Shown here: one piece after another, positions 1 through 64,000 of the stretch
Layout of the letters: every line of letters starts with the position of its first letter
Numbering within the stretch: the stretch's first letter is position 1
NCBI RefSeq assembly: GCF_001020985.1
Contig: NZ_CP011542.1
Location: 248,001 to 312,000 of the forward strand
Length of the DNA: 64,000 nucleotides
From: Corynebacterium mustelae
GTDB taxonomy: Bacteria > Actinomycetota > Actinomycetes > Mycobacteriales > Mycobacteriaceae
Direction: 5' to 3'
The notes under the pieces: generated by a model
What the model was told of the DNA's origin: nothing
Databases searched by the model: none
What the model saw: the letters and a program-made list of their open reading frames with translations, nothing else
Program-made: the position numbers and the translations under genes

Positions 1-1
1 A

Positions 2-295
2 ACCTTTGTGGTGGCGCATTCCGAGGGCATGTCGGGACGCACCCCAGTAGTTGATGTCGCTGGGGCTGATGCCTACCCGCTGGGTGTTGTGGCACACGAT
101 TGCGAAGCAGGCGACCACGTGACGATCTACCGAGCTGGTCACGTTGTAGATGTGCTTGCGACTGGTTCAATCGCCGCTGGTGCCAAAGTCAGCACAGCGG
201 CATCCGGCAAAGTCAGCACCGCATCAAATGGGCCGGTCGTAGGGATCGCAGTATCGGCTGCGGCATCCGGCAAAGTCACGATTGCTCTTGTGTAA
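2..295 (+). CDS. Capsid decoration/cement protein (DUF2190-like), 5' end probably outside window
   Basis: The reading frame is open from the first bases of the window; a GTG at 8 is available, but no ribosome-binding site can be seen, so the true start may lie further left. The product is small (about 95 residues), rich in Ala, Gly and Val, and has the alternating pattern of short beta strands and AASGKV-type turns found in DUF2190 capsid cement proteins, which stud the outside of the phage head. Its place directly before the major capsid gene fits that role. The family assignment rests on composition and context rather than on a decisive motif. Confidence 0.6.
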   Translation, partial: TFVVAHSEGMSGRTPVVDVAGADAYPLGVVAHDCEAGDHVTIYRAGHVVDVLATGSIAAGAKVSTAASGKVSTASNGPVVGIAVSAAASGKVTIALV

Positions 296-310
296 GGAAG
301 GAATAGAAAA

Positions 311-1216
311 ATGAAAAACTCTGGGTTTTATCCAGCTGCTGCACCACAGGTTAAAGATGGTGCTATCACCGTTGATTTGATGTTGCAGGAGCCAACCCGG
401 CTTACTCGTTATGTCGCAGACATAACTCGTTTCAAGATGTTCACCGATCGCCTTTTCTCACCAGGTGAAGCCAAAGGCGGCGCATTGCTCTATGACGTCG
501 CGCTCGCGAACACCGCTCTTGCCGATGACCATATGGGTATCATTGCGCCGGGTGCCTCACATCCGGTTATTGATGTTTCTGATGGTGAACCGAAGATTAC
601 GCGTGTAGTAAAGCTTGGTGGTAAGTATGGCATCACCGATGAGGCGAAAGACCGCAACGATATGGCATCGCTTCAGCGAAAAGCTACGCGGGTTGCGAAC
701 CAGATGGTCTTTGACCTGGATGCGATGGGTATCACCGCAGTCAAAGATGCCTTTACGTCTTACGACTCGGACACTATTAAGGTGCAGTCGGAAGGGTGGG
801 CGTCTATAAACAAGACTGCCAAGTCTGCTGCGACTGCGGCGAAGTCTATTCGCGCGGATATCAACAAGGCAAAGGTTGAGGGCGAAAAATCGCTTATGGG
901 GTATGTCTACAACCTTTTGATCCTCCACAGTGATGACTATCTGGAATTCACTAACAGCTTTGAAACCAACGAAGCTCAAAAAAAGTACCTGGGCTCGGAG
1001 GGGATCGAAGTGATCTCGTCACCGTTAGCAACTAAGGGCGAGGGCATCTTGGCTGCTGAAAAGCAGGTGGGAACCATTGGTATCGAGAAAGCGATGTCTA
1101 CTTCGACGTGGTACGACGAAGACAAAGAGACCACTTGGGCTAAAACTAACGCTCGCATGGTGTATGGAGTAACTGATCCGCTGGCGATGATCCGACTGCA
1201 AAATATCGGGAGTTAA
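311..1216 (+). CDS. Major capsid protein
   Basis: This 301-residue protein is the expected size for an HK97-fold capsid subunit without a long scaffold domain. It follows the decoration gene by 15 bases, with a purine-rich AAGGAAGGA stretch ahead of the ATG, and is followed at once by head-tail connector genes. Features in the sequence that suit the fold are the N-terminal arm, a segment around residues 90-140 rich in charged helix (KYGITDEAKDRND) and a C-terminal strand ending in a DPLAMIRLQ segment. Many copies would form the icosahedral shell. No N-terminal protease or scaffold gene is visible, but those could lie upstream. Confidence 0.85.
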   Translation: MKNSGFYPAAAPQVKDGAITVDLMLQEPTRLTRYVADITRFKMFTDRLFSPGEAKGGALLYDVALANTALADDHMGIIAPGASHPVIDVSDGEPKITRVVKLGGKYGITDEAKDRNDMASLQRKATRVANQMVFDLDAMGITAVKDAFTSYDSDTIKVQSEGWASINKTAKSAATAAKSIRADINKAKVEGEKSLMGYVYNLLILHSDDYLEFTNSFETNEAQKKYLGSEGIEVISSPLATKGEGILAAEKQVGTIGIEKAMSTSTWYDEDKETTWAKTNARMVYGVTDPLAMIRLQNIGS

Positions 1217-1218
1217 GA

Positions 1219-1611
1219 ATGCAGTTCGCCACTCCTCAAGAGCTTCGTTTGGACTGGGTGCATTGTCCCGTCGATCTAACGGATGAGCAGCTGAATCAAG
1301 CATTAGAGAATGCGTCAGTCTGGTTGGCGACACTGTACCCAGCACTGGAAAACGAACTACCTGAAACCGCATCAAAGGTAGTCCGCCTGGTCGTGATTGG
1401 CATGGTCAAAAGGTCATTCATGGTCGGCCGGGACGAGGGGGTCAAATCTATCACTGACACTCAGGGGCCGTTCTCCACCAGCAAACAGTTCGCTAATCCA
1501 GAAGGGTCACTGTACATCACCAAGCAGGAGCGCCAGCTGCTGGAAAAAGCACTCGCCAATATAGGTAATGCCTACGACGATTTCGCATGCATCGAATCCA
1601 CAGGGTGGTGA
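1219..1611 (+). CDS. Head-tail connector (adaptor) protein, Gp19/Gp15/Gp42-like
   Basis: A 130-residue protein starts two bases after the capsid stop codon. The N-terminal half is helical and acidic (LTDEQLNQALENA), followed by a helix that resembles the family pattern VVRLVVIGMVKRSF, and then a region with GPFSTSKQFANPEGSLYITKQE. Proteins of this size and layout directly behind the capsid gene form the first ring of the neck, docked on the portal. Assignment is from position and general similarity to the actinophage Gp19/Gp15/Gp42 family. Confidence 0.7.
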   Translation: MQFATPQELRLDWVHCPVDLTDEQLNQALENASVWLATLYPALENELPETASKVVRLVVIGMVKRSFMVGRDEGVKSITDTQGPFSTSKQFANPEGSLYITKQERQLLEKALANIGNAYDDFACIESTGW

Positions 1612-1614
1612 CAT

Positions 1615-1923
1615 ATGTCCACGCTCACAGTGCTGCGCGCCTCCGCACGTGACCGTCACGGAGATCGCACACATCAATACTCACATGAGATCACTCACGC
1701 CAGAGTCGAGTGGGGTGGGCCGCGTGAAGACACCGATCGCAAAACTGTTGTCACAATCCCAACCAAGATTTACATCCGCCACCCGACCGTAGATTTGCGG
1801 AAGGGAGACCAGGTGAAAATTCTTGGGCGTTCGCTTCGCGTCATAGACGTGCAACCGTGGGAACACGTGCGATTTGAAGGGATCATCGTAGGCCATGTTG
1901 CCATCTGCGAGGAGGTCACCTAA
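1615..1923 (+). CDS. Head-tail stopper / neck protein
   Basis: A 102-residue basic protein with many short beta strands and little helix, the composition usual for head-closure (stopper) proteins that sit under the connector ring and hold DNA in the head. It begins three bases after the preceding gene, and its TAA stop overlaps the ATG of the next gene by one base, which suggests translational coupling. No individual motif proves the function; the order connector, stopper, gp10-like, terminator is the evidence. Confidence 0.6.
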   Translation: MSTLTVLRASARDRHGDRTHQYSHEITHARVEWGGPREDTDRKTVVTIPTKIYIRHPTVDLRKGDQVKILGRSLRVIDVQPWEHVRFEGIIVGHVAICEEVT

Positions 1924-2240
1924 TGGAACACGTGCGAATTAAGCTCGACCCAGAAATGCTGCACAGCCCTGACATGAAAGAACTCATGAACAGAGCTGGG
2001 CACACAGCAGCAGTGGTCGTAGAACAAGCAGCACCACGCCGAAGCGGGCGACTGGCAGCATCAACCACAGTAGATGTGGCTGTCACTAAGCCATATCGGC
2101 GAGGGGCACCGCGCGCAACCGCGACAGTATCGACAAGCGTGGACTATTCAGCATCAGTGGAATTCGGACATAACGGAAAACGCAAACGCGTCACAGGATC
2201 CCGAACCCTCGCGTCAGTGGTGGCCACACTGAAAATCTAA
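1923..2240 (+). CDS. HK97 gp10-like neck/tail completion protein
   Basis: A 105-residue protein with the typical gp10-family outline: an N-terminal helix (residues about 10-40) in which a string of Ala and Val leads to AAPRRSGRLAAS, then a strand, and a C-terminal YSASVEFGHNG motif. The pattern PRRSGRLxxS followed by a GHNG-type turn is common in this group. It sits between the stopper and tail-terminator candidates and overlaps the previous gene by one base. Confidence 0.7.
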   Translation: MEHVRIKLDPEMLHSPDMKELMNRAGHTAAVVVEQAAPRRSGRLAASTTVDVAVTKPYRRGAPRATATVSTSVDYSASVEFGHNGKRKRVTGSRTLASVVATLKI

Positions 2241-2249
2241 GGACAACCA

Positions 2250-2672
2250 ATGAACATACCTGGCACACTAAAATTCCCAGATGTCGAAAATCTCCTGTGC
2301 GATTACTTCGACACCGAGACCGCCACCTGGGACCCACAACCAAAGACCTGTACCTACATCCCAGACGACTATCCTAACGAGATCGCCAATAACCCGCTTA
2401 TCGTAATCCAACGAGTAGGCGGCCCCGCAGATCCTACGATGGACTACCCGCTCGTCGAAATCGGCGTGCTCGCATCCACCAGAGCTGACGCCTGGAACAT
2501 GTTGCTGCACATACGACAGAGCCTGACGGGGCTACGCGCAACCAAGGATCTCGGAAATTTCAGGGTGGCCGACATAGAAGAAAAAGGTGGGCCACGTATG
2601 TCTGCATGGGCCAACCCCGACCACCGGTGGGTGTCAACAATCTACGAACTAGGAATACGACTCCACCGATAA
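2250..2672 (+). CDS. Tail terminator / tail completion protein
   Basis: A 140-residue protein placed last before a transcription terminator and the major tail protein gene, where siphoviruses usually carry the tail-terminator subunit that caps the growing tail tube. It has a central segment with IVIQRVGGPADPTMDYPLVEI, in which a strand pair with an aspartate-rich turn resembles the family, and a following helix (RADAWNMLLHIRQSL). Spacing to the upstream gene is nine bases. The call is from order, size and this pattern. Confidence 0.65.
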   Translation: MNIPGTLKFPDVENLLCDYFDTETATWDPQPKTCTYIPDDYPNEIANNPLIVIQRVGGPADPTMDYPLVEIGVLASTRADAWNMLLHIRQSLTGLRATKDLGNFRVADIEEKGGPRMSAWANPDHRWVSTIYELGIRLHR

Positions 2673-2678
2673 AACTAC

Positions 2679-2710
2679 ACCCGGCAGTCCTGTAGGCGCG
2701 CCGGGTTTTC
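2679..2710 (+). terminator. Rho-independent terminator after the neck genes
   Basis: A CCCGGC stem at 2680-2685 pairs with GCCGGG at 2700-2705 around a 14-base loop and is followed by TTTT. It separates the head-tail connector genes from the major tail gene, which may allow different transcript levels. Confidence 0.65.
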
Positions 2711-2724
2711 ACGAAGGAGAGAAA

Positions 2725-3657
2725 ATGTCACACGTCGATTTTTATAAGCTGCAGCAGAAAAACGATAGTTTGTTGCTTGCGGCATTAAACCTCACGATTT
2801 TGCTTGCCCCCCGATGGGTCAAGTTTGACGGGCAAATTACGGTAAACGATGAGGGCAAGATTAAGGAGCTTCCGGAGGGATTCTTCTCGGTCGGTCAGAT
2901 TGAGAAGAAGGCTGGTATGGACATGGCACCAGATACCAAGCTGGCTGGCCCGGAAGGGTATGGGTCTTCAGGCCGCCGTCGCACTCTTGTGGAGGAGGAA
3001 ACGATTACGTTGTCGTTTACTGCTCAGGAGGCGCGGATTCAGAATCTCGAATCTTATTACGATCTGGGTGTGCACGAGTACAAGGAAAACGCGTTTTATG
3101 CGAAGAAGCGCCGCAATGCTCGTGTGCGTGAGTATCAGGCTCTGTGTATCGGATATGACGGTGCTCCACAGGAGGAAATTTATCCGTATTGGTATTACCC
3201 GAATGTTTCGTATGAGAAGCGTGGTAAGCAGCAGCTCGTGGATAACAGCACGATGGATTTTCCGTATGAGCTTCTTGCTAAGGAAGATCCAGATTTTGGG
3301 GCTTTGTTCGGTTTCGGTATCGCAGGCCCTGGTTTTACTCCGCAGCTTGCTGCTGAGATGGGTATTCCTGAAGCGATTGCTGTGACGAAGACGTTCAAGT
3401 TCTCGTTGCAAGGGGCAACCGGTGGCACGTTTGATCTGCGTGTGGGCACAGTAACTGTGAAAGGCCAGGCTCATAATGTCACTCACAACGCACTGCAGCA
3501 GGCGCTGCGAAGCGCGGGCCTAGAGGCCGTTGAGGTCTCAGGTAGTGCTGCAGCTGGTTTCGTATTCAAGAAGCTTGGGTCAAAGCCGGTGGTTGATGCG
3601 TCGAAGCTGACTGGCGGTGATTTCCCTAAGTCTGTTGACGTGACCGAAGAGTCATAA
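2725..3657 (+). CDS. Major tail protein (tail tube)
   Basis: A 310-residue protein with a good ribosome-binding site (AAGGAG, 2713-2718) and ATG start, directly before the tail chaperone pair and tape measure, where the tube subunit is expected. The first 220 residues hold the tube-forming part, including many short strands and aromatic residues (for example YPYWYYPNVSYEK). The last 80 residues form a separate C-terminal module after a hinge, with a strand-rich GTVTVKG segment, which suggests an added surface domain. The codon choice in this gene is slightly richer in T at third positions than in its neighbours. Confidence 0.8.
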   Translation: MSHVDFYKLQQKNDSLLLAALNLTILLAPRWVKFDGQITVNDEGKIKELPEGFFSVGQIEKKAGMDMAPDTKLAGPEGYGSSGRRRTLVEEETITLSFTAQEARIQNLESYYDLGVHEYKENAFYAKKRRNARVREYQALCIGYDGAPQEEIYPYWYYPNVSYEKRGKQQLVDNSTMDFPYELLAKEDPDFGALFGFGIAGPGFTPQLAAEMGIPEAIAVTKTFKFSLQGATGGTFDLRVGTVTVKGQAHNVTHNALQQALRSAGLEAVEVSGSAAAGFVFKKLGSKPVVDASKLTGGDFPKSVDVTEES

Positions 3658-3737
3658 AGCGGTTAGGGGATAGGAGCGCGGGCGCCTGAAAGACCCGTCC
3701 TTTTTATTCGAATTTTCTTCTACGTTAAGGAGTCCCG

Positions 3738-4124
3738 ATGTCTGAGAAACCAACTACCACTGTTGCTGATCGCTTTGAGGAGTTTCGCGCGCGAGCGGTG
3801 AAGTCAGGAAAATTCAAGGGCCTGAAGCAGTCGCGGTCGGTAACCGATGAGCCTTTCGTCCTCGGCGAGGAGTATGGCTTCATTAACCCGATTGAGATTG
3901 AGAAGCCGAATTTCTCCACTCGGCAGGCGCTGGCGGATGCTGCCGTGCGCGAGGATCTGATTTCCATGCTGAAGATCTTGATGAAGGATGACTTCGGCAA
4001 ATGGGTAATGAAAATGGATGAAGCAGGTGATGAGGCGGAGTTCATTTCGGCGGGTCTTGTCATCGCCGTAATTGAGCACTTCTATGGCCCAGGCTTCCTG
4101 GAGGCTGCTGGTTTTTCTATGTAG
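3738..4124 (+). CDS. Tail assembly chaperone, upstream part (gpG-like)
   Basis: A 128-residue acidic protein between the major tail and tape measure genes. In siphoviruses this slot holds a two-part chaperone that coats the tape measure during tail assembly; the second part is made by a -1 ribosomal frameshift near the end of the first. Here the zero frame ends at a TAG at 4122, and the -1 frame is open from 4076 to 4537 and continues with a protein-like sequence. The start follows an AAGGAG site (3728-3733). Length and position are normal. Confidence 0.8.
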   Translation: MSEKPTTTVADRFEEFRARAVKSGKFKGLKQSRSVTDEPFVLGEEYGFINPIEIEKPNFSTRQALADAAVREDLISMLKILMKDDFGKWVMKMDEAGDEAEFISAGLVIAVIEHFYGPGFLEAAGFSM

Positions 4125-4537
4125 TCTCGCTGATTAACTCGTTTGGCGTCGAGATTCGCTGGGATTTTCAGGAAATCCTGCATGTGGATCTCGACGATTT
4201 CTTTCTCGGGCATCGTCACTGGAAAACGTTCGAGGAGTTTTTTAAAGGGCTCCCACGGGGAAGTCGCACGATGAGTGCGATCGCGGACGATGACGATGTC
4301 GCTGAGGTGTTAATCGGTGAGGTTGAATCTGGAAAACCACCAGCACTGGAGGGGTGGGATGGGCGTGATGACGCTCTGGCAAATATCCAAGATCTTTTGA
4401 AATCACTTCTGGCGGCGTTAACGGGGGCGGATTTACCTCCGACGAGGCGGCCTGTCACGGCAGTTGAACGGCTTGAGCGTCGTCGGCGGGAGCAGAAAGA
4501 AAACAACCTACTCGATCAGCTTTTACCTGGTCGATAG
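4112..4537 (+). CDS. Tail assembly chaperone, frameshifted extension (gpT-like)
   Basis: This stretch is read in the -1 frame relative to the gene ending at 4124. Upstream of the GTG at 4184 the frame stays open back to a TGA at 4073, and the residues decoded there (YVVSLINSFGVEIRWD) look like real protein and run smoothly into the downstream part, so expression as a fusion is more likely than a start at 4184. The shift must happen between 4076 and 4124; the run of five T at 4112-4116 is the best site, although it does not form the standard X-XXY-YYZ heptamer in the zero frame. The C-terminus is basic and charged. Confidence 0.75.
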   Translation, partial: FFYVVSLINSFGVEIRWDFQEILHVDLDDFFLGHRHWKTFEEFFKGLPRGSRTMSAIADDDDVAEVLIGEVESGKPPALEGWDGRDDALANIQDLLKSLLAALTGADLPPTRRPVTAVERLERRRREQKENNLLDQLLPGR

Positions 4538-4554
4538 CGATCAGGAGGTGGGGC

Positions 4555-7500
4555 ATGGCTGAGTATTCAGCTGGTAGCGCAAAGATTACTATTTCTCCGA
4601 ATTTGGCGGGCTTTGCGAAAAAGGCAAAGGCAGCATTGGAGAAAATGCAGCTGAATGTATCGGCGGATGTTGAGCCAGATGCAGATGGGTTCCGTGCGCG
4701 GCTCAAAGAAGAGCTGGGCGTAGTACCTGATGTTGAGGTAGGCGTTGATGCGGATACATCTGTAGCTACAGCGAAGATTGATGCTGCGGCGCAGTCCCGT
4801 ACCGCGACGATCAACGCTGATGCAGATGTCGCTGCCGCTGAACAACGGCTCGATCGTATCGCACGTGATCGTGTTTCGAAGATTCGTCCTGATGTCGATC
4901 GCAGTGGTATTCGTCAGGCTACGGCTGCGTTTCGGGAGATGGGGTCGTCTGCTGCAACTACTGCGGGTTCAGTAGCGCGCATTAGCGGCCTGGGTATCGG
5001 TGTTGGAACGATTGGTGTTGCTGCGGCTGGGGCGATTGCTCCGTTGGCTGCGATGGCATCTGCTGCCGCTTCCGCCGCGGGAACATTGCTAACGCTTCCA
5101 GCTGCCGCAGCAGCCGCTTCGGCAGGTATCGCAGCCGTAGCTATTGGTGTCTCTGGCATCGGCGGGGCGTTTAGCGCTATGGGGAAATCTGCGACTGGCG
5201 GGGCGGCAGACACGTCCAAGGCTGTGAAATCTGCGGCATCGCAGGTTGCTGCAGCTGAACGACGGGTAGCTGACAGTCAGAAAGCTGCGAAAAAAGCCCA
5301 GGAAAACCTCAATGAAGCTAGGCGTGAAGCCACTCGTGAGCTGAAGGAGATGAATCAGCAGCTGCGAGATGCTGCCCTTGATGAAGAAGAAGCAGTGCTT
5401 GCTGTCGCTAGGGCGAAGCAACAACTACAAGAAACCAATAAGGATTCTAAATCTTCGGAGTTGGATCGGGCAGAAGCTGATCTTGCATACCGTCAGGCTG
5501 TTGCTCGCCTGGAATCAACACGTGAGAAAAACAACCAACTTGCACGAGACGTACAGGCAGCCAACGACGCTGGGGTTGAAGGAGCTAAACGGGTCGTCGA
5601 AGCCAAAGAACGCGTCGAGGACGCGGTCCAAGCTGAGGCTGATGCTCAGAGGAACCTAGCGGAAGCAATGGAACGTTTAGCGGACGCTGCGTCCACGTCG
5701 GCTAGTGGTGGTGTTGATCAGTTCGCTGAAGCTTTAAGCAACCTCTCCCCGAATGCGAGAGCTTTTGTTCTTGCGATCCAAGCGCTTGGTGATCAGTGGC
5801 GGGATCTGCGGTTCGCGGTTCAAGACAATCTTTTTGCCGGATTAGATGAATCAGTCACGCATTTGGCGAATGTACAGCTGCCAATCCTCAAGCAAGGACT
5901 TGCTGGTATCGCGACAGAGATCAATGGCGGTTGGCGTGCAGCTATGTCCGCATTGGCGTCGGAATCTTCCCAGGTAGGTATGGAACAGATTCTGTCAAAT
6001 TCCGCTGGGCTGTTTCGAGAGCTGAATACTGCAGCAGTGCCGTTTACGCAGGGGATGATGGATCTAGCTGCGGCGGGATCATCGTATCTGCCGCAGCTGG
6101 GAGAGCATCTGGGATCTGCAGGACAGAGGTTAGGCAAGTTTCTTAGCACCGCAGCATCAGACGGAACCTTTGACCGGTGGATCACGAATGGAGTCGAAGC
6201 GCTCAAGGGCATCGGGCAAACCATCAGTGACGTCAGCGGGATTGTCAGTGGTGTGTTCAGTGCTGCCGCTGCGGCGGGTGAATCTTCACTATCGCCGTTG
6301 GGGACTGTGCTGGGGCATTTAAACCAGTTCGTTAATAGCGTTGAGGGACAAACTGCACTGCAGGGTTTCTTCTCATCAATGACTGAGGGATTAAATGCGC
6401 TCGCCCCAATCATGGGGACGGTGCTGACGACAGTGGGTAGCACCATCATGCCTGCCTTGTCTGAGTTCATTCAGGCTGCCGCGCCGGGTGTTGGTGCGTT
6501 TGTTGATTCACTTGCGCAGGGGTTTACGGCGCTTGCCCCAGCAATGGGCCCATTGGGTGAGGCGTTTGGCGCGATTGCACAGTCGTTGGTTCCTGTTGTT
6601 GAGACGCTTGCGCCGGTGATCGCTCAGATAGCTCAGGGGCTTGCTCCGGCTATTTCGGGGCTTGCTCCGGCGATAGGTCCGGCGGTTTTGGCTTTCGCTG
6701 GTTTTGCCAAGGTCAAAGGCTTTATTTCCCCGTTGATTTCGTTGTTCGGTGATGCTGGTGGAGATGAAGGCAGTGGCGGTAAGGGACTTGGTGGTGTCCT
6801 GAAGAAGGTCGGCGGGATTGTTTCCAAAGTATCGAAGGTTTTCGGAGTGCTGTCTAAGGGGCTGGTGTTTTTCACCGGCCCTGTGGGGCTGGTGGTTGCA
6901 GCGGTAGCGGCGTTGACGGCTGGCCTGGTGTATGCGTATAAGAATTCTGAAACGTTCAGAAACGCAGTGAACAAGGTCGGAAATTTCTTAAAGACCGCTT
7001 TTAAAGCCGCGATACAGATTGCAATCAGCGTCATAAAATCGATTATCGGCAAGGTTATTGAGGCGAAAAACAAGTTCGATCACTTCAAAAAAGCCGCCGA
7101 GGTCATGGCGCATATCGTTGCCCAGAAGATCAAAGATGTCTGGGAAAACATCAAGTCTCTGCCAGGGAAGATTGGTGAGGTTTTCCGAAACGCGGGCACA
7201 TGGCTAAAAGATGCTGGACGTAACATCATCAATGGGCTGTGGTCGGGAATCCAAGAGAAATGGGAATCAGTAAAAAGCTGGTTTTCTAACTCCATGGGAT
7301 CGTTCCTCTCGTCGATCGGTACTGGATCAGCCAACGCCAATGGGTCGGTGAGTTTCTTCGCCTCTGGTGGCGTTCGGGGTCGCGAGGTTCATGATCCTAT
7401 GATCGTGCCAGCGGGAGACGTTCGGATTTTCGGTGAACGTGAGACCGGCGGTGAGGCGTATATCCCCTTGGCTAATGACTCGCGTCGTCCTCGTGCTGAG

Positions 7501-9189
7501 GGGATCTTAGGGGCTGTGGCGAACCACTTCGGCCTAGCCGTTGTGGATCAGAAAACCGGAGCCCCGTTTACCCCAAGCTATAAGAAATCATTGGCTCCGA
7601 AATCGACCACGTTCTTTGCCGAGGGTGGCGTCACGATTCATGAGCTTGATGATTTCGCGAAGGGGCTTGAGGGCAAGCCCTATGTGTGGGGTGGTGTGAA
7701 GTGGGGCGATTGCTCGGGAGCGCAGTCTGCGTTAGCTAGGTTCTCTGTTGGCCTTGATCCATGGGCAGGCAGGTTTGCCACCGGAAATCAAGCATCTGCG
7801 TTGCGCAGCCTGGGCTTTACTGCGGGTAAGGGTAAGCCTGGTGATTTCAACATCGCGTGGTTTAATGGCGGACCTTATGGCGGACACACATCGTCAACGC
7901 TGCCTACCGGGGTGAACACCGAAATGGGCGGCGCCAGAGGCAACGGCCAATATGGCGGCCGGGCTGCTGGCTGGAACCACCCGCAATACAACGAATTCGC
8001 CCACCTACCGCGCGCGTTTTTCCGACAGGTGGAAGTACCAAAAATCGGTGAGTTGGGAAGTCTCGGGAACCTATCTGATGTCGCAGATTTGGATTTATCC
8101 GACGTTACAACTGAATCTGCGCAACCGCTAAAAGCTCTACGGTCGTCTACGAAGTCTGATCCTGATTCTTATTCAACAGAATCGGAATCGGGGCCTTCCT
8201 CATGGTCGGAGATCGCAGGAAACTTTGCAAAGACCTTCGTTGAGGGCCAAGTTAAAGACTTGGCCGGCACGTTTGGTATTGCCGATGAGTTCCCTCCGCT
8301 GATGAAAGCACTGACCGCATACAGCAAGGCAACCAGCCGAGCCCAGGAATCAACCGGGCAACTAGCCGATAAACGGCTAGACGAAATCGCGTCCGCATCG
8401 AATACCATCCAGAAACTCGCGCCGGGTGTGCCTGTGGCCACGGTAACTGGTGCGCAGGTGTTGGCTAAGAAGCCGGTGGATACTATGCCTAAACGTGTCC
8501 CGGGAGAGATCGGGCATGTGTATGACCCGAAGCAGGGCGCAGAACAGTGGCGGGGTATGGCCATGGAGGCGATGCGTCGGACGGGGTTTGATGCCCGTAA
8601 TTCTGCTCAGGTGAATGCGATGATTGCCCAGATTAAAACTGAGTCTGGCGGTAATCCGCGCATTGCCCAGCAGATTGTGGATGTCAACGGAACCGGTGAA
8701 AAAGCTGGCGTGGGTTTGCTGCAAATCATTCCAGGAACTTTTGCGGCCCACCGTGATCCGGAGTTACCTAATGATCGCAAGCACCCGTTTGCGAACATGG
8801 TGGCTGCGCTGCGGTACTACCGTTCTCGGTATGGTGGCGACTTGACCACCCATTGGGGAAAGGGTCGTGGCTACGCCAACGGCGGATCAGTCTGGGGTCC
8901 TGGTGGGCCTACAGACGATCTGATTCCGATCATGGCATCAAATGGCGAGATCGTGATCCGGGAAGCTGCAGCATCTGTCGCACGGCCACTACTAGAGCGT
9001 GTGAATTCGGATCCGTCGTATGCGCGGTATCTGCAACAGGAAACCGTTGGTGGACGGATAACCGACACGTCCCATTCCGGGAAAAACATTGAAGTGCACT
9101 ACCACATCGAAACGAACAACCTTGATGACGGGCTGCGTCGCGCGGAAATGCACGCACGTCGTGAGGTGATCGGAATGATGGGTGTCTAA
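4555..9189 (+). CDS. Tape measure protein with NlpC/P60-type and transglycosylase domains
   Basis: At 1544 residues this is by far the longest gene, as expected for the ruler that sets tail length. Residues about 131-210 are Ala/Gly-rich and hydrophobic, 223-380 form a long charged coiled coil, and 770-796 is a membrane-like helix. From about residue 1030 the protein is different: a cysteine-peptidase-like domain with GDCSG (Cys1053) and GGHTSS (His1111), then a lytic-transglycosylase (SLT) domain with the catalytic-type TESGGNP (Glu1363) and GLLQIIPGTF. These would open the cell wall at the tail tip during DNA entry. An AGGAGG site precedes the ATG. Confidence 0.92.
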   Translation: MAEYSAGSAKITISPNLAGFAKKAKAALEKMQLNVSADVEPDADGFRARLKEELGVVPDVEVGVDADTSVATAKIDAAAQSRTATINADADVAAAEQRLDRIARDRVSKIRPDVDRSGIRQATAAFREMGSSAATTAGSVARISGLGIGVGTIGVAAAGAIAPLAAMASAAASAAGTLLTLPAAAAAASAGIAAVAIGVSGIGGAFSAMGKSATGGAADTSKAVKSAASQVAAAERRVADSQKAAKKAQENLNEARREATRELKEMNQQLRDAALDEEEAVLAVARAKQQLQETNKDSKSSELDRAEADLAYRQAVARLESTREKNNQLARDVQAANDAGVEGAKRVVEAKERVEDAVQAEADAQRNLAEAMERLADAASTSASGGVDQFAEALSNLSPNARAFVLAIQALGDQWRDLRFAVQDNLFAGLDESVTHLANVQLPILKQGLAGIATEINGGWRAAMSALASESSQVGMEQILSNSAGLFRELNTAAVPFTQGMMDLAAAGSSYLPQLGEHLGSAGQRLGKFLSTAASDGTFDRWITNGVEALKGIGQTISDVSGIVSGVFSAAAAAGESSLSPLGTVLGHLNQFVNSVEGQTALQGFFSSMTEGLNALAPIMGTVLTTVGSTIMPALSEFIQAAAPGVGAFVDSLAQGFTALAPAMGPLGEAFGAIAQSLVPVVETLAPVIAQIAQGLAPAISGLAPAIGPAVLAFAGFAKVKGFISPLISLFGDAGGDEGSGGKGLGGVLKKVGGIVSKVSKVFGVLSKGLVFFTGPVGLVVAAVAALTAGLVYAYKNSETFRNAVNKVGNFLKTAFKAAIQIAISVIKSIIGKVIEAKNKFDHFKKAAEVMAHIVAQKIKDVWENIKSLPGKIGEVFRNAGTWLKDAGRNIINGLWSGIQEKWESVKSWFSNSMGSFLSSIGTGSANANGSVSFFASGGVRGREVHDPMIVPAGDVRIFGERETGGEAYIPLANDSRRPRAEGILGAVANHFGLAVVDQKTGAPFTPSYKKSLAPKSTTFFAEGGVTIHELDDFAKGLEGKPYVWGGVKWGDCSGAQSALARFSVGLDPWAGRFATGNQASALRSLGFTAGKGKPGDFNIAWFNGGPYGGHTSSTLPTGVNTEMGGARGNGQYGGRAAGWNHPQYNEFAHLPRAFFRQVEVPKIGELGSLGNLSDVADLDLSDVTTESAQPLKALRSSTKSDPDSYSTESESGPSSWSEIAGNFAKTFVEGQVKDLAGTFGIADEFPPLMKALTAYSKATSRAQESTGQLADKRLDEIASASNTIQKLAPGVPVATVTGAQVLAKKPVDTMPKRVPGEIGHVYDPKQGAEQWRGMAMEAMRRTGFDARNSAQVNAMIAQIKTESGGNPRIAQQIVDVNGTGEKAGVGLLQIIPGTFAAHRDPELPNDRKHPFANMVAALRYYRSRYGGDLTTHWGKGRGYANGGSVWGPGGPTDDLIPIMASNGEIVIREAAASVARPLLERVNSDPSYARYLQQETVGGRITDTSHSGKNIEVHYHIETNNLDDGLRRAEMHARREVIGMMGV

Positions 9190-9202
9190 CACGTAAGGAG
9201 GC

Positions 9203-10069
9203 ATGATGGAACTAACTCCCGCAAATATCCAAATAATCGGCGTCGATGGCCAAAAATGGAATGTCTCTGGCGAGCTGATGGGGCTGGAAGGAGTGGAACT
9301 GGACGTCTCTCCGGAGGGGCTACACAGCGAAGCTCCGTTCAAAACCATCTGGCAGCAAAGCGCATACCAAGAGGGCGCAACCTACCTGGGAAACACCATC
9401 GAACCGTTAGACCTGGTAATGGGATTCAACATCTACGGAGACGAGGGGCGCAGCTGGGAATATGTTGAGGAACGATTTTTTAACAGCTTTTCCCCAGAGG
9501 AACCAGCAACGATCGTCTACACAAGCGCATCTGGGCGCCGGACTCTCGACGTTACCCTTCTGGAGAAAACAAAAACCGCCGTTAAAAATGACCCACGCCT
9601 GATGGAATACTCCAAAATGGTGCTTACCCTTCGGGCAGCCTTCCCCTTCTGGAAAGGAGAAACCCGGACAAATACTGTGATGTTTCCATCGGGATCGGGC
9701 ACCAATACCGTCACAGTACACAACCCAACTGACCGCCCACTATATCTGCAGTGGGCTTGTACCGCGCCGGGGCGATGGACACTCCCAGACTATTCCTTTA
9801 AACGGGATGCACAATCAGAAAGAAAGATCACGACCCCTACTCTCACCGAGGGGCAAGATCTGACAATTGACACATATCCACGCACTGAGACCTACACCGC
9901 AGCAGATGGGTCGAATATCGCAGGCCGATTCTTCGGCGTGGATTTTCTCCACCCTGTACCTCCGCGTACCCCACCAACAGAGCTACCTGTGTCAGTGGAA
10001 AACGGAGGGGCCAATGCGGAGGTAATGGTGCGAATGGTCGAATACTGGAAACGCCCACACGGAGGTTAA
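9203..10069 (+). CDS. Distal tail protein (Dit-like)
   Basis: A 288-residue protein directly after the tape measure, the usual place of the hub ring that joins the tail tube to the tip. The N-terminal half has the GxxWNVSGELMGLEGVEL start and a strand-rich core seen in actinophage minor tail proteins of this slot; the C-terminal half is a second beta domain that begins near residue 165 (NTVTVHNPTDRPL). An AAGGAGG site (9195-9201) lies only one base before the first ATG but four bases before a second ATG at 9206, so translation may start there. Confidence 0.75.
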   Translation: MMELTPANIQIIGVDGQKWNVSGELMGLEGVELDVSPEGLHSEAPFKTIWQQSAYQEGATYLGNTIEPLDLVMGFNIYGDEGRSWEYVEERFFNSFSPEEPATIVYTSASGRRTLDVTLLEKTKTAVKNDPRLMEYSKMVLTLRAAFPFWKGETRTNTVMFPSGSGTNTVTVHNPTDRPLYLQWACTAPGRWTLPDYSFKRDAQSERKITTPTLTEGQDLTIDTYPRTETYTAADGSNIAGRFFGVDFLHPVPPRTPPTELPVSVENGGANAEVMVRMVEYWKRPHGG

Positions 10070-10075
10070 TCCGCT

Positions 10076-11716
10076 ATGACAACTCGCACTCAAGAAATCT
10101 GGGAACAAGGGCAACGCCAGCGAGACGAACGAAAACGCCAGCGCCTAACCCCCGGACTGATCCGTATATGGGATGGTGACTGGAATTATCGTGCGACGAT
10201 CACCGATGCAATCGAGTCGTCATTCCAGTGGAAACTCAACGACACCGGACACGGCATAGTTACCCTGCCCATAGATAACCCCACTGGCAAGTGGATCATG
10301 GACTACCGCAACCGCCAAAAGAAAAACATCCATATCACCATGGACAAAGACGGCGCCAGGTGGTCCGGCAGACTCAAAACAGCGAAGATCACAAAGACCC
10401 CCGCAGGGCAACGGTATTACGAGCTGGAGGTTCTCCATGACTACGAGGAACTAAAGCACGTCTACATCTGGCCGAACCCGTTCCTCCCCGACGTACTACA
10501 GTTTCCCCGCGCCTATGTCCTCATGGGTCCAACGATATGGGTACTCAAAACCGCGCTCATGATGAACCTGTGGCGTCTAACCGGAACGGCATGGAAATTC
10601 CCAGACGACCCTATGGAGGCACGGCAATGGATAAAAGCATTCCAGCCGCAACAATGGTCGATGCTCGTCAAACCCGATAAGGTTTTCGGCGATGACACCA
10701 GCCCATGGACAGTCATCAGCGCCAGGATGAAGACGTTCCATGAGCTGGCCGCCCCAAAACTAGCTGATGCCCATCTCATGGTCACATGCACCAGATACCT
10801 AGAAGGCGATCCTGACCCCTGGGAAGGCCACAAATGCAGACATGGAGCACTAATCTTCGACATCGTCGATAAATCCGGCTGGTGGACACCCACCGGAACG
10901 GCAACAAGTGGAAACATTTTTCACGGGCTCGTGCGCACAATCCAAGAAGTCGTCGGCAAGGTCGATACGACTCACGCGATCACCGCCGCGCCGGGTGAGG
11001 TTGCGGAGTATACGAAACCTAATTTTCTATCGACAGTGGTGGGTGCACCATATGTGGTGTATCGCGAAGGCAAGATTACAGGTATTGAGTCCAGTAGCTT
11101 TTCGTGGGCTCCAGCGACTACGGTGCAGGCAATCTGTGGCGGGCATTCTGCGTATGGGGTGAATGAGGCGATATCGGCTGCAGTCCAGTTTGCTGGAAAT
11201 GCGTTGGGAACGATGGTTCTTTTACCCACTGCGGGCACAATTGCTGATACGCTTTTGCAGCCGATTTATGCAGATACTATCGCGGCGTGGAACACGTGGA
11301 AGTCTCAGCAACGTGCACGGGAGTTGGGATGGTCTCATTATTATGAGACTTTTTCGGAAGGTGCGGATAAGGCATATACGTTCTCATCAATCACCGCGTT
11401 ACGGAAAGCTTTTTGGGATACTCGCGAAAAAGTCTCACATCGGCTAGTCATCGCCGATGGCGCTCCGTGGTTCGTGGGCGAAAACGGTAAGGGGCACTTC
11501 TTTTTAGGAGACCGGATTGGGGCTACGATCGTCGGGTTGCCCGAGGACCAGATCGTGGTGGAGCAGGTATCCGAGCTGAAGTATGTAACCTCGCGTGATA
11601 GCCGCGGGTGGGAAATCATCTGTGGTGATAAAGAAAGTCAAGAGTCGCCGCTGGAAAACACTATTAGACGCGTTCGTAATGCGATGGGCGCTATTCATGA
11701 TTTGGGGGTTGTGTAA
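10076..11716 (+). CDS. Minor tail protein, ReqiPepy6 Gp37-like
   Basis: A 546-residue protein. Its N-terminal part (LIRIWDGDWNYRATI, then VTLPIDNPTGKW and a tryptophan-rich middle) matches the pattern of the Gp37-like family found in siphoviruses of Rhodococcus, Mycobacterium and Corynebacterium, which follows the distal tail protein and forms the tail-tip hub or baseplate. It ends with a segment resembling the ESPLENTIRRVRNAMG closing helix of that family. The stop codon is followed at once by the ATG of the next gene. The enzymatic or receptor role, if any, is not visible from the sequence. Confidence 0.75.
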   Translation: MTTRTQEIWEQGQRQRDERKRQRLTPGLIRIWDGDWNYRATITDAIESSFQWKLNDTGHGIVTLPIDNPTGKWIMDYRNRQKKNIHITMDKDGARWSGRLKTAKITKTPAGQRYYELEVLHDYEELKHVYIWPNPFLPDVLQFPRAYVLMGPTIWVLKTALMMNLWRLTGTAWKFPDDPMEARQWIKAFQPQQWSMLVKPDKVFGDDTSPWTVISARMKTFHELAAPKLADAHLMVTCTRYLEGDPDPWEGHKCRHGALIFDIVDKSGWWTPTGTATSGNIFHGLVRTIQEVVGKVDTTHAITAAPGEVAEYTKPNFLSTVVGAPYVVYREGKITGIESSSFSWAPATTVQAICGGHSAYGVNEAISAAVQFAGNALGTMVLLPTAGTIADTLLQPIYADTIAAWNTWKSQQRARELGWSHYYETFSEGADKAYTFSSITALRKAFWDTREKVSHRLVIADGAPWFVGENGKGHFFLGDRIGATIVGLPEDQIVVEQVSELKYVTSRDSRGWEIICGDKESQESPLENTIRRVRNAMGAIHDLGVV

Positions 11717-12115
11717 ATGGGAAACATTCCATTGCAGCAAGACTGCGATATGAATGATCCTGATGAGCATGCGTTGTGGGCGTTAGTTGGTCTTGCAGGC
11801 CCTACTGCGCATGCGCCGTTGGTGCTCCCGCCACAGGTATTACGGAAATGGAGTAGGCGTATGTGGGAGTGTGGATTCAGGCATAATCCGGAGTTGCAGG
11901 AAATTAAGTATGTTCCTCCGCCTCTGGATACCAACTGGGTGTTGGGTGCTGCTGGTCAATGGGTGGGGATTGATACTCCTTTACCAGCTGAGATTACGGC
12001 GCCAGATACAAGTCATCTAACTGATGAGGAAAAACGAGTGCTGCTAGCTCGGTTGGTTAACGAGTTGAATCCAAATGATCTGGTTGATGGTGATCGGGCG
12101 GAGGTGCATGAATGA
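11717..12115 (+). CDS. Minor tail protein, DUF2744-like
   Basis: A 132-residue protein that starts immediately after the preceding stop. The N-terminal half carries a conserved-looking core, CDMNDPDEHALWALVGL, followed by LRKWSRRMWECGFRHNPELQ, which I recognise as the pattern of the DUF2744 family encoded among minor tail genes of mycobacteriophages. The function in the virion is unknown. Its last four bases overlap the ATG of the next gene, which suggests coupled translation. Confidence 0.65.
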   Translation: MGNIPLQQDCDMNDPDEHALWALVGLAGPTAHAPLVLPPQVLRKWSRRMWECGFRHNPELQEIKYVPPPLDTNWVLGAAGQWVGIDTPLPAEITAPDTSHLTDEEKRVLLARLVNELNPNDLVDGDRAEVHE

Positions 12116-13959
12116 GCCAATTTGAGCTACTAGGTGGTGAGGATCCCCGCGAGGGAGCTGAAAACGATAAGGCGAAAAGCCAAATCGTACATGGTAGAGA
12201 TGTAGTCAAATCTTTTAATACTGGTTTGACTGTTGATTCTTTGAAGTCGCGGATCCGTGCTGAGCATGAATTACCTTGGCTATCGTCGAATGGGTCGTTG
12301 TGGCAACGTTTTCGGTCCATATTTGCTGATATTGGCAACGCTATTCGTGGTGTTTTTACCAACCCGTTTAATTCGTATGCGTCGTCAGAGATCCGTGGTA
12401 TCGCATCGGCAGTGCAAGAACCTCTAGGTGACATCCGTGACTCGGTTACCCACGCTGGGGAGCGCATGCGGCAGTTGGACGAAAAGGTCCAGCAAACCCA
12501 GCAGCAGCAAACGCAGATTACCGAGACGATGGGCAATATCGTCAGGGACAACACCAAAAATGCGGCAGCGATTACCGAAGCTCGAACCGCTGCAGAGAAG
12601 GCATTGGAGGGGTTATCCACCCGGTTAGATATCGACGCTGAGTTAATGCAGACTGGTGCTGACGGCAAGCCGGAGTGGGCTAAGGGCTTCACGCGCGTTA
12701 CTCACCCTGATTGGGGTGTGGCATATGAGGCGCGAACGAAGATGGTCGAGCTGAGTCCTCACCATCCGATCAAGGGGAAGCTGGTAGAGGTCTCTGACAA
12801 AATTGATTACCGCGTGCGTATTGAGTATGACTGCCACTATGCAGGTGAGGATCCGGCACGTCAGTTGAACATTTTTGGTTTGATGTGGGTTACAGATACC
12901 GGCCACGCAGCTATCGATTCGGCAGCGCCTATTACGCGGTTCCCAGGTGAAGAAGGACATAGATACGTTGCAGGTTTTGCCGTCGTCCCTGGACTTGTGA
13001 TCGGTAAGCATGTCACCGAAGTTGCTGTCCGGTTTAAACGTGGGGTGAAAAAGGTGAGCCTGTATGCCGTTGGGTTGGATCTTAATTTCACAGATGGGGA
13101 TCAAACGCCATTTGTGCAGATCAAACAGATCACATGTAACCCGATGGTGCCCACTCAATATGACGTTGATAAAGCCCAGAATAATTCGATTATGGCGCTG
13201 GAAAAAGCACAAGCGCACGACCTGGAGTTTCAGAAACAAACGCTGCGGTGGCAGCAGTCTCAAACTGAGATCACCCGTAATCAACAAGATCAGATCTGGA
13301 CAACGTTCGATATTCTGGAAATGATGCGGCTAACGCAACCCCGCATGTTTTTCTTTGATGCGTATGTTGATGGTGCGTGGAAAACTTATGACACGCCATA
13401 CTTCAAAATCGACTTCACCCAAGATAATGACGGGCCGTACATCACATACAAGGGAATGTTTAAAGGATTCGCGCTTGTGCGTGTGTCCATGACAAACGGC
13501 GCCCTTGACGAATTTGGCAACAACATTGCTAATGCAAGCGGCCGGTTATTTAAAAACGCTCGTGGCGCTGGTCATATTTCCTGCCGGTCGGCCGTCGTAC
13601 AGCTATATGTGTACTCACTAAGTCGAGCCGTCCGAGTTGTACAAAACCGGCAGCGAGAATGGGAAATACAACCAGGCACACTGACGGGGTACACGTGGGA
13701 CACTGCTGTGACTGAAACAAGCCTGACTCGTCACATGGGCAAGTCACCCGCAGGCGAGCCTTTTATAAGGTTGCGCACACATGCTTTCTGCAACAGTGTC
13801 GTCACTGGTGAGGACGGGAAAACATATAACGCCTATGAAATGATTCCGCCGCAACGGATACCGCTGAAACCTACATACGGCGCGCTGCATTTTTATGAGT
13901 ACTCCGAAGCACAATCGGAAAACCGTTTATACGGTCCATCGACACCAATCAAGGAGTAA
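12112..13959 (+). CDS. Minor tail protein with coiled coil
   Basis: A 615-residue protein. Residues about 100-165 are a glutamine-rich coiled coil (EKVQQTQQQQTQITE), probably a trimeric stalk; residues 180-340 are a beta-rich domain; a second short helical segment near 360-400 leads to a C-terminal beta domain of about 200 residues. This layout (stalk, jelly-roll-like domains) is common in tail-tip spikes that contact the host surface. It overlaps the upstream gene by four bases. I do not recognise a named family for the beta domains. Confidence 0.65.
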   Translation: MSQFELLGGEDPREGAENDKAKSQIVHGRDVVKSFNTGLTVDSLKSRIRAEHELPWLSSNGSLWQRFRSIFADIGNAIRGVFTNPFNSYASSEIRGIASAVQEPLGDIRDSVTHAGERMRQLDEKVQQTQQQQTQITETMGNIVRDNTKNAAAITEARTAAEKALEGLSTRLDIDAELMQTGADGKPEWAKGFTRVTHPDWGVAYEARTKMVELSPHHPIKGKLVEVSDKIDYRVRIEYDCHYAGEDPARQLNIFGLMWVTDTGHAAIDSAAPITRFPGEEGHRYVAGFAVVPGLVIGKHVTEVAVRFKRGVKKVSLYAVGLDLNFTDGDQTPFVQIKQITCNPMVPTQYDVDKAQNNSIMALEKAQAHDLEFQKQTLRWQQSQTEITRNQQDQIWTTFDILEMMRLTQPRMFFFDAYVDGAWKTYDTPYFKIDFTQDNDGPYITYKGMFKGFALVRVSMTNGALDEFGNNIANASGRLFKNARGAGHISCRSAVVQLYVYSLSRAVRVVQNRQREWEIQPGTLTGYTWDTAVTETSLTRHMGKSPAGEPFIRLRTHAFCNSVVTGEDGKTYNAYEMIPPQRIPLKPTYGALHFYEYSEAQSENRLYGPSTPIKE

Positions 13960-13962
13960 AAG

Positions 13963-15699
13963 TTGGTTAATCTTCACTTCCGGCTAGCCGATATCACGGG
14001 GAAATCAGAGCCTGGCGACTATGTTGTCTTGTGGCCACCACGCACCCGCCAGTCTGTTGTTAATCTGCGGATGGTTCATACAGCGCCGATCCGGCTATAT
14101 CTCGTAAACGGCTACGCATCCATCGTCGTCGAGCCGGGGCCGCTGAGAGTGGAACTGCGCTGCCGGAACATCGTAGACGGCGGTCCGTTCGACGTAACCG
14201 TCCCGGATGCCAGCGATGCAGATTTCTCACAGCTAATCGGTGCAACACTGACATACACACCAGCCGAAATTTCAGCTGTACAAAAGTCAGCGATCCGCGC
14301 CGAGAAGGCGGCCGCAGCAGCTGCCCGAGTCGAGGAGAAAACCACTGCCGTCAATGAAATCCTCACCCGAGCACAAGGATACATAGACCAGATAACTGTG
14401 GAATTCGATGGCGTCCGCGATGCCGCCGCAGCTGCTAGACGAAGCGAGCAAGAATCTCAACGCTATGAGCGGCTGGCCGCAGCTCATGCATCAATGGTTC
14501 CACCTCAAGGACCACCCGGGCGACCTGGCGCGAAAGGCGATCGAGGCGAACAAGGCCCACCAGGGCCGCAAGGTGCACCAGGAAACAATGGCGCGCCGGG
14601 TTCTCGTGGTGAGCAGGGACCACCGGGTCCGGCTCCTACTATTCGTATTGGCTCGGTGACCTCCGCGTCGTCAGCGGGCGCGAGTCTAACGGGCGGGAAC
14701 GGTTCGTATACGTTGAATCTCGTGTTACCACAGGGGGCTAGAGGTCCTGCGGGACCTGCTGGTTCTGCAATGAATACCGAGAATTTTGTGCAAAAGTCTG
14801 AAGCTTCAGAGAACATAACACCAAGCGCGATAGTTAAGCGGAATGCGCAGGGAAAAATCCTTGTTGACTCAAATCCAACGAGTGAGTTTCATGCGGCTAG
14901 TAGGGGCTATGTAGATCGGATTGCTGGCGGTAAAGCTGACACTGCGCATAGGCATAATTTTTCTGAAATCACTTTCCCGATGGACAAAGTGGTTTTAGGC
15001 TATGGTGCTGCAGCATCATCTCCGGTGTCTGTTGCTGTTGGCGTGCGAGCATCGACAGTGAATGGTTATACAGTGGCTGTTGGTGACACAGCTGCAGCAT
15101 CAGGGGCGTCGTCTATGGCGGTGGGAGCTTCGGCTAAAGCGACTCATAGTAAATCAATGGCTGTAGGAACTCTAGCTGAAGCCAAAGATTCATATGCCAC
15201 GGCGTTGGGATGTAATGCTAGAGCTATTCATAACCGATCCGTTGCTGTCGGTTATTATGCGACCACGACAGCCGCTAATCAGATCATGCTTGGCACATCA
15301 TCTGAAGTGGTCACTATCCCCGGAACAATTGAAATCCCTACCCCCACAAGGGCTAATCATGCTGCTACTAGAGGATACGTGGATGGAAAAGCGGATCAGG
15401 AACCGGTTAATGTGGCCGTTACCAACGTTAAACAGTCGGGAAAGATGACGGTCACCCGGTCTGGGCGTGTAGTGGAAGTCGTCATTAAAGATGCAGCAGA
15501 TGGAAACATCGCATCCATACCAAACCCTCATTACCCCAATGGATCAGTTAATCGTATTTTTGCGGCAGTGGATACATATAACACGACCTACCCAGCGCAT
15601 GTAGAGGTTACTTCGGGAGGATCAGTGATTGCTCGGGGTAGCCGGAGCGGGGCGAAAATTTCCACAACTTTTACGTATCTAGCAGACAACCCAGCGTAG
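13963..15699 (+). CDS. Tail fibre with collagen-like and YadA-head-like repeats
   Basis: A 578-residue protein starting at a TTG with an AAGGAG site six bases upstream. Domains in order: a small N-terminal beta domain (1-95) probably joining the tail; a coiled-coil-like Ala/Glu-rich stalk (100-180); a collagen-type Gly-X-Y stretch (184-226, with a shorter one at 259-269); six consecutive 14-residue repeats with the core xVAVG (356-439), the signature of the YadA/Hep_Hag left-handed beta-roll head; and a C-terminal domain (about 440-578). Collagen triplets and YadA heads both form trimers, so this is likely a trimeric receptor-binding fibre. Confidence 0.85.
14512..14640 (+). repeat. Collagen-like Gly-X-Y codons in the tail fibre
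   Basis: About 14 consecutive Gly-X-Y triplets, many as GPPG, GEQG and GAPG, encoded by C- and G-rich DNA. Collagen-like rods are known in phage fibres and tend to change length by slippage or recombination. Confidence 0.85.
15028..15279 (+). repeat. Six 14-codon YadA-head-like repeats
   Basis: Six perfectly phased 14-residue units each start with S/T/A-x-A-x-G (SVAVG, TVAVG, SMAVG, SMAVG, ATALG, SVAVG) and carry Ala at the turn. The same period and core are known from the heads of trimeric autotransporter adhesins. The DNA copies have diverged, so the repeat is old or selected at protein level. Confidence 0.85.
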
Positions 15700-15710
15700 G
15701 AAGGAAAACC

Positions 15711-16124
15711 ATGGAGCTGGACACAATCAAAACAAACATTGAGAAACTGTCAACAAAAGAACTCACCGAGCTTCTCAACTGGCTGTTCCCGTATCACGAG
15801 GCGCGCCTAAACCATGATCGATATGCACCAGAAGCTGAGGCGGCGGCTATTAAACAGCTGCAGGAGGATGGGAAACTCGAAATGCCCGACGCGCTGAAAA
15901 CCCCGCCACGGGATGTGGAGGACGCACCCGAATGGCAAAACCCGGTGCAAGGCGGGCGGACTCATCTGCACCAGTGTTACCACTCTGGTGACATCATCCA
16001 ACACGATGGGCGTTTGTGGAAATCCGTATATCCACACCTCAATCACGAGGTACCTGGTGCGTCTGATCTATGGGTGCAGATCGAGCCCGCTGCGGCAGAA
16101 GAGCCCTCGGAGCACACCGAGTAA
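15711..16124 (+). CDS. Small phage protein with carbohydrate-binding (CBM5/12-type) module
   Basis: A 137-residue protein. The N-terminal third is helical; residues about 75-125 have the pattern of chitin-binding type-3 / CBM5/12 modules: a tryptophan in PEWQNP, a YHSGDIIQHDGRLWKS core and a closing SDLWVQIEP. Such modules bind sugars through surface aromatics. Its place directly after the fibre gene suggests a tip protein or fibre-associated protein that binds the arabinogalactan or other envelope sugar. An AGGAAGG site precedes the ATG. It is followed by a terminator, so it closes the tail operon. Confidence 0.65.
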   Translation: MELDTIKTNIEKLSTKELTELLNWLFPYHEARLNHDRYAPEAEAAAIKQLQEDGKLEMPDALKTPPRDVEDAPEWQNPVQGGRTHLHQCYHSGDIIQHDGRLWKSVYPHLNHEVPGASDLWVQIEPAAAEEPSEHTE

Positions 16125-16144
16125 AACAAGCATCAAGAAAGTTT

Positions 16145-16172
16145 TAACCCCGGCAGTTGCGCTGGGGTTTTG
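16145..16172 (+). terminator. Rho-independent terminator between tail and lysis genes
   Basis: The stem AACCCCGGC / GCTGGGGTT (one G-T pair) with a six-base loop is followed by TTTG. It ends the tail gene cluster 20 bases before the lysin gene. Confidence 0.75.
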
Positions 16173-16191
16173 TTATTGAAAGGAGGAAAAT

Positions 16192-17520
16192 GTGTCAACT
16201 GTTATGCCGGTAAAGCGTGGTTTTGAGGTTACGAGTAGCTTCGGCCCACGCTGGGGCACGATTCATTACGGTACTGATTTTGGTCGCCCAGGTGGTTGTG
16301 GTGGCGAACCTGTCTTTGCGATACGCGCAGGCACTGTGACGAATGCTGGTCCAGCATCCGGTTTTGGTCGATGGGTATGCGTCGATCATCCTGCTGAGGT
16401 GGGTGGGGGTCTAAGCGTCTATGGGCATGTTGTGCCTGAGGTGCGTGTAGGCCAGCGTGTTGAAGCGGGTCAGCGTATAGCGCACATCGATCCCAATAAG
16501 GCTACAAACGGTGGTGTGGATCCTCATCTACATCTGGAATTTCACCGCTATGTGTGGTCACCTCCGGGGCCAAACCGGCTGGATCCCATGACAATCCTGA
16601 GGGGTGCTCCTTGGCCAGATGGCGCTCCGCCTACGACTGAACCTAAGGGTGGAACGATTTTTGGCGTTGATATATCTGAACACCAGGATGGTATGCCGTT
16701 AACGCGGGCTGCTGAGGAAGGGATACAGTTTGCCATCGTCCGTACTACGGATGGGACATACAAAGATCGAACGTATCGCAGTCACGTTGATGATGGGCGA
16801 GGGGCTGGTTTGGTACTGGCGGCGTATCACTATCTGCGTAATCCCTCGGAGGGCACAACGATTCGTCAGCAGGTGGATGCGTCTCTTGCGGTTATGGGTG
16901 AGCATCACAGATTGCCGATGTGGCTGGATTGTGAGACTGATGCAGGACTCCATCCTGACCATATTCGCGAAGCTAAGCGGTTGTTTGAAGATGCTGGTAT
17001 TCGCGTAATCGGTTGCTATTCATATGTCCCGTGGTGGGAAGGCCGGATTGCTGGAGGTGAGCCGGATTCACACGAGTTTGGGGCGTTTTGGGTTGCTGCA
17101 TATGGGCGTAATCCGTATGGCGCACCACGTGTAATTTACCCCGGTGACAACCATGCACAGTGGTCGTACCCGTTGGGTAACCAATTGCCGATTATCTGGC
17201 AGTTTGGTTCAAATGCTTCGGTGGCAGGTCGAAGCGTAGATATCAATGCATTCAAAGGGAATGTTGATCAACTCCGGGCGTTGTTTACCGGAGAGAAACC
17301 ACGAGAGGAAAACATAATGCTAGGTATTACTCGAGAGATTCTCGACATTGTAAAAGACATTCGCGCGCAGTTACGGGGCCCGGAGCTGAAGGGGTGGCTG
17401 CAGCTTGGACAGAACGCGAAGGGTCAGTTTCTTACCCTCGTTGATGCTGTATCAGCGCTGCGGAAAGACATTGCTCATCTGACAGATGAAGTTAAAAATC
17501 TAAAGAAGGAAGGGAAGTAA
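16192..17520 (+). CDS. Endolysin: M23 peptidase plus GH25 muramidase
   Basis: A 442-residue protein starting at GTG with an AGGAGG site upstream. Residues 1-137 form an M23 (LytM/lysostaphin) zinc peptidase: His25 and Asp29 in HYGTD and the HLHLE motif (His112, His114). Residues 155-370 are a GH25 lysozyme: GVDISEHQ (Asp160) and LDCE (Asp246, Glu248). The rest (376-442) is a helical domain with a GPELKGW core, likely for cell-wall binding or oligomerisation. The two enzymes would cut peptide cross-links and glycan strands at the end of infection. There is no signal peptide, so release depends on a holin. Confidence 0.9.
   Translation: MSTVMPVKRGFEVTSSFGPRWGTIHYGTDFGRPGGCGGEPVFAIRAGTVTNAGPASGFGRWVCVDHPAEVGGGLSVYGHVVPEVRVGQRVEAGQRIAHIDPNKATNGGVDPHLHLEFHRYVWSPPGPNRLDPMTILRGAPWPDGAPPTTEPKGGTIFGVDISEHQDGMPLTRAAEEGIQFAIVRTTDGTYKDRTYRSHVDDGRGAGLVLAAYHYLRNPSEGTTIRQQVDASLAVMGEHHRLPMWLDCETDAGLHPDHIREAKRLFEDAGIRVIGCYSYVPWWEGRIAGGEPDSHEFGAFWVAAYGRNPYGAPRVIYPGDNHAQWSYPLGNQLPIIWQFGSNASVAGRSVDINAFKGNVDQLRALFTGEKPREENIMLGITREILDIVKDIRAQLRGPELKGWLQLGQNAKGQFLTLVDAVSALRKDIAHLTDEVKNLKKEGK
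17303..17319 (+). promoter_or_regulatory. Possible internal ribosome-binding site and start in the lysin gene
   Basis: AGAGGA at 17303-17308 sits eight bases before an in-frame ATG at 17317, exactly at the boundary between the GH25 domain and the C-terminal helical domain (Met376). Translation from here would give a separate 67-residue C-terminal subunit. Several endolysins of other phages are known to make such subunits this way. Confidence 0.45.
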
Positions 17521-17521
17521 A

Positions 17522-17950
17522 ATGAAGTCTCAGAATTGGTTGCAACCGTGGGTGATCCGCAAGATGATCTACGGCGCAGGCCTTGTCATCGGTGCGATTC
17601 TCGTTGGTGTGGGCTTGGTTTCTGCAGAAACCGTGGAGAGCGCGCTTTCGAATGTTGAGGGTTTTATCACCCCACTGATCCTTATGATCATTTCGGGAAT
17701 TGCGGCGAAGAAAACATCAATATTGTCGGATCAACCAGCTGATGCTGCGGTGCAGACTGCGGCCACTGTAGCGGCAAACGCTGCAGTAAATGAAGTGGTT
17801 GCCGCTGCGGAGGCGGTTCAGGCAAATGTAGAACAACTCGGTGATCAGATCGCATCTGCGTTGGCGCCGAAAGAGTCTGCTTCGTGGACGCAATTAGGGG
17901 CGGAGCGTGAACCTGAGTTGCCGGTCTATGATCTGGAGACCACTAACTAG
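17522..17950 (+). CDS. Holin-like membrane protein
   Basis: A 142-residue protein one base after the lysin stop. It has two membrane-spanning stretches near the N-terminus (about residues 15-36 and 49-62) and a long Ala-rich charged helix behind them. Position next to the endolysin, two closely spaced membrane helices and a hydrophilic tail are typical of class II holins, which make the hole through which the lysin reaches the wall. The second helix is a little short, so topology is not certain. Confidence 0.75.
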   Translation: MKSQNWLQPWVIRKMIYGAGLVIGAILVGVGLVSAETVESALSNVEGFITPLILMIISGIAAKKTSILSDQPADAAVQTAATVAANAAVNEVVAAAEAVQANVEQLGDQIASALAPKESASWTQLGAEREPELPVYDLETTN

Positions 17951-17960
17951 GGAGGCTCGT

Positions 17961-18401
17961 ATGCCTATCGATAAGTTACCTAGCAGGATTCAGCCTGCTG
18001 CTTATCGAGTTCGCTCAGCTGCAATGACGGACGGGACGGCACTTCTGATCGTTGGTCTTATGGGGGTTGCTAGGGGAGTTTCTTCTTTGGCAACGCCTCT
18101 ATATATTCACCCGGCTGAGATGTGGCTCGATAACGAAATATGGGTGGTGACATGGCTAACCATAGGCATTATGAATGTGGTTTCGGCGGCATGCCCAGCC
18201 AGTAGATTTGCTCGGATTTCTTTTGGTCTGATTGTGGGATTGAACGTCCTTTGGGGGCTATCCTTCGCCGCTGCTAGCGTGCTGGATCATGTTAATTTGT
18301 GGGCTAGCGCGATCAACCACTGGGGAATCTCGGCTTTAGTAATGTGGTCGATTTGGCGAGGGAGTCGCCGTCATGTGCGTCTGGAGGTTTCGCATGAGTG
18401 A
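17961..18401 (+). CDS. Phage membrane protein, about four helices, unknown function
   Basis: A 146-residue protein with hydrophobic stretches near residues 25-45, 60-75, 90-110 and 120-135. The ATG at 17961 was chosen because a GGGAGG site (17949-17954) lies at good distance; a longer reading frame from 17907 would run into the preceding holin gene. It sits in the lysis cassette and may help membrane disruption or superinfection exclusion, but nothing in the sequence settles this. The last eight bases overlap the next gene. Confidence 0.65.
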   Translation: MPIDKLPSRIQPAAYRVRSAAMTDGTALLIVGLMGVARGVSSLATPLYIHPAEMWLDNEIWVVTWLTIGIMNVVSAACPASRFARISFGLIVGLNVLWGLSFAAASVLDHVNLWASAINHWGISALVMWSIWRGSRRHVRLEVSHE

Positions 18402-18744
18402 TTTGATGAGTTTCCTCACCTCGCCCCATGGGCTTTTAATCGCGATAATCACAGCTGCATCCAGCTGGTTAGCAACGCGACAAAAAGCTAAGTCGGACAA
18501 AGATATTAGCCGAGGTCCCGAGTGGGATAATTTTTCGCAGCGCCAGAAGGAAATGATGGATGATCTACGATCGGAAATTGATAAGCTGCGGCAACTGTAC
18601 GCGCAATTGGAGCAAAAGTTTCATGATGCGCAGGATCGATATTGGGCGGCAGTTAATCATATTCGGGACGTCCATCTGCATAATCCACATGTGCGGAAAA
18701 ATCATCCTCCGCCACCTGCGATTGCAGATGATGTGAAACTCTGA
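18394..18744 (+). CDS. Phage membrane-anchored coiled-coil protein
   Basis: A 116-residue protein with one N-terminal membrane helix (about residues 7-25) and then a charged coiled coil (about 45-90) and a His/Pro-rich tail. A TGGAGG site precedes the ATG at 18394, within the end of the previous gene. One anchor plus a coiled coil recalls spanin-like or holin-partner proteins of lysis cassettes; no lipobox is present. The last gene of the prophage before a strong terminator. Confidence 0.65.
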   Translation: MSDLMSFLTSPHGLLIAIITAASSWLATRQKAKSDKDISRGPEWDNFSQRQKEMMDDLRSEIDKLRQLYAQLEQKFHDAQDRYWAAVNHIRDVHLHNPHVRKNHPPPPAIADDVKL

Positions 18745-18747
18745 CTA

Positions 18748-18803
18748 GACCCCTCATCCTCAGCCATGCTTTACAAGGTTGGGGATGAGGGGTTCTTTTT
18801 GTT
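18748..18803 (+). terminator. Strong terminator closing the prophage late operon
   Basis: An 18-base arm beginning GACCCCTCATCCTCA pairs, with two mismatches, with TGGGGATGAGGGGTTC at about 18780-18796, followed by a TTTTTG tract. Between it and the attachment site (18804-18948) I see no gene. Confidence 0.85.
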
Positions 18804-18948
18804 TTTGTAGCCTGGACACATTAGTTCGAATGCTAGATTATGTGCAATTGCGTGTACTTGAACTGGAAATGACTGAGTAAATTCTTGACCGAGCGGAGAC
18901 CGAGCAAGCGTAACAAATTCCCTGGTAGATGCTCATTACGTTTTGCCT

Positions 18949-18993
18949 CGTAATGAAAAGGTCAGGGGTTCGATTCCCCTAGGCGGCTCCACC
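18949..18993 (+). other. attR: displaced 3' part of a tRNA-Thr gene
   Basis: The bases from CGTAATGA onward read as the anticodon-loop 3' side, the T-arm (AGGGG-TTCGATT-CCCCT), an acceptor strand GGCGGC and an encoded CCA at 18989-18991. The 5' half of a tRNA cannot be folded from the sequence to the left, although the bases 18923-18940 resemble part of a D-arm and anticodon stem. CGT at the anticodon position and the acceptor sequence suggest tRNA-Thr(CGU). The intact copy should stand at the other prophage end. Confidence 0.7.
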
Positions 18994-19031
18994 AAAACAC
19001 CTGCTAAAACATGCTTTTAGCGGGTGTTTTT
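18994..19031 (+). terminator. Terminator of the tRNA-Thr locus
   Basis: AAAACACCTGCTAAAA pairs with TTTTAGCGGGTGTTTT around a CATGC loop, with one mismatch and a final T run. It belongs to the host tRNA and marks the first host DNA after the prophage. Between here and 19261 I see no convincing gene. Confidence 0.85.
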
Positions 19032-19261
19032 CTCACCAAGCCGCACTCGCAAGTTGTTGCAGGTTGTTGCTTCTTACACGGAACGCAGACGGAACAGAGA
19101 CGGAATGGCAGTATGTGTTTCCCAGCGCAGAAAGTCATCTCAAGTACTCTCCCAACCATCAAGCCTTACGCACAAATTTTTTAACGGATTTCGGCCCGTG
19201 GAGTCGTCGAAAAGCGAAAAATCCTAGGCGCACGGTGTCGCCAGTCGCGGCCTTTCACCGG

Positions 19262-19684
19262 CTACCCGTTGAACCGAATGAACGCCCGCGTCTCGAAACC
19301 GGTGAAATCCCGGGATTCAGTGAACCCCATAGCCTCGTAGAATGCGCGCTGGTAGGGGTGGTCGTCGGTAAGCAAAACGTGTTGGCGACAGTGCATAAAC
19401 GGCGCGAAGGCGTGTTGAAAAAGTTGTGTGCCGACACCGTGGCGTTGCGCGGTGGGCTTGACCAGTATGTCTTGGAGGTATGCGATCACTTCGCCATCGC
19501 CGACGATGCGGGCTAGGCCGACAAGTTCGTCGTCTTGGTATGCGCATACGACGAAGCGGGAACCGGCCAGCGCCCGCATGAGTTGCGCGGGGTCTTTGGT
19601 GTAGGCCGTCCAGCCCACCGAGTCGTACAGCGCAACCGCCTCAGCTTGGGTTGGGAGATGGTTGGGGCGGATTGTAAGTCCCAT
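19262..19684 (-). CDS. GNAT-family N-acetyltransferase
   Basis: A 140-residue protein with the GNAT fold pattern: a central strand pair (FVVCAYQDDELVGLARI), then the acetyl-CoA binding motif A (VKPTAQRHGVGTQL, with RHGVGT at residues 81-86) and a C-terminal FYEAMGF motif. GNAT enzymes move an acetyl group from acetyl-CoA to an amine on a small molecule or protein; the substrate cannot be told. The ATG at 19684 is chosen over an upstream ATG because AAAGGA stands just before it and the family starts here. First host gene beside the prophage, pointing towards it. Confidence 0.85.
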   Translation of the reverse strand: MGLTIRPNHLPTQAEAVALYDSVGWTAYTKDPAQLMRALAGSRFVVCAYQDDELVGLARIVGDGEVIAYLQDILVKPTAQRHGVGTQLFQHAFAPFMHCRQHVLLTDDHPYQRAFYEAMGFTESRDFTGFETRAFIRFNG

Positions 19685-19927
19685 GGGATTTCCTTTGATC
19701 GGGGAGTGGGGCGCGGAGGTGAGGAACGAAAAACGCCGTGGGTAGTGATTGTTTGGCAACAATGTTACGGGAGTGCGGCAGGTGGCGCATCGATAATGCT
19801 AACGTGTCGGTGCTAGCCAGTGAAGGCGCTGCTGAGCCGGTGGACGGTCGGGGTTTATTGTGGCCTTAGGCACCCTAAAGAGGTGTTGTAGCGATCGCCG
19901 AACGAGGAGATACTTTGCGCAAGATGC

Positions 19928-19972
19928 TTTATACCTCTTTATAACTAGAATTTAGTTATAAAGAGGTATAAA
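19928..19972. promoter_or_regulatory. Perfect 20-bp inverted repeat before the ATPase gene
   Basis: The arm TTTATACCTCTTTATAACTA (19928-19947) is repeated exactly in reverse complement at 19953-19972 around the five bases GAATT. It ends seven bases before the first possible start of the next gene. It could be a repressor operator overlapping the promoter or an RNA hairpin that controls access to the start codon. Its AT content is much above that of the surrounding DNA. Confidence 0.7.
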
Positions 19973-19979
19973 GTGGGAT

Positions 19980-21149
19980 ATGCTAGAGGCCATGCAATTG
20001 AGTCCATACACTCCTGGTGTAATCGCGCGGCATTTATTCGGTCGAAGCAGCTACGTTGCCGAATTTGAGTTGAAGCTTCAGCAAATGCGAATGGCTTCCC
20101 GTTTAGAAGGTCGCATTGTTGCTTATGTGGGGCATCGAGGGGTGGGGAAAACATCGTTACTTCGCCATATGCAACAGAAAGCCCAAGATCTTGGCTTCGT
20201 GTCGGTGTGGATCACAGCAGGTGATGGAGCACTAGCCGATGAGGTTCTTAGCGGAATAGTTGCGAATGTTCACAACTGGCAGCAGCGATCAATCGATGCG
20301 TTTGCTGCGATGCTACGAAGTCTCGAACTGAGTGTGCATGGTGTGCATGTTAAGGTTCCAGAGGTTATCAGGCAGGAAGGTGAGCAGGTAGGGCGGGTGC
20401 TCCAAGCTGCGTTGATTAAGGCAGGAAAACTTGCAATCCAGGAGAAACGGTCGGGCATAGTTCTGTTTATCGATGAATTGCAGTCAGCGGATTTGGCGGG
20501 GATTCGTGGGCTAGCCTATACGTGGCAACATTTGCAAGCGGAAGCGCCAGAGCTGCCAATGATGGTGGTGGGGGCCGGTTTGGGACACACACCAGACGTG
20601 GTCACAGATGCGGTGAGTTTCGGTGAACGGTTCCAGTACGAGCGGTTAACAGACTTGACCAGAGCGGATTCGCTGCAAGCTCTTGTTCAGCCAGCGCGTG
20701 AGATGAACGTAGAGTGGGACCCACTAGCCCTTGGACTTGCGCTTGAAATGGCCAATGGTTATCCGTATTTTCTCCAGTTGATTGGTGACTATACGTGGAA
20801 AGAAGCGCGGTTTCCAGATCAAGGTGCAACACTTCACCTGGAACATACAGAGCGTGCTCAACAACCGTTCCGGGAGGAGCTCGCGCAGTTCTTTCGAGTT
20901 CGCTGGTCAAAGGTCACCGAAGCGGAAGGCCAGTTGCTTACCGCATTGGCTGAACTTGGTGGTGACAACGTGCCCCGAGCAGCGTTAGCGGAGAAAATGG
21001 GTGTGGACACGGCCACGCTAAGCATGGCGCGTAAATCGTTGATTGATAAAGGGATTATTGATTCACCTCGCTACGGACGGCTCAGTTTCACCGCGCCGGG
21101 CTTCGCAGAATATGTGAGACAAGAGCAGGGCGTTGAAGCTAAGAAGTGA
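19980..21149 (+). CDS. AAA-type ATPase with C-terminal winged helix, function unknown
   Basis: A 389-residue protein. Residues 51-60 hold a Walker A loop (GHRGVGKTSL), LFIDELQ near 161-167 is the Walker B, and a winged-helix-like region follows at about 315-375 (LTALAELGGDNVPRAALAEKMGVD). This resembles the Orc1/Cdc6-like or AAA_16 type of ATPase found in many actinobacteria without known function. The start may be 19980 or, as homologues begin MxLSPYTPG, the ATG at 19992. The perfect inverted repeat directly upstream suggests tight control. Its position beside a tRNA-linked prophage could mean it is part of an accessory island. Confidence 0.75.
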   Translation: MLEAMQLSPYTPGVIARHLFGRSSYVAEFELKLQQMRMASRLEGRIVAYVGHRGVGKTSLLRHMQQKAQDLGFVSVWITAGDGALADEVLSGIVANVHNWQQRSIDAFAAMLRSLELSVHGVHVKVPEVIRQEGEQVGRVLQAALIKAGKLAIQEKRSGIVLFIDELQSADLAGIRGLAYTWQHLQAEAPELPMMVVGAGLGHTPDVVTDAVSFGERFQYERLTDLTRADSLQALVQPAREMNVEWDPLALGLALEMANGYPYFLQLIGDYTWKEARFPDQGATLHLEHTERAQQPFREELAQFFRVRWSKVTEAEGQLLTALAELGGDNVPRAALAEKMGVDTATLSMARKSLIDKGIIDSPRYGRLSFTAPGFAEYVRQEQGVEAKK

Positions 21150-21162
21150 TACTAAAAATTAA

Positions 21163-21203
21163 GAGACAGGGGCGCCAACCGCAGAATGCGCAAACCCCGT
21201 CTC
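21163..21203. terminator. Hairpin between convergent ATPase and lipoprotein genes
   Basis: GAGACAGGGG at 21163-21172 pairs with CCCCGTCTC at 21195-21203, with one bulged A, in the short gap between two converging genes. T-runs are weak on both sides, so termination is inferred from position. Confidence 0.45.
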
Positions 21204-21217
21204 AGAGCCACCGTCTG

Positions 21218-21787
21218 TTAGTAATTATCGCTGTAGCAGGTGCCTACCCGCGTCCCGTCGATAGATAGGTCGGCAACCCAGCCTTCATCGAAATCTGCCG
21301 CGACCTCGGCCGGAATGATCGCCTGTTGTTTCTTCTCGGTAAGCGAAATGTCGGAGTCTAGTTCCACGGGATTGCCACCGAATTGTGTGTAGGTATTAGA
21401 AACTAACTGGCCAGCGTCGAACTTTAACATCCGGGCGGCACGCTTGGTTATCACGCCGAATGAAGTACTTCCGGTGCTAACATCGCCGGAATACTCCCAG
21501 GTGATTGTTTTCGTTCCTTCTGGCTGGTCGGTGCCACTGGCGTTAATCGTTGCACCGGTTAGTTTCACTGGGGACGCGCCGGGAGTGGATTCTTCGCAGG
21601 CGACTTTCACTTCCGGGGTTTCTTCAGCTGAGGTGGTTTCGGAAGCCGATGTGGTGGTTGTGGTGTTGCTAGCTGTGGTTGTGGCTGTGTTGCTGGTTGC
21701 CGTTGCATCTTTGGGTTCCTCAGAGCTACATGCGGTCAGACTGAGGCTGAGACTGAGTGTTAGTGCGAGCGCGACTTTAAGCTTCAT
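21218..21787 (-). CDS. Secreted lipoprotein, unknown function
   Basis: A 189-residue protein with a typical lipoprotein signal: MKLK, a hydrophobic run and a lipobox LTAC with Cys20 to be lipid-modified. Residues 21-65 are a Thr/Ser/Ala-rich linker, which suggests an extended, perhaps glycosylated stalk. The rest is a small domain with two cysteines (CEEST near 76 and GTCYSDNY at the end) that may form a disulfide. Translation is placed at 21787 because AGGAGA precedes it; the longer open frame upstream would overlap the divergent epimerase gene. No family recognised. Confidence 0.8.
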   Translation of the reverse strand: MKLKVALALTLSLSLSLTACSSEEPKDATATSNTATTTASNTTTTTSASETTSAEETPEVKVACEESTPGASPVKLTGATINASGTDQPEGTKTITWEYSGDVSTGSTSFGVITKRAARMLKFDAGQLVSNTYTQFGGNPVELDSDISLTEKKQQAIIPAEVAADFDEGWVADLSIDGTRVGTCYSDNY

Positions 21788-22001
21788 CTTTTCTCCTAAT
21801 TGGGGGTGCTGAAGTGATTGTAAGTTATGTTCTGACTTTAGTGCGGCTGTTAATGGACATATCTGGGACATTTGCTTAGTGCTTTTCGACGCGGCTCCGA
21901 TTGCGTTGGGTTTTATGCTTACTGTGCTGATGAGTGTGCTCAAGTTGCGTGTTTTATAGGTATCTATGTGGTCGGTGCTTAAGGGATCGTGGTTGGCGTA
22001 G

Positions 22002-23015
<1,014 letters not shown>

Positions 23016-23017
23016 CT

Positions 23018-23061
23018 TAAGAAGAACGGGGCCGGTTTACTTTTCCGGCCCCGTTTTCTTA
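23018..23061. terminator. Bidirectional terminator between galE-like and secreted protein genes
   Basis: AACGGGGCCGG and CCGGCCCCGTT form an 11-base stem around TTTACTTTT, with A- and T-runs on the two outer sides, so it can serve both converging genes. Confidence 0.85.
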
Positions 23062-23065
23062 GGGG

Positions 23066-23854
23066 TTAGCTGCTACGTGGGGTAAGTAGTTGCTGTATCT
23101 GTGGCAGGAAGGCGATGATTGCCGCGATAAAGGCCGTTACTGCGGTGACGATTCCAGCGATAATTCCAGCGTTGGGGCTGGTGGAAGTACCGGAGCTGCT
23201 GGGGGTGTTTGCTTTCGGGATGGTGCTGCGTCCTTCGATGCAGTTTTCGACAGCGGACAACAGGGAGCGGAATAATTCCGTTTGCACTGTGTTTTCGTGC
23301 GCTATGAGTGGGTATGCCGGGTTGGTTGGGGGAATGGCCGCTAACTCGGCGTTGATGAATTTCAGCGCGGTTTGAAATTCGCCTTGTGCTTTTTTGGCCT
23401 CGGCTTTGGTGAACTTCAGTTTTTGATTTCCGGTTCGCTCGATGCCGAGGAATTTGTAGTAATAGTCGATCTCGGATAGATCACTCTTGCTGTAGTTATA
23501 AAGTGCGCGAAGCCCTTCAGCAATTTCGGTGGGCTGCCGGTGGGGCAGGTGGGTGTGGGCCCAGTCTAGGACGGCAGGGGAGCCGGAGCTGGGGAGTGCG
23601 GCGTTTTCTTGTAGTTCGGCTTCGCTCAGCGTGCCGGTGGCGATGATGTCTGCGATTACTTTTTGGGCATCGGTGATGATTCGTTTACCGAGTGAGTCAA
23701 TTTTGTCGTCTGCGAGGGTGAATATGCAGACATTTGACGTGCTATCGGCTTCGACGGTTGGGTTGAAGAGCCGACCGTACGCCTGTGCGGGTTGGGTGGA
23801 TGTGATAAGGATGGCCGACATGAGTGTGGCGGCGATGAATTGTTTTCTTGGCAC
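23066..23854 (-). CDS. Secreted, C-terminally membrane-anchored protein, unknown function
   Basis: A 262-residue protein with an N-terminal signal peptide (hydrophobic stretch to about residue 25, AQA cleavage-type site) and a C-terminal membrane helix (about 228-250, GIIAGIVTAVTAFIAAIIAF) after a Ser/Thr/Pro linker. The middle is helical and rich in charged residues. This arrangement is common among exported corynebacterial surface proteins held in the membrane. There is no sorting motif LPxTG. I do not recognise the domain. The gene converges with the epimerase gene across a shared terminator. Confidence 0.75.
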   Translation of the reverse strand: MPRKQFIAATLMSAILITSTQPAQAYGRLFNPTVEADSTSNVCIFTLADDKIDSLGKRIITDAQKVIADIIATGTLSEAELQENAALPSSGSPAVLDWAHTHLPHRQPTEIAEGLRALYNYSKSDLSEIDYYYKFLGIERTGNQKLKFTKAEAKKAQGEFQTALKFINAELAAIPPTNPAYPLIAHENTVQTELFRSLLSAVENCIEGRSTIPKANTPSSSGTSTSPNAGIIAGIVTAVTAFIAAIIAFLPQIQQLLTPRSS

Positions 23855-23989
23855 TAGAAGACCCTTTCAAGTGGCAGCAGAGTTCTTAAATATTAAGACT
23901 ATAGTAAGAAAGGGTTAAGTGTTTAATGTGGTGGTGTGGTAGGGGTAGTGCTTTTCGACGTCGACAAGCATTCCCTACCGTCGGAAACG

Positions 23990-25648
23990 CTAGATTTGGG
24001 GCGGTACCAGCCGGGCGGGAACCACTTTCCCGGTTGGGTTGCGCGGTAGCGAGTCGACAAAATGCACGTCACGCGGAATCGAATGCTCCGCTAAATGGTT
24101 AGCTACCCACTGTTTGATGCTTTCCGCAGTAACGGATTTACCAGCGGCATCCTCGCTTCGGACGATCCATACCGCGATGCGTTTGAAGGTATCGGGGTCA
24201 TCTACCCCGCCAGCGTACATGTCGGCGATGCCGGGCATTTCCTCCAAGACTTCCTCCACACTACGCGGATACACGTTTTCGCCACCAACGATAATCATGT
24301 CGTCGGCACGTCCAAGGACATAGAGGTATCCGTCGCTATCGAGGTAACCGCGATCCCCAATTTGTACCATGTGCCCATAGCGACGTACCGGGATTTTCGG
24401 ATCGGTATAACCAGACAGGGTCACGGTGTTGTAGCAGAAAATTCTGCCCGGAGTGCCGGTTGGGCAGGGGAGATCGTTATCATCAAGAATGACTAAATCG
24501 GTGCCGGTGCATACTGGGCCAGCGGTGGCGCTGTGGGCGTTGATGTCCTCAATGCTTGCCACAGCAACAGCGGAGATTTCGGTGGAGCCGTAAAGGTTGC
24601 ACAGGATTTTGCCGAAGCGTTCGTGCACTGCTTCGACTAGCCACGGCGACAGCGCATTGCCGGAGGAGAAAATGAATTTCAAGCTGGAACAGTCGTATTT
24701 CTCGTTGTCCTTGACGTTGACTATCTGTTTAAGGAAGATCGGCGAGGACAGCATGCCATCAAGTTTGTGCTCAGCAATATCCCGCAGGACCGCTTCGGCG
24801 TCGAAAAGCCTACGGGTAACGATCGTGCCCCGCATACCAAAGGTGATATTGAAACACGCCCAGCCCCACGCATGGAACATGGATGCGGTGACTTGTACTT
24901 TCATTCCGGCACGCCACGGTACCTTATTGAGGATGCCAGCAAGGACGGTTGGCATGAGCGGCTCGGGGCGCATGACGCCTTTGGGCACCCCGGTGGTCCC
25001 TGAACTCATGGTAACAATAGGACCATGCTTCGGGAACACTGGTAGTGAACCTGGAATATGGGTTTGCAGAATATCATCAAGGCTTTGGTATTGGGCGCTA
25101 GCCTCGGACTCCCGATGGGCAATGATGATCGGAATGTCGATCAGGTCGGTGTCGATGCGGGGGAGGAACTCCTCGTCGATGACTAAAACATTAACACCAT
25201 CGCGTTGTATACAAGCGGTGAGTTGTTCTTTAGAGGAACCAATATTAAGCAAGTACACCGTGCCGCCCGCAAAGCCTTTTGCTGCCATGGGGTAGATGAT
25301 GCCCCGGCCGTTACGTGCCATGATTCCCAGATGGAGGTTTTCTGGTTCCAATTGCCGCAAATAGCTGGCGATAATCCGGGAATTATTACGTAACTCGCGG
25401 TAGGTGAGTGCCCCGTTGTCGTCGATAAGCGCGGTGCGTTCCGGGCAAGCATAATATCCTTGCTCCACCTCCCGTGCGGTGGCAAAGCGGTACCGTGCCA
25501 AAATCGGCGCGGTGGCGGCTACTGCCTTGAGCCCTCCTTCGTGGGAAACGATCCCAGCGCGTAGCACCCCAGGAATAAAATCTTTTAACTGGGCAAGGGT
25601 ATGGGTAAAACGGGTAAAGCGGAGGTTCATGAGGGCACGGTCTTTCAC
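23990..25648 (-). CDS. Acyl-CoA synthetase (fatty-acid-CoA ligase family)
   Basis: A 552-residue member of the adenylate-forming enzyme superfamily. The ATP loop MSSGTTGVPKG, the NLYGSTE motif, LGRADDMIIVGGENVYP near the hinge, and the C-terminal NPTGKVVP catalytic lysine motif are all clear. The family activates carboxylic acids, here probably fatty acids, to acyl-AMP and then acyl-CoA. The start used is GTG at 25648; an ATG at 25630 is an alternative, and neither has a strong ribosome-binding site. It stands alone, with a terminator of the upstream gene in front. Confidence 0.88.
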   Translation of the reverse strand: MKDRALMNLRFTRFTHTLAQLKDFIPGVLRAGIVSHEGGLKAVAATAPILARYRFATAREVEQGYYACPERTALIDDNGALTYRELRNNSRIIASYLRQLEPENLHLGIMARNGRGIIYPMAAKGFAGGTVYLLNIGSSKEQLTACIQRDGVNVLVIDEEFLPRIDTDLIDIPIIIAHRESEASAQYQSLDDILQTHIPGSLPVFPKHGPIVTMSSGTTGVPKGVMRPEPLMPTVLAGILNKVPWRAGMKVQVTASMFHAWGWACFNITFGMRGTIVTRRLFDAEAVLRDIAEHKLDGMLSSPIFLKQIVNVKDNEKYDCSSLKFIFSSGNALSPWLVEAVHERFGKILCNLYGSTEISAVAVASIEDINAHSATAGPVCTGTDLVILDDNDLPCPTGTPGRIFCYNTVTLSGYTDPKIPVRRYGHMVQIGDRGYLDSDGYLYVLGRADDMIIVGGENVYPRSVEEVLEEMPGIADMYAGGVDDPDTFKRIAVWIVRSEDAAGKSVTAESIKQWVANHLAEHSIPRDVHFVDSLPRNPTGKVVPARLVPPQI

Positions 25649-25683
25649 AGATGGTTAAAGTCAGTTGATAGCGATACTACAAA

Positions 25684-25731
25684 AGACCACCCTTGAAAGA
25701 AGAACCTCAAGGCCAACACCACAGGTGGTCT
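25684..25731 (-). terminator. Terminator after the CcdA-like gene
   Basis: On the minus strand AGACCACC, a long loop with an internal TTGAGG/TCAAGG-type hairpin, and GGTGGTCT are followed by TTTTG. It lies between the CcdA-like stop codon and the acyl-CoA synthetase start. Confidence 0.6.
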
Positions 25732-26614
25732 ATTTGCTGTCGAAACTATCGGTTGCGCCAGCAGAAGAGTTACGAAGAATATGCGCTACCAAACCCCCAG
25801 CAATGGCAAGCCCAATGAAGATAGCAACCACTACGTCGCTTACCGGCCCGAACGTCACGAGCACCCACTCTTGGATACGTGCGTGACTGTCGACGCTAAT
25901 AACCGACGGCAGCGTAGTACCGCCCCGGAAAAATAGAAATAACGCACCCACCAGGATCATGAGTCCACCAGAAAGCATTGACGTGGTGTGCAATCTAAGC
26001 GGGCCGAATTGCTGGGTCGAACCGCGCAGCGGCCGCCACTGTGAAACATTCCACTTATCCCAGACCAATGCCAACCCGAAAAGCGGCACGGTCATACCCA
26101 AACCATAAGCCGCCAGGATCAGTGCGCCGTATGCGGAGGCGGCGATTAGGTTTTCGCTACTGTTGCCACCAGCAGCGGTGATCGAACCACCACCCACCAC
26201 AGCGGTGGTAAGCACCGCCCCTAGAAGCGGCCCGGTGCAAAAACCTGAGAACCCATATAACGCGCCGAGCAGAAACGTGGAACCACGTGAAGTGCCAGCC
26301 GGTGCCATGGTGGGGCCGATCCGAAACCCGCCGCCGAAGAACACGATGGCACCGAGGATGATAACAACAACTCCGCCAGCGGTGATCAGGGTATCGCGAT
26401 ACGTGGTGAAGAAACTGCCTACTATCCCGGCACCAACTCCAATGGGAACTAGAACAGAAGCTAGGCCAAGGAAAAACACTGTGGTGCGGGCAATAAGTTG
26501 GGTGGCAGTAGAAAACGCGTAGGCGAAAAACGCTGGCAATAATAACGCCGAGCAGGGGCTTAGCAGCGCCAATATGCCGCCGATAAACGCCCCCAAAATT
26601 CCGATGTCGATCAC
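25730..26614 (-). CDS. CcdA/DsbD-type membrane thiol-redox transporter
   Basis: A 294-residue protein with six or seven membrane segments. Two cysteines in membrane motifs, SPC at residue 21 and GFCTGP near 133, correspond to the pair that carries electrons across the membrane in CcdA and DsbD. These proteins pass reducing power from cytoplasmic thioredoxin to the outside, for cytochrome c maturation or to keep extracytoplasmic thiol enzymes reduced. It lies 18 bases after the DsbA-like gene in the same direction, which suggests the two are one functional pair. Confidence 0.78.
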   Translation of the reverse strand: MIDIGILGAFIGGILALLSPCSALLLPAFFAYAFSTATQLIARTTVFFLGLASVLVPIGVGAGIVGSFFTTYRDTLITAGGVVVIILGAIVFFGGGFRIGPTMAPAGTSRGSTFLLGALYGFSGFCTGPLLGAVLTTAVVGGGSITAAGGNSSENLIAASAYGALILAAYGLGMTVPLFGLALVWDKWNVSQWRPLRGSTQQFGPLRLHTTSMLSGGLMILVGALFLFFRGGTTLPSVISVDSHARIQEWVLVTFGPVSDVVVAIFIGLAIAGGLVAHILRNSSAGATDSFDSK

Positions 26615-26632
26615 TAAAAAACCTTAAGGAGG

Positions 26633-27493
26633 TTAGTTTTTGGCGTTGGCTTTAATGAGTTCTTCGTCAATGATTTGCTTGAATACTTCATAGGGCTGCG
26701 CACCGTTAACAAATTGGGTGCCTACCAATGAGCCAGGGGTTCCAGTTAAACCAATCGCGGCGGCATAGTCGTGGGCATTGGTGACGGTTTCGGAATACGT
26801 GTCATCGGTGGCTTCGGCGCGGAACCGCTCCAAGTCCGGAACACCTGCCTGCTTAGCAAAATTCACGAAATCTTCAATGGTGTTTTCAGGGTGTCCGGAA
26901 ACAGAAGCCGAGGCGGTAAATAGTGCGGTCTTGAATTCGTAGAATTTACCCTGGGCGGCCGCAGCGCGACCCGCCTTAGCTGCGGCTATGGCGTGGTCGC
27001 CGTTGATAGGGAAGTCATTCCACTCGATGCGCACCAAGCCCTTTTTGACGTAATCTTCCACGATATTTTTATATGCGGTGTTAGCATGCCGGGCACAAAA
27101 TGGGCATTCGAAATCGGAGAATTCGGAAATAACAACCGGTGCGTCTATGGCGCCATAGGCAAATGGATCGGCTGCGTTACGACGATGCACGTTGAGGATA
27201 TCAGCCTCCGATTTCACATCACCGTTGGAACCGAAAATTTTGGCGTCGATCTTTGCTGGGTCGCTTAACGGATCAATGGGAGCAGACCCAGCCGGTGCTG
27301 GGTCGCCGGTGGGTTTCGCCGTGGTGGTCTCTACTTGGCTAGGGGTGGCAGTGGTGCCACCGTGTGCCACCGCGGTGGGGTGCTCAGCGGAATTGTGCCC
27401 CACCACGTAACCGATCATGCCGGATACGGCGATCAGAACCGCAAATAGTGCCCAGATTGCAGGCGAAACGGATGAAAATTGGTTCTTTTTCAT
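26633..27493 (-). CDS. Membrane-anchored DsbA-like thioredoxin-fold oxidoreductase
   Basis: A 286-residue protein with an N-terminal membrane anchor (about 13-31), an Ala/Thr/Pro-rich linker to about residue 75 and a thioredoxin-fold domain. The active site is CPFC at 130-133 (FSDFECPFC), and the cis-proline loop TGTPGSLV is present near the C-terminus. Proteins of this type form or repair disulfide bonds in exported proteins outside the membrane. The adjacent CcdA-like gene probably provides the electron link. An insertion of helices between the active site and cis-Pro is as in DsbA. Confidence 0.85.
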   Translation of the reverse strand: MKKNQFSSVSPAIWALFAVLIAVSGMIGYVVGHNSAEHPTAVAHGGTTATPSQVETTTAKPTGDPAPAGSAPIDPLSDPAKIDAKIFGSNGDVKSEADILNVHRRNAADPFAYGAIDAPVVISEFSDFECPFCARHANTAYKNIVEDYVKKGLVRIEWNDFPINGDHAIAAAKAGRAAAAQGKFYEFKTALFTASASVSGHPENTIEDFVNFAKQAGVPDLERFRAEATDDTYSETVTNAHDYAAAIGLTGTPGSLVGTQFVNGAQPYEVFKQIIDEELIKANAKN

Positions 27494-27548
27494 AAAAAGT
27501 TAAGGCTCCTGACAAAAAGTAGTTGCCTTATTGTAGCGATTATCCGTT

Positions 27549-27899
27549 TCAGAATTCATCTTCAGGCGTAATGGCATTTTGCAATGCGATGGCGCGCGCG
27601 AGCCGCGCGTAGCGCAATTCCTGTTCCCGGAACCGAATCCAAGTAGACAAAGTTGTAAAACCAAATGCCATGATGAGCACATATAACATCAGGTCGGTGC
27701 CCCGATCCACCCCGATGGTATTGGCTATGACGGTAACGTCATCCGGGCGTAGTACCGCCCAGATTGCCAGGATCACCAGTACGACGAAGCCGAGCTTCAC
27801 CCCAGCCTTGGCGCGTGCTTTTCGACGATTGGTAAGGAAGTACAGCACCAAGAGCAGGGTGGTAATCAGCAGTAATAATTGCACGATGGTTGTTGTCAT
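27549..27899 (-). CDS. DUF2304 membrane protein
   Basis: A 116-residue protein with three membrane stretches (about 4-22, 34-49, 68-85) followed by a charged helix (STWIRFREQELRYARLARAIAL) with the pattern of DUF2304. Members are usually encoded beside a family-2 glycosyltransferase that acts on polyprenyl phosphate, as here, and may be a membrane partner of it. The gene starts five bases after the glycosyltransferase gene stop, so the two are very probably cotranscribed. Confidence 0.8.
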   Translation of the reverse strand: MTTTIVQLLLLITTLLLVLYFLTNRRKARAKAGVKLGFVVLVILAIWAVLRPDDVTVIANTIGVDRGTDLMLYVLIMAFGFTTLSTWIRFREQELRYARLARAIALQNAITPEDEF

Positions 27900-27904
27900 G
27901 ATGA

Positions 27905-28681
27905 TTAGATTCTCCTCGCCAACAGGCCATCGGCCAAGATATTAACGCCATTGATGAGGGATTGACCTTTGCTCATGGAATACTCCGTGTACAAAATATC
28001 CACAGGCTCTTCCGCAACCCGCCAACCCCGGTCGAGAATGTGGGATACGATTTCCGAGGCATGCGACATCCCGTTCATCCGAATATTCATCTCATCGGCC
28101 ACCTTTTTGTTAAACACCCGCAGGCCATTATGGGCATCGGTGAGCCCCAGTTTGCGGGTGGTAACCGATAGCATGACCACGGTTTTGAGAACAATCCGTT
28201 TGAGCAGCGGCACTTGGTCATTGGCAGAACGTGGCCTGCCGAACCGGGTGCCGACGATGATGTCCAGGGGTTCGTTTCGCAGCCGGTGAAGCATCCGCAC
28301 CACATCTTTGACTTGGTGCTGCCCATCGGCGTCGAAGGTGACGAAGTACTTCGCACCGGGTTGCGCCCGGGCGTATTCCACCCCGGTTTGAATTGCAGCA
28401 CCCTGGCCGAGATTCACCGGATGATTGACTAAATGCGCGCCACCGGCGTGGATGCGGGCTGCGGAATCATCGCTGGAACCGTCGTTGACGGCGACGATAT
28501 TGGGAAAAGTGGCGCGGGCGTTGTTGATAACGCCTTCGATAACTTGACCTTCGTTAAAGCACGGGATGATAAGCCAAGTGTCGTTAAAAGCATCTGCAGC
28601 ACTGGTAGATGCGGCAGTAGCGTCAACAGCCGGAGTTGCAGCAGCTGCGGACTCCGGTGATGCAAGGGGGCGGTTATTCAT
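27905..28681 (-). CDS. Family-2 glycosyltransferase (polyprenyl-phosphate type)
   Basis: A 258-residue GT-A enzyme. IIPCFNE near residue 38, VNDGSSDDS, and the metal-binding FDADGQH are the family-2 motifs; there is no membrane domain. It most resembles dolichol/polyprenyl-phosphate sugar transferases, which attach a sugar to the lipid carrier for use outside the membrane. The N-terminal 30 residues are a low-complexity Ala/Thr/Ser segment, so a later start is possible, but no better ATG is seen. It pairs with the DUF2304 gene and precedes the rhamnose genes. Confidence 0.82.
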   Translation of the reverse strand: MNNRPLASPESAAAATPAVDATAASTSAADAFNDTWLIIPCFNEGQVIEGVINNARATFPNIVAVNDGSSDDSAARIHAGGAHLVNHPVNLGQGAAIQTGVEYARAQPGAKYFVTFDADGQHQVKDVVRMLHRLRNEPLDIIVGTRFGRPRSANDQVPLLKRIVLKTVVMLSVTTRKLGLTDAHNGLRVFNKKVADEMNIRMNGMSHASEIVSHILDRGWRVAEEPVDILYTEYSMSKGQSLINGVNILADGLLARRI

Positions 28682-28713
28682 AGTGAAAGCAGAGGTAAAC
28701 AGGTAAGGAATTA

Positions 28714-29529
28714 TTACTTGTTAAACAGTACAGAATATGCCCGTTTAAGCAAGGAGAATGGCAATAATCGATATAAACTGCGGATAAGGAAATTTGCTAC
28801 CGCCCGGGGTTTGGAAATTAATCCATAACGCACCAGGTTATGTTGCATGGTTTTCTCCACTCGCCACATGCCACGCGCGGTGCGGCGGGCAAACTGATCA
28901 TCGCTCACCCGAAAGTAGGTAAGCGGCTCGGCAATGTTATGAAATTGGTGGCCAGCAGCAAGCATTCGGGCGAACAAATCGTAGTCCTCCATGAAGTGAA
29001 TATCGCGGTATCCACCTGCGTCTTTTACTGCACCGACTCGCATCATCACGCTGGGGTGATTAATGGGGTTATTAATCTTCATGTAGCGGGCGATTGCGGC
29101 GTGGGTCTCCGGCAACGACCGCACCGCATCGGTATCGCCGGGGGTGTGGGTAAATTCCGCCACGGCGCTGCCGATCACGTCAAGTTCCGGGCGGGAAGAG
29201 AAAAGCTGTAATTGGGTGGCAAAGCGATGCGGCGCGGCAATGTCGTCGGAATCTAACCGGGCGACGAATTCCGTGTCGATGCTGCTTAGCCCGGCGCGCA
29301 GCGCTGATCCAAGTCCTTGGTTGGTGGCCAGCGCTATACGACGACTGGACGTGTGCTGTGCAACGTGGTCGTCTAACACCTGGTAGAGCGCGGTGGAAAG
29401 CGGCCCGTCTTCAACGATGACGATGGCATCGGCGGGCCGGGTTTGCTCAACCAGGGATTGTAATGCGGCTTGAAGTTGTTCCGGGTTGGTTTTCTTATAG
29501 ACGCTCATCAGGGCGGTTACAGTGGGCAT
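28714..29529 (-). CDS. Family-2 glycosyltransferase
   Basis: A 271-residue GT-A enzyme with VTALMSVYKK at the start, VEDGP, the metal-binding ARLDSDD motif and an FMEDYDLFARM segment with the catalytic-base ED. The start was put at the ATG at 29529 because the family begins directly with the first strand and because a longer frame would overlap the rmlA end. The gene follows rmlA by 10 bases, so it may transfer the rhamnose made by the neighbouring enzymes, perhaps to a lipid-linked sugar. The acceptor cannot be told. Confidence 0.85.
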   Translation of the reverse strand: MPTVTALMSVYKKTNPEQLQAALQSLVEQTRPADAIVIVEDGPLSTALYQVLDDHVAQHTSSRRIALATNQGLGSALRAGLSSIDTEFVARLDSDDIAAPHRFATQLQLFSSRPELDVIGSAVAEFTHTPGDTDAVRSLPETHAAIARYMKINNPINHPSVMMRVGAVKDAGGYRDIHFMEDYDLFARMLAAGHQFHNIAEPLTYFRVSDDQFARRTARGMWRVEKTMQHNLVRYGLISKPRAVANFLIRSLYRLLPFSLLKRAYSVLFNK

Positions 29530-29539
29530 ATACGTCTTT

Positions 29540-30400
29540 CTACAGTACGTTGAGTAGGAGGTTTCCGTAGCCGGATTTTGCATACGGCCCGGTGGCTAAC
29601 CTGGTCAAGTGATCGCGGTCGAGCCATCCTTGGTGGAAGGCGGCGACTTCCGGGGAGCCGATGACTTGCCCGGTTCGTTTTTGTAAGACTTCGACGTATG
29701 CTGCCGCTTCGCTCATGGAATCAAAGGTGCCGGTATCAAGCCACACATCACCCCGGCCGAGTTTGTGCACCTTGAGGGTACCGAGGTTGAGGTAGGCCTC
29801 GTTGACAGCGGTTATTTCCAATTCGCCGCGTGCGGAGGGTTGGATGCTATGGGCGATATCGACGACGGTGTTGTCGTAGAAATACAAACCGACTACCGCG
29901 TAGTTGGAGGTGGGGTGCTGGGGTTTTTCTTCGATTGATAGGGCGTTTCCTGCCGCATCGAAGTCGACTACCCCGTAGCGGCTGGGGTCGCTTACCTGGT
30001 AGGCGAATACTTTTCCACCGCTCACGTCGTCGATGGTGGATAGGGTGGTGGTGAATTGGGAGCCGTGGAAAATATTGTCGCCTAGAGCCAAGGCCACTGA
30101 GTCTGTGCCAATGAAGTCCGCACCGATAATGAATGCTTGGGCAAGCCCCTCGGGTTTGGGTTGGACTGCGTACTGTAATTGGATGCCGAATTGGGAGCCG
30201 TCGCCAAGGAGCCTGCGGAAATTGGCGTTGTCTTCTTCCGTGGTGATGATGAGGATGTCGTTAATACCCGCCTGGATGAGGGTGGACAGCGGGTAGAAGA
30301 TCATCGGTTTGTCGTAGATTGGCATGAGTTGTTTGGATATGCCCATCGTGATGGGGTACAGCCGGGTGCCAGAACCCCCGGCTAGAATGATGCCCTTCAT
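29540..30400 (-). CDS. rmlA: Glucose-1-phosphate thymidylyltransferase
   Basis: A 286-residue protein that matches RmlA throughout: the nucleotide-binding GGSGTRLYP at residues 8-16, [20 protein letters not shown] and the C-terminal tail. It makes dTDP-glucose from dTTP and glucose-1-phosphate, the first step of dTDP-L-rhamnose synthesis; rhamnose links arabinogalactan to peptidoglycan in mycolate-containing bacteria. It follows rmlCD by six bases and precedes a glycosyltransferase, in one leftward operon with rmlB at the front. Confidence 0.96.
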
Positions 30401-30406
30401 GTTCGA

Positions 30407-31834
30407 TTACCGTTCCTTTTCACGCTGCGTGGCAACGTATGTGTCAAGACTTTCCCGCCACGAGGCTGGTTGAAACCCGGTGGCCTCGATTTTAGCCAAG
30501 CTAAGCGCGGAGTTCGCTGGCCGGGTGGCTACTGGTTGTGAACGGCCTGCTATGTATTCGGCGGTGCTGCACCTGGTAACCCTAGCCGGGTCGGCTCCGG
30601 CAAGGGTGAATACGTCTTCTGCTATGTCCGCCCAGCTCACCACATCGCCACTGCCGGTGACGTTGTAGATTCCAAACTCAGGTTCAGTTTCTAACAGGTG
30701 GGTCACTGCATGGGCCAGGTCGGTGCTAAACGTCAGTCGGCCGAATTGGTCGTCGACTACTGTCGGCTGCACCTGTGACCCCGCGAGGTTAAGCATGGTG
30801 GTGACGAAGTTTTTGCCCGAGCCGATCACCCAACTGGTGCGCAGAATATAGTGCTTCGCGGTGCCCATAACGGCGATGTCGCCTGCGGCTTTACTTGCGC
30901 CGTAGACGTTGAGCGGGGCACAGGCTGCGGTTTCGGTGTAAATATCTTTCGTGCCATCAAAGACATAGTCGGAGGAGAAATGGATAAGCGTGAGATTAAA
31001 GTCGGTGGCGAGCCTAGCTATGGTGGCAGCACCTAGCGCATTGGTGGCCCAGCAGTCTGACCGGTGGGTTTCGGCGGTGTCCACCTGGGTGTAGGCAGCC
31101 GCGTTAATGATGGTGTCGAACCTGGACCAGTCACAGAAATCGCGGATCGTTGAGTAATCGGCGGTGATGTCGAGTTCTGCCCGGGTAAAAACGTGTGCCG
31201 TCGGAAGCGCCTCGGCTAGGGCGGTGGCGACCTGACCACCGCCACCAATAATCGCAACCTGGTGTGGGGGAACCGCGGTAGCGTCGACAAGCAACGGGTG
31301 GTTACAGTCCGCATCAGATAACACGGCCTTATCCAGCGGGATCGGCCACGGAATGCCAAGCTGCGGATCCCCAAGATTCACGTGGCTATAGCTAGCATCA
31401 GGCGACCAATGCGCGGTGACCAGATAGCTGTAACTAGTGGGGCTTAATGCTTGGAAACCATTGGCCACCCCACGAGGAACGAAAACCGCAACGCTAGGGT
31501 CCATATTCAACCACACTGATTTACCAAAAGTCGGCGACCCGGCGCGCAGATCACACCACGCCGCGAAGACCTCACCGTAGGTGACGGAAACTAGTTTGTC
31601 CCACGGTTCCGCGTGCAACCCTCGGGTGACTCCGGCTTCGGCGTTAAAGGACACATTGTGTTGCACCGGGCGGAAGGCGCGAAGAGCTGGGGTTACGCCG
31701 CTAAGCTGGCTGATTTTCTGCCGCTGCCAGTTTTCTTTAAACCAGCCCCGGTGATCGCCGTGCACGCTAAGTGTAAGAATCTGAAGACCCGCGATAGCGG
31801 TGTCGGTTACTGTCAGTGGTGTGTTAAAGTCCAT
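30407..31834 (-). CDS. rmlCD: RmlC-RmlD fusion: dTDP-4-keto-rhamnose epimerase and reductase
   Basis: A 475-residue fusion. Residues 1-185 are the RmlC cupin epimerase (WFKENW, GLHAE with the catalytic His, FVPRGVANGF). Residues 192-475 are the RmlD reductase (IIGGGGQVATAL at the dinucleotide fold, SSDYVFDG, YGASKAAGD with catalytic Tyr and Lys). The two enzymes carry out the third and fourth steps of rhamnose synthesis, and the fusion is a known corynebacterial form. It sits between rmlB and rmlA, completing the pathway. Confidence 0.93.
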   Translation of the reverse strand: MDFNTPLTVTDTAIAGLQILTLSVHGDHRGWFKENWQRQKISQLSGVTPALRAFRPVQHNVSFNAEAGVTRGLHAEPWDKLVSVTYGEVFAAWCDLRAGSPTFGKSVWLNMDPSVAVFVPRGVANGFQALSPTSYSYLVTAHWSPDASYSHVNLGDPQLGIPWPIPLDKAVLSDADCNHPLLVDATAVPPHQVAIIGGGGQVATALAEALPTAHVFTRAELDITADYSTIRDFCDWSRFDTIINAAAYTQVDTAETHRSDCWATNALGAATIARLATDFNLTLIHFSSDYVFDGTKDIYTETAACAPLNVYGASKAAGDIAVMGTAKHYILRTSWVIGSGKNFVTTMLNLAGSQVQPTVVDDQFGRLTFSTDLAHAVTHLLETEPEFGIYNVTGSGDVVSWADIAEDVFTLAGADPARVTRCSTAEYIAGRSQPVATRPANSALSLAKIEATGFQPASWRESLDTYVATQREKER

Positions 31835-31870
31835 GAGTAAAAATCACCATACCTTTTCACCTATCTGCCC

Positions 31871-32893
<1,023 letters not shown>

Positions 32894-32952
32894 CTACAGC
32901 CGTTAGGCCACCCGGCAGCATTCCGTCACCGATACGGCCAACCATCAAGCAC

Positions 32953-35097
32953 CTATAACTGGTTCAACAGATCATATGTAAGTGCAAGCTGCCGCTGCGC
33001 CACCTCAAGCGAAGCGTCGGCAGGCAGTTCCGCAGCAGGGGTGCCAGGCGCCGAGGGCACAGACTGCGCCGCCGCGGCATCCGCATGCGCGGCCTGCCAC
33101 AAGGCCATAAGTTCACCGATGGTCAGCCCGCTGCGGATTCGCGCAAGCTCCGCCCGCACCAGCGGGACGGCGTGGTCGTTTCCGTGGTGTAGGTTTAACA
33201 CTCGACCCGAACGGTAGTCTATGTATTCCGGCGCGCCTAAGTGGAAGGCCGCCATTCGCTTTCGTAAGTAAGAATCAAGCCAGACCGCCTCACCCGAAGC
33301 AAGATCGATAACGACCGGAAGCACCGAGGCCGCTGGGGAATTGAGTGTGAGCCAACCAGTATCTGTTTCACCCGTCGCATGGCGCGCCTGGATGCGGATG
33401 GCGGCATGAGGATCATTCTTTATCAACTTGCCCTCCTGCGCCCACGAATTGTTAGTGTTGTGCATAGTGACGCTGATAATGGCATAACGGGCATGCGGGA
33501 TCACCGACACAATACCGTCCCACTTAGTCTCGCCCAGGTGGATAGAAACAAAGTCAGGCGCGCACTCGATGAATTCGCGCAGCGGGGAGGACTGTAGCGT
33601 CGAAAAGCCTACCTTGCCTAGGCAAAACTCCAGGTTGGCATCGGCGAAGACGACACCGATGCTGCCCGAATGGGTGGCGTTTTGCCACCGCGCGGTAATC
33701 CGGGAGGGCTTGTTGCCCAACGCCAAAGCCTGTCCCGGCACCAGCTCCGAGGTTCGCTGCAGCAGCGGAACTGGGCGCATATCCGGCACCAGCGCGGCGG
33801 CATCCTCCGGCAGCGCGACCGCTTGTAGCTTTTCGACGATCACCCGGCCAAGTGCCGCCTCAAAAAGCTGTGCCACCTCCGGTTGCAGCCCATGCGTAGC
33901 GGCCTTCCGGAGATAAACCCCAGCATGCGGAACGTTGACCAACCGCTCCGGTGCAGTATTACGCACCGCATTAAGCGTAGCGATCACCGTTTTAAGCCGA
34001 AGGTGCCGCCCACATGCTTCAATGGCGGCAACCAATAACTTCCGATCAGCATCAGTTCGACAAATCGAACCGATGCGCACCAGTTCCCGGAACAGCTGAG
34101 CTGGCTGCATACTCAGCGCATCAAGGGCAGCAGGCACATCATGAGTTGCAATGGCGGTATTCGCTCGTGTCATCGCGTTACGGTGTACTACATTGCCGAA
34201 AATAACATCCAAACCCGATAAGGCCAGTTCATGCCCCGGAATCTGATACGGGTGCACCTTTTGCAACACCCACCGCCACAACCGCCGATGGCGCAGATAC
34301 TCATCGAGGTCCGCCAATGACTGGAAGCGGCCAAGGGCGGCAATGAGCTCCCGCCTGGCCCACCTCGGCAGGGACGCAGTGCGCGCCGGGTAATGCCGGG
34401 AAAAACCCAACGTGACCGCCGCATAAGGGTCAGTGCTGAAGCACGCCAACACCACCCGCAGGACATCGGTCGGGCCGGTGGCCTTTCCAAGACCCACCCG
34501 AAACACCTCAGCGACAGCCGCACCACTGGCGCGAAGACTTAATAGCGCCGCCGCGAACATGGGCTGACTGCGGAACTCGGTGGTGTCGAAAAGCGACAAC
34601 ACATCCGTTGACGCGGAAAGCACCCGCACCACCTGGGTGAAATAATCGCAGGTGGAACGTGACGGGCTCAACCACATCGACCACAGCCGGTGAAGATCGT
34701 CCACCGCGGCTACCACCACGTTCAGCCGACGCGGACGCGAGTGCTCCGTGATGGTCTCCAAATGCTTGCGTTCAAACTCTTGCTCCGCCTGCGGCAACCA
34801 GAAACGAAAATCCGCATAGAAGTCACTCGCCTCCAGCCACAACTGCGCATCCTCGTCGGTTACGACCTCGGCGGGAAACCCCGGAAAAATCGGCGACCGC
34901 CGATCGTCCCTGGCATATACATGCGCGATAAGTTCAGATAATTCCGCCGGACTCAGCACCTGCAGCTGGTCTAGTTTCACGAAAAACCCGCAATTAAGCA
35001 GCTCCACAAAGGCCGTCGCCGCTTCCGGCAACGTGCAGGACGGATGATGAGAAGAAGTCACAATTGCGCCGTACCGCAATGCATAATGCGTGGGCAT
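32953..35097 (-). CDS. 714-residue protein, not firmly recognised
   Basis: A large soluble-looking protein without signal peptide or membrane helix. Residues 1-400 are mainly helical, with repeated Leu/Ala/Arg-rich segments that could form a helical-repeat scaffold. Residues about 465-630 are beta-rich with an FADANLEFCLG motif, an alternating VSVIPHARYAIISVTMHN strand and an LPVVIDLASGEAVWLD segment. This C-terminal pattern recalls the SCO0854/TerD-associated large proteins of actinobacteria, but the similarity is only by eye. Three copies of the GTCGAAAAGC oligomer lie within it. It ends 83 bases before rmlB. Confidence 0.6.
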   Translation of the reverse strand: MPTHYALRYGAIVTSSHHPSCTLPEAATAFVELLNCGFFVKLDQLQVLSPAELSELIAHVYARDDRRSPIFPGFPAEVVTDEDAQLWLEASDFYADFRFWLPQAEQEFERKHLETITEHSRPRRLNVVVAAVDDLHRLWSMWLSPSRSTCDYFTQVVRVLSASTDVLSLFDTTEFRSQPMFAAALLSLRASGAAVAEVFRVGLGKATGPTDVLRVVLACFSTDPYAAVTLGFSRHYPARTASLPRWARRELIAALGRFQSLADLDEYLRHRRLWRWVLQKVHPYQIPGHELALSGLDVIFGNVVHRNAMTRANTAIATHDVPAALDALSMQPAQLFRELVRIGSICRTDADRKLLVAAIEACGRHLRLKTVIATLNAVRNTAPERLVNVPHAGVYLRKAATHGLQPEVAQLFEAALGRVIVEKLQAVALPEDAAALVPDMRPVPLLQRTSELVPGQALALGNKPSRITARWQNATHSGSIGVVFADANLEFCLGKVGFSTLQSSPLREFIECAPDFVSIHLGETKWDGIVSVIPHARYAIISVTMHNTNNSWAQEGKLIKNDPHAAIRIQARHATGETDTGWLTLNSPAASVLPVVIDLASGEAVWLDSYLRKRMAAFHLGAPEYIDYRSGRVLNLHHGNDHAVPLVRAELARIRSGLTIGELMALWQAAHADAAAAQSVPSAPGTPAAELPADASLEVAQRQLALTYDLLNQL

Positions 35098-35905
35098 GGG
35101 AAAACCTCAAACATTTGAAAAAGTCTAAACGGGCGGGAAAGTGACCCCAGTAGGGTCTCCGCCAGCGGCGGGAAACGTGCGTAACTGGAATCTAAAGCCA
35201 CGCCCGCTCCAATTAAAGCACACCAAGCACGTAGTATGCCGCCCCAAAAACTCCGGTACAACACAGCAAAAACAAGTAAAGCGGCGAGGAAAGCACACCG
35301 GTAGTTAGCCGATCCACGGCGGGTATAAGACGTAACCGATAATGAAAAGCCTCGCCTAATTAAGGATTAAAGCATACAAGTGTGGAAGGGGGTGCTGGGG
35401 GAGTGGCGTGAGTATCGCTGCGTTTGCGGGGCGGGGGGACATATAAGAAACTTTGCATGACGACGTGTAGCCTATAGCAAACTTGACCAAATGGGAACAA
35501 ATATATTCATAATTGCTAGATGTCGTCCATATTTCTTTCCTATGAATTGGGCGCTGGTTGATGGGGTCTGCTTGCACGCGCGTTTTAACGCCGGTGCTGC
35601 CAACCTGGTATCGACAGTGGTTGAAAGCCCCTCAGTGAATCTCGTAATTGGATCAACTGCTTTGCAGGAAGCTGGACGGTGGTTACTGCAGCTGGGGGTG
35701 CTCGGTGAAGTCCAGCTGACGCAACTTGCGTTTTCGTGTCATATCGCCCTGCGGCTTTTCCGGCTAAAGAAACAACAAGTTGGCGACTATCAACTTCGGG
35801 CACTCCGCCGAACCGGCCCTGAAAATAACTTTTATGGACCGTGAAGCAAGGATGAATCGTGTGCAATCGGTGTGTGGCATCTGAAATGAAAATTTGGGGT
35901 GCAAA
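35098..35905. other. Non-coding or decayed stretch
   Basis: No convincing gene is seen in these 808 bases. A plus-strand frame at 35491-35844 and a minus-strand frame at 35585-35866 overlap each other; neither has a ribosome-binding site or a family pattern. It may be what is left of a degraded gene. Confidence 0.5.
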
Positions 35906-36280
35906 TTAGGCGGTTATCCATAGCCAAAAGAAAAGCAGACTGGTTGCAAGGGTGATCATAATTGATAAGCTGCAACCCATAAATTGCCAAGTGGGGGCTG
36001 TTCTTCTGGATTTATTCGTGGAAGGTGTTAGGGAGGGATCTTTTCCCATAATTTCTCGAATAAAAGGCTTGAAATTCCGCAACCGCGTTTTGTAGTTGTA
36101 TCCCGACATCCTAAGCCACATGGTAGATATGAAACAAAAATAAGCCAAGATCGAAAAGAATGACATGAAAATAATTTCTTGTCGTATTTGCGATGAATCC
36201 GTAAAGAACAAGACAATTAAAGCGGTTGCTGGGATGTTTCCAACGATAAAGAAAATGGAGAGTTCTGTTAAAAATACCAT
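35906..36280 (-). CDS. Small membrane protein, unknown
   Basis: A 124-residue protein with three clear membrane stretches (about 5-25, 38-54 and 104-122) separated by a basic loop with KTRLRNFKPF. It is AT-rich compared with the neighbours, which, with the surrounding empty stretches, suggests acquired or eroding DNA. No family recognised; the codon pattern and hydrophobic profile still look like a real protein. Confidence 0.5.
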   Translation of the reverse strand: MVFLTELSIFFIVGNIPATALIVLFFTDSSQIRQEIIFMSFFSILAYFCFISTMWLRMSGYNYKTRLRNFKPFIREIMGKDPSLTPSTNKSRRTAPTWQFMGCSLSIMITLATSLLFFWLWITA

Positions 36281-36663
36281 CCACCGAAAGGGTGATTTTT
36301 TAGGTGGTTATCCTTTTTCTCGGGGAAGATCATTACATACAAAAACAACGGCAGAAGCCCCAAAACTATCGTAATATTCGTTAATGTTGATTCGTTCATA
36401 TTGTTAAAATTTATTTCTATTTTCCAATCTAATCTGTGTTATTAGAGTGAAATAAATTCCGTAGTTAATGGCCGCATCGCATTAGTCATTGCTTGATAAC
36501 AGTATTGATGAAGTAGGGTTTTTCTGAGCGAGCATGGTGGGTAAAGATGCAAAATAATTACCAGAAGATGCAGATCTATGTAGCGAATAGCGTAGTTATC
36601 TCATATGTCAATTGATGAACTGTACTTATCGGTTCGCTCGTTAGAGAACTTGGTATTTTCTCG
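36281..36663. other. AT-rich stretch without recognised gene
   Basis: These bases are markedly richer in A and T than the rest of the window and contain many stop codons in all frames. No repeat, RNA or promoter can be named with confidence. Confidence 0.5.
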
Positions 36664-37908
36664 TCAGCTCTTATTGGTCACTCCACCCGCCTTCAACCCG
36701 CCCACATGCACAGCCAATCCCGCGATCGGCCCTACGGTGAGTGCGAGCCAGCTGGCGGTGGATAGTTCCAGGGGGGAGCTGAGAATCAGTGTCGCTACTA
36801 TCGTGGCTGTGATCCAGCCGAGCAGATACACCCGGTGCTGTTCGACAGCCATGGTGGCAGCACCGGTGACCATGAGCGATGCGGTGCAGGCGGCACCGAG
36901 GGTCAACAGCGCAAGTAGCAAGGCTGGGGTGGTGTAGGAGGGTCCTAGGATCGTGACCATTAGCCAGGGGCCGATAAGCCATGCGGCAGCGGCACCTATG
37001 GTGCCGACGAGCCAGATCAGCGCCAATGGTTGGATCAGTGCGCGCCGGGGGTGGGTGGTGTGGTGGACGAAGCGCACGATGATGGCGGAGAGGAATTGTT
37101 GCAGCGGCACCAGGATGGGGGCGCGGGTGAGGGTGACTGCGTACACCACGACGGCGGTGCTGATTGCCGCGTGGCGATCAGCACCGTGGGTCAGTTGCAC
37201 GAGGGTGGGAAATCCGGTGATGAGGATGGCGCTGGCGCCGGAGGCGGCGATGGCGTAGCCCAGGCGGGTGAGGAATTGCCGCGTGGGGACGTCAGCAAGC
37301 AGTTGAAGGCTGGCGCGCACGGGGGCGCTGAGAAGCACCAATATTAGCCACGATCCGGCACCCAGCACGGTGATGACGAGGAAGGCGACTAGTTTCCAGC
37401 CGAAAAGCCAGGCGACGATGGCCAGTATCATGCGGGAGGCGGTGTCGAGTGTGATCAGTACCGCGTAGCGTGACCACAGGCCCGCGCCGGAGAGCAGGCC
37501 GGCGACGGCGGCTTGGATGGCGTAGCTGCCTAAGCCGAGTGCCATGAGTCCCACCGCTATCCCGGCGGAATCCGAGACGATGCGGCCGACCCAGAGCGGG
37601 CCGGATGCGGCGGCGAGGATGGTGGTGATGAGCCCAAGCCAGGCGGCGATGACGATGGGGCGTGCCAGTGGGGTGGCAGCTGAGCCAGAACCAGGGGATA
37701 GGGTGCCGTGCTTTTTCGCGGCGGCAACCGCGCGGGTGGTTTCTTGGGTGATGCCGGTGAGAAACCCGGTGGCGGCGAAGAAGAGCCCCCAGTAGGCGGC
37801 GAATTCCGTGGTTAGGGCGGTGTCGGTGCCGAATGCGCGGGCGGCGAGGATGACAACGACGAACCCGGAGATGCCAGCGATGATGGTGGCAATCGTCATG
37901 TATTTCAT
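36664..37908 (-). CDS. Polytopic membrane protein, lipid-linked-sugar flippase-like
   Basis: A 414-residue protein with about a dozen membrane stretches and few charged residues. The sequence begins MKYMTIATIIAGISGFVVVI, followed by a short loop with FGTDTALTTEF, as in MVF/MOP-family exporters of lipid-linked oligosaccharides (Wzx- or MurJ-like). It could move a cell-wall or glycolipid precursor outward, which suits the sugar genes nearby. The start codon overlaps the stop of the aminopeptidase gene by four bases (37905-37908), so translation is likely coupled. Assignment by topology rather than motif. Confidence 0.65.
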   Translation of the reverse strand: MKYMTIATIIAGISGFVVVILAARAFGTDTALTTEFAAYWGLFFAATGFLTGITQETTRAVAAAKKHGTLSPGSGSAATPLARPIVIAAWLGLITTILAAASGPLWVGRIVSDSAGIAVGLMALGLGSYAIQAAVAGLLSGAGLWSRYAVLITLDTASRMILAIVAWLFGWKLVAFLVITVLGAGSWLILVLLSAPVRASLQLLADVPTRQFLTRLGYAIAASGASAILITGFPTLVQLTHGADRHAAISTAVVVYAVTLTRAPILVPLQQFLSAIIVRFVHHTTHPRRALIQPLALIWLVGTIGAAAAWLIGPWLMVTILGPSYTTPALLLALLTLGAACTASLMVTGAATMAVEQHRVYLLGWITATIVATLILSSPLELSTASWLALTVGPIAGLAVHVGGLKAGGVTNKS

Positions 37909-39272
37909 TGGTGAAGCTCCGGGAGTGGGGTTTCATATAGCCACGTATGCCACAGTGCATCAAGGTTGGCCGGGTCGATGCGGGCGTTGGTGCAGGCGGT
38001 GTAGGCGGCGTGGCGTAAATCCATCGGCTCAACCACTGAATGTCGCCCCGCCGCGCAGTAGCGGTGCAGCATGGAAAAGAACTCTGCGTCGCCAAGCAAT
38101 TCGCGCAGGCTATGGACGACTAGTGCGCCGCGTTTATACACCCGGTCGTCGAACATGTCTTTCGGCCCTGGGTTTGCAAGCAGGAGGTCTTGTGGCAGCG
38201 CGCGGAGTTTCTCGTAGTGTTCCCGGGCGGATTGGGCCGCTGGTTTCGCCGCGGAGTGTTCAAACCACAGCCATTCGGCGTAGCAGGCGAAGCCTTCGTT
38301 GAGCCAAATGTCTTCCCATTGCGCCAATCCCAGGGAATTGCCGAACCATTGGTGGGAGAGCTCATGGGCGATGAGACGTTCCCATTTTTTATCGCCCGCG
38401 ATGTGGTTTGCGCCGAAACTGGAAAGCCCTTGGGCTTCGAGCGGGATCTCTAGGTCGTCTTCGGTGATTACCACCGAGTAGGAGTCGAAGGGGTAGTCGC
38501 CGAAGAGTTTTTCGTATAGTTCCAGCATACGGGCCTGGTCGGCGAATTCATGGTGGAAGTTGTCGATCAACGTGCGGGGCACATAGGCGTGGATCGGTAC
38601 CCGGCTACCGGGGATTGTTACCTGAGTGTATTCACCTACGTGGATCGCCGCGAGGTATGCCGCCATGGGCGCGTTGGTTCTATAGTGCCATCGGGTCTGG
38701 GCGCCAGAGGTTGCGCGTGCAATCCGGTTGCCGTTGGCCACCACGGTGTATGCCTTCGGAGCGGTGATCTTAAAATCGAAGTGGGCTTTTTCGTCCGGGG
38801 TGTCGTCGCAAGGGAACCAGCTGCGCGCGCCACACGGTTGGCTGGCCACCAGCGACCCGTTCGATAGTTCCTCCCACCCGATCTCGCCCCACACCGAGGG
38901 CACGGGCCGGGGGTTTCCCTGGTAGCGGATGGTGATGGTGAATTCGTGATCGACCGGGATGGCCTCGGCAAAGGTGATGCGGAGTTTGTCGTGGGCGTGC
39001 CGGAACCGCGCGACAGACACGTCGTGGCCGCTGGTGCCACGTGCGGTCACTGATCGCACCTTGAGCGTGTCCGATAAATCCAGCGACATTGTTTTCAGCG
39101 GCAGGTAATTATCGACGTCGCAGGTGACCTGCCCGGTTAAATGATTCGGGCCGACCCGGTAATCCAGGTCAAGCTTGTAGCGGCGAATGTGAAACCCCAG
39201 GTTGAAATCAATTCCCGTGTAAGTATCACGGGTACCTGGGATGGGGGTGGAACGAAGCGCTGAACTTTTCAT
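37905..39272 (-). CDS. M1-family metallopeptidase (aminopeptidase)
   Basis: A 455-residue zinc peptidase. HELSHQ (His303, Glu304, His307) with Glu326 eighteen residues on makes the HExxH-x18-E site of M1 enzymes, and a Tyr-rich helix follows. The usual GAMEN exopeptidase motif is replaced by an EAQGL sequence, a difference also found in other small M1 enzymes. At 455 residues it lacks the large C-terminal helical domain of aminopeptidase N. No signal peptide, so it probably works in the cytoplasm on short peptides. Ten bases separate it from the S9 peptidase gene, which lies upstream. Confidence 0.88.
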   Translation of the reverse strand: MKSSALRSTPIPGTRDTYTGIDFNLGFHIRRYKLDLDYRVGPNHLTGQVTCDVDNYLPLKTMSLDLSDTLKVRSVTARGTSGHDVSVARFRHAHDKLRITFAEAIPVDHEFTITIRYQGNPRPVPSVWGEIGWEELSNGSLVASQPCGARSWFPCDDTPDEKAHFDFKITAPKAYTVVANGNRIARATSGAQTRWHYRTNAPMAAYLAAIHVGEYTQVTIPGSRVPIHAYVPRTLIDNFHHEFADQARMLELYEKLFGDYPFDSYSVVITEDDLEIPLEAQGLSSFGANHIAGDKKWERLIAHELSHQWFGNSLGLAQWEDIWLNEGFACYAEWLWFEHSAAKPAAQSAREHYEKLRALPQDLLLANPGPKDMFDDRVYKRGALVVHSLRELLGDAEFFSMLHRYCAAGRHSVVEPMDLRHAAYTACTNARIDPANLDALWHTWLYETPLPELHQ

Positions 39273-39281
39273 ACTGGTTGT

Positions 39282-41261
39282 CTAGTGTACAAGCTGGTAC
39301 AACCAGTTATAGACCAACGCCTCCACCGTCGCCGTTTGATCGTTATCGGCAGCCCCCGCGTGGCCACCCTCGCTGTTTTCGTAATAATCCACCGGCTGCC
39401 CAGCCGCCGCCAAAGCGCGCGCAAATAGCCGCGCATGCGCCGGATGTACTCGGTCGTCGCGGGTAGAGGTGGTAATTAACGCCGGGGGATACTGCCTATC
39501 TGCCCGCTTGTCGACGTTATGAAGCGGCGAATACTTCTCTAACACCGCCCGCTCCTTAGCCATCGCAGGATCGCCGTATTCCGCCATCCAACTCGCACCG
39601 GCTGACCAGGTGTGATAGCGCAGCATATCGCACAGCGGCACCTGGATCACCGCAGCTGCGAATAACTCGGGATAGCTGGTCAAAGCCACCGCGCCTAATA
39701 ACCCGCCATTAGAACCACCCCGGATCGCCACTTGGTCGCTGCGTGCATAGCCACGAGCCACAATATCGCGCAACACCGCCTGGTGATCCTCAAAGACCCG
39801 CATCCTATTCGTCTTCGTCGCCTGCTCATGCCACTTCGGGCCGTATTCGCCACCGCCCCGTAGATTCGCCTGAACATAGAAGAATCCGCGTTCCAACCAC
39901 GCCAACCCGCGAATCGCCGAGTAGCCAGGAACCAGCGACACCTCAAATCCACCGTAGGCATAGACCAGCGTTGGGCGCGGGCGCGTGGCGGAAAAATCAC
40001 CAGTAATGAAATACGGAACTTTGGTGCCGTCGGCGGAAACCGCATAATGCTGCCGGGTGGAAAGCCCGGTGGCGTCGAAAAGCGACGGCGCGCTACGCAC
40101 CGGTGTAAGCTCATCGGTCAACCGATACAACGTGTCTGGCTGGAGGAAACTGGACGCCCGAATCCACACCTCATGAGAAAACGGATCGGTGGCCACCACT
40201 TGCGCGGTGACGTCGTCAGGCAACGGAACCGGTACAAACGGCTGATCCCAACTCCCTAGCGGCAGGCGAAGAATCTTACTCGTCACATCGGATAAGACGG
40301 TGATAAAAACCTCCGACTTACTTAAACTAATCGACTGCAGACTAGAAGACTCATCCGGACTAAACAACACAGAAAACTCGCGCTGACCAGCCAAAAACTC
40401 GGCGCAGCCCATAACCCCCAACCCGCCCGGGGCAATACCGGCGAAACCCGAGCGCGGCAACACAAACAAGAAACCACGCGCGACAAAAACCTCGCAGTCC
40501 TCCGGAACCTCAATATGCGTCAACCCGGAATCCGTCTCAATGAACGTCTGCTTCCGATAAAAATCCAACACCCGCGTGACAAACTTATTTCGGAAATCCG
40601 GGTGCGTATCGGCCCACGCCTGCACCATCATGTCATCGACAGAACCTGCGAAAAACTCCGCAGACTGGGCAAGAGGCTCACCGCGCCGCCACAGGTGGGC
40701 GCGCGCCGGGTAACCCGATGTGGTTAGTGCGCCGTCGCCGAAATCGGTACACACCAAGACCGTATCTAGATCCACCCAACTGATCTGGGTTTTCGCCTCG
40801 GCTACCCAGAACCCATCTGCGATGAAGCTCAAAGTGCCCAGGTCGAATTCCCGAATCTCCACCGCATCAGCCCCGCCGCGGGATAATTCCACCAACGCCC
40901 GATCCTGCTCCAGGCGAACGTGTGCACCCTTCCACACCCAGTTTTCGTTCTCTTCGTCGGCTAATGCATCAACGTCGAGCAATACCTCCCAGTCGGTGTC
41001 ATCGCCAAGGTAACTGTCAAGCGTCGTGCGGCGCCACAACCCGCGTGGGTGATCCGCATCGCGCCAGAAGTTATAGAGAAACTCGCCTCGGCGTGTGACA
41101 TAGGCAATGCGGTCGTCGGTGTCCAATACCATACGGATTCGGTGCTTAAGCTCGGGGTCGATGATCGCAGCAGTTTCCGTCGACCATGTGTTGGCCCACT
41201 CCAACGCCGCAGGGGATTCGATCGGCTCCAACACTTCCGGTTCGATGAGGTGATACTGCAT
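39282..41261 (-). CDS. Prolyl oligopeptidase-family (S9) serine peptidase
   Basis: A 659-residue protein with an N-terminal beta-propeller-like part and a C-terminal alpha/beta-hydrolase domain. The nucleophile is Ser517 in GGSNGG; a following DDRVHP holds the acid and SEGGHAG the histidine of the triad. The family cuts after proline in short peptides. It precedes the M1 peptidase gene by only ten bases, so a peptide-breakdown operon with the flippase-like gene is likely. No export signal. Confidence 0.9.
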   Translation of the reverse strand: MQYHLIEPEVLEPIESPAALEWANTWSTETAAIIDPELKHRIRMVLDTDDRIAYVTRRGEFLYNFWRDADHPRGLWRRTTLDSYLGDDTDWEVLLDVDALADEENENWVWKGAHVRLEQDRALVELSRGGADAVEIREFDLGTLSFIADGFWVAEAKTQISWVDLDTVLVCTDFGDGALTTSGYPARAHLWRRGEPLAQSAEFFAGSVDDMMVQAWADTHPDFRNKFVTRVLDFYRKQTFIETDSGLTHIEVPEDCEVFVARGFLFVLPRSGFAGIAPGGLGVMGCAEFLAGQREFSVLFSPDESSSLQSISLSKSEVFITVLSDVTSKILRLPLGSWDQPFVPVPLPDDVTAQVVATDPFSHEVWIRASSFLQPDTLYRLTDELTPVRSAPSLFDATGLSTRQHYAVSADGTKVPYFITGDFSATRPRPTLVYAYGGFEVSLVPGYSAIRGLAWLERGFFYVQANLRGGGEYGPKWHEQATKTNRMRVFEDHQAVLRDIVARGYARSDQVAIRGGSNGGLLGAVALTSYPELFAAAVIQVPLCDMLRYHTWSAGASWMAEYGDPAMAKERAVLEKYSPLHNVDKRADRQYPPALITTSTRDDRVHPAHARLFARALAAAGQPVDYYENSEGGHAGAADNDQTATVEALVYNWLYQLVH

Positions 41262-41424
41262 GGGAATCCTTCGGGGTTGGTGTGACGGCGGGCAGTGTGC
41301 CGAGTGGTTCTGGTGCTAGTGCGGCACACGTTACGGGCGTGGGTTATTGCACCTGGTATTTGCACATGGTGTTGCACGCTTAAGCATACGGTGGGGTTTA
41401 CCAAGGGTAAAACCATGCAAAGAT

Positions 41425-42492
41425 TTAAGAATTAAACGCTCGCTCAAAGGTCGGCCATGAATCCCGCAGATCCTGCTTCCAATAGCCCCACGAATGTGTG
41501 CCTGTATTACGCATATTGAATGTGGCTGGAATGTTCAGCGACTCAAGCTTCTTCTTAAAATCGTGGGTGCATTGATTCGTGGCTGCCTCAATAGCCCCAC
41601 CGCTGGTTGTGCTGATCGTCGCGGACATGGAGGCAATGAACGGATCAACACCGCGCAATCTGGAACCATTCGGCATATCAGCTTCGCCACCGAGACCGCT
41701 GCCGTTGGATACGTAAATCTCCGTATTACGCAAGCTCTCGGCGTTGATGAGTGCATCGTTGTAGTGCCACAACGGGCCACCCCACGTACCCCACATTTGC
41801 TCAATGGTTGCGGCACCACGCTGCAACGTCAACGCGATATAGGCGGTAGGCGCTGGCTTCGAGGAAGCATAGCAACCGGAAAAGGCGCCAACGGCATCGT
41901 AGAAACCTGGGTTATGTTCGGCCAATAACACGGAACTGGTCGCCGACATAGACATGCCCGCAATGGCGCGTTTGCCGTTCGCCTTGAGTTCTTTTTCTAT
42001 CGGGCCAGGCAGCTCTTTGGTTAGAAACGTCTCCCACATTTGCTTCCCGCCCAGTGCGGCGTTTTCCGATACCCAATCCGAGTAATACGAGAATTTACCG
42101 GTCATGGGGATCACCACGTTGACGTTCTTTTCCCGATAAAAATCTAAAACGTCGGTCTGCATGAGCCAGTTCGCATCGCCTTCGCCGCCGTCACCGCCAT
42201 TAAGCAGGTAAATAATGGGACGATTCGGCTCCGCAGCCCTAATGACCACCAGCGGTATCTCCCGGTTATTCATCGCCGGTGAGGTGGCCCACATTTCCTC
42301 TACTCGCTCGCCGCTGACATTTGCGCGCCATTTCAGTTGCTGCTCGGGGTACTTCGCCCCGGAGATTGTCGCTAGCGGGGTGTCGCCCGCAACTTGTGCT
42401 GGTGTGACTTCGGCGCTGTGGGCAATCGGGGCGGTGCAGATGGCGGCCGCGCAAAGCCCAGCCAGCGTTGTTGCTAATCGAGTGAACTTCAT
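41425..42492 (-). CDS. Mycoloyltransferase, antigen 85 / Cmt family (copy A)
   Basis: A 355-residue exported alpha/beta hydrolase with a signal peptide (residues 1-26, ending AHSA). The esterase motif GMSMSATSS contains the nucleophile serine; NGTHSW-like GTHSWGYW near the end holds the catalytic histidine. The oxyanion-side LLNGGDGGEG loop and QMWETF are typical. Enzymes of this family move mycolic acid from trehalose monocorynomycolate to arabinogalactan or to a second trehalose. The ATG at 42492 was chosen for its normal signal peptide. A second copy, very similar in the catalytic domain, lies upstream at 43365-44432. Confidence 0.9.
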   Translation of the reverse strand: MKFTRLATTLAGLCAAAICTAPIAHSAEVTPAQVAGDTPLATISGAKYPEQQLKWRANVSGERVEEMWATSPAMNNREIPLVVIRAAEPNRPIIYLLNGGDGGEGDANWLMQTDVLDFYREKNVNVVIPMTGKFSYYSDWVSENAALGGKQMWETFLTKELPGPIEKELKANGKRAIAGMSMSATSSVLLAEHNPGFYDAVGAFSGCYASSKPAPTAYIALTLQRGAATIEQMWGTWGGPLWHYNDALINAESLRNTEIYVSNGSGLGGEADMPNGSRLRGVDPFIASMSATISTTSGGAIEAATNQCTHDFKKKLESLNIPATFNMRNTGTHSWGYWKQDLRDSWPTFERAFNS

Positions 42493-42775
42493 CAGTGGCA
42501 GATTCCTCAAGTGAAACAATATGGATCAGGTATGCAACACAAAACGTGCATATATGTAATCGATAGGCTAGATGAATTTGTTAGCGCTCTATCCATTATC
42601 AACTATAAGGATCGGCCACGATCTGGGCGCTATTTTATGCAAATAACGTTATGCAATTGTTGCGGGTAGTGCGCTGAGCGAATAACGCATCGACATGGCT
42701 TTTCCGCAATATTTTCCAAAGTTTGGTTCCGTAAATCCGATTGAAAAACGGTGGTCAGCTCGGTTGGGAAAGCCC

Positions 42776-42839
42776 CAACTCGACTTTTACGTTCCTTAAT
42801 GCAAGAAATGAACCACCAAACCGCGGAAAGGTCGAATTG
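42776..42839 (+). repeat. 64-bp element with inverted ends, copy 1
   Basis: Starts CAACTCGAC and ends GTCGAATTG, a nine-base inverted repeat with one change. The interior has TTTACGTTCCTTAAT and AACCACCAAACCGCGGAA. Copies at 43051-43114 and, inverted, at 57120-57183 have the same length. Confidence 0.75.
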
Positions 42840-43050
42840 CCCGTTATATGCCTGCGCAGATTACCCGCTTTACCGCCGGTTTTTTGAGATGCTGGCCCTC
42901 CGCAACCACTCGCAGGAATACACCAGAAAGTGCATCACCAAAGAACCTCATCCCAAGAAGTCAAAATGATTCCTGCCATGCGCCTTGAATTAAGCGAGAG
43001 TTTCCACACGAACCCGTTCTCGGACACCGCCAACATGTGAGAACTTAACC

Positions 43051-43114
43051 CAACTCGACTTTTGCGTTTCTTAGTCCACAAAATGAACCACCAAACCGCG
43101 GAAAGGTCGAGTTG
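43051..43114 (+). repeat. 64-bp element with inverted ends, copy 2
   Basis: CAACTCGAC and GTCGAGTTG are perfect inverted ends. The right half is the same as copy 1 for more than 30 bases (AATGAACCACCAAACCGCGG and the following GAAAGGTCGA); the middle differs by several bases. Confidence 0.8.
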
Positions 43115-43305
43115 TCCTTTGGTGGCCTGGACCGCTTGCCTTTCTTCAGGGGCTGATTTCTAATGGTGCGGCCCTATAACTTCAGCACTCAAGTGCGGAA
43201 AGTGAGGAATTAGAAGTTGGTGTTTTCCACATGTCAGGATTGTTGATTTGATTGTGGCTTTGAGATCGTCGTAAAGCTCACCGACAAAAGACGCCGGAAA
43301 ACGCT

Positions 43306-43348
43306 ACGAGTCCGCACCCAGACCTTTCGGTGTTGGGTGCGGACTCGT
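43306..43348 (-). terminator. Terminator after mycoloyltransferase copy B
   Basis: ACGAGTCCGCACCCA (43306-43320) and TGGGTGCGGACTCGT (43334-43348) form a perfect 15-base stem 17 bases past the stop codon, with a TTTT after it on the minus strand. Confidence 0.85.
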
Positions 43349-43364
43349 GTGAAGCGCGCGTTAT

Positions 43365-44432
43365 TTAAGAATTGAAGCTTGCTTCAAATACTGGCCACGA
43401 GTGGCGCAGGTCTTGTTGCCAATATCCCCATGAGTGGGTGCCGGTGTTGCGCATATTGAAGTGGGCTGGAATCTGGAGAGAATCTAGCTTCTTCTTAAAG
43501 TCGTGGGTGCACTGGTTCGTGGCTGCTTCGATGGCGCCACCCTCAACGGTGGTGGCGGTAGCGGCGATAGAAGCGATTGCTGGATCGACACCACGCAGGC
43601 GGGGGCCGCCCGGCATATCCCATTCGCCAGCAAGGCCGCTGCCGTTGGAAACGTAGATCGCGGTGTTGCGCAGGCCCTCCGCCTGGGTGAGCACATCGTT
43701 GTGGTGCCACTGCGGTCCACCCCACTTGCCCCACATTTGTTCAATGGTTGCGCCGCCGCGTTGCAGGGTTAATGCGATATAAGCGGTTGGTGCGGGCTTC
43801 GCGGAGGCATAGCAACCCGAGAAAGAGCCGATGGCGTCGTAGAAGCCAGGGTTGTGTGCAGCCAAGAGTGCGGAGCTGGTTGCGGACATCGACATGCCGG
43901 CGATGGCACGTTTGCCGTTGGCCTTGAGTTCCTTCTCAATTGGCCCTGGAAGTTCCCTGGTGAGGAACGTTTCCCACATTTGCTTACCGCCCAACCCGGC
44001 ATTTTCGGATACCCAGTCGGTGTAATAGGAGAACTTGCCGGACATAGGGATGACGACGTTGACGTTCTTTTCCTTATAGAAATCGATAACGTCGGTCTGC
44101 ATGATCCAGTTCGCGCGACCTTCGCCACCGTCGCCGCCGTTGAGCAGGTAGATGGTGGGGCGATTGGCTTCCGTAGCCTTGATGATAACCAGCGGAATCT
44201 CACGGTTGTTCATTGCTGGCGAGGTAGCCCACATTTCCACAACGCGATCGCCATCGACCTTTTCGCGCCACCGGAGAGATTCGCCATTGGTGTCTTTCGG
44301 CCCTGAGATGACCGAAACTGGTGCATCCCCAGAAAGCTGTTGCGGGGTTACATTTGCGGCGTGTGCAGGCAGCGCGCTGGCGAAAATTGTCAGGCTTGCT
44401 ACGGTCGCCAGTATCCGACGGGTGATCTTCAT
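43365..44432 (-). CDS. Mycoloyltransferase, antigen 85 / Cmt family (copy B)
   Basis: A 355-residue exported protein, equal in length to copy A and nearly identical in long stretches (for example IYLLNGGDGGEG, GKQMWETFL, ELKANGKRAIAGMSMSATSS and THDFKKKL). Signal peptide to about residue 25 (LPAHA-A). The nucleophile serine in GMSMS and the histidine in GTHSWGYW are kept, so both copies should be active. The N-terminal 60 residues and the terminators differ, so the two may now be controlled differently. It would transfer corynomycolate at the cell wall. Confidence 0.9.
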   Translation of the reverse strand: MKITRRILATVASLTIFASALPAHAANVTPQQLSGDAPVSVISGPKDTNGESLRWREKVDGDRVVEMWATSPAMNNREIPLVIIKATEANRPTIYLLNGGDGGEGRANWIMQTDVIDFYKEKNVNVVIPMSGKFSYYTDWVSENAGLGGKQMWETFLTRELPGPIEKELKANGKRAIAGMSMSATSSALLAAHNPGFYDAIGSFSGCYASAKPAPTAYIALTLQRGGATIEQMWGKWGGPQWHHNDVLTQAEGLRNTAIYVSNGSGLAGEWDMPGGPRLRGVDPAIASIAATATTVEGGAIEAATNQCTHDFKKKLDSLQIPAHFNMRNTGTHSWGYWQQDLRHSWPVFEASFNS

Positions 44433-44910
44433 AAGCGTAGATTTCCTATAAGTCTTACAAATGGTTGCTATAAAGCACTAACCACTCCATCGGGTGGCGG
44501 GCTCAATGTGTTAGCACGGAGTTCAAGAAAAATGATAGAGCAACCACGTCGCAATATCTAGCGAAGCGGGAAGCTGTGCCGCGCCACCATTCCTGTGGCG
44601 GATGTGATTATTGGGGTTAATGTGGCGAAATGTGGAAACTATGCATCCAAATCAAAGCAGCGGCCCGGTGATACTGGTCGGAGGAATCGGGGGTGGCTGA
44701 CGGTGTGACATTAGAGCGTGAGGGGATTTACCTTTATTGTCATAAAAAATTGCTAAATTAACGCTTACTCAAAGTTTTAAAATTCTGGCATTGTTGCCGC
44801 AGCGGGGATCACGGCTATCGGGGACCGGGCTGCGGTTCCAGAGTTAGAAAACTTGGTACTTTGAGCCGTTGGTATTCGTCCGCCTCAAATGCTGAAGAAA
44901 GGTAAAGGAA
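44433..44910. other. Intergenic region, no gene
   Basis: 478 bases between the divergent mycoloyltransferase B and the small secreted protein gene. It should hold both promoters; a TATTGTCATAAAA-type AT-rich patch at about 44735-44765 is the most promoter-like part. Nothing else recognised. Confidence 0.5.
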
Positions 44911-45438
44911 ATGAAAAAGTTGTTAAGTTTTGCGGCTGTGGTTGCTGTGGGTGTGTCGTTGGTTGTGGTTCCGTCTGTTTCTGCTGTGGAGTTGGAGATT
45001 GGTCCTGAGTATAGTCCTGAGCGTCGTGCTGTGATTATGGCTAATGCTGAGCGGCTTGAGCTTGCGGCTAAGGAGCGTGCGCTGCGGCAGGCTGATGGTG
45101 AGTATGACAAATCCCCGCATTCCTTTTTCTCGGCGCGGTATATTGCTGCTTCTGATGTTTCTTCTGTTGAGAAGATGTGGGATTGTTGGAAGGATTACCC
45201 ACATAATTTTTCGAACCCGTTTTTTTGGGTTGAAGACCAAGGGGTCCCGCCGATTAATGATGAAAGACAGTGGATTGAGTGTCCGTTGTTGCCGATAACG
45301 GATAAGGATCGTGAGGTTGCTGCTCAGGAATTGGCTGATGGTTCTGCGGTTCAATCATCGCCGGGGGTTATTTCGAGCTTGTTGGTTGCCTTTTGGCGGA
45401 TTGTCAGTGCTGTTAAGAGTTTCTTGGGATTAAAGTAA
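44911..45438 (+). CDS. Small secreted protein, unknown
   Basis: A 175-residue protein with an AAAGGAAA site, a signal peptide (residues 1-26, cleavage after VSA) and a mature part with two cysteines (DCWKDYP and WIECPLLP) that may form a disulfide. The last 25 residues form an amphipathic or weakly membrane-active helix (SSLLVAFWRIVSAVKSFLGL). Codon choice with many GTT, GCT and GAG suggests good expression. No known family; its position between mycoloyltransferase genes and the porin-like peptide suggests an envelope role, which is inference only. Confidence 0.72.
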   Translation: MKKLLSFAAVVAVGVSLVVVPSVSAVELEIGPEYSPERRAVIMANAERLELAAKERALRQADGEYDKSPHSFFSARYIAASDVSSVEKMWDCWKDYPHNFSNPFFWVEDQGVPPINDERQWIECPLLPITDKDREVAAQELADGSAVQSSPGVISSLLVAFWRIVSAVKSFLGLK

Positions 45439-45459
45439 CTTTTTATGGCTTCTGAGTGA

Positions 45460-45488
45460 GGGGCACGGTCACCGCATGGCTGTGCCCC
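45460..45488 (+). terminator. Hairpin after the secreted protein gene
   Basis: GGGGCAC (45460-45466) pairs with GTGCCCC (45482-45488), 22 bases past the stop, followed by a weak TTCCTT tract. Confidence 0.55.
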
Positions 45489-45682
45489 TTCCTTGCTATT
45501 TAGTATCTTTTAGGTCATCTTAGTCACGGGTCGGTGGGGCTAGCAATCGGGGTAAATCGTCGAATAGTTGAGGCGTTGGCGGGAAATTGTGCTTGATGGA
45601 TGTAACGTCATTTCCAACGATGGCAATGTAGAAGTTGTATTCTCTTTTGCAGTTCCGTCAAACCATTGTAAGGAAATAACAT

Positions 45683-45793
45683 ATGTCTTTCATTGAAACT
45701 GTTGTCGTGAAAATCAACGAATTTTTGGGGATGCTGCTTCACATGGGCTCCTCAGCTTCCAGTGAACTAGGCGGCTCCTTGGGGTTGTTCTAA
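45683..45793 (+). CDS. 36-residue porin-like amphipathic peptide
   Basis: A short frame starting ATGTCTTTCATTGAA with an AAGGAAA ribosome-binding site nine bases upstream and followed by a terminator. The product MSFIETVVVKINEFLGMLLH then continues with HMGSSASSELGGSLGLF-type residues. It has no signal peptide and a clear amphipathic helix, as in the small channel-forming peptides PorA and PorH of corynebacteria, which are 45-57 residues, lack signal peptides and can carry mycolic acid on Ser. The serine-rich end would suit such a modification. Too short for routine gene finding; the function is inferred. Confidence 0.5.
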   Translation: MSFIETVVVKINEFLGMLLHMGSSASSELGGSLGLF

Positions 45794-45837
45794 ACCTACG
45801 TTCGCATATCTTTCACGCAGCTAATGTGTGTTGATGG

Positions 45838-45870
45838 CCCACCTTATGTGGAAACATGGGGTGGGTTTTT
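45838..45870 (+). terminator. Terminator after the short peptide gene
   Basis: CCCACC and GGTGGG close a hairpin containing TTATGTGGAAACATGG, followed by TTTTTG. It separates the short peptide gene from lpd. Confidence 0.75.
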
Positions 45871-45895
45871 GCGTGAAATTTTTAGAAAACCTCGG

Positions 45896-45901
45896 TAAGA
45901 T
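45896..45901 (+). promoter_or_regulatory. Possible -10 box of lpd
   Basis: TAAGAT stands 37 bases before the GTG of lpd, which lacks a good ribosome-binding site. A second TATTCT at 45925-45930 is close enough to allow a leaderless transcript. Confidence 0.35.
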
Positions 45902-45937
45902 GCGACATTTTGCCAGATTTTCCGTATTCTAGTGGGC

Positions 45938-47350
45938 GTGACTGAACATTTTGACGTAGTAGTACTCGGCGCTGGCCCAGGTGGCTATGTGTCCGCCATT
46001 CGCGCAGCTCAGCTAGGTTTAAAGGTTGCTGTAGTTGAGAAGCAGTACTGGGGCGGTGTGTGCCTCAATGTTGGCTGCATTCCTTCTAAGGCACTATTAA
46101 AGAACGCCGAGGTTGCCCACATCTTCAACCATGAGGCAAAGACCTTTGGTATTTCCGGTGACGTGAGCTTCGACTTTGGTATTGCGCACAGCCGTTCGCG
46201 CAAGGTCTCGGAGGGCATTGTTAAGGGCGTTCACTACCTTATGAAGAAGAATAAGATCACTGAGGTAGACGGATTCGGTGTATTTAAGGACGCTAAGACC
46301 ATCGAAGTGACCGAGGGTAAAGATGCGGGCAAGGTCATTACCTTCGATAACTGCATTATTGCTACGGGTTCGGTTGTCCGGTCGCTGCCGGGGGTAGAGA
46401 TCGGCGGCAATATCGTCTCCTATGAAGAACAGATCCTTAACCCAGAAGCACCGAAGTCGATGGTTATCGTCGGCGCTGGTGCGATCGGCATGGAATTTGC
46501 CTATGTACTTTCTAATTACGGTGTGGACATCACCATCGTTGAATTTATGGATCGGGTTCTTCCCAACGAAGATGCTGATGTTTCCAAGGAGATTGCGAAG
46601 CAATACAAGAAACTCGGTGTGAAGCTTCTTACCGGCCATAAGACCACCGCGATCCGCGATTTGGGTGACGGTGGCGTTGAGGTTGACGTTGAATCCAAGG
46701 ATGGTTCGAAGTCGGAAACCCTCAAGGCCGACCGGGTTATGGTTTCCATCGGTTTTGCGCCACGGGTTGAAGGCTTTGGCCTGGAGAACACTGGTGTGAA
46801 GCTGACCGATCGCGGTGCCATCGACATCGATGATCGAATGCGCACCAATGTTCCTGGTATCTACGCTATCGGCGACGTCACCGCGAAGCTGCAGCTGGCG
46901 CATGTGGCTGAAGCTCAGGGCGTGGTTGCTGCTGAAACTATCGCAAATGCGGAAACCCAAGAATTGGGCGATTACATGATGATGCCACGCGCAACGTTCT
47001 GTAACCCGCAGGTTGCCTCCTTCGGCTACACAGAGGAGCAGGCAAAGGAGAAGTTCTCAGGTCGCGAGATTAAGACCGCAACTTTCCCATTCTCGGCCAA
47101 CGGTAAGGCCCAGGGCTTGGCGGAGTCCGCAGGCTTTGTCAAGATCGTCGCAGACGCCGAATACGGTGAATTGCTGGGTGCCCACATGGTCGGCGCCAGC
47201 GTCTCCGAACTGCTACCGGAGCTCACCCTGGCGCAGCGTTTCGACCTCACCTGTGAGGAAATCGGACGCAATGTCCACACCCACCCAACCTTGTCGGAGG
47301 CCATGAAAGAAGCCGCCGAAGGCATCATGGGTCACATGATCAACCTCTAA
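45938..47350 (+). CDS. lpd: Dihydrolipoamide dehydrogenase
   Basis: A 470-residue FAD enzyme. VLGAGPGGY at the start binds FAD, CLNVGC holds the redox disulfide (Cys42, Cys47), GAGAIGMEF binds NAD, and the C-terminal HTHPTLSE has the catalytic His-Glu pair. It is the E3 subunit that reoxidises lipoyl groups in pyruvate and 2-oxoglutarate dehydrogenase and glycine cleavage. The GTG at 45938 is taken because corynebacterial Lpd begins MTEHxD; a GTG two codons upstream is possible. It stands alone between terminators. Confidence 0.96.
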
Positions 47351-47366
47351 TAAGATTCGGTCCGAT

Positions 47367-47403
47367 CGCCCCCAACCGCTTAGCTACGGTTGGGGGCGGT
47401 TTG
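47367..47403. terminator. Shared terminator of lpd and the convergent small membrane gene
   Basis: CGCCCCCAACCG pairs with CGGTTGGGGGCG around CTTAGCTA, with a T-rich end. The right arm lies inside the last codons of the 80-residue gene on the minus strand. Confidence 0.85.
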
Positions 47404-47626
47404 CGTTGTGCGGCCGGGCCCTAAGAATGGCCACGATGAAGCATGCTCCGGCAACGTACCAGGCGATAATAGGTACCACTGAGGGGCCGGAATGCCTGGT
47501 AAGCACCGTTGATAGAATCAGGCAGGTGAAAACCGTGTTTGCCACGGTGGGGATTAGTTTCTTGGGGCGGATCGCGGCGACAACTGCGGAAATGAGAAGG
47601 AATCCGAGAACGAGATAGACAATCAT
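47384..47626 (-). CDS. Small three-helix membrane protein
   Basis: An 80-residue protein with three membrane stretches (about 2-18, 28-42 and 51-67). Its ATG overlaps the stop codon of the beta-lactamase-fold gene by four bases, so it is translated from the same message. The last five codons are part of the terminator stem. No family recognised; it may be a membrane partner of the upstream hydrolase. Confidence 0.7.
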   Translation of the reverse strand: MIVYLVLGFLLISAVVAAIRPKKLIPTVANTVFTCLILSTVLTRHSGPSVVPIIAWYVAGACFIVAILRARPHNANRPQP

Positions 47627-48591
47627 GGGGATAATACCTCCAATACGAGTGTTGTGGGGGAGGCGGTGGTGTTGGAAAGTCCGAGTGCGAATGAACGCTT
47701 GGCTTCGTCAAAAGCCAACATGCTGCTAAACCCGCCGGTCATGCCGTTGTGAAATGTGAAACCATCTTTCCTAATCCAGCCGTAGTCGGGTATGCCACGG
47801 TCCTGTACGTGCTGGGCAAATCGTGCGAGGTCGCCGGCGGTAGAAACGATTGCACCTGCCGGGGCGTAGCCGTCCATCGGCCAGGTTGCGGCATGGTGGC
47901 CAGTGACTAAGTATCCCGCCTTAAACTCGGGGGATTCGGTGGTGGCTACATGTGTGTTTGCCATGGCGAGTGGGCGAAGAATCCTAGTGGCAACAAGCTC
48001 GGGGTAAGGTGTTTGTGCTTGCTGTGCCAGAATTTGTCCCAATAACGCGTAACCGTAATTGGAGTACTGGTACGTCCCGACATTGCTTAACGGTTGATCT
48101 TTGGCCTGGTCAAGAACGTCGGAGGCGGTGATGCCTGCGTAAGGATTGCGATTGAGGTACGTGGTAGTAACACTGCGTAAGACCAAGTTGCGCGGTAATC
48201 GCGGTAGCCCGGAGGTGTGGTTTGCCAGGTCGCGGATGGTAACCGTATCGCTGGGGAATGCCACAAACGAAGAAACCGGGGCGTCAAGACTGATCTCGCC
48301 GCGTTCGACCGCTTGGCGGAGAAGTTCCACGGTAAACATCTTGGTTATCGAGCCGATTTCAAATTGCGTATGTTCGTCCGCGCCCAGCCCGGCGAATGTG
48401 GTGTCACCGTCATGGGTGGCAACGGCGAGCGCCTTGCTGCCGGGTGGTGCCTGGGCTGCGAGGGTATCGGCAAGTGTAGTGTCGCCGGTGCGGGTGGGCT
48501 CTAGGAAAATGGGGCGAGGTCCTGCGGCAATGAGTATGGCCGCGACCAAAATCGCCACCACGATGTTTCGGCGCGGAATGGTAGCGATCAT
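47623..48591 (-). CDS. Beta-lactamase-fold serine hydrolase, membrane-anchored
   Basis: A 322-residue protein with an N-terminal signal anchor (about 9-30) and a class C beta-lactamase / penicillin-binding-type domain outside the membrane. SITK (Ser81-Lys84) is the catalytic SxxK, YSNYGY the YxN motif and HNGMTGG takes the place of the KTG box. Such proteins are esterases, D-amino-acid peptidases or beta-lactamases, and the substrate here is unknown. The ATG at 48591 overlaps the regulator stop (ATGA), with GGGGAG before it. Confidence 0.85.
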   Translation of the reverse strand: MIATIPRRNIVVAILVAAILIAAGPRPIFLEPTRTGDTTLADTLAAQAPPGSKALAVATHDGDTTFAGLGADEHTQFEIGSITKMFTVELLRQAVERGEISLDAPVSSFVAFPSDTVTIRDLANHTSGLPRLPRNLVLRSVTTTYLNRNPYAGITASDVLDQAKDQPLSNVGTYQYSNYGYALLGQILAQQAQTPYPELVATRILRPLAMANTHVATTESPEFKAGYLVTGHHAATWPMDGYAPAGAIVSTAGDLARFAQHVQDRGIPDYGWIRKDGFTFHNGMTGGFSSMLAFDEAKRSFALGLSNTTASPTTLVLEVLSP

Positions 48592-49034
48592 GGCAGCTCC
48601 CCGGCGGCAATGATGCAGAGCAGTGGAATTACCCGCGTGCCTGGTATTCGAAACTGACCGGTGGTGGTTTTCTCCACCCAACCAGCCGCGACGAGCGCAT
48701 TGACGTGATGATAACAGCTGCCCTGACTGGTGGTTATTCCCCGCGCTACTAGTTCTGGGACGGTGGTGGGGGCGTCGATAAGCGTGCGCATGATGGCAAA
48801 ACGTTGTGGATGCGCGAGTGCAGCGACCCGATTGAGGCTAGATTCCCAGGCGGTGTCGATAAGATGCGCTGCGGGGCGGGCCCATTCGTATTCCCAGTTG
48901 CCGCCCGCAGCTGTTGCGGAGCCGGAGAACGTGACCATGCCGTCGTCGCTTAGAACGGCGGGTGTGGGCAGCTGCTGTTCCAGGGCCGATACACGGTGTT
49001 CTACTGCTTCAAGCCGCGTGAGGAAGTCGTCCAT
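48588..49034 (-). CDS. ArsR-type winged-helix regulator
   Basis: A 148-residue protein. Residues 1-25 are a coiled-coil-like helix and 70-148 a winged helix-turn-helix (NRVAALAHPQRFAIMRTLI, then QGSCYHHVNALVAAGWVEKTTTGQFRIPGTR). It lacks the metal-binding cysteines of ArsR itself, so the signal is not metal of that type. It is the first gene of a three-gene, ATGA-coupled operon with a beta-lactamase-fold protein and a small membrane protein, and probably controls that operon. Confidence 0.82.
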   Translation of the reverse strand: MDDFLTRLEAVEHRVSALEQQLPTPAVLSDDGMVTFSGSATAAGGNWEYEWARPAAHLIDTAWESSLNRVAALAHPQRFAIMRTLIDAPTTVPELVARGITTSQGSCYHHVNALVAAGWVEKTTTGQFRIPGTRVIPLLCIIAAGELP

Positions 49035-49118
49035 GTTCAGTATTTTAAAATTCTAAAATCAAGGGTGCTTCGCTTTTCGACGCCCTACTGTTGGCGGTTT
49101 AGGCACTGAAGCCTTGGG

Positions 49119-50540
49119 TTAGTACGGTGCGACGTTTGATGCGTGCGGATCGACGGAAATCGTGCGGTTAATTGCCGGGAACGCGCGCTGGGCACAATTT
49201 TCACGGGTGCACACGCGGCAGCCCACCCCAATCGGGACTGCGGAGGAAAAATCCCGTAAATCGAAACCGGTTGCGTACACTGTCCGGTCGGCATGGCGGG
49301 CATCGCAGCCGAGTCCAATGGCAAAGAGCTTTCCGGTCTCGCCGAACCTGCCCTGGTGGTGTTTGACGGTGCGGGCGATCCAGAGGTAATTGCGACCATC
49401 GGGCATTTGGGCGAGTTGCCGCATGATGGTGCCGGGGTTGGCAAAGGTCTCATATACGTTCCACAGCGGGCAGGTGCCGCCGGAGTGGGTGAAATGAAAG
49501 CCAGTGGCGGATTGCCGTTTGCTCATATTTCCGGCGCGGTCGACACGCACGAAGGTAAACGGAATGCCGCGCAACTTCGGACGCTGGAGCGTCGATAGGC
49601 GGTGGCACAAGGTTTCGTAACCAACGCCGAACATCTGGCACAGATACTCGATGTCGTAACCATTGCGTTCGGCTTCCTGGTGGAACATCCGATAGGGCAA
49701 CATTAAAGCTGCGGCGAAATAAGAGGCGACGCCACGCAACGCCAACCGCCGGGCTTCCTCGGTGGTGAAGTGCCACTCATTGACCACATCGTTAATGAGT
49801 TCGCCTGCCTCCAGGTACCCCAATTCCGCCGCCATGCGAAACGCCCGCTGGCCGGCGATGAGGCGGGAGGAAAGCGTCAAAGTCTGGGAAGCAAGGTCGA
49901 GGTTATGTAACTGGTTGCCGATGTCTGCTCCCGTGGTCACGCCAATGCCGTGCTTGCTGGTCAGTCGTTCACTTAATGCGGACTCGGTGGCCCGGATGGC
50001 GAAAGTGGAAACGCCTAAATCAGCGGCGATGGCTTCGGCCTTGAGGTCGATGGCGTCGAGGTAGTTCTGTCGGGCATAGAAAAAATCGCGTACCTCATCG
50101 TGCGGCATGGACAGTGCTTCGGAAACCGCACCTTGATCGTTAGCGGTCAGGCGCACGTCGGTGGCAACGGACAATTTATCCCGAACGTTTCGGTAGCGGC
50201 GATGCATATCCACCATGGTGCGGGCGATGCTGGGGTGGTTTTGCACCATCTCATTGAGCTCATGAATGGGGATGGGGGTGGGGCATAGCTCTTTATCAAG
50301 AATCACGTCTTGGATTTCAGCCAACAGTCGTGAATCATCGTCACGGGAGAAAAACGTAGCGTCGACACCGAAAGTTTCGGTTATTCGATTGAGCACGGGG
50401 AGGGTTAATGGCCGAACGTCGTGTTCGATCTGGTTGACGTAACTTGCCGAAAGCCCCAAGGTGGTGGCCAGGGATGCTTGACTCAAATCTCTTTCCCGAC
50501 GTAATTGGCGAAGTCGGGAGCCCACATAGGTTTTAGCCAT
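49119..50540 (-). CDS. ramB: Transcriptional regulator of acetate metabolism RamB
   Basis: A 473-residue protein. Residues 8-62 form an XRE-type helix-turn-helix ([31 protein letters not shown]), the middle is an IrrE/ImmA-like and short-chain-acyl-regulator domain, and a cysteine-containing [10 protein letters not shown] motif lies near the C-terminus. This is the RamB architecture; in C. glutamicum RamB represses genes of acetate and glyoxylate metabolism. Start at the ATG at 50540 because the family begins [10 protein letters not shown]. The gene is divergent from sdhCAB, as in C. glutamicum. Confidence 0.93.
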
Positions 50541-50590
50541 GGTGGAAAGCTTAGTCAACGGGTTTGGGTTGTCGGACGTTTTTACTCATT

Positions 50591-50611
50591 CTTTGCAATA
50601 AATCTTCGCAA
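50591..50611. promoter_or_regulatory. Two RamB-box-like half sites upstream of ramB
   Basis: CTTTGCAA (50591-50598) and CTTCGCAA (50604-50611) stand 13 bases apart, 51-71 bases before the ramB start. The published RamB box has the core ACTTTGCAAA, so negative autoregulation is likely; this is inferred from sequence resemblance. Confidence 0.5.
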
Positions 50612-50987
50612 TTTTGTGTAGTTGGGAATTTTTTATGTTGATGATGCGTTGCATCGGGTGGCTGGTTGCATTCGTTTCCCAGTTCACGGCATACTTTGAC
50701 ACCCAACTTAAGGTCAATCATTCGATTGATACCAAAAGGGTGGGATTTTTTAAAACCGGAAAATTCCGTTAAAAATACGGTGGAGATAGGTGTGTCATTT
50801 TACGCTTGTGTAAAAGTGCAGTTAGTGGCGTCGTAAAACGTATAAAGGGACAGCGATATCAGGTCAGGCTACCCTTAATTGCAGGTAGTTGCCTATTTTT
50901 TAAGATGTGGGGTAAGTCACAGGTGGCTGTGGCGAGTGGTTAGCAAGGCATTTGGGGGAATAAAGTAAGGGCGACACTGGAGGTGCC
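50612..50987 (+). promoter_or_regulatory. sdhC upstream region with RamA-like and promoter elements
   Basis: TATAAA at 50841-50846 and TAAAGT at 50961-50966 are possible -10 boxes. TGGGGT at 50908-50913 matches the half site of RamA, which activates sdhCAB in C. glutamicum. A CACAG-GTGG-CTGTG palindrome follows at 50918-50931. GGAGG at 50979-50983 is the sdhC ribosome-binding site. Confidence 0.45.
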
Positions 50988-51746
50988 ATGACTGTAAATA
51001 ACATCGACCGTGACGCAATCGCTCACGGCAAAATCACAGAAAAGCCGCTGCGTGAGCGGCCCAAATTTCCGACATGGGCATTGAAGCTAACAATGGCCAT
51101 CACTGGCCTGATTTTCGCAGGCTTCGTCGTGTTCCACATGGTTGGAAATCTAAAGGTTTTCCTGCCTCACTACGAGGATGGAACCCACCCAATTGACGTA
51201 TATGGACAGTGGCTACGTGAACTCATGTATCCACTCCTGCCACACGAGACTTTCCTGTGGATCTTCCGCATTGTGCTATTGGCGGCAATTGCGCTACACA
51301 TCTACGGCGCATTTGCGCTGACCAGTCGGTCTCACCGGTCTCGTGGTAAATTCCGCCGCACCAACTTGGTTGGTGGCATGAACTCGTTTACCACCAAAAC
51401 GATGCTGGTCACCGGCATTATTTTGCTGGCTTTCATCATCTTCCACATTCTGGATCTCACCGCAGGCGTAACCCCGGCCGCAAGCGACGTGTTTGAGCAC
51501 GGAGCGATCTATGCAAACATGGTGGCCAGCTTCTCTCGTTGGCCAGTGACTATTTTCTACGTCATCGCCATGGTTGTTTTGTTCCTCCACCTTTCACACG
51601 GCATCTGGCTGGCAGTTTCCGACCTGGGCATCACCGGTAAGCGCTGGCGCGCCATCCTGCTGGTCGTCGCATACCTGGTGCCAGCAATTGTGATGATTGG
51701 CAACATCTCGATTCCGCTTTCCATCGCCTTGGGCTTGGTCGGCTAG
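50988..51746 (+). CDS. sdhC: Succinate dehydrogenase cytochrome b subunit
   Basis: A 252-residue protein with five membrane helices and conserved histidines for heme (FHMVGN near 43, ALHIYGAF, FIIFHILDL, HLSHGIW). This is the single-subunit diheme anchor of type B succinate:menaquinone oxidoreductase; no sdhD is present. It holds the SdhA-SdhB pair to the membrane and passes electrons to menaquinone. GGAGG precedes the ATG. First gene of sdhCAB. Confidence 0.95.
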   Translation: MTVNNIDRDAIAHGKITEKPLRERPKFPTWALKLTMAITGLIFAGFVVFHMVGNLKVFLPHYEDGTHPIDVYGQWLRELMYPLLPHETFLWIFRIVLLAAIALHIYGAFALTSRSHRSRGKFRRTNLVGGMNSFTTKTMLVTGIILLAFIIFHILDLTAGVTPAASDVFEHGAIYANMVASFSRWPVTIFYVIAMVVLFLHLSHGIWLAVSDLGITGKRWRAILLVVAYLVPAIVMIGNISIPLSIALGLVG

Positions 51747-51774
51747 GTCGAAGAAGGACGAAAAGGTACACAAT

Positions 51775-53790
51775 ATGAGCACTCACGCTGAAACCGTAAC
51801 TCGCCCTGAGTTCAACCACCCAGCTTCCATCGTCCCTGGCGTCAAACCAGGAACCGTGCTGGACGCACACGAGCCAAAGGGCGTTCCTGTCCGCGAAATG
51901 TGGCAGTACCATAAAGACCACATGGAGCTGGTCTCCCCACTTAACCGTCGTAAGTTCCGTGTCCTCGTTGTCGGAACCGGCCTTTCCGGTGGTGCAGCTG
52001 CAGCGGCACTCGGCGAACTAGGCTACGACGTCAAAGCATTCACTTACCACGATGCTCCTCGCCGTGCACACTCCATCGCAGCACAGGGTGGCGTTAACTC
52101 CGCCCGTGGCAAGAAAGTGGACAACGACGGCGCATACCGTCACGCGAAGGACACCGTAAAAGGCGGTGACTTCCGGTGCCGCGAGTCTGACTGTTGGCGC
52201 TTGGCTATCGAATCCGCTCGCGTAATTGACCATATGAATGCCATCGGTGCCCCATTCGCCCGTGAATACGGTGGCGCACTGGCAACCCGTTCCTTCGGTG
52301 GTGTGCAGGTATCCCGTACCTACTACACCCGTGGTCAGACTGGTCAGCAGCTGCAGCTTTCTACTGCATCCTCGTTGCAGCGTCAGATTCACCTCGGCTC
52401 CGTAGAGATCTTCACCCACAACGACATGGTGGATCTCATCATCACCGAAAAAGACGGCAAGAAGCGCTGTGAAGGTGTGGTTATGCGTAACCTCATCACC
52501 GGTGAGCTCACCGCTCACACCGGCCACGCAGTCATCTTGGCAACCGGTGGTTACGGCAACGTTTACCACATGTCGACTCTGGCAAAGAACTCCAATGCTG
52601 GCGCAATCATGCGCGCATACGAGGCAGGCGCATACTTCGCATCGCCTTCCTTCATTCAGTTCCACCCAACCGGCCTGCCAGTGAACTCCGAATGGCAATC
52701 CAAGACCATTCTGATGTCTGAGTCCCTGCGTAACGACGGCCGCGTGTGGTCGCCAATCAAGCCCAACGACGACCGCGACCCGAATACCATTCCGGAAGAA
52801 GAGCGCGACTACTTCTTGGAGCGCCGCTACCCGGCATTCGGTAACCTGGTTCCTCGTGACGTGGCGTCCCGCGCTATCTCCCAGCAGATCAACGCTGGTC
52901 TGGGTGTTGGCCCGCTGCACAACGCCGCATACTTGGACTTCCGCGACGCTATCGAGCGCCTCGGCCAGGACACCATCCGAGAGCGTTATTCCAACCTCTT
53001 CCAAATGTATGAAGAAGCAATTGGTGAAGACCCGTACTCCGCACCGATGCGTATTGCTCCTACCTGCCACTTCACCATGGGCGGGTTGTGGACCGACTTC
53101 AACGAAATGACATCCATTCCAGGGCTGTTCGCAGCTGGCGAGTGTTCCTGGACCTACCACGGTGCAAACCGGTTGGGTGCTAACTCGCTGCTGTCGGCAT
53201 CGGTAGATGGTTGGTTCACCCTACCGTTTACCATCCCGAACTTCTTGGCAGGTTACTTGGGTCAAGAACGACTGCCTGAGAATGCACCTGAAGTACAGGT
53301 TGCACTTGACCGGGCGCAAGCTCGCATCGATCGCCTGATGAATATCAAGGGCGATAACCCACACGGTCCGGAGTATTATCACCGGCAGTTGGGTGAAATC
53401 CTTTACTTCTCCTGTGGCGTTGCCCGCAATATTGAAGATCTCAAGGCCGGTATCGAAAAGATCCGTGCTCTGCGTAGGGATTTCTGGGCAAATATGCGCA
53501 TCACCGGTAGCCAGGATGAAATGAACCAGGTGCTGGAATACGCAGCTCGTGTCGCCGACTACATTGACCTCGGCGAGCTGATGTGCGTGGATGCATTGGA
53601 CCGCGACGAGTCTTGCGGTGCTCACTTCCGTGACGATCACCTTTCCCCTGAGGGTGAGGCTGAGCGTGACGACGAAAACTGGTGCTTCGTTTCCGCATGG
53701 GAACCAGGTGCAAGCGAAGGCGAATTCATCCGCCACGCAGAACCTCTCGTGTTTGAAGCGATCCCTCTGATGACAAGGAATTACAAGTAA
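51775..53790 (+). CDS. sdhA: Succinate dehydrogenase flavoprotein subunit
   Basis: A 671-residue protein. GTGLSGGAAAAALGELGYD binds FAD, AHSIAAQGGVN contains the histidine that links FAD covalently, and the substrate-site Arg and His are present in the capping domain. It oxidises succinate to fumarate in the citric acid cycle. The ATG at 51775 was chosen because a longer frame would begin within sdhC, and because MSTHAETVTRPEF is the corynebacterial start. The stop overlaps the sdhB start by one base. Confidence 0.96.
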   Translation: MSTHAETVTRPEFNHPASIVPGVKPGTVLDAHEPKGVPVREMWQYHKDHMELVSPLNRRKFRVLVVGTGLSGGAAAAALGELGYDVKAFTYHDAPRRAHSIAAQGGVNSARGKKVDNDGAYRHAKDTVKGGDFRCRESDCWRLAIESARVIDHMNAIGAPFAREYGGALATRSFGGVQVSRTYYTRGQTGQQLQLSTASSLQRQIHLGSVEIFTHNDMVDLIITEKDGKKRCEGVVMRNLITGELTAHTGHAVILATGGYGNVYHMSTLAKNSNAGAIMRAYEAGAYFASPSFIQFHPTGLPVNSEWQSKTILMSESLRNDGRVWSPIKPNDDRDPNTIPEEERDYFLERRYPAFGNLVPRDVASRAISQQINAGLGVGPLHNAAYLDFRDAIERLGQDTIRERYSNLFQMYEEAIGEDPYSAPMRIAPTCHFTMGGLWTDFNEMTSIPGLFAAGECSWTYHGANRLGANSLLSASVDGWFTLPFTIPNFLAGYLGQERLPENAPEVQVALDRAQARIDRLMNIKGDNPHGPEYYHRQLGEILYFSCGVARNIEDLKAGIEKIRALRRDFWANMRITGSQDEMNQVLEYAARVADYIDLGELMCVDALDRDESCGAHFRDDHLSPEGEAERDDENWCFVSAWEPGASEGEFIRHAEPLVFEAIPLMTRNYK

Positions 53791-54539
53791 TGAAACTGCA
53801 TCTTGAAATCTGGCGTCAGGCCGGGCCTTATCAGGAGGGCCACTTCGAGACCGTCATTGTCGAAGACGCCGTAGCGCAAATGTCCATCCTCGAACTGTTG
53901 GACCACGTCAACACCGGTATGGTCGAACGCGGTGAAGAACCATTCGCATTCGCTTCCGACTGCCGCGAAGGTATCTGCGGTACCTGTGGTCTGTTGGTCA
54001 ACGGTCGACCACACGGTCTGGAGCAAAACCAGCCTGCATGTCAGCAGCGTCTGCTTAACGTGGCCGATGGTTCTACCTTAAAGATTGAGCCATTCCGCTC
54101 CGCAGCATTCCCAGTGATCAAGGACATGGTTGTTGACCGTTCCGCCCTGGACCGGGTCATGCAACAAGGCGGTTATGTCAGTGTCAACGCAGGTACTGCA
54201 CCTGATGCTGATACCCTCCACATGAACCACCAGACCGCTGAGCTTGCGCTTGACCACGCTGCCTGCATCGGCTGTGGTGCCTGTGTGGCTGCGTGCCCGA
54301 ATGGTGCGGCTCACCTGTTCACTGGTGCTAAGCTGGTTCACCTTTCGCTCATGCCAATGGGTAAGGAAGAACGCGGCCGTCGTGCCCGCAAGATGGTGGA
54401 CGAGTTGGAAACCAACTTCGGTCACTGCTCCTTGTACGGCGAATGTGCAGACGTATGCCCAGCAGGCATTCCGCTCACTGCGGTTGCGGCCATTAACAAG
54501 GAACGCGCTCGCGCATTCTTCACCGCTAAGGATGCTTAA
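53790..54539 (+). CDS. sdhB: Succinate dehydrogenase iron-sulfur subunit
   Basis: A 249-residue protein with three iron-sulfur sites: CREGICGTCG with a fourth cysteine later for the [2Fe-2S] centre, CIGCGACVAACP and then GECADVCPAG for the [4Fe-4S] and [3Fe-4S] centres. It carries electrons from SdhA to the hemes of SdhC. Translation is coupled to sdhA (TAATG). Confidence 0.96.
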   Translation: MKLHLEIWRQAGPYQEGHFETVIVEDAVAQMSILELLDHVNTGMVERGEEPFAFASDCREGICGTCGLLVNGRPHGLEQNQPACQQRLLNVADGSTLKIEPFRSAAFPVIKDMVVDRSALDRVMQQGGYVSVNAGTAPDADTLHMNHQTAELALDHAACIGCGACVAACPNGAAHLFTGAKLVHLSLMPMGKEERGRRARKMVDELETNFGHCSLYGECADVCPAGIPLTAVAAINKERARAFFTAKDA

Positions 54540-54560
54540 GCCTTACCCCCAAACGGGATA

Positions 54561-54614
54561 GCCTGCCAGTACGCGTGACCAAAACTTCATGTAGGCATTG
54601 CTACACTGGCAGGC
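54561..54614. other. Inverted repeat after sdhB
   Basis: GCCTGCCAGT (54561-54570) and ACTGGCAGGC (54605-54614) are exact inverted copies 34 bases apart. There is no T-run, so it is not a standard terminator; it may attenuate transcription or protect the sdhCAB message end. Confidence 0.55.
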
Positions 54615-54730
54615 AGGCTTGAGGCTCCGCGATTGGGGCTCTCACTTTTATCGGTAGGCCACACGCATAAGCTGGCTCTTCCATAAACTTAAGAACCCTT
54701 ATTATTAAAGCTCAGTAGAAAGGTACCCAC

Positions 54731-55081
54731 ATGTCCGCTGAAAAGCACGTGGCTGAATACCCAGTCTTCAATGGCGAGGTTTCTAGCCGTATGCAGTACA
54801 TTGACGGCTACGATCCGGTTAGCTTAGGTGCACCGCACTCTTCTTTGCTGCGCACCAGCACGTGGTTGGGTATGGGCTTTGTACTCACGTCGCTTGCTGG
54901 CTTCGGCCTCATCATTTTTGGTGCTGCTACCCAAATTTACGGCACCCAAGAAGCCGCAATGACATATCTATACATCGGTATTGTTTTGGCAGCTGTGCTG
55001 TTGATCGGTGGTTTCGGCCTGATTCACTACGGCCGCCGCTACTACCGGCAATACCGCGCTGAAACCGGCCGGGTGAACTAA
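54731..55081 (+). CDS. Small membrane protein linked to sdhCAB
   Basis: A 116-residue protein with two membrane helices (about 45-67 and 78-98), an acidic start and a basic C-terminal end (HYGRRYYRQYRAETGR). An AGAAAGG site stands before the ATG. A gene for a protein of this type follows sdhCAB in other corynebacteria, so it is presumably native and conserved, but its function is unknown. The last 44 codons and the terminator are duplicated downstream of the insertion sequence; this first copy is intact. Confidence 0.8.
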   Translation: MSAEKHVAEYPVFNGEVSSRMQYIDGYDPVSLGAPHSSLLRTSTWLGMGFVLTSLAGFGLIIFGAATQIYGTQEAAMTYLYIGIVLAAVLLIGGFGLIHYGRRYYRQYRAETGRVN

Positions 55082-55192
55082 TACACCACGGCACCTCCCA
55101 AGAAGGCCCCACTTCGGTGGGGCCTTTTTAGCGCCGTGAGTTTGGTGGATTCTGGGGCTAGGGGACGAAAAGTGTGGCTGTTTTGGGTATTA
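54949..55192 (+). repeat. 244-bp direct repeat, left copy (IS target duplication)
   Basis: Identical to 56837-57080 by direct reading; the two copies are 1888 bases apart and end exactly at the IS ends. The repeat covers the 3' end of the small membrane gene, its terminator and 60 bases beyond. Confidence 0.92.
55102..55130 (+). terminator. Terminator after the sdh-linked membrane gene
   Basis: GGCCCCAC-TTCG-GTGGGGCC followed by TTTTT. A second identical copy lies at 56990-57018 in the right direct repeat. Confidence 0.92.
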
Positions 55193-56836
55193 CCTGAGTT
55201 GCACAGTGGTTTGTGGTTTTGGTGGGTTTGGTTGTGGGTGAGCTGGGGTTTTAGGGTGTTTTTTGGGTTTTTGTCGTACTAATTTGGTGGGTTTTTTGGG
55301 CTTGTTAGTCTTGTTGTGTGGTGCGGATTAGGAAAGTTAGGACTGCTAGCGGTGCGACTGCCGTGCAGATCGTGCGGGATGTGCATCGCCGAACTGTGGT
55401 GGATTATCATGTCGGTTCTGCCCATAACGAGATTGAACTTCACGCTTTACTCAAAAAAGCGCGTGATCTGCTTTACGCTGATCAGCTTGAGTTAGATCTT
55501 GAGTTACCAGTGGCAGGTGATACCGAAGACTCGTTGACGGTGGAGTCGATGACTGCTCGCGTATTATTGGATGTTTTTGCTTGTGCGTGGTCGACGCTTG
55601 GTTTTGATGCGATCTATCCGGTGGATTCTGTTTTTGCCCGCACTGTTTTTGCACGTGTAGTCCAGCCTTCTTCGAAGTCACAAGTACCCATGGTGCTTCA
55701 ACGGTTAGGGTTACCTGCTGTTCATCGCAACACGGTTTCAGCTGCAGTGAAAACAGCTTTTGATGAGGATAAGTACAGTGCGTTTTCCCGAGCATGTTTT
55801 GATTTCAGCCTGGCACGTGGCACAGTAGCGTGGGTGCTTTATGACGTTACGACGTTGTATTTTGAAGCAGATCGTGAAGACGATTTACGTAAAGTGGGGT
55901 ACTCGAAAGAGCGTCGTATCGATCCACAGGTTGTTGTGGGACTGCTTGTTGATAGCCGTGGACTTCCCTTGGAAATTTCCTGCTTCGAGGGAAACAAAGC
56001 AGAAGCACTCACCATGATTGATGTACTGAATAGCTTTCGCAGGCGGCATAACGTGGAAAATATCATTGTTGTCGCCGATGCTGGCATGATTTCTGCGGAC
56101 AACTGCAATCATCTAGAAGCGCTTGGGTTTCAATTCATTATCGGGGCAAGAATGTCCAAAGCTCCCTACAAGATGGATATGCCCATCAATGAGACAGGAC
56201 ACGCTATTGATGATGGGCATATCGTCGAATCAACGAAAACAATGGGCCCTAGCACAACTCACCGAACCACACGGCGAATGGTCTGTCAGTATTCACACAA
56301 GCGATTTGCCAACGACAAGCACACTCTTGCCAAGCAACGTCAACGTGCTGAAGAAATCGTCACAGGAACGCGGAAACAAAAACGGGCACGGTTTGTTACC
56401 CACACCAGCGGCCGTTGTGAGTTCAACACTGATGATTTTGAAAAAGCGTCACAACTAGCAGGCTGGAAAGGATACATCACCAACATCTCGGCCGAGGACA
56501 TGTCAGGTGAACAAATCATTGCAACATATCATGACCTATACGAAGTGGAACGAAGTTTCCGAATGGCAAAAAGCGACCTTCAAGCCAGGCCAATGTACGT
56601 ACGGAAAGAAGATTCCATCCGCGCCCACCTAAATCTCGTCTTTGTCGCCCTAGCCGTCGCACGTTTCCTACAAGATCTCACCGGATTCAGTCGACAAAAA
56701 ATCATCAACATCCTCGAACCCTTACGAGACGTAACCATCAACACACCCCACGGCCCGATAACCATCCCCACAAAAATCACACCAGAAGCCCAAGAAATCC
56801 TCAACAAAATGTCGTACTAAAACTGTGCAAGTCAGG
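55193..56836 (+). mobile_element. IS1634-type insertion sequence, 1644 bp
   Basis: The left end CCTGAGTTGCACAGT and the right end ACTGTGCAAGTCAGG form a 15-base terminal inverted repeat with one mismatch. They fit exactly between the two 244-bp direct repeats. One intact transposase gene fills the element. The left 125 bases are T/G-rich non-coding DNA. Confidence 0.92.
55318..56820 (+). CDS. IS1634-family (IS4-like) transposase
   Basis: A 500-residue DDE transposase. The likely catalytic residues are Asp176 (LYDVTTLYF), Asp254 (VVADAGM) and Glu411 in YHDLYEVERSFR, the YREK-like segment of IS4/IS1634 enzymes. The fold is interrupted by the beta insertion of this group between Asp254 and Glu411. 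The GTG start has no clear ribosome-binding site, as often in transposases. There is no frameshift or stop, so the element may be active. Codon use differs little from the host. Confidence 0.92.
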   Translation: MVRIRKVRTASGATAVQIVRDVHRRTVVDYHVGSAHNEIELHALLKKARDLLYADQLELDLELPVAGDTEDSLTVESMTARVLLDVFACAWSTLGFDAIYPVDSVFARTVFARVVQPSSKSQVPMVLQRLGLPAVHRNTVSAAVKTAFDEDKYSAFSRACFDFSLARGTVAWVLYDVTTLYFEADREDDLRKVGYSKERRIDPQVVVGLLVDSRGLPLEISCFEGNKAEALTMIDVLNSFRRRHNVENIIVVADAGMISADNCNHLEALGFQFIIGARMSKAPYKMDMPINETGHAIDDGHIVESTKTMGPSTTHRTTRRMVCQYSHKRFANDKHTLAKQRQRAEEIVTGTRKQKRARFVTHTSGRCEFNTDDFEKASQLAGWKGYITNISAEDMSGEQIIATYHDLYEVERSFRMAKSDLQARPMYVRKEDSIRAHLNLVFVALAVARFLQDLTGFSRQKIINILEPLRDVTINTPHGPITIPTKITPEAQEILNKMSY

Positions 56837-56969
56837 AGAAGCCGCAATGACATATCTATACATCGGTATTGTTTTGGCAGCTGTGCTGTTGATCGGTGGT
56901 TTCGGCCTGATTCACTACGGCCGCCGCTACTACCGGCAATACCGCGCTGAAACCGGCCGGGTGAACTAA
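56837..56969 (+). pseudogene. Duplicated 3' end of the sdh-linked membrane gene
   Basis: Exact copy of the last 44 codons of the gene at 54731-55081 without its start, made when the insertion sequence duplicated its target. An ATG inside could allow a 41-residue one-helix fragment, but no function is expected. Confidence 0.88.
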
Positions 56970-57080
56970 TACACCACGGCACCTCCCAAGAAGGCCCCAC
57001 TTCGGTGGGGCCTTTTTAGCGCCGTGAGTTTGGTGGATTCTGGGGCTAGGGGACGAAAAGTGTGGCTGTTTTGGGTATTA
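56837..57080 (+). repeat. 244-bp direct repeat, right copy (IS target duplication)
   Basis: Same sequence as 54949-55192, starting at the first base after the IS end. No mismatch was seen, which suggests a recent insertion. Confidence 0.92.
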
Positions 57081-57119
57081 GCCCAGTTTAGAGTGGATAA
57101 ATCGGTGTTGGTTTTTGGG

Positions 57120-57183
57120 CAACTCGACCTTTTGGTGGCCAGATGGCTGGTTTCGTGGCGTAAGGAACGTAACGGTCGAGTTG
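57120..57183 (-). repeat. 64-bp element with inverted ends, copy 3
   Basis: CAACTCGAC and GTCGAGTTG ends, length 64 like the two copies at 42776 and 43051, in the opposite direction. On the minus strand it shares TTACGTTCCTTA with copy 1; the middle has diverged. Confidence 0.75.
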
Positions 57184-57399
57184 GGGAATGCCCCCTGAAT
57201 GATTCGTGGTTTTTGAGAAAAGGTTTGTGGATTTTGGCTGAGGCAACGATTAGTGCGAAAAGCCAGTTCAACGGTTAAGGCGCTCTAGCATCTTCACTTA
57301 CCAAGACGTACGTGGGGCCAACCAAACACGCTCCTTGCCCTTTAACCCATTTTCTGTATTGCTATTCCGGTACCGCGGTACTTTTGTTTCAATAGAAAT

Positions 57400-57555
57400 A
57401 TGAAAGGCTCTCGTATCGTCATTGCCGTGTTGATTACCTTGATTACCTTGTTATCGTCGGTAAGTTTGATCCAATATGCCTGGGAATTAGGAGATCAAAT
57501 GCCAGGTGGCCCGGAAGAAACCACCGCATACTCGACAACGCCGGTTCCGGTATAG
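57400..57555 (+). CDS. Short single-helix membrane peptide, 51 residues
   Basis: A short frame beginning MKGSRIVIAVLITLITLL, with one membrane helix followed by an acidic and Pro/Thr-rich end (PEETTAYSTTPVPV). It ends 34 bases before the CPBP protease gene, with which it may be cotranscribed. There is no strong ribosome-binding site, so existence as a gene is uncertain. No family known. Confidence 0.4.
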   Translation: MKGSRIVIAVLITLITLLSSVSLIQYAWELGDQMPGGPEETTAYSTTPVPV

Positions 57556-57589
57556 CCGTGAGATAACTAAAAAGATTGAGAATATCCGA

Positions 57590-58384
57590 ATGGGACTTTC
57601 TGGAGACCACACGACTACCGAAACCCATCCTGATGCTGGTCGAGCGACTTTGCTTATAGCGGTGCGGCTGGGACTGGTTGTCGTTGTAACCGGTTTGTTG
57701 TGGCTGTACCAGCAGAAAGTGTTGGGCATTGATGGATTTCCGCCCGGCAGTTTTCTGGCCACGATCGGGCTATTGCCGGTCAACATCGTGTGTTTGTGGT
57801 TGGTTGTGTCGTTGTATCGCCGCATGGGGGTAACAGTGCGGCAAGCGGTCGGGGTGCGTGTCGGAAAGATTGCAGTCGACATCGGCTGGGGCTTGCTGTG
57901 GTTCATGGTGCTTAATCTGCCGTTTATGGTTGCGATATGGCTGGTGATGTTTGCTATCTACGGTACCGAAGTGCTTTCTGCCTTTGAGGTGATCTTTATT
58001 GATAACGCGGCGGTGGCGGCGGGAAACTCGCCGGTTGCCATAGCGGTGGGGATCGTGTCACTGATTGGTTTTGTGGCGATCAATGCCCTAACCGAAGAAT
58101 TGGTTTTTCGGGGTTACGGTCTCGCCGGGCTTAAACGGCGGCTAGGGGCAACAATCGCTGTGGTGGTTTCGTCCGTTGCATTCGGGGTGCAGCATATATT
58201 TTTTGCATCGAGTGGTGCGGCGATGCTGGTGTATTTCGTTGCGTTTACGGTCTGGGGGCTTATAGCCTGCATGATTGTGCGTCGCCAGGGCAGATTATTC
58301 CCGGTACTGGTCGCCCATGCGTTGGTTAATTTTCTCGGTGCCGCCCCTGGTGTGGGGATTGCGGTGTATCAGCTCGTCACGTAA
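57590..58384 (+). CDS. CPBP-family intramembrane metalloprotease
   Basis: A 264-residue protein with about seven membrane helices. EELVFRG (the EExxxR motif), AFGVQH (FxxxH) and VAHALVNF (HxxxN) are the three catalytic motifs of CPBP/Abi proteases, which cut prenylated or membrane peptides and are linked to bacteriocin immunity in some bacteria. The ATG at 57590 was chosen over one 28 codons upstream, which would overlap the short gene before it. Confidence 0.85.
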   Translation: MGLSGDHTTTETHPDAGRATLLIAVRLGLVVVVTGLLWLYQQKVLGIDGFPPGSFLATIGLLPVNIVCLWLVVSLYRRMGVTVRQAVGVRVGKIAVDIGWGLLWFMVLNLPFMVAIWLVMFAIYGTEVLSAFEVIFIDNAAVAAGNSPVAIAVGIVSLIGFVAINALTEELVFRGYGLAGLKRRLGATIAVVVSSVAFGVQHIFFASSGAAMLVYFVAFTVWGLIACMIVRRQGRLFPVLVAHALVNFLGAAPGVGIAVYQLVT

Positions 58385-58474
58385 ACCCTTCTTGTGCATG
58401 CCCTTGGGCGATCAAACTTGGTTTGAACAGCCAATAGATAAAAGATAGTTCGGTGGTGGGGCATAATAGCTAGC

Positions 58475-59770
58475 ATGACTACAATTGACCGTCTCGCTGT
58501 TCCTGGACCGTCGCCTGAGGTAGAGGCGAGGCGTCGAAAAGAGCTGCGGCAGTATAAAGCATTCGCTACTGGGCTGTTGGTGTTCGCTGCCGTGGTCTTC
58601 TTGGGCTGTCGGTGGTACGAAACTCAGGTGGATCCGAGTGCCACCTGGGTGGGCTTTGTCCGGGCGGCTGCTGAGGCGGGCATGATTGGTGGTTTGGCGG
58701 ACTGGTTTGCTGTCACCGCGTTGTTCCGCTACCCGTTGGGGCTTAAAATTCCGCACACGGCGATTATTCGCAGGAAGAAAGACCAGGTAGGTGAGGCTTT
58801 AAGCGGGTTTGTGGGCGATAACTTCCTTAATGCGGAACTGATTACCGAGAAGGTGTCCAAAGCTCAGGTTCCGGAGCGGATCGCCCAGTGGTTGGTGCAA
58901 CCGGAGAACGCGGAAACTGTGTCACGGGAGGTGGGCAAATTTACCGCCAATGCGGTTAATGCATTAGATCCTAAGGACGCAGAGGCGGTTATTCGGTCGT
59001 CGTTGATTGATAAGTTGGCGCAACCCGAGTGGGGGCCACCGTTGGGTCGGACGCTGGGAAAGCTTGTCGACGGCGGCCAGGTGGAACCGTTGGTCGATCA
59101 ATTCCTCGGCTGGGTGCATAAGAAGGCACTGGATTCTGAGGATATTATCGTGCGAATTTTGGATGAGCGGGCACCGTCCTGGGCGCCGAAATTTGTAAAT
59201 GAACTGGTTGGCGATCGGGTGTATCGGGAATTGATTACCTGGACGGCTGCGGTTAATGCGGATAAAAACCATGAGGCGCGGGCGGCGATCCGGAGATTCA
59301 TTAATCAATTTGTCGAGGATTTACAGAATGATCCGGCGATGATTGCTCGGGTAGAAGAGATTAAAGCAGACGTCATGAATTCCGAGCCGGTTAAAGACGC
59401 TGCTGGGATGTTGTGGCAATTGGCCCGCGACAATGTAGTGACCGCCGCGGTGGATCCAGATTCAGCATTGCGCCGCAAGATTGTGGAGTTGGCTGTAACG
59501 TGGGGCACCAAACTTCAGGAAGATCCACAATTGCGGCAGTCTTTGGATCGTCGGATTACTGGTGCGGCTGCATTTTTGGCGGATAATTATGCAGCTGAGG
59601 TTACCGGTATTATTTCCGAGACGATTGAGCGTTGGGACGCAGATGAGGCTAGTGACAAGATTGAATTGATGGTGGGTAAGGATCTGCAGTACATACGGCT
59701 TAACGGTACGATCGTTGGCGCGCTGGCTGGTTTGGCTATTTATAGCGTTTCTTATCTACTATTCGGATAA
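58475..59770 (+). CDS. DUF445 membrane protein
   Basis: A 431-residue protein. After an N-terminal membrane helix (about 31-48) comes the family core EAGMIGGLADWFAVTALFRYPLGLKIPHTAIIRRKKDQ-type segment, then a long helical part and a C-terminal membrane helix (about 410-428). DUF445 (YheB/YjiN) proteins are widespread and of unknown function. The gene starts the series DUF445, DUF2516, DeoC-like. Confidence 0.88.
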   Translation: MTTIDRLAVPGPSPEVEARRRKELRQYKAFATGLLVFAAVVFLGCRWYETQVDPSATWVGFVRAAAEAGMIGGLADWFAVTALFRYPLGLKIPHTAIIRRKKDQVGEALSGFVGDNFLNAELITEKVSKAQVPERIAQWLVQPENAETVSREVGKFTANAVNALDPKDAEAVIRSSLIDKLAQPEWGPPLGRTLGKLVDGGQVEPLVDQFLGWVHKKALDSEDIIVRILDERAPSWAPKFVNELVGDRVYRELITWTAAVNADKNHEARAAIRRFINQFVEDLQNDPAMIARVEEIKADVMNSEPVKDAAGMLWQLARDNVVTAAVDPDSALRRKIVELAVTWGTKLQEDPQLRQSLDRRITGAAAFLADNYAAEVTGIISETIERWDADEASDKIELMVGKDLQYIRLNGTIVGALAGLAIYSVSYLLFG

Positions 59771-59800
59771 AAGCTTGTATGAAACAGGGAGTATTTTAGA

Positions 59801-60094
59801 GTGTTGGGCGAGATTAATTTTGTTCTTAACTTGGCTATAAGCGGAGTGTTTCTAGCCGTCGCGGTTGCTGCATTGATCGGAGCGTTTCTGGTGATCAGTA
59901 CCCGAGACGATGCCTTTCCGGCGGCGGATCGACAAAGTAAATGGGTGTGGGCCGGATTGTTAGCGGGATCGTCCATCGCCATTTTCACCATGCTGCCGTT
60001 TCTATCTTGGATCGGCATGGTTATTACCGGTTTGTATTGGTTTGATGTGCGGCCACAGATCAAAAGCATCCTCGGCGGAAATTACGAGTGGTAA
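59801..60094 (+). CDS. DUF2516 membrane protein
   Basis: A 97-residue protein with three hydrophobic stretches (about 11-33, 47-65 and 67-80). The YWFDVRPxIK ending is typical of DUF2516, an actinobacterial family of unknown function. It starts at GTG with CAGGGAG upstream, and its stop overlaps the ATG of the next gene (TAATG), so the two are coupled. Confidence 0.85.
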   Translation: MLGEINFVLNLAISGVFLAVAVAALIGAFLVISTRDDAFPAADRQSKWVWAGLLAGSSIAIFTMLPFLSWIGMVITGLYWFDVRPQIKSILGGNYEW

Positions 60095-60594
60095 TGAAGA
60101 TTTATCGCACATTTTTAAGCGATGGCGTTGCTGTCGTGGATCTCGCTGAGGAGAATATTTGTGTTCTTCCTAACCGGGTGGAAATTGCTAACGGTGATAT
60201 TGCCACTTTCGCCGGGTTTCCTACCGGTCAGCACCATGTATTGGTTAAGGCTGCGGAGGCCCGGTTAGCGGTTGAGCAGGGGGCGCGTCTGGTGATAGCG
60301 GTGCCAGCGAGCCTTGGCGAGCATGAGCTGTTGACTGAAGTGGTCACGTTGCGGCAAGCTGTGGCTCATCCCGCAACGTTGGCGGTGGCGTTAGATACCT
60401 GCACGCTTGACGACGACGCCATCGCCGCTGCGGCTAAGGTTATCTGTACTGGTGGCGCTGACGCTGTATGCTCTGGGGTTTATGAGTCTCGGGCGGCAGC
60501 TCATATAGCTCTTGATGGTATTTTGCCGATTATAGCGATCGGCCCCACACCAGACCATGCGGTGGGGGCCGATATTTGGCTAGCTACCAGCTAA
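60094..60594 (+). CDS. DeoC-like protein without the aldolase catalytic residues
   Basis: A 166-residue protein whose frame follows deoxyribose-phosphate aldolase (DeoC) in order: ICVLPNRVEIA for the second strand, FAGFPTGQHH for the phosphate-linked loop, AVALDTCTL and TGGADAVCSG. However, the aspartate of the DeoC EVDxV strand, the Schiff-base lysine (GADxVKTST, here GADAVCSG) and the third-site lysine (GxKxAGG, absent) are all missing, and about 50 residues are lost. It stands where deoC lies in C. glutamicum. Either a decayed deoC or a protein with another role. Confidence 0.7.
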   Translation: MKIYRTFLSDGVAVVDLAEENICVLPNRVEIANGDIATFAGFPTGQHHVLVKAAEARLAVEQGARLVIAVPASLGEHELLTEVVTLRQAVAHPATLAVALDTCTLDDDAIAAAAKVICTGGADAVCSGVYESRAAAHIALDGILPIIAIGPTPDHAVGADIWLATS

Positions 60595-60611
60595 GGCTAA
60601 AACAAAGCCGG

Positions 60612-61457
60612 TTAGCGTGTGGAATTAAGATACGGCTGGTTGCCTAGTTCATTCAGATTGACGTTTTCGCCACGCAGCTTCATGCGAATACCGCCGTCTT
60701 CTACCGTGATGGATTCCATGGTTAAACCGGTGTCGGTCAGAGAACCAACACCGGAGCTAAGCCCATTGGTAATAGCATCAGAGGCGCCAGCTGGCAGGTC
60801 GAAACCAAAGAGTGCGGTATTTTTGACAGTGAACTTTACCTGGCCATTTTCAACTTCTGGCAGTAACGTGAGCGTGGCGGCGCCATTGGTGAACTCTACA
60901 TCTATGGAGTTTTCGGCTTTTTTACTGGTCACATTGGTGACCTTGATGATGTTTTGTAGCAGCCCTTGCGCCAGATCCTGCAGGGATTCGGTATTCGGGG
61001 AAAAATTATCTAACGATAATTGCGGTGTTTGTGGTTGTTGCGAAGCGATAGAACGCTGAATGAGTGCAAGAATGACCTCATCGCGCATAACCGTTTCCAT
61101 TTCTAAGGTGCGCGCGGTGGGGTTCTGGGTGTCCTGGAACTTCAACCCATTCATCACCATGTGGGTCTCGGGGTTGCCTTGAAGATCCGGCAGGCCATCC
61201 TGTGGATTGGTGACTACAGTGGCAGAAGATGGCGCATCCACCTTGATATAGGGAATTTCGCCCTTGGCAATGCCGAACAACAGAGGGGTGGAGCCGAATG
61301 CAACGTCTACTTCTTGGCTTTGGCCGGTTTCGGAACTTGCGGAAAAGGATTGTTTCATTTCGTTGCCGAGGTACCACCGCAGCCCGAATTCGGCCACGAA
61401 TATGAGTATGAGCAGTAACGCGACGATCCCAACTAGGACTTTTCCAAAAGTTCTCAT
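60612..61457 (-). CDS. DUF2993 (LmeA-like) membrane-anchored lipid-binding protein
   Basis: A 281-residue protein with an N-terminal membrane anchor (about 7-25) and an extracytoplasmic domain rich in beta strands and repeating hydrophobic patterns. It resembles LmeA/DUF2993 proteins of mycobacteria, which bind phospholipids and are tied to mannan elongation of lipomannan. The ATG at 61457 was chosen over the longer frame because it places the membrane helix at the start. Opposite in direction to the DeoC-like gene, with 17 bases between their ends. Confidence 0.78.
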   Translation of the reverse strand: MRTFGKVLVGIVALLLILIFVAEFGLRWYLGNEMKQSFSASSETGQSQEVDVAFGSTPLLFGIAKGEIPYIKVDAPSSATVVTNPQDGLPDLQGNPETHMVMNGLKFQDTQNPTARTLEMETVMRDEVILALIQRSIASQQPQTPQLSLDNFSPNTESLQDLAQGLLQNIIKVTNVTSKKAENSIDVEFTNGAATLTLLPEVENGQVKFTVKNTALFGFDLPAGASDAITNGLSSGVGSLTDTGLTMESITVEDGGIRMKLRGENVNLNELGNQPYLNSTR

Positions 61458-61513
61458 AGCTATCCAGTTTGGCGGATTCTTCCCGATTCCGCCACAAGTT
61501 TTAGAACAATCAG

Positions 61514-62320
61514 TTACGGTGCAATTATTGACCACGGAATGGTCAGTATATTGTCTTGAACCAATCGGCTGCGGGTTAGCGGAATGTGATCAGCTATGAG
61601 CTTGCGAGTCTCATGCCACCGGATACGTGGACCGAAGCTTTCGAAACCGCTGGCTTTGTCCCAACAGTCGTCGATAAGCGTAAGTAAGTCGTGGATTCTT
61701 TCGCCTGCGGTATTACGATGAATGAGGATTTTAGGCAAGCGTTCTGCTATTTCCGACGGGCGGGACAGCTCCCACGGATTCCAAGCTAAGGTCAATGAAA
61801 GTGGGCCAGAGGCATCTAATAGCACCCAGGTTGCACGTTTGCCGATTTCATCGCAGGTGCCCTCAATGAAATACCCACCGGGTGCTAGTCGGTTGCAGAC
61901 CATCTGCCACGCGGCTTCTACCTGTGCCACGTCGTATTGGCGCAAAACATTAAATGCCCGCACTAGCTGTGGGCTGTAGCCAGCTAATTCAAAGCCGCCT
62001 AGTTCGAACCGTACTCCGTCGCGGGGTGGCAGTACCCGATCCGGGTGGATCTCCAACCCAATAACAGAGGTATGTGGGTTTATTTTTCTAAGCCACCGCG
62101 CCCACTCACAGGTAGTGGTGTGGCTTGCCCCATAACCGACGTCAACGGCGAGTGGTTTCGGGGTGGTGCGCAACAGCTGATGGAGTGTGGGATTATAAAA
62201 AACCCATCGGTCGCTGCGCCGCAGCCGGTTAGTTCCGGTGGTGCCACGCGTGATAACACCGATGGGTTTGGTGGAGTTACGGCTGAAATCTGCGCGCTTA
62301 TTGTGCCCGTGATACGCCAT
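61514..62320 (-). CDS. SAM-dependent methyltransferase-like protein
   Basis: A 268-residue protein. AVDVGYGASHTT near residue 60 is a glycine-rich SAM-binding loop of class I methyltransferases and VIGLEIHPDRV the acidic end of the second strand that binds the ribose. Later motifs (RLAPGGYFIEGTCDE) also fit. The N-terminus is basic. The substrate is not known. It lies upstream of the DUF2993 gene in the same direction (56 bases), as in other corynebacteria. Confidence 0.82.
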   Translation of the reverse strand: MAYHGHNKRADFSRNSTKPIGVITRGTTGTNRLRRSDRWVFYNPTLHQLLRTTPKPLAVDVGYGASHTTTCEWARWLRKINPHTSVIGLEIHPDRVLPPRDGVRFELGGFELAGYSPQLVRAFNVLRQYDVAQVEAAWQMVCNRLAPGGYFIEGTCDEIGKRATWVLLDASGPLSLTLAWNPWELSRPSEIAERLPKILIHRNTAGERIHDLLTLIDDCWDKASGFESFGPRIRWHETRKLIADHIPLTRSRLVQDNILTIPWSIIAP

Positions 62321-62348
62321 TGTGAGAAAACTACCACCAAGAAATGCG

Positions 62349-62852
62349 CTAGAGGTTAGCGCTGATCCAGGCTTCGGTCAGTGCGCCTTCGTTGGTGAAC
62401 AAATCCGCCAAGGCTTCAGCCACCTTAGGCTCGATGGCGGAACCCATCATTGGGATATTGACGGAAACATCGTTGGTGTAGGACAAGGTTGTCACGTCGC
62501 CCGTGCCGCTGAGTGCAATGTCGCCCTTGAAATCAACTGGGGTGCCTTTGACATCAGCGGTGTAGGAGAGCGTAGCGGTGTCGTCGGCCAACGCCCCCAC
62601 AGTGACGACACGTTTGACCTTGAGCGCCTGGGAGATCATAACGCGGACGGCCTCAGGAACGATCTCCATCGGCAGCACCTCATATAGGGTTGCTATAGCA
62701 CCACCGTCTGCGGTGGTGAACTCATGAACTTCGCCCGGTTCCGGGGAAAGAGTTGCCGCAATATGTGCCCAATAATCTGGATTGGTCAAGGCTGCGTGAA
62801 CTTTTTCCGCAGGATGATTGATTGTTACGGTGTTCTCACTACGTGTACTCAT
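62349..62852 (-). CDS. DUF2505 protein
   Basis: A 167-residue protein with the START/SRPBCC-like pattern of DUF2505: an N-terminal strand-helix (VTINHPAEKVHAALTNPDYW), a series of antiparallel strands and a long C-terminal helix (IEPKVAEALADLFTNEGALTEAWI). Such folds bind a hydrophobic ligand in a cavity; none is known here. It is divergent from murB, with 29 bases between, so the two promoters overlap. Confidence 0.83.
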   Translation of the reverse strand: MSTRSENTVTINHPAEKVHAALTNPDYWAHIAATLSPEPGEVHEFTTADGGAIATLYEVLPMEIVPEAVRVMISQALKVKRVVTVGALADDTATLSYTADVKGTPVDFKGDIALSGTGDVTTLSYTNDVSVNIPMMGSAIEPKVAEALADLFTNEGALTEAWISANL

Positions 62853-62881
62853 GTCTACAGACTACCCTTAGTGGGGTGAGT

Positions 62882-64000
62882 ATGCCCATTAATGAATTGT
62901 TAGCCACCATCGAAGCATTTGACCACGTTGTTATCGACAACACCCCATTTCATCAGCTAACGACACTGCATATCGGTGGGACCCCTCGGGCCACCATTCG
63001 GTGTAGCAGTACAACCGCAGTCTGTGATGTGGTGCAACTGTTAGACGCCAATGACATTCCATTGCTGATCGTTGGAGGCGGCTCAAACCTGGTGGTTGCT
63101 GACGGCGACGTGCCGGTAGTGGCAGTGGTTTTAGAATGCACCGACTGTCGCATTGATGCGAAATCCGGTGCCGTGGAAGCGGAAGCTGGGGCCTCATGGG
63201 ACGATATTGTTGCCGCCAGTGTTGCTGCTGGCCTAGGGGGAATCGAATGCTTATCAGGGATTCCAGGATCGGCTGGTGCAACTCCAGTGCAAAACGTTGG
63301 CGCCTACGGTGCGGAAATCTCGGACGTTCTTACCGAGGTAGAACTATTTGACCGCACCACCCGTCAACGTTCCTGGGTGCCAGCCAGCTCATTGGACTTG
63401 GCCTACCGATACTCCAATCTGAAATTCACCTCGCGGGCCGTAGTCCTTTCCATTCGGCTTGCACTACGCACCGATGGGCTTTCCGCCCCGTTGCGGTTCG
63501 GGGAATTGGCTCGAAAATTAGCAGTGGCACAGGAGGAATCGGATGCGCGTCGACCAGTCGCGGATGTCCGAGCTGCGGTATTACAACTGCGCCGGGCGAA
63601 AGGAATGGTGTATGACGAATCCGATCACGACACCTGGTCAGCCGGGTCATTTTTTACCAATCCGATCGTGCCCGAGGACATTGCTGAACAGGTGCGGGAG
63701 GTCGTCGAAAAGCGATACGGCGCTGAGACGGCAGCGGCCATGCCATGCTTTAATGCCGGTAGTGGGAAAAAGAAACTTTCCGCTGCGTGGCTCATCGATC
63801 GGGCAGGATACCACAAAGGGTATCCCGGACACGGGCCTGCTCGCTTGTCGACGAAGCACACGTTGGCCTTAACCAACCGTGGAACCGCCACAACCGAGGA
63901 TTTGGTGAACCTCGCCCGCGACATCCGATCCGGTGTTTACGCCGCATTCTCTGTCACCTTAGAACCAGAACCAGTATGGGTGGGTGTCTCCATCGACGGT
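62882..64000 (+). CDS. murB: UDP-N-acetylenolpyruvoylglucosamine reductase (3' end cut by window edge)
   Basis: At least 373 residues, open to the window end. The FAD-binding HIGGTP and VGGGSN motifs, GSAGATPVQNVGAYG, YRYSNLKF and the catalytic-serine segment SAGSFFTNP are those of MurB, which reduces enolpyruvyl-UDP-GlcNAc to UDP-MurNAc in peptidoglycan synthesis with NADPH. The final part (PEPVWVGVSI) looks like the normal C-terminus, so only a few codons are missing. The ATG at 62882 is used; a GTG two codons upstream is possible. Confidence 0.93.
   Translation, partial: MPINELLATIEAFDHVVIDNTPFHQLTTLHIGGTPRATIRCSSTTAVCDVVQLLDANDIPLLIVGGGSNLVVADGDVPVVAVVLECTDCRIDAKSGAVEAEAGASWDDIVAASVAAGLGGIECLSGIPGSAGATPVQNVGAYGAEISDVLTEVELFDRTTRQRSWVPASSLDLAYRYSNLKFTSRAVVLSIRLALRTDGLSAPLRFGELARKLAVAQEESDARRPVADVRAAVLQLRRAKGMVYDESDHDTWSAGSFFTNPIVPEDIAEQVREVVEKRYGAETAAAMPCFNAGSGKKKLSAAWLIDRAGYHKGYPGHGPARLSTKHTLALTNRGTATTEDLVNLARDIRSGVYAAFSVTLEPEPVWVGVSIDG

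Follow-up and report, generated by a model that had tools for sequence, protein, structure and literature searches.

To our knowledge, uptake sequences of the classical type occur in just two families, both of them Gram-negative, and we know of no earlier uptake-sequence system in Actinobacteria or in Gram-positive bacteria. Two other kinds of chromosomal words have to be considered beside them. Known Chi sites, which act with RecBCD or AddAB, are 5 to 8 bases long; they are over-represented on the chromosome, and their orientation should matter. The FtsK-orienting and other polar sequences are likewise short words dispersed over the chromosome.

The DUS of the Neisseriaceae and the USS of the Pasteurellaceae have about ten fixed bases and hundreds to thousands of copies, and they show no chromosome-orientation bias, an excess outside genes, some inverted pairs, and dialects that differ among species. 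These traits are taken from excerpts of the published accounts (PMC1939737 for the lack of orientation bias, the non-coding excess and the inverted repeats; PMC3630211 for the dialects; both for the overall likeness). The excerpt of PMC1939737 also reports that uptake by H. influenzae is independent of the orientation of the word. The Corynebacterium word described here is like DUS and USS in these traits of the word itself, but it differs from them in sequence and phylum. A published description of the word was not found in our literature search.

The word and its sites in the window

The word is CGTCGANAAGC, in which N is A more often than C and C more often than T. It consists of ten fixed bases and flanking preferences over about 30 bp. 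In the whole 3.47 Mb genome (G000), 1242 copies were counted (617 + 625 on the two strands), compared to 31 copies of the reversed word (16 + 15). The exact 11-mer CGTCGAAAAGC was present in 335 + 341 copies, and its reversed control in 12 + 11. A 1.224 Mb sample held 434 copies of CGTCGANAAGC; among the forms that differ at the free position, CGTCGACAAGC was found 124 times (1.8 expected) and CGTCGATAAGC 59 times (1.6 expected). The free position had been missed in the first-pass annotation, and these two forms are strongly over-represented as well.

That annotation had listed 11 exact copies of the 10-mer GTCGAAAAGC, 6 on the plus and 5 on the minus strand, and each of them was found at its position. 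The leading C reported for 10 of the 11 copies and the near copy CGTCGAAAAGA at 58532 were also present, and a crude gene caller gave the same split into 7 genic and 4 intergenic copies. The chance expectation had been put low, and 100 dinucleotide shuffles gave a mean of 0.13 copies and a maximum of 2. A count close to the codon-based expectation had been set beforehand as the refuting result; in G000, however, 297 genic copies of CGTCGANAAGC were seen against 7.5 under synonymous-codon shuffles, and this refutation clearly failed. The corresponding values in G145 were 140 and 7.0. The word was also in excess between genes (138 vs 103 in G000, and 41 vs 26 in G145). These results confirm that the over-representation of the word is real, and that it is larger than first noted.

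The intergenic sites showed asymmetric flank preferences from about -14 to +19, and several positions were sharper than at genic sites; at position -5 in G145, G occupied 34 of 41 intergenic sites and 100 of 140 genic ones. Asymmetric flanks extending over about 30 bp are the pattern expected of a long site. The flanks were not copies of one element.

The window, that is, the whole 64-kb stretch of DNA that was analysed, contains 18 sites of CGTCGANAAGC, all of them within 19-64 kb. By the crude gene caller, the CGTCGAAAAGC sites at 19205..19215 (+), 21881..21891 (-), 23950..23960 (-) and 49072..49082 (-) and the CGTCGATAAGC sites at 48773..48783 (+) and 61669..61679 (+) are intergenic, though those at 21881, 48773 and 61669 are crossed by an ORF. 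The site at 23950..23960 overlaps head-to-head with a CGTCGACAAGC site at 23959..23969 (+), and the inverted pair reads GCTTTTCGACGTCGACAAGC. The other sites lie inside genes. An AMP-binding enzyme gene holds both CGTCGAAAAGC at 24799..24809 (+) and CGTCGATAAGC at 25420..25430 (+), and a prolyl-oligopeptidase-family gene holds CGTCGACAAGC at 39506..39516 (-) and CGTCGAAAAGC at 40073..40083 (+). Two genes contain opposed sites: in gene 32953-35097 these are CGTCGAAAAGC at 33598..33608 (+) and at 33828..33838 (-), and in gene 62822-64000 they are CGTCGAAAAGC at 63703..63713 (+) and CGTCGACAAGC at 63843..63853 (-). Single sites are found in a short called gene, 27549-27899 (CGTCGAAAAGC, 27817..27827, -), in an RmlC-RmlD fusion gene (CGTCGACAAGC, 31282..31292, +), and in a DUF445 gene (CGTCGACAAGC, 59062..59072, -). 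The sole exact 10-mer copy lacking the leading C, TGTCGAAAAGC, is at 34584..34594 (+).

Distribution, dialects and spacing

The first 19 kb of the window (1..19000, no strand assigned) is a stretch of prophage genes, including those for head, tail, tape measure and endolysin; phage families such as head, tail, endolysin and holin were matched by 8 of the 9 scanned proteins. This stretch had been described as free of the word, and it contained zero sites of CGTCGANAAGC, where about 7 were predicted from the sample density of 434/1.224 Mb in this one genome. The absence extends to two small contigs of 79.9 kb in all, which also had zero sites, against about 28 predicted from the same density.

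Within the genus, 109 of the 151 genomes examined were enriched in CGTCGANAAGC (dialect A). A second dialect, CATCGRCAAGC (dialect B), was found in 9 of the 151, with at least 200 copies each, and one dialect or the other occurred in 117, close to three in four of the genomes sampled. In all 24 genomes from other genera of the order, CGTCGAAAAGC was low: at most 7 copies were present in every genome but one, and this exception had 24 copies in 8.9 Mb with 21 in its control. No clear alternative over-represented word appeared in the word-less genomes G014 (180 kb) and G029 (160 kb). In a 160 kb sample of G170, a CRISPR-like repeat dominates the over-represented words.

On the chromosome, the density of the word was even, as the counts per 20 kb had a mean of 7.2 and a variance of 6.0, and neither a gap nor a gradient was apparent by eye. 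In the 1.22 Mb sample, 217 copies were on the leading and 217 on the lagging strand, and a skew switching sign at origin and terminus was not found for the word. This balance is unlike the FtsK-orienting and polar sequences, and replication-polarity signals do not fit as an explanation. Of the proposals in the first-pass annotation, the species-wide signal, now seen genome-wide and in most of the Corynebacterium sample, and the depletion from mobile DNA, for this prophage and now for the two small contigs, were borne out, and the chromosome-orientation signal was not.

The spacing of the copies depended on their orientation. Within about 1.5 kb, 49 same-orientation pairs were found where 99 were expected, which indicates avoidance, whereas opposite-orientation pairs were not avoided (114 vs 100 expected). 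None of 300 control 7-mers showed this orientation-specific avoidance. Close inverted pairs were frequent, with 29 opposite-strand pairs at less than 150 bp against 11.5 expected. For dialect B the values were 3 vs 7.3 (same) and 7 vs 7.3 (opposite), from 66 sites, which are too few. From the avoidance of the same orientation and the tolerance of the opposite one, we infer that a copy acts for a single side or a single strand of the DNA, so that a second nearby copy in the same direction would be redundant. Such spacing is absent from the excerpts of the published uptake-sequence accounts. Any model will have to account for this quantitative feature, which can also be sought in Haemophilus and Neisseria.

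Possible functions of the word

The word is most simply read as a mark for recognising DNA of the cell's own kind. We tentatively propose that CGTCGANAAGC and CATCGRCAAGC may form the core of a self mark, similar to a DNA uptake sequence, in natural transformation of Corynebacterium. In such a process, the word would be bound at the cell surface, either by a DNA-binding component of the Tad (Flp) pilus or by ComEA, and entry of the DNA would thereby be favoured; ComEC would import one strand, and DprA and RecA would recombine the imported strand. Biased uptake and recombination might then build up and maintain copies chromosome-wide, and plasmids and prophages, which would not be maintained by way of uptake, would remain empty of the word. 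We infer the reading of the word during DNA uptake, the identity of the reader protein and the direction of import. If uptake is independent of orientation, as reported for H. influenzae in the excerpt of PMC1939737, an orientation-blind spacing is predicted, unlike that seen in Corynebacterium, where the avoidance is orientation-specific. This spacing speaks against an orientation-independent action of the word, and it weighs against the uptake reading. With somewhat less confidence, we suspect that Corynebacterium might have an uptake-sequence system which imports in one direction from the word, in which the two orientations are spaced independently and changes of dialect set barriers to gene exchange within the genus. 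If transformation is the right explanation, species across most of Corynebacterium exchange chromosomal DNA by this route, and the word offers a practical handle for transforming laboratory strains.

The main rival, which we think rather unlikely, is a Chi-like signal: AdnAB, unwinding from a broken end, would read one orientation of the word, stop degrading the DNA and begin to load RecA. A properly turned copy would then be needed within reach of every broken end, and thus the orientations would be spaced independently and foreign replicons would be without copies; the orientation-specific spacing fits this directly. Since RecC was found in 0 of 151 genomes, the reader would be AdnAB, and the nuclease domain PF12705 occurred in all 151 (a count in which frames of about 1000 aa are joined by a small nuclease of some 280 aa), while AdnA searches gave a relative in 14 of 14 genomes and in G000. 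The E. coli Chi, however, behaves differently from the word. In 400 kb it was strand-biased, 66 to 22, compared to 217/217 for the word, and the equivalent spacing test gave 20 same-orientation pairs vs 17.3 expected, that is, no avoidance. The word, with its ten fixed bases and its flanking preferences over about 30 bp, is also longer than the known Chi sites. Moreover, G014, G156 and G107, which are without a clear word, retain long AdnA frames (1118, 1053 and 1082 aa). On balance, the evidence is somewhat more in favour of a self mark of the uptake type than of a Chi-like signal. The excerpt of PMC4824097 stated in 2016 that the response of AdnAB to Chi was unknown, and a Chi function of the word, if right, would tell whether AdnAB responds to a sequence signal.

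It is improbable that the word is the binding site of a chromosome-wide protein that organises or condenses the nucleoid or controls division and has no part in uptake or repair. The even density and the two small contigs without the word agree with such a protein, but a plain binding site would not be expected to shun copies in its own orientation and yet tolerate the opposite one, and the per-segment counts lacked any apparent gap or gradient. We consider it very unlikely that a defence or conjugation system spares or moves DNA bearing the word as a self mark: the chromosome carries the word, and neither the small contigs nor the prophage contain it, but roughly three in four of the sampled Corynebacterium genomes would have to possess the system. 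The word is hardly credible as a product of codon usage or mutation bias or as part of a repeated mobile element. Of 167 template-strand copies in genes, 151 share one frame, and the preferred frames do encode common tripeptides, but the synonymous shuffles, the intergenic excess and the flanks, which do not derive from one element, argue against all of these.

Competence, Tad and AdnAB genes

G000 carries comEA, comEC, a tad locus, a prepilin-peptidase-family gene and dprA. ComEC was found in 151 of 151 genomes, and the Tad-type ATPase family in 148 (145 above the cut-off); in 36 chosen genomes, both the prepilin-peptidase family (33 above the cut-off) and DprA were found in all. Species without the word have ComEC, Tad, prepilin-peptidase and DprA genes as well, so the occurrence of these genes does not follow that of the word. 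A report of transformation of a Corynebacterium was not found in our literature search. In another actinobacterium, Micrococcus luteus, natural transformation by Tad loci and comEA/comEC is described in the excerpt of PMC4322843.

The tadA gene was split in two in G135 (209 word copies, 2 contigs) and G124 (505 copies), and G021 (732 copies) had its N-terminal half only. The word-rich drafts G098 (1188 copies), G136 and G115 gave no tadA match. ComEC gave two matches each in G001, G135 and G137. These findings weigh against a dependence of the word on the machinery, but they may also stem from a recent loss or from faulty assembly.

Three candidates for a switch between word-rich and word-less species were rejected. 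Presence or absence of com and tad genes was checked at 15 tad and 11 comEC loci from species that are rich in the word, lack it, carry dialect B or are basal, and the aligned parts of TadA, TadB, TadC, ComEA and ComEC, several of them partial, were without an internal stop. Loss of the ComEC nuclease domain had been hinted at by open-frame lengths, but it was rejected because, beyond the conserved segment, the ComEC frames of the basal Corynebacterium G029 and of Mycobacterium, Gordonia and Rhodococcus are short as well. Loss of AdnAB was suggested by PDDEXK_1 counts of 1 in G096 and 2 in G107, but a direct AdnA search found the 1082-aa frame in G107; in the draft G096 it gave a frame of 784 aa.

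TadE/TadF-like matches were missing in some loci, both word-less and word-rich (G019). G028 had 2 stops in one aligned stretch, which is possibly upstream of the gene.

Form and copy number of the word

The first-pass annotation had listed 11 copies of the 10-mer GTCGAAAAGC in the window, and both their positions and their occurrence on both strands were correct; the shuffle mean was 0.13. In the whole host genome (3,474,226 bases in three contigs, of which C1, 3.39 Mb, carries the window at 248001-312000), the 11-mer with a leading C, CGTCGAAAAGC, was present in 335 + 341 copies, compared to 12 + 11 for the reversed word. The host belongs to Corynebacterium, the genus of the closest ComEC matches among named genomes; the RmlC-RmlD fusion gene of the window also speaks for it. 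Our sample of this genome comprised 58 stretches of 20 kb and the window (1.224 Mb, including a 4-kb overlap without sites). The 10-mer occurred 245 times in it, with the leading C in 241 of the 245, and CGTCGACAAGC and CGTCGATAAGC were found 124 and 59 times (1.8 and 1.6 expected).

Single-letter variants of the 11-mer at positions 1, 3, 4, 5 and 10 were at background level, and those at position 2 were near it (one variant, 6 copies vs. 1.9 expected). Change was weakly tolerated at position 6 (11 to 23 copies where about 1 was expected), strongly at position 7, and to some extent at position 11 (T variant, 18 copies vs. 1.4). From these position-by-position counts we therefore write the word as CGTCGANAAGC, which has 617 + 625 copies in the host genome and 16 + 15 when reversed. 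Two copies overlap head to head at 23950-23969 of the window (GCTTTTCGACGTCGACAAGC), and a tail-to-tail overlap was seen at position 2383160 of C1.

When the codons of called genes were shuffled synonymously (40 shuffles), 7.5 copies were obtained vs. 297 observed in the host, and 7.0 vs. 140 in G145, a second Corynebacterium. The word thus exceeds codon expectation, and codon use is very unlikely as its source. Among the genic copies of the host, one frame holds 151 of the 167 on the template strand; in this frame the word encodes Leu-(Phe/Leu/Ile/Val)-Asp by the genetic code. Intergenic copies numbered 138 vs. 103 expected in the host and 41 vs. 26 in G145, as judged with a crude gene caller that assigned 76% and 86% of bases as coding, so that some of these sites may be genic. 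The intergenic sites of the host often had G at -1 (89 of 138) and C at -8 (73 of 138) and rarely C at +11 (4 of 138), and those of G145 had G at -5 (34 of 41), -11 (30 of 41) and +15 (27 of 41) and A at +12 (29 of 41). Several of these preferences were sharper at intergenic than at genic sites, which argues that they are not echoes of codons alone.

The suggestion that the word marks chromosome orientation was not supported: the sample contained 217 copies on the leading and 217 on the lagging strand, with origin and terminus set from GC skew, which does not fit a polarity signal. The sites were spread evenly (58 counts of 20 kb each, with a mean of 7.17 and a variance of 5.97).

Distribution in the genus and in mobile DNA

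The form CGTCGANAAGC, dialect A, was enriched (at least 50 copies and a threefold or greater excess over the reversed control) in 109 of 151 Corynebacterium genomes and not in 42. Dialect B was first met by word counting in one word-poor species, where CATCGGCAAGC occurred 29 times in 180 kb (0.8 expected). Written as CATCGRCAAGC, it had between 294 and 508 copies in each of 9 genomes among the 151. Eight of these 9 belong to the 42, and two more of the 42 had a weak excess (66 and 39 copies). Including these two, 34 genomes had no clear word. In the genome G143, with 54 copies in all, CGTCGAGAAGC accounted for 15 of the 17 listed and may represent a third, weak dialect. Among 24 genomes from other genera of the order, counted for CGTCGAAAAGC alone, there were at most 7 copies, except for 24 in one genome of 8.9 Mb (control 21).

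At the comEC loci (about 14-22 kb), 26 of 28 Corynebacterium records had two or more sites of either dialect, and those of Corynebacterium sp. 13CS0277 and SN15 had none. Dialect A was found at the loci of C. lemuris, C. hylobatis, C. riegelii and C. lipophiloflavum, and dialect B at those of C. macginleyi and C. phoceense.

No site was present in 39.9 kb of contig C2 or in 40.0 of the 42.8 kb of contig C3, which we took as plasmids on their size and separateness. The reported absence from the prophage was also confirmed, with no site across the 19 kb of the window with prophage genes (311-17950: major head, major tail, tape measure of 1544 aa, minor tail, endolysin and a holin-like match). 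If sites were as dense there as in the sample (434 sites), about 28 would be expected in the two contig stretches and about 7 in the prophage stretch. In the genome G170 (loci L223-L230), a CRISPR-like repeat was seen about 75 times in the 160 kb sampled.

Orientation-specific spacing

Neighbouring copies in the host sample alternated in orientation (249 opposite and 126 same pairs), and without gaps below 150 bp the numbers were 221 and 121 (one-sided binomial, 3.5e-8). At distances of 150 to 1500 bp, same-orientation pairs numbered 49 vs. 99.3 expected in the host and 27 vs. 57.6 in G145, and opposite pairs numbered 114 vs. 99.7 and 61 vs. 57.6. None of 300 control 7-mers in either genome (candidates, 306 and 550) had an equally low same-orientation ratio, their mean ratios being 1.19 and 1.31. 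Pooling of 39 further loci (three of the host, one of G145, the rest from other species), which are non-independent in that many share the comEC neighbourhood, gave 14 same vs. 47.5 expected and 44 opposite vs. 47.5.

We read the copies as forming two independently spaced sets, one for each direction. On this reading, the function is expected to be directional and to extend over about 1.5 kb. Below 150 bp, opposite pairs were over-represented in the host sample (29 vs. 11.5). The 22 neighbouring inverted pairs below 100 bp were intergenic in 13 cases and in genes in 9, and a terminator role thus explains a small part at most.

Candidate functions

We tentatively regard the word as an uptake-type sequence, with a confidence slightly short of even. 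Its length and flanking preferences fit this reading, as do the dialects, the balance between strands and the lack of sites in mobile DNA. Uptake sequences elsewhere are described as having no orientation bias, a non-coding excess and dialects (PMC1939737, PMC3630211). PMC1939737 cites prior work for even spacing, yet rates these sequences as less even than chromosome compaction needs. It also gives uptake as orientation-independent, which the orientation-specific spacing of our word does not match. A Chi-like signal fits this orientation effect better, but neither the strand balance nor the length of the word suits it. Moreover, Chi of E. coli, in eight 50-kb stretches, failed the same kind of spacing test, showing no avoidance (20 same vs. 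17.3, 11 opposite vs. 10.5), and had a strand bias (66 to 22) unlike the balance of the word. We consider a Chi-like role less likely than uptake, and what probability remains goes to other chromosome-wide or self-marking roles.

ComEC was present in all 151 genomes (two separate matches each in G001, G135 and G137), and 148 of them had a match to the Tad-type ATPase family, which passed the cut-off in 145. The 36 genomes chosen for two further searches all had the prepilin-peptidase family (33 over the cut-off) as well as DprA. In the host, comEA-comEC-holA and an ssd-tadA-tadB-tadC-pilin locus are both in place, with domain matches for ComEA, ComEC, TadA, TadB, TadC and one TadE/G-like protein; the name Ssd and a second pilin-like frame we assume from position and the known actinobacterial locus. 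PF12705, the AdnAB nuclease domain that a small nuclease also has, occurred in all 151 genomes, RecC in none of the 151, and an AdnA relative in all 14 searched. The word-less species examined retain the genes checked, and having these genes is thus no proof of either uptake or a Chi-like role.

Direct search of eight genomes doubtful for TadA, seven of which carry dialect A, found the gene split into two frames each in G135 and G124 and half of it in G021. No convincing match was found in G098, G136, G115, G142 and G024, which are drafts of at least 190 contigs or well under full completeness. The split tadA in G135 and G124, both of which carry the word, counts against uptake, unless the split arose recently or is erroneous. 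M. luteus uses a Tad pilus for transformation (PMC4322843, PMC6668835).

In open-access titles and beginnings of abstracts, with preprints and most subscription journals outside, no such word or Corynebacterium uptake sequence was described. The 10-mer is present in 21 papers, and the 20 of these that were listed look, by title, like chance or primer matches. PMC5217627, which sought spaced motifs in prokaryotes, gives in its available part CRISPR repeats only for its three Corynebacterium genomes, and the available parts of PMC5030088 and PMC7371117 hold nothing decisive on the word.

The host ComEC matched only the Competence domain in Pfam. A RPTVTREGVPVLFP-like tail ends four of six ComEC proteins compared (G145, G014, G019 and G028) and is partly present in the host (L071 and related loci). 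The draft G096 has one PDDEXK_1 match and a 784-aa AdnA frame, which may reflect a broken gene or a contig end. At 30407-31834, the window also contains a gene in which a dTDP-sugar epimerase and a reductase are fused (RmlC-RmlD).
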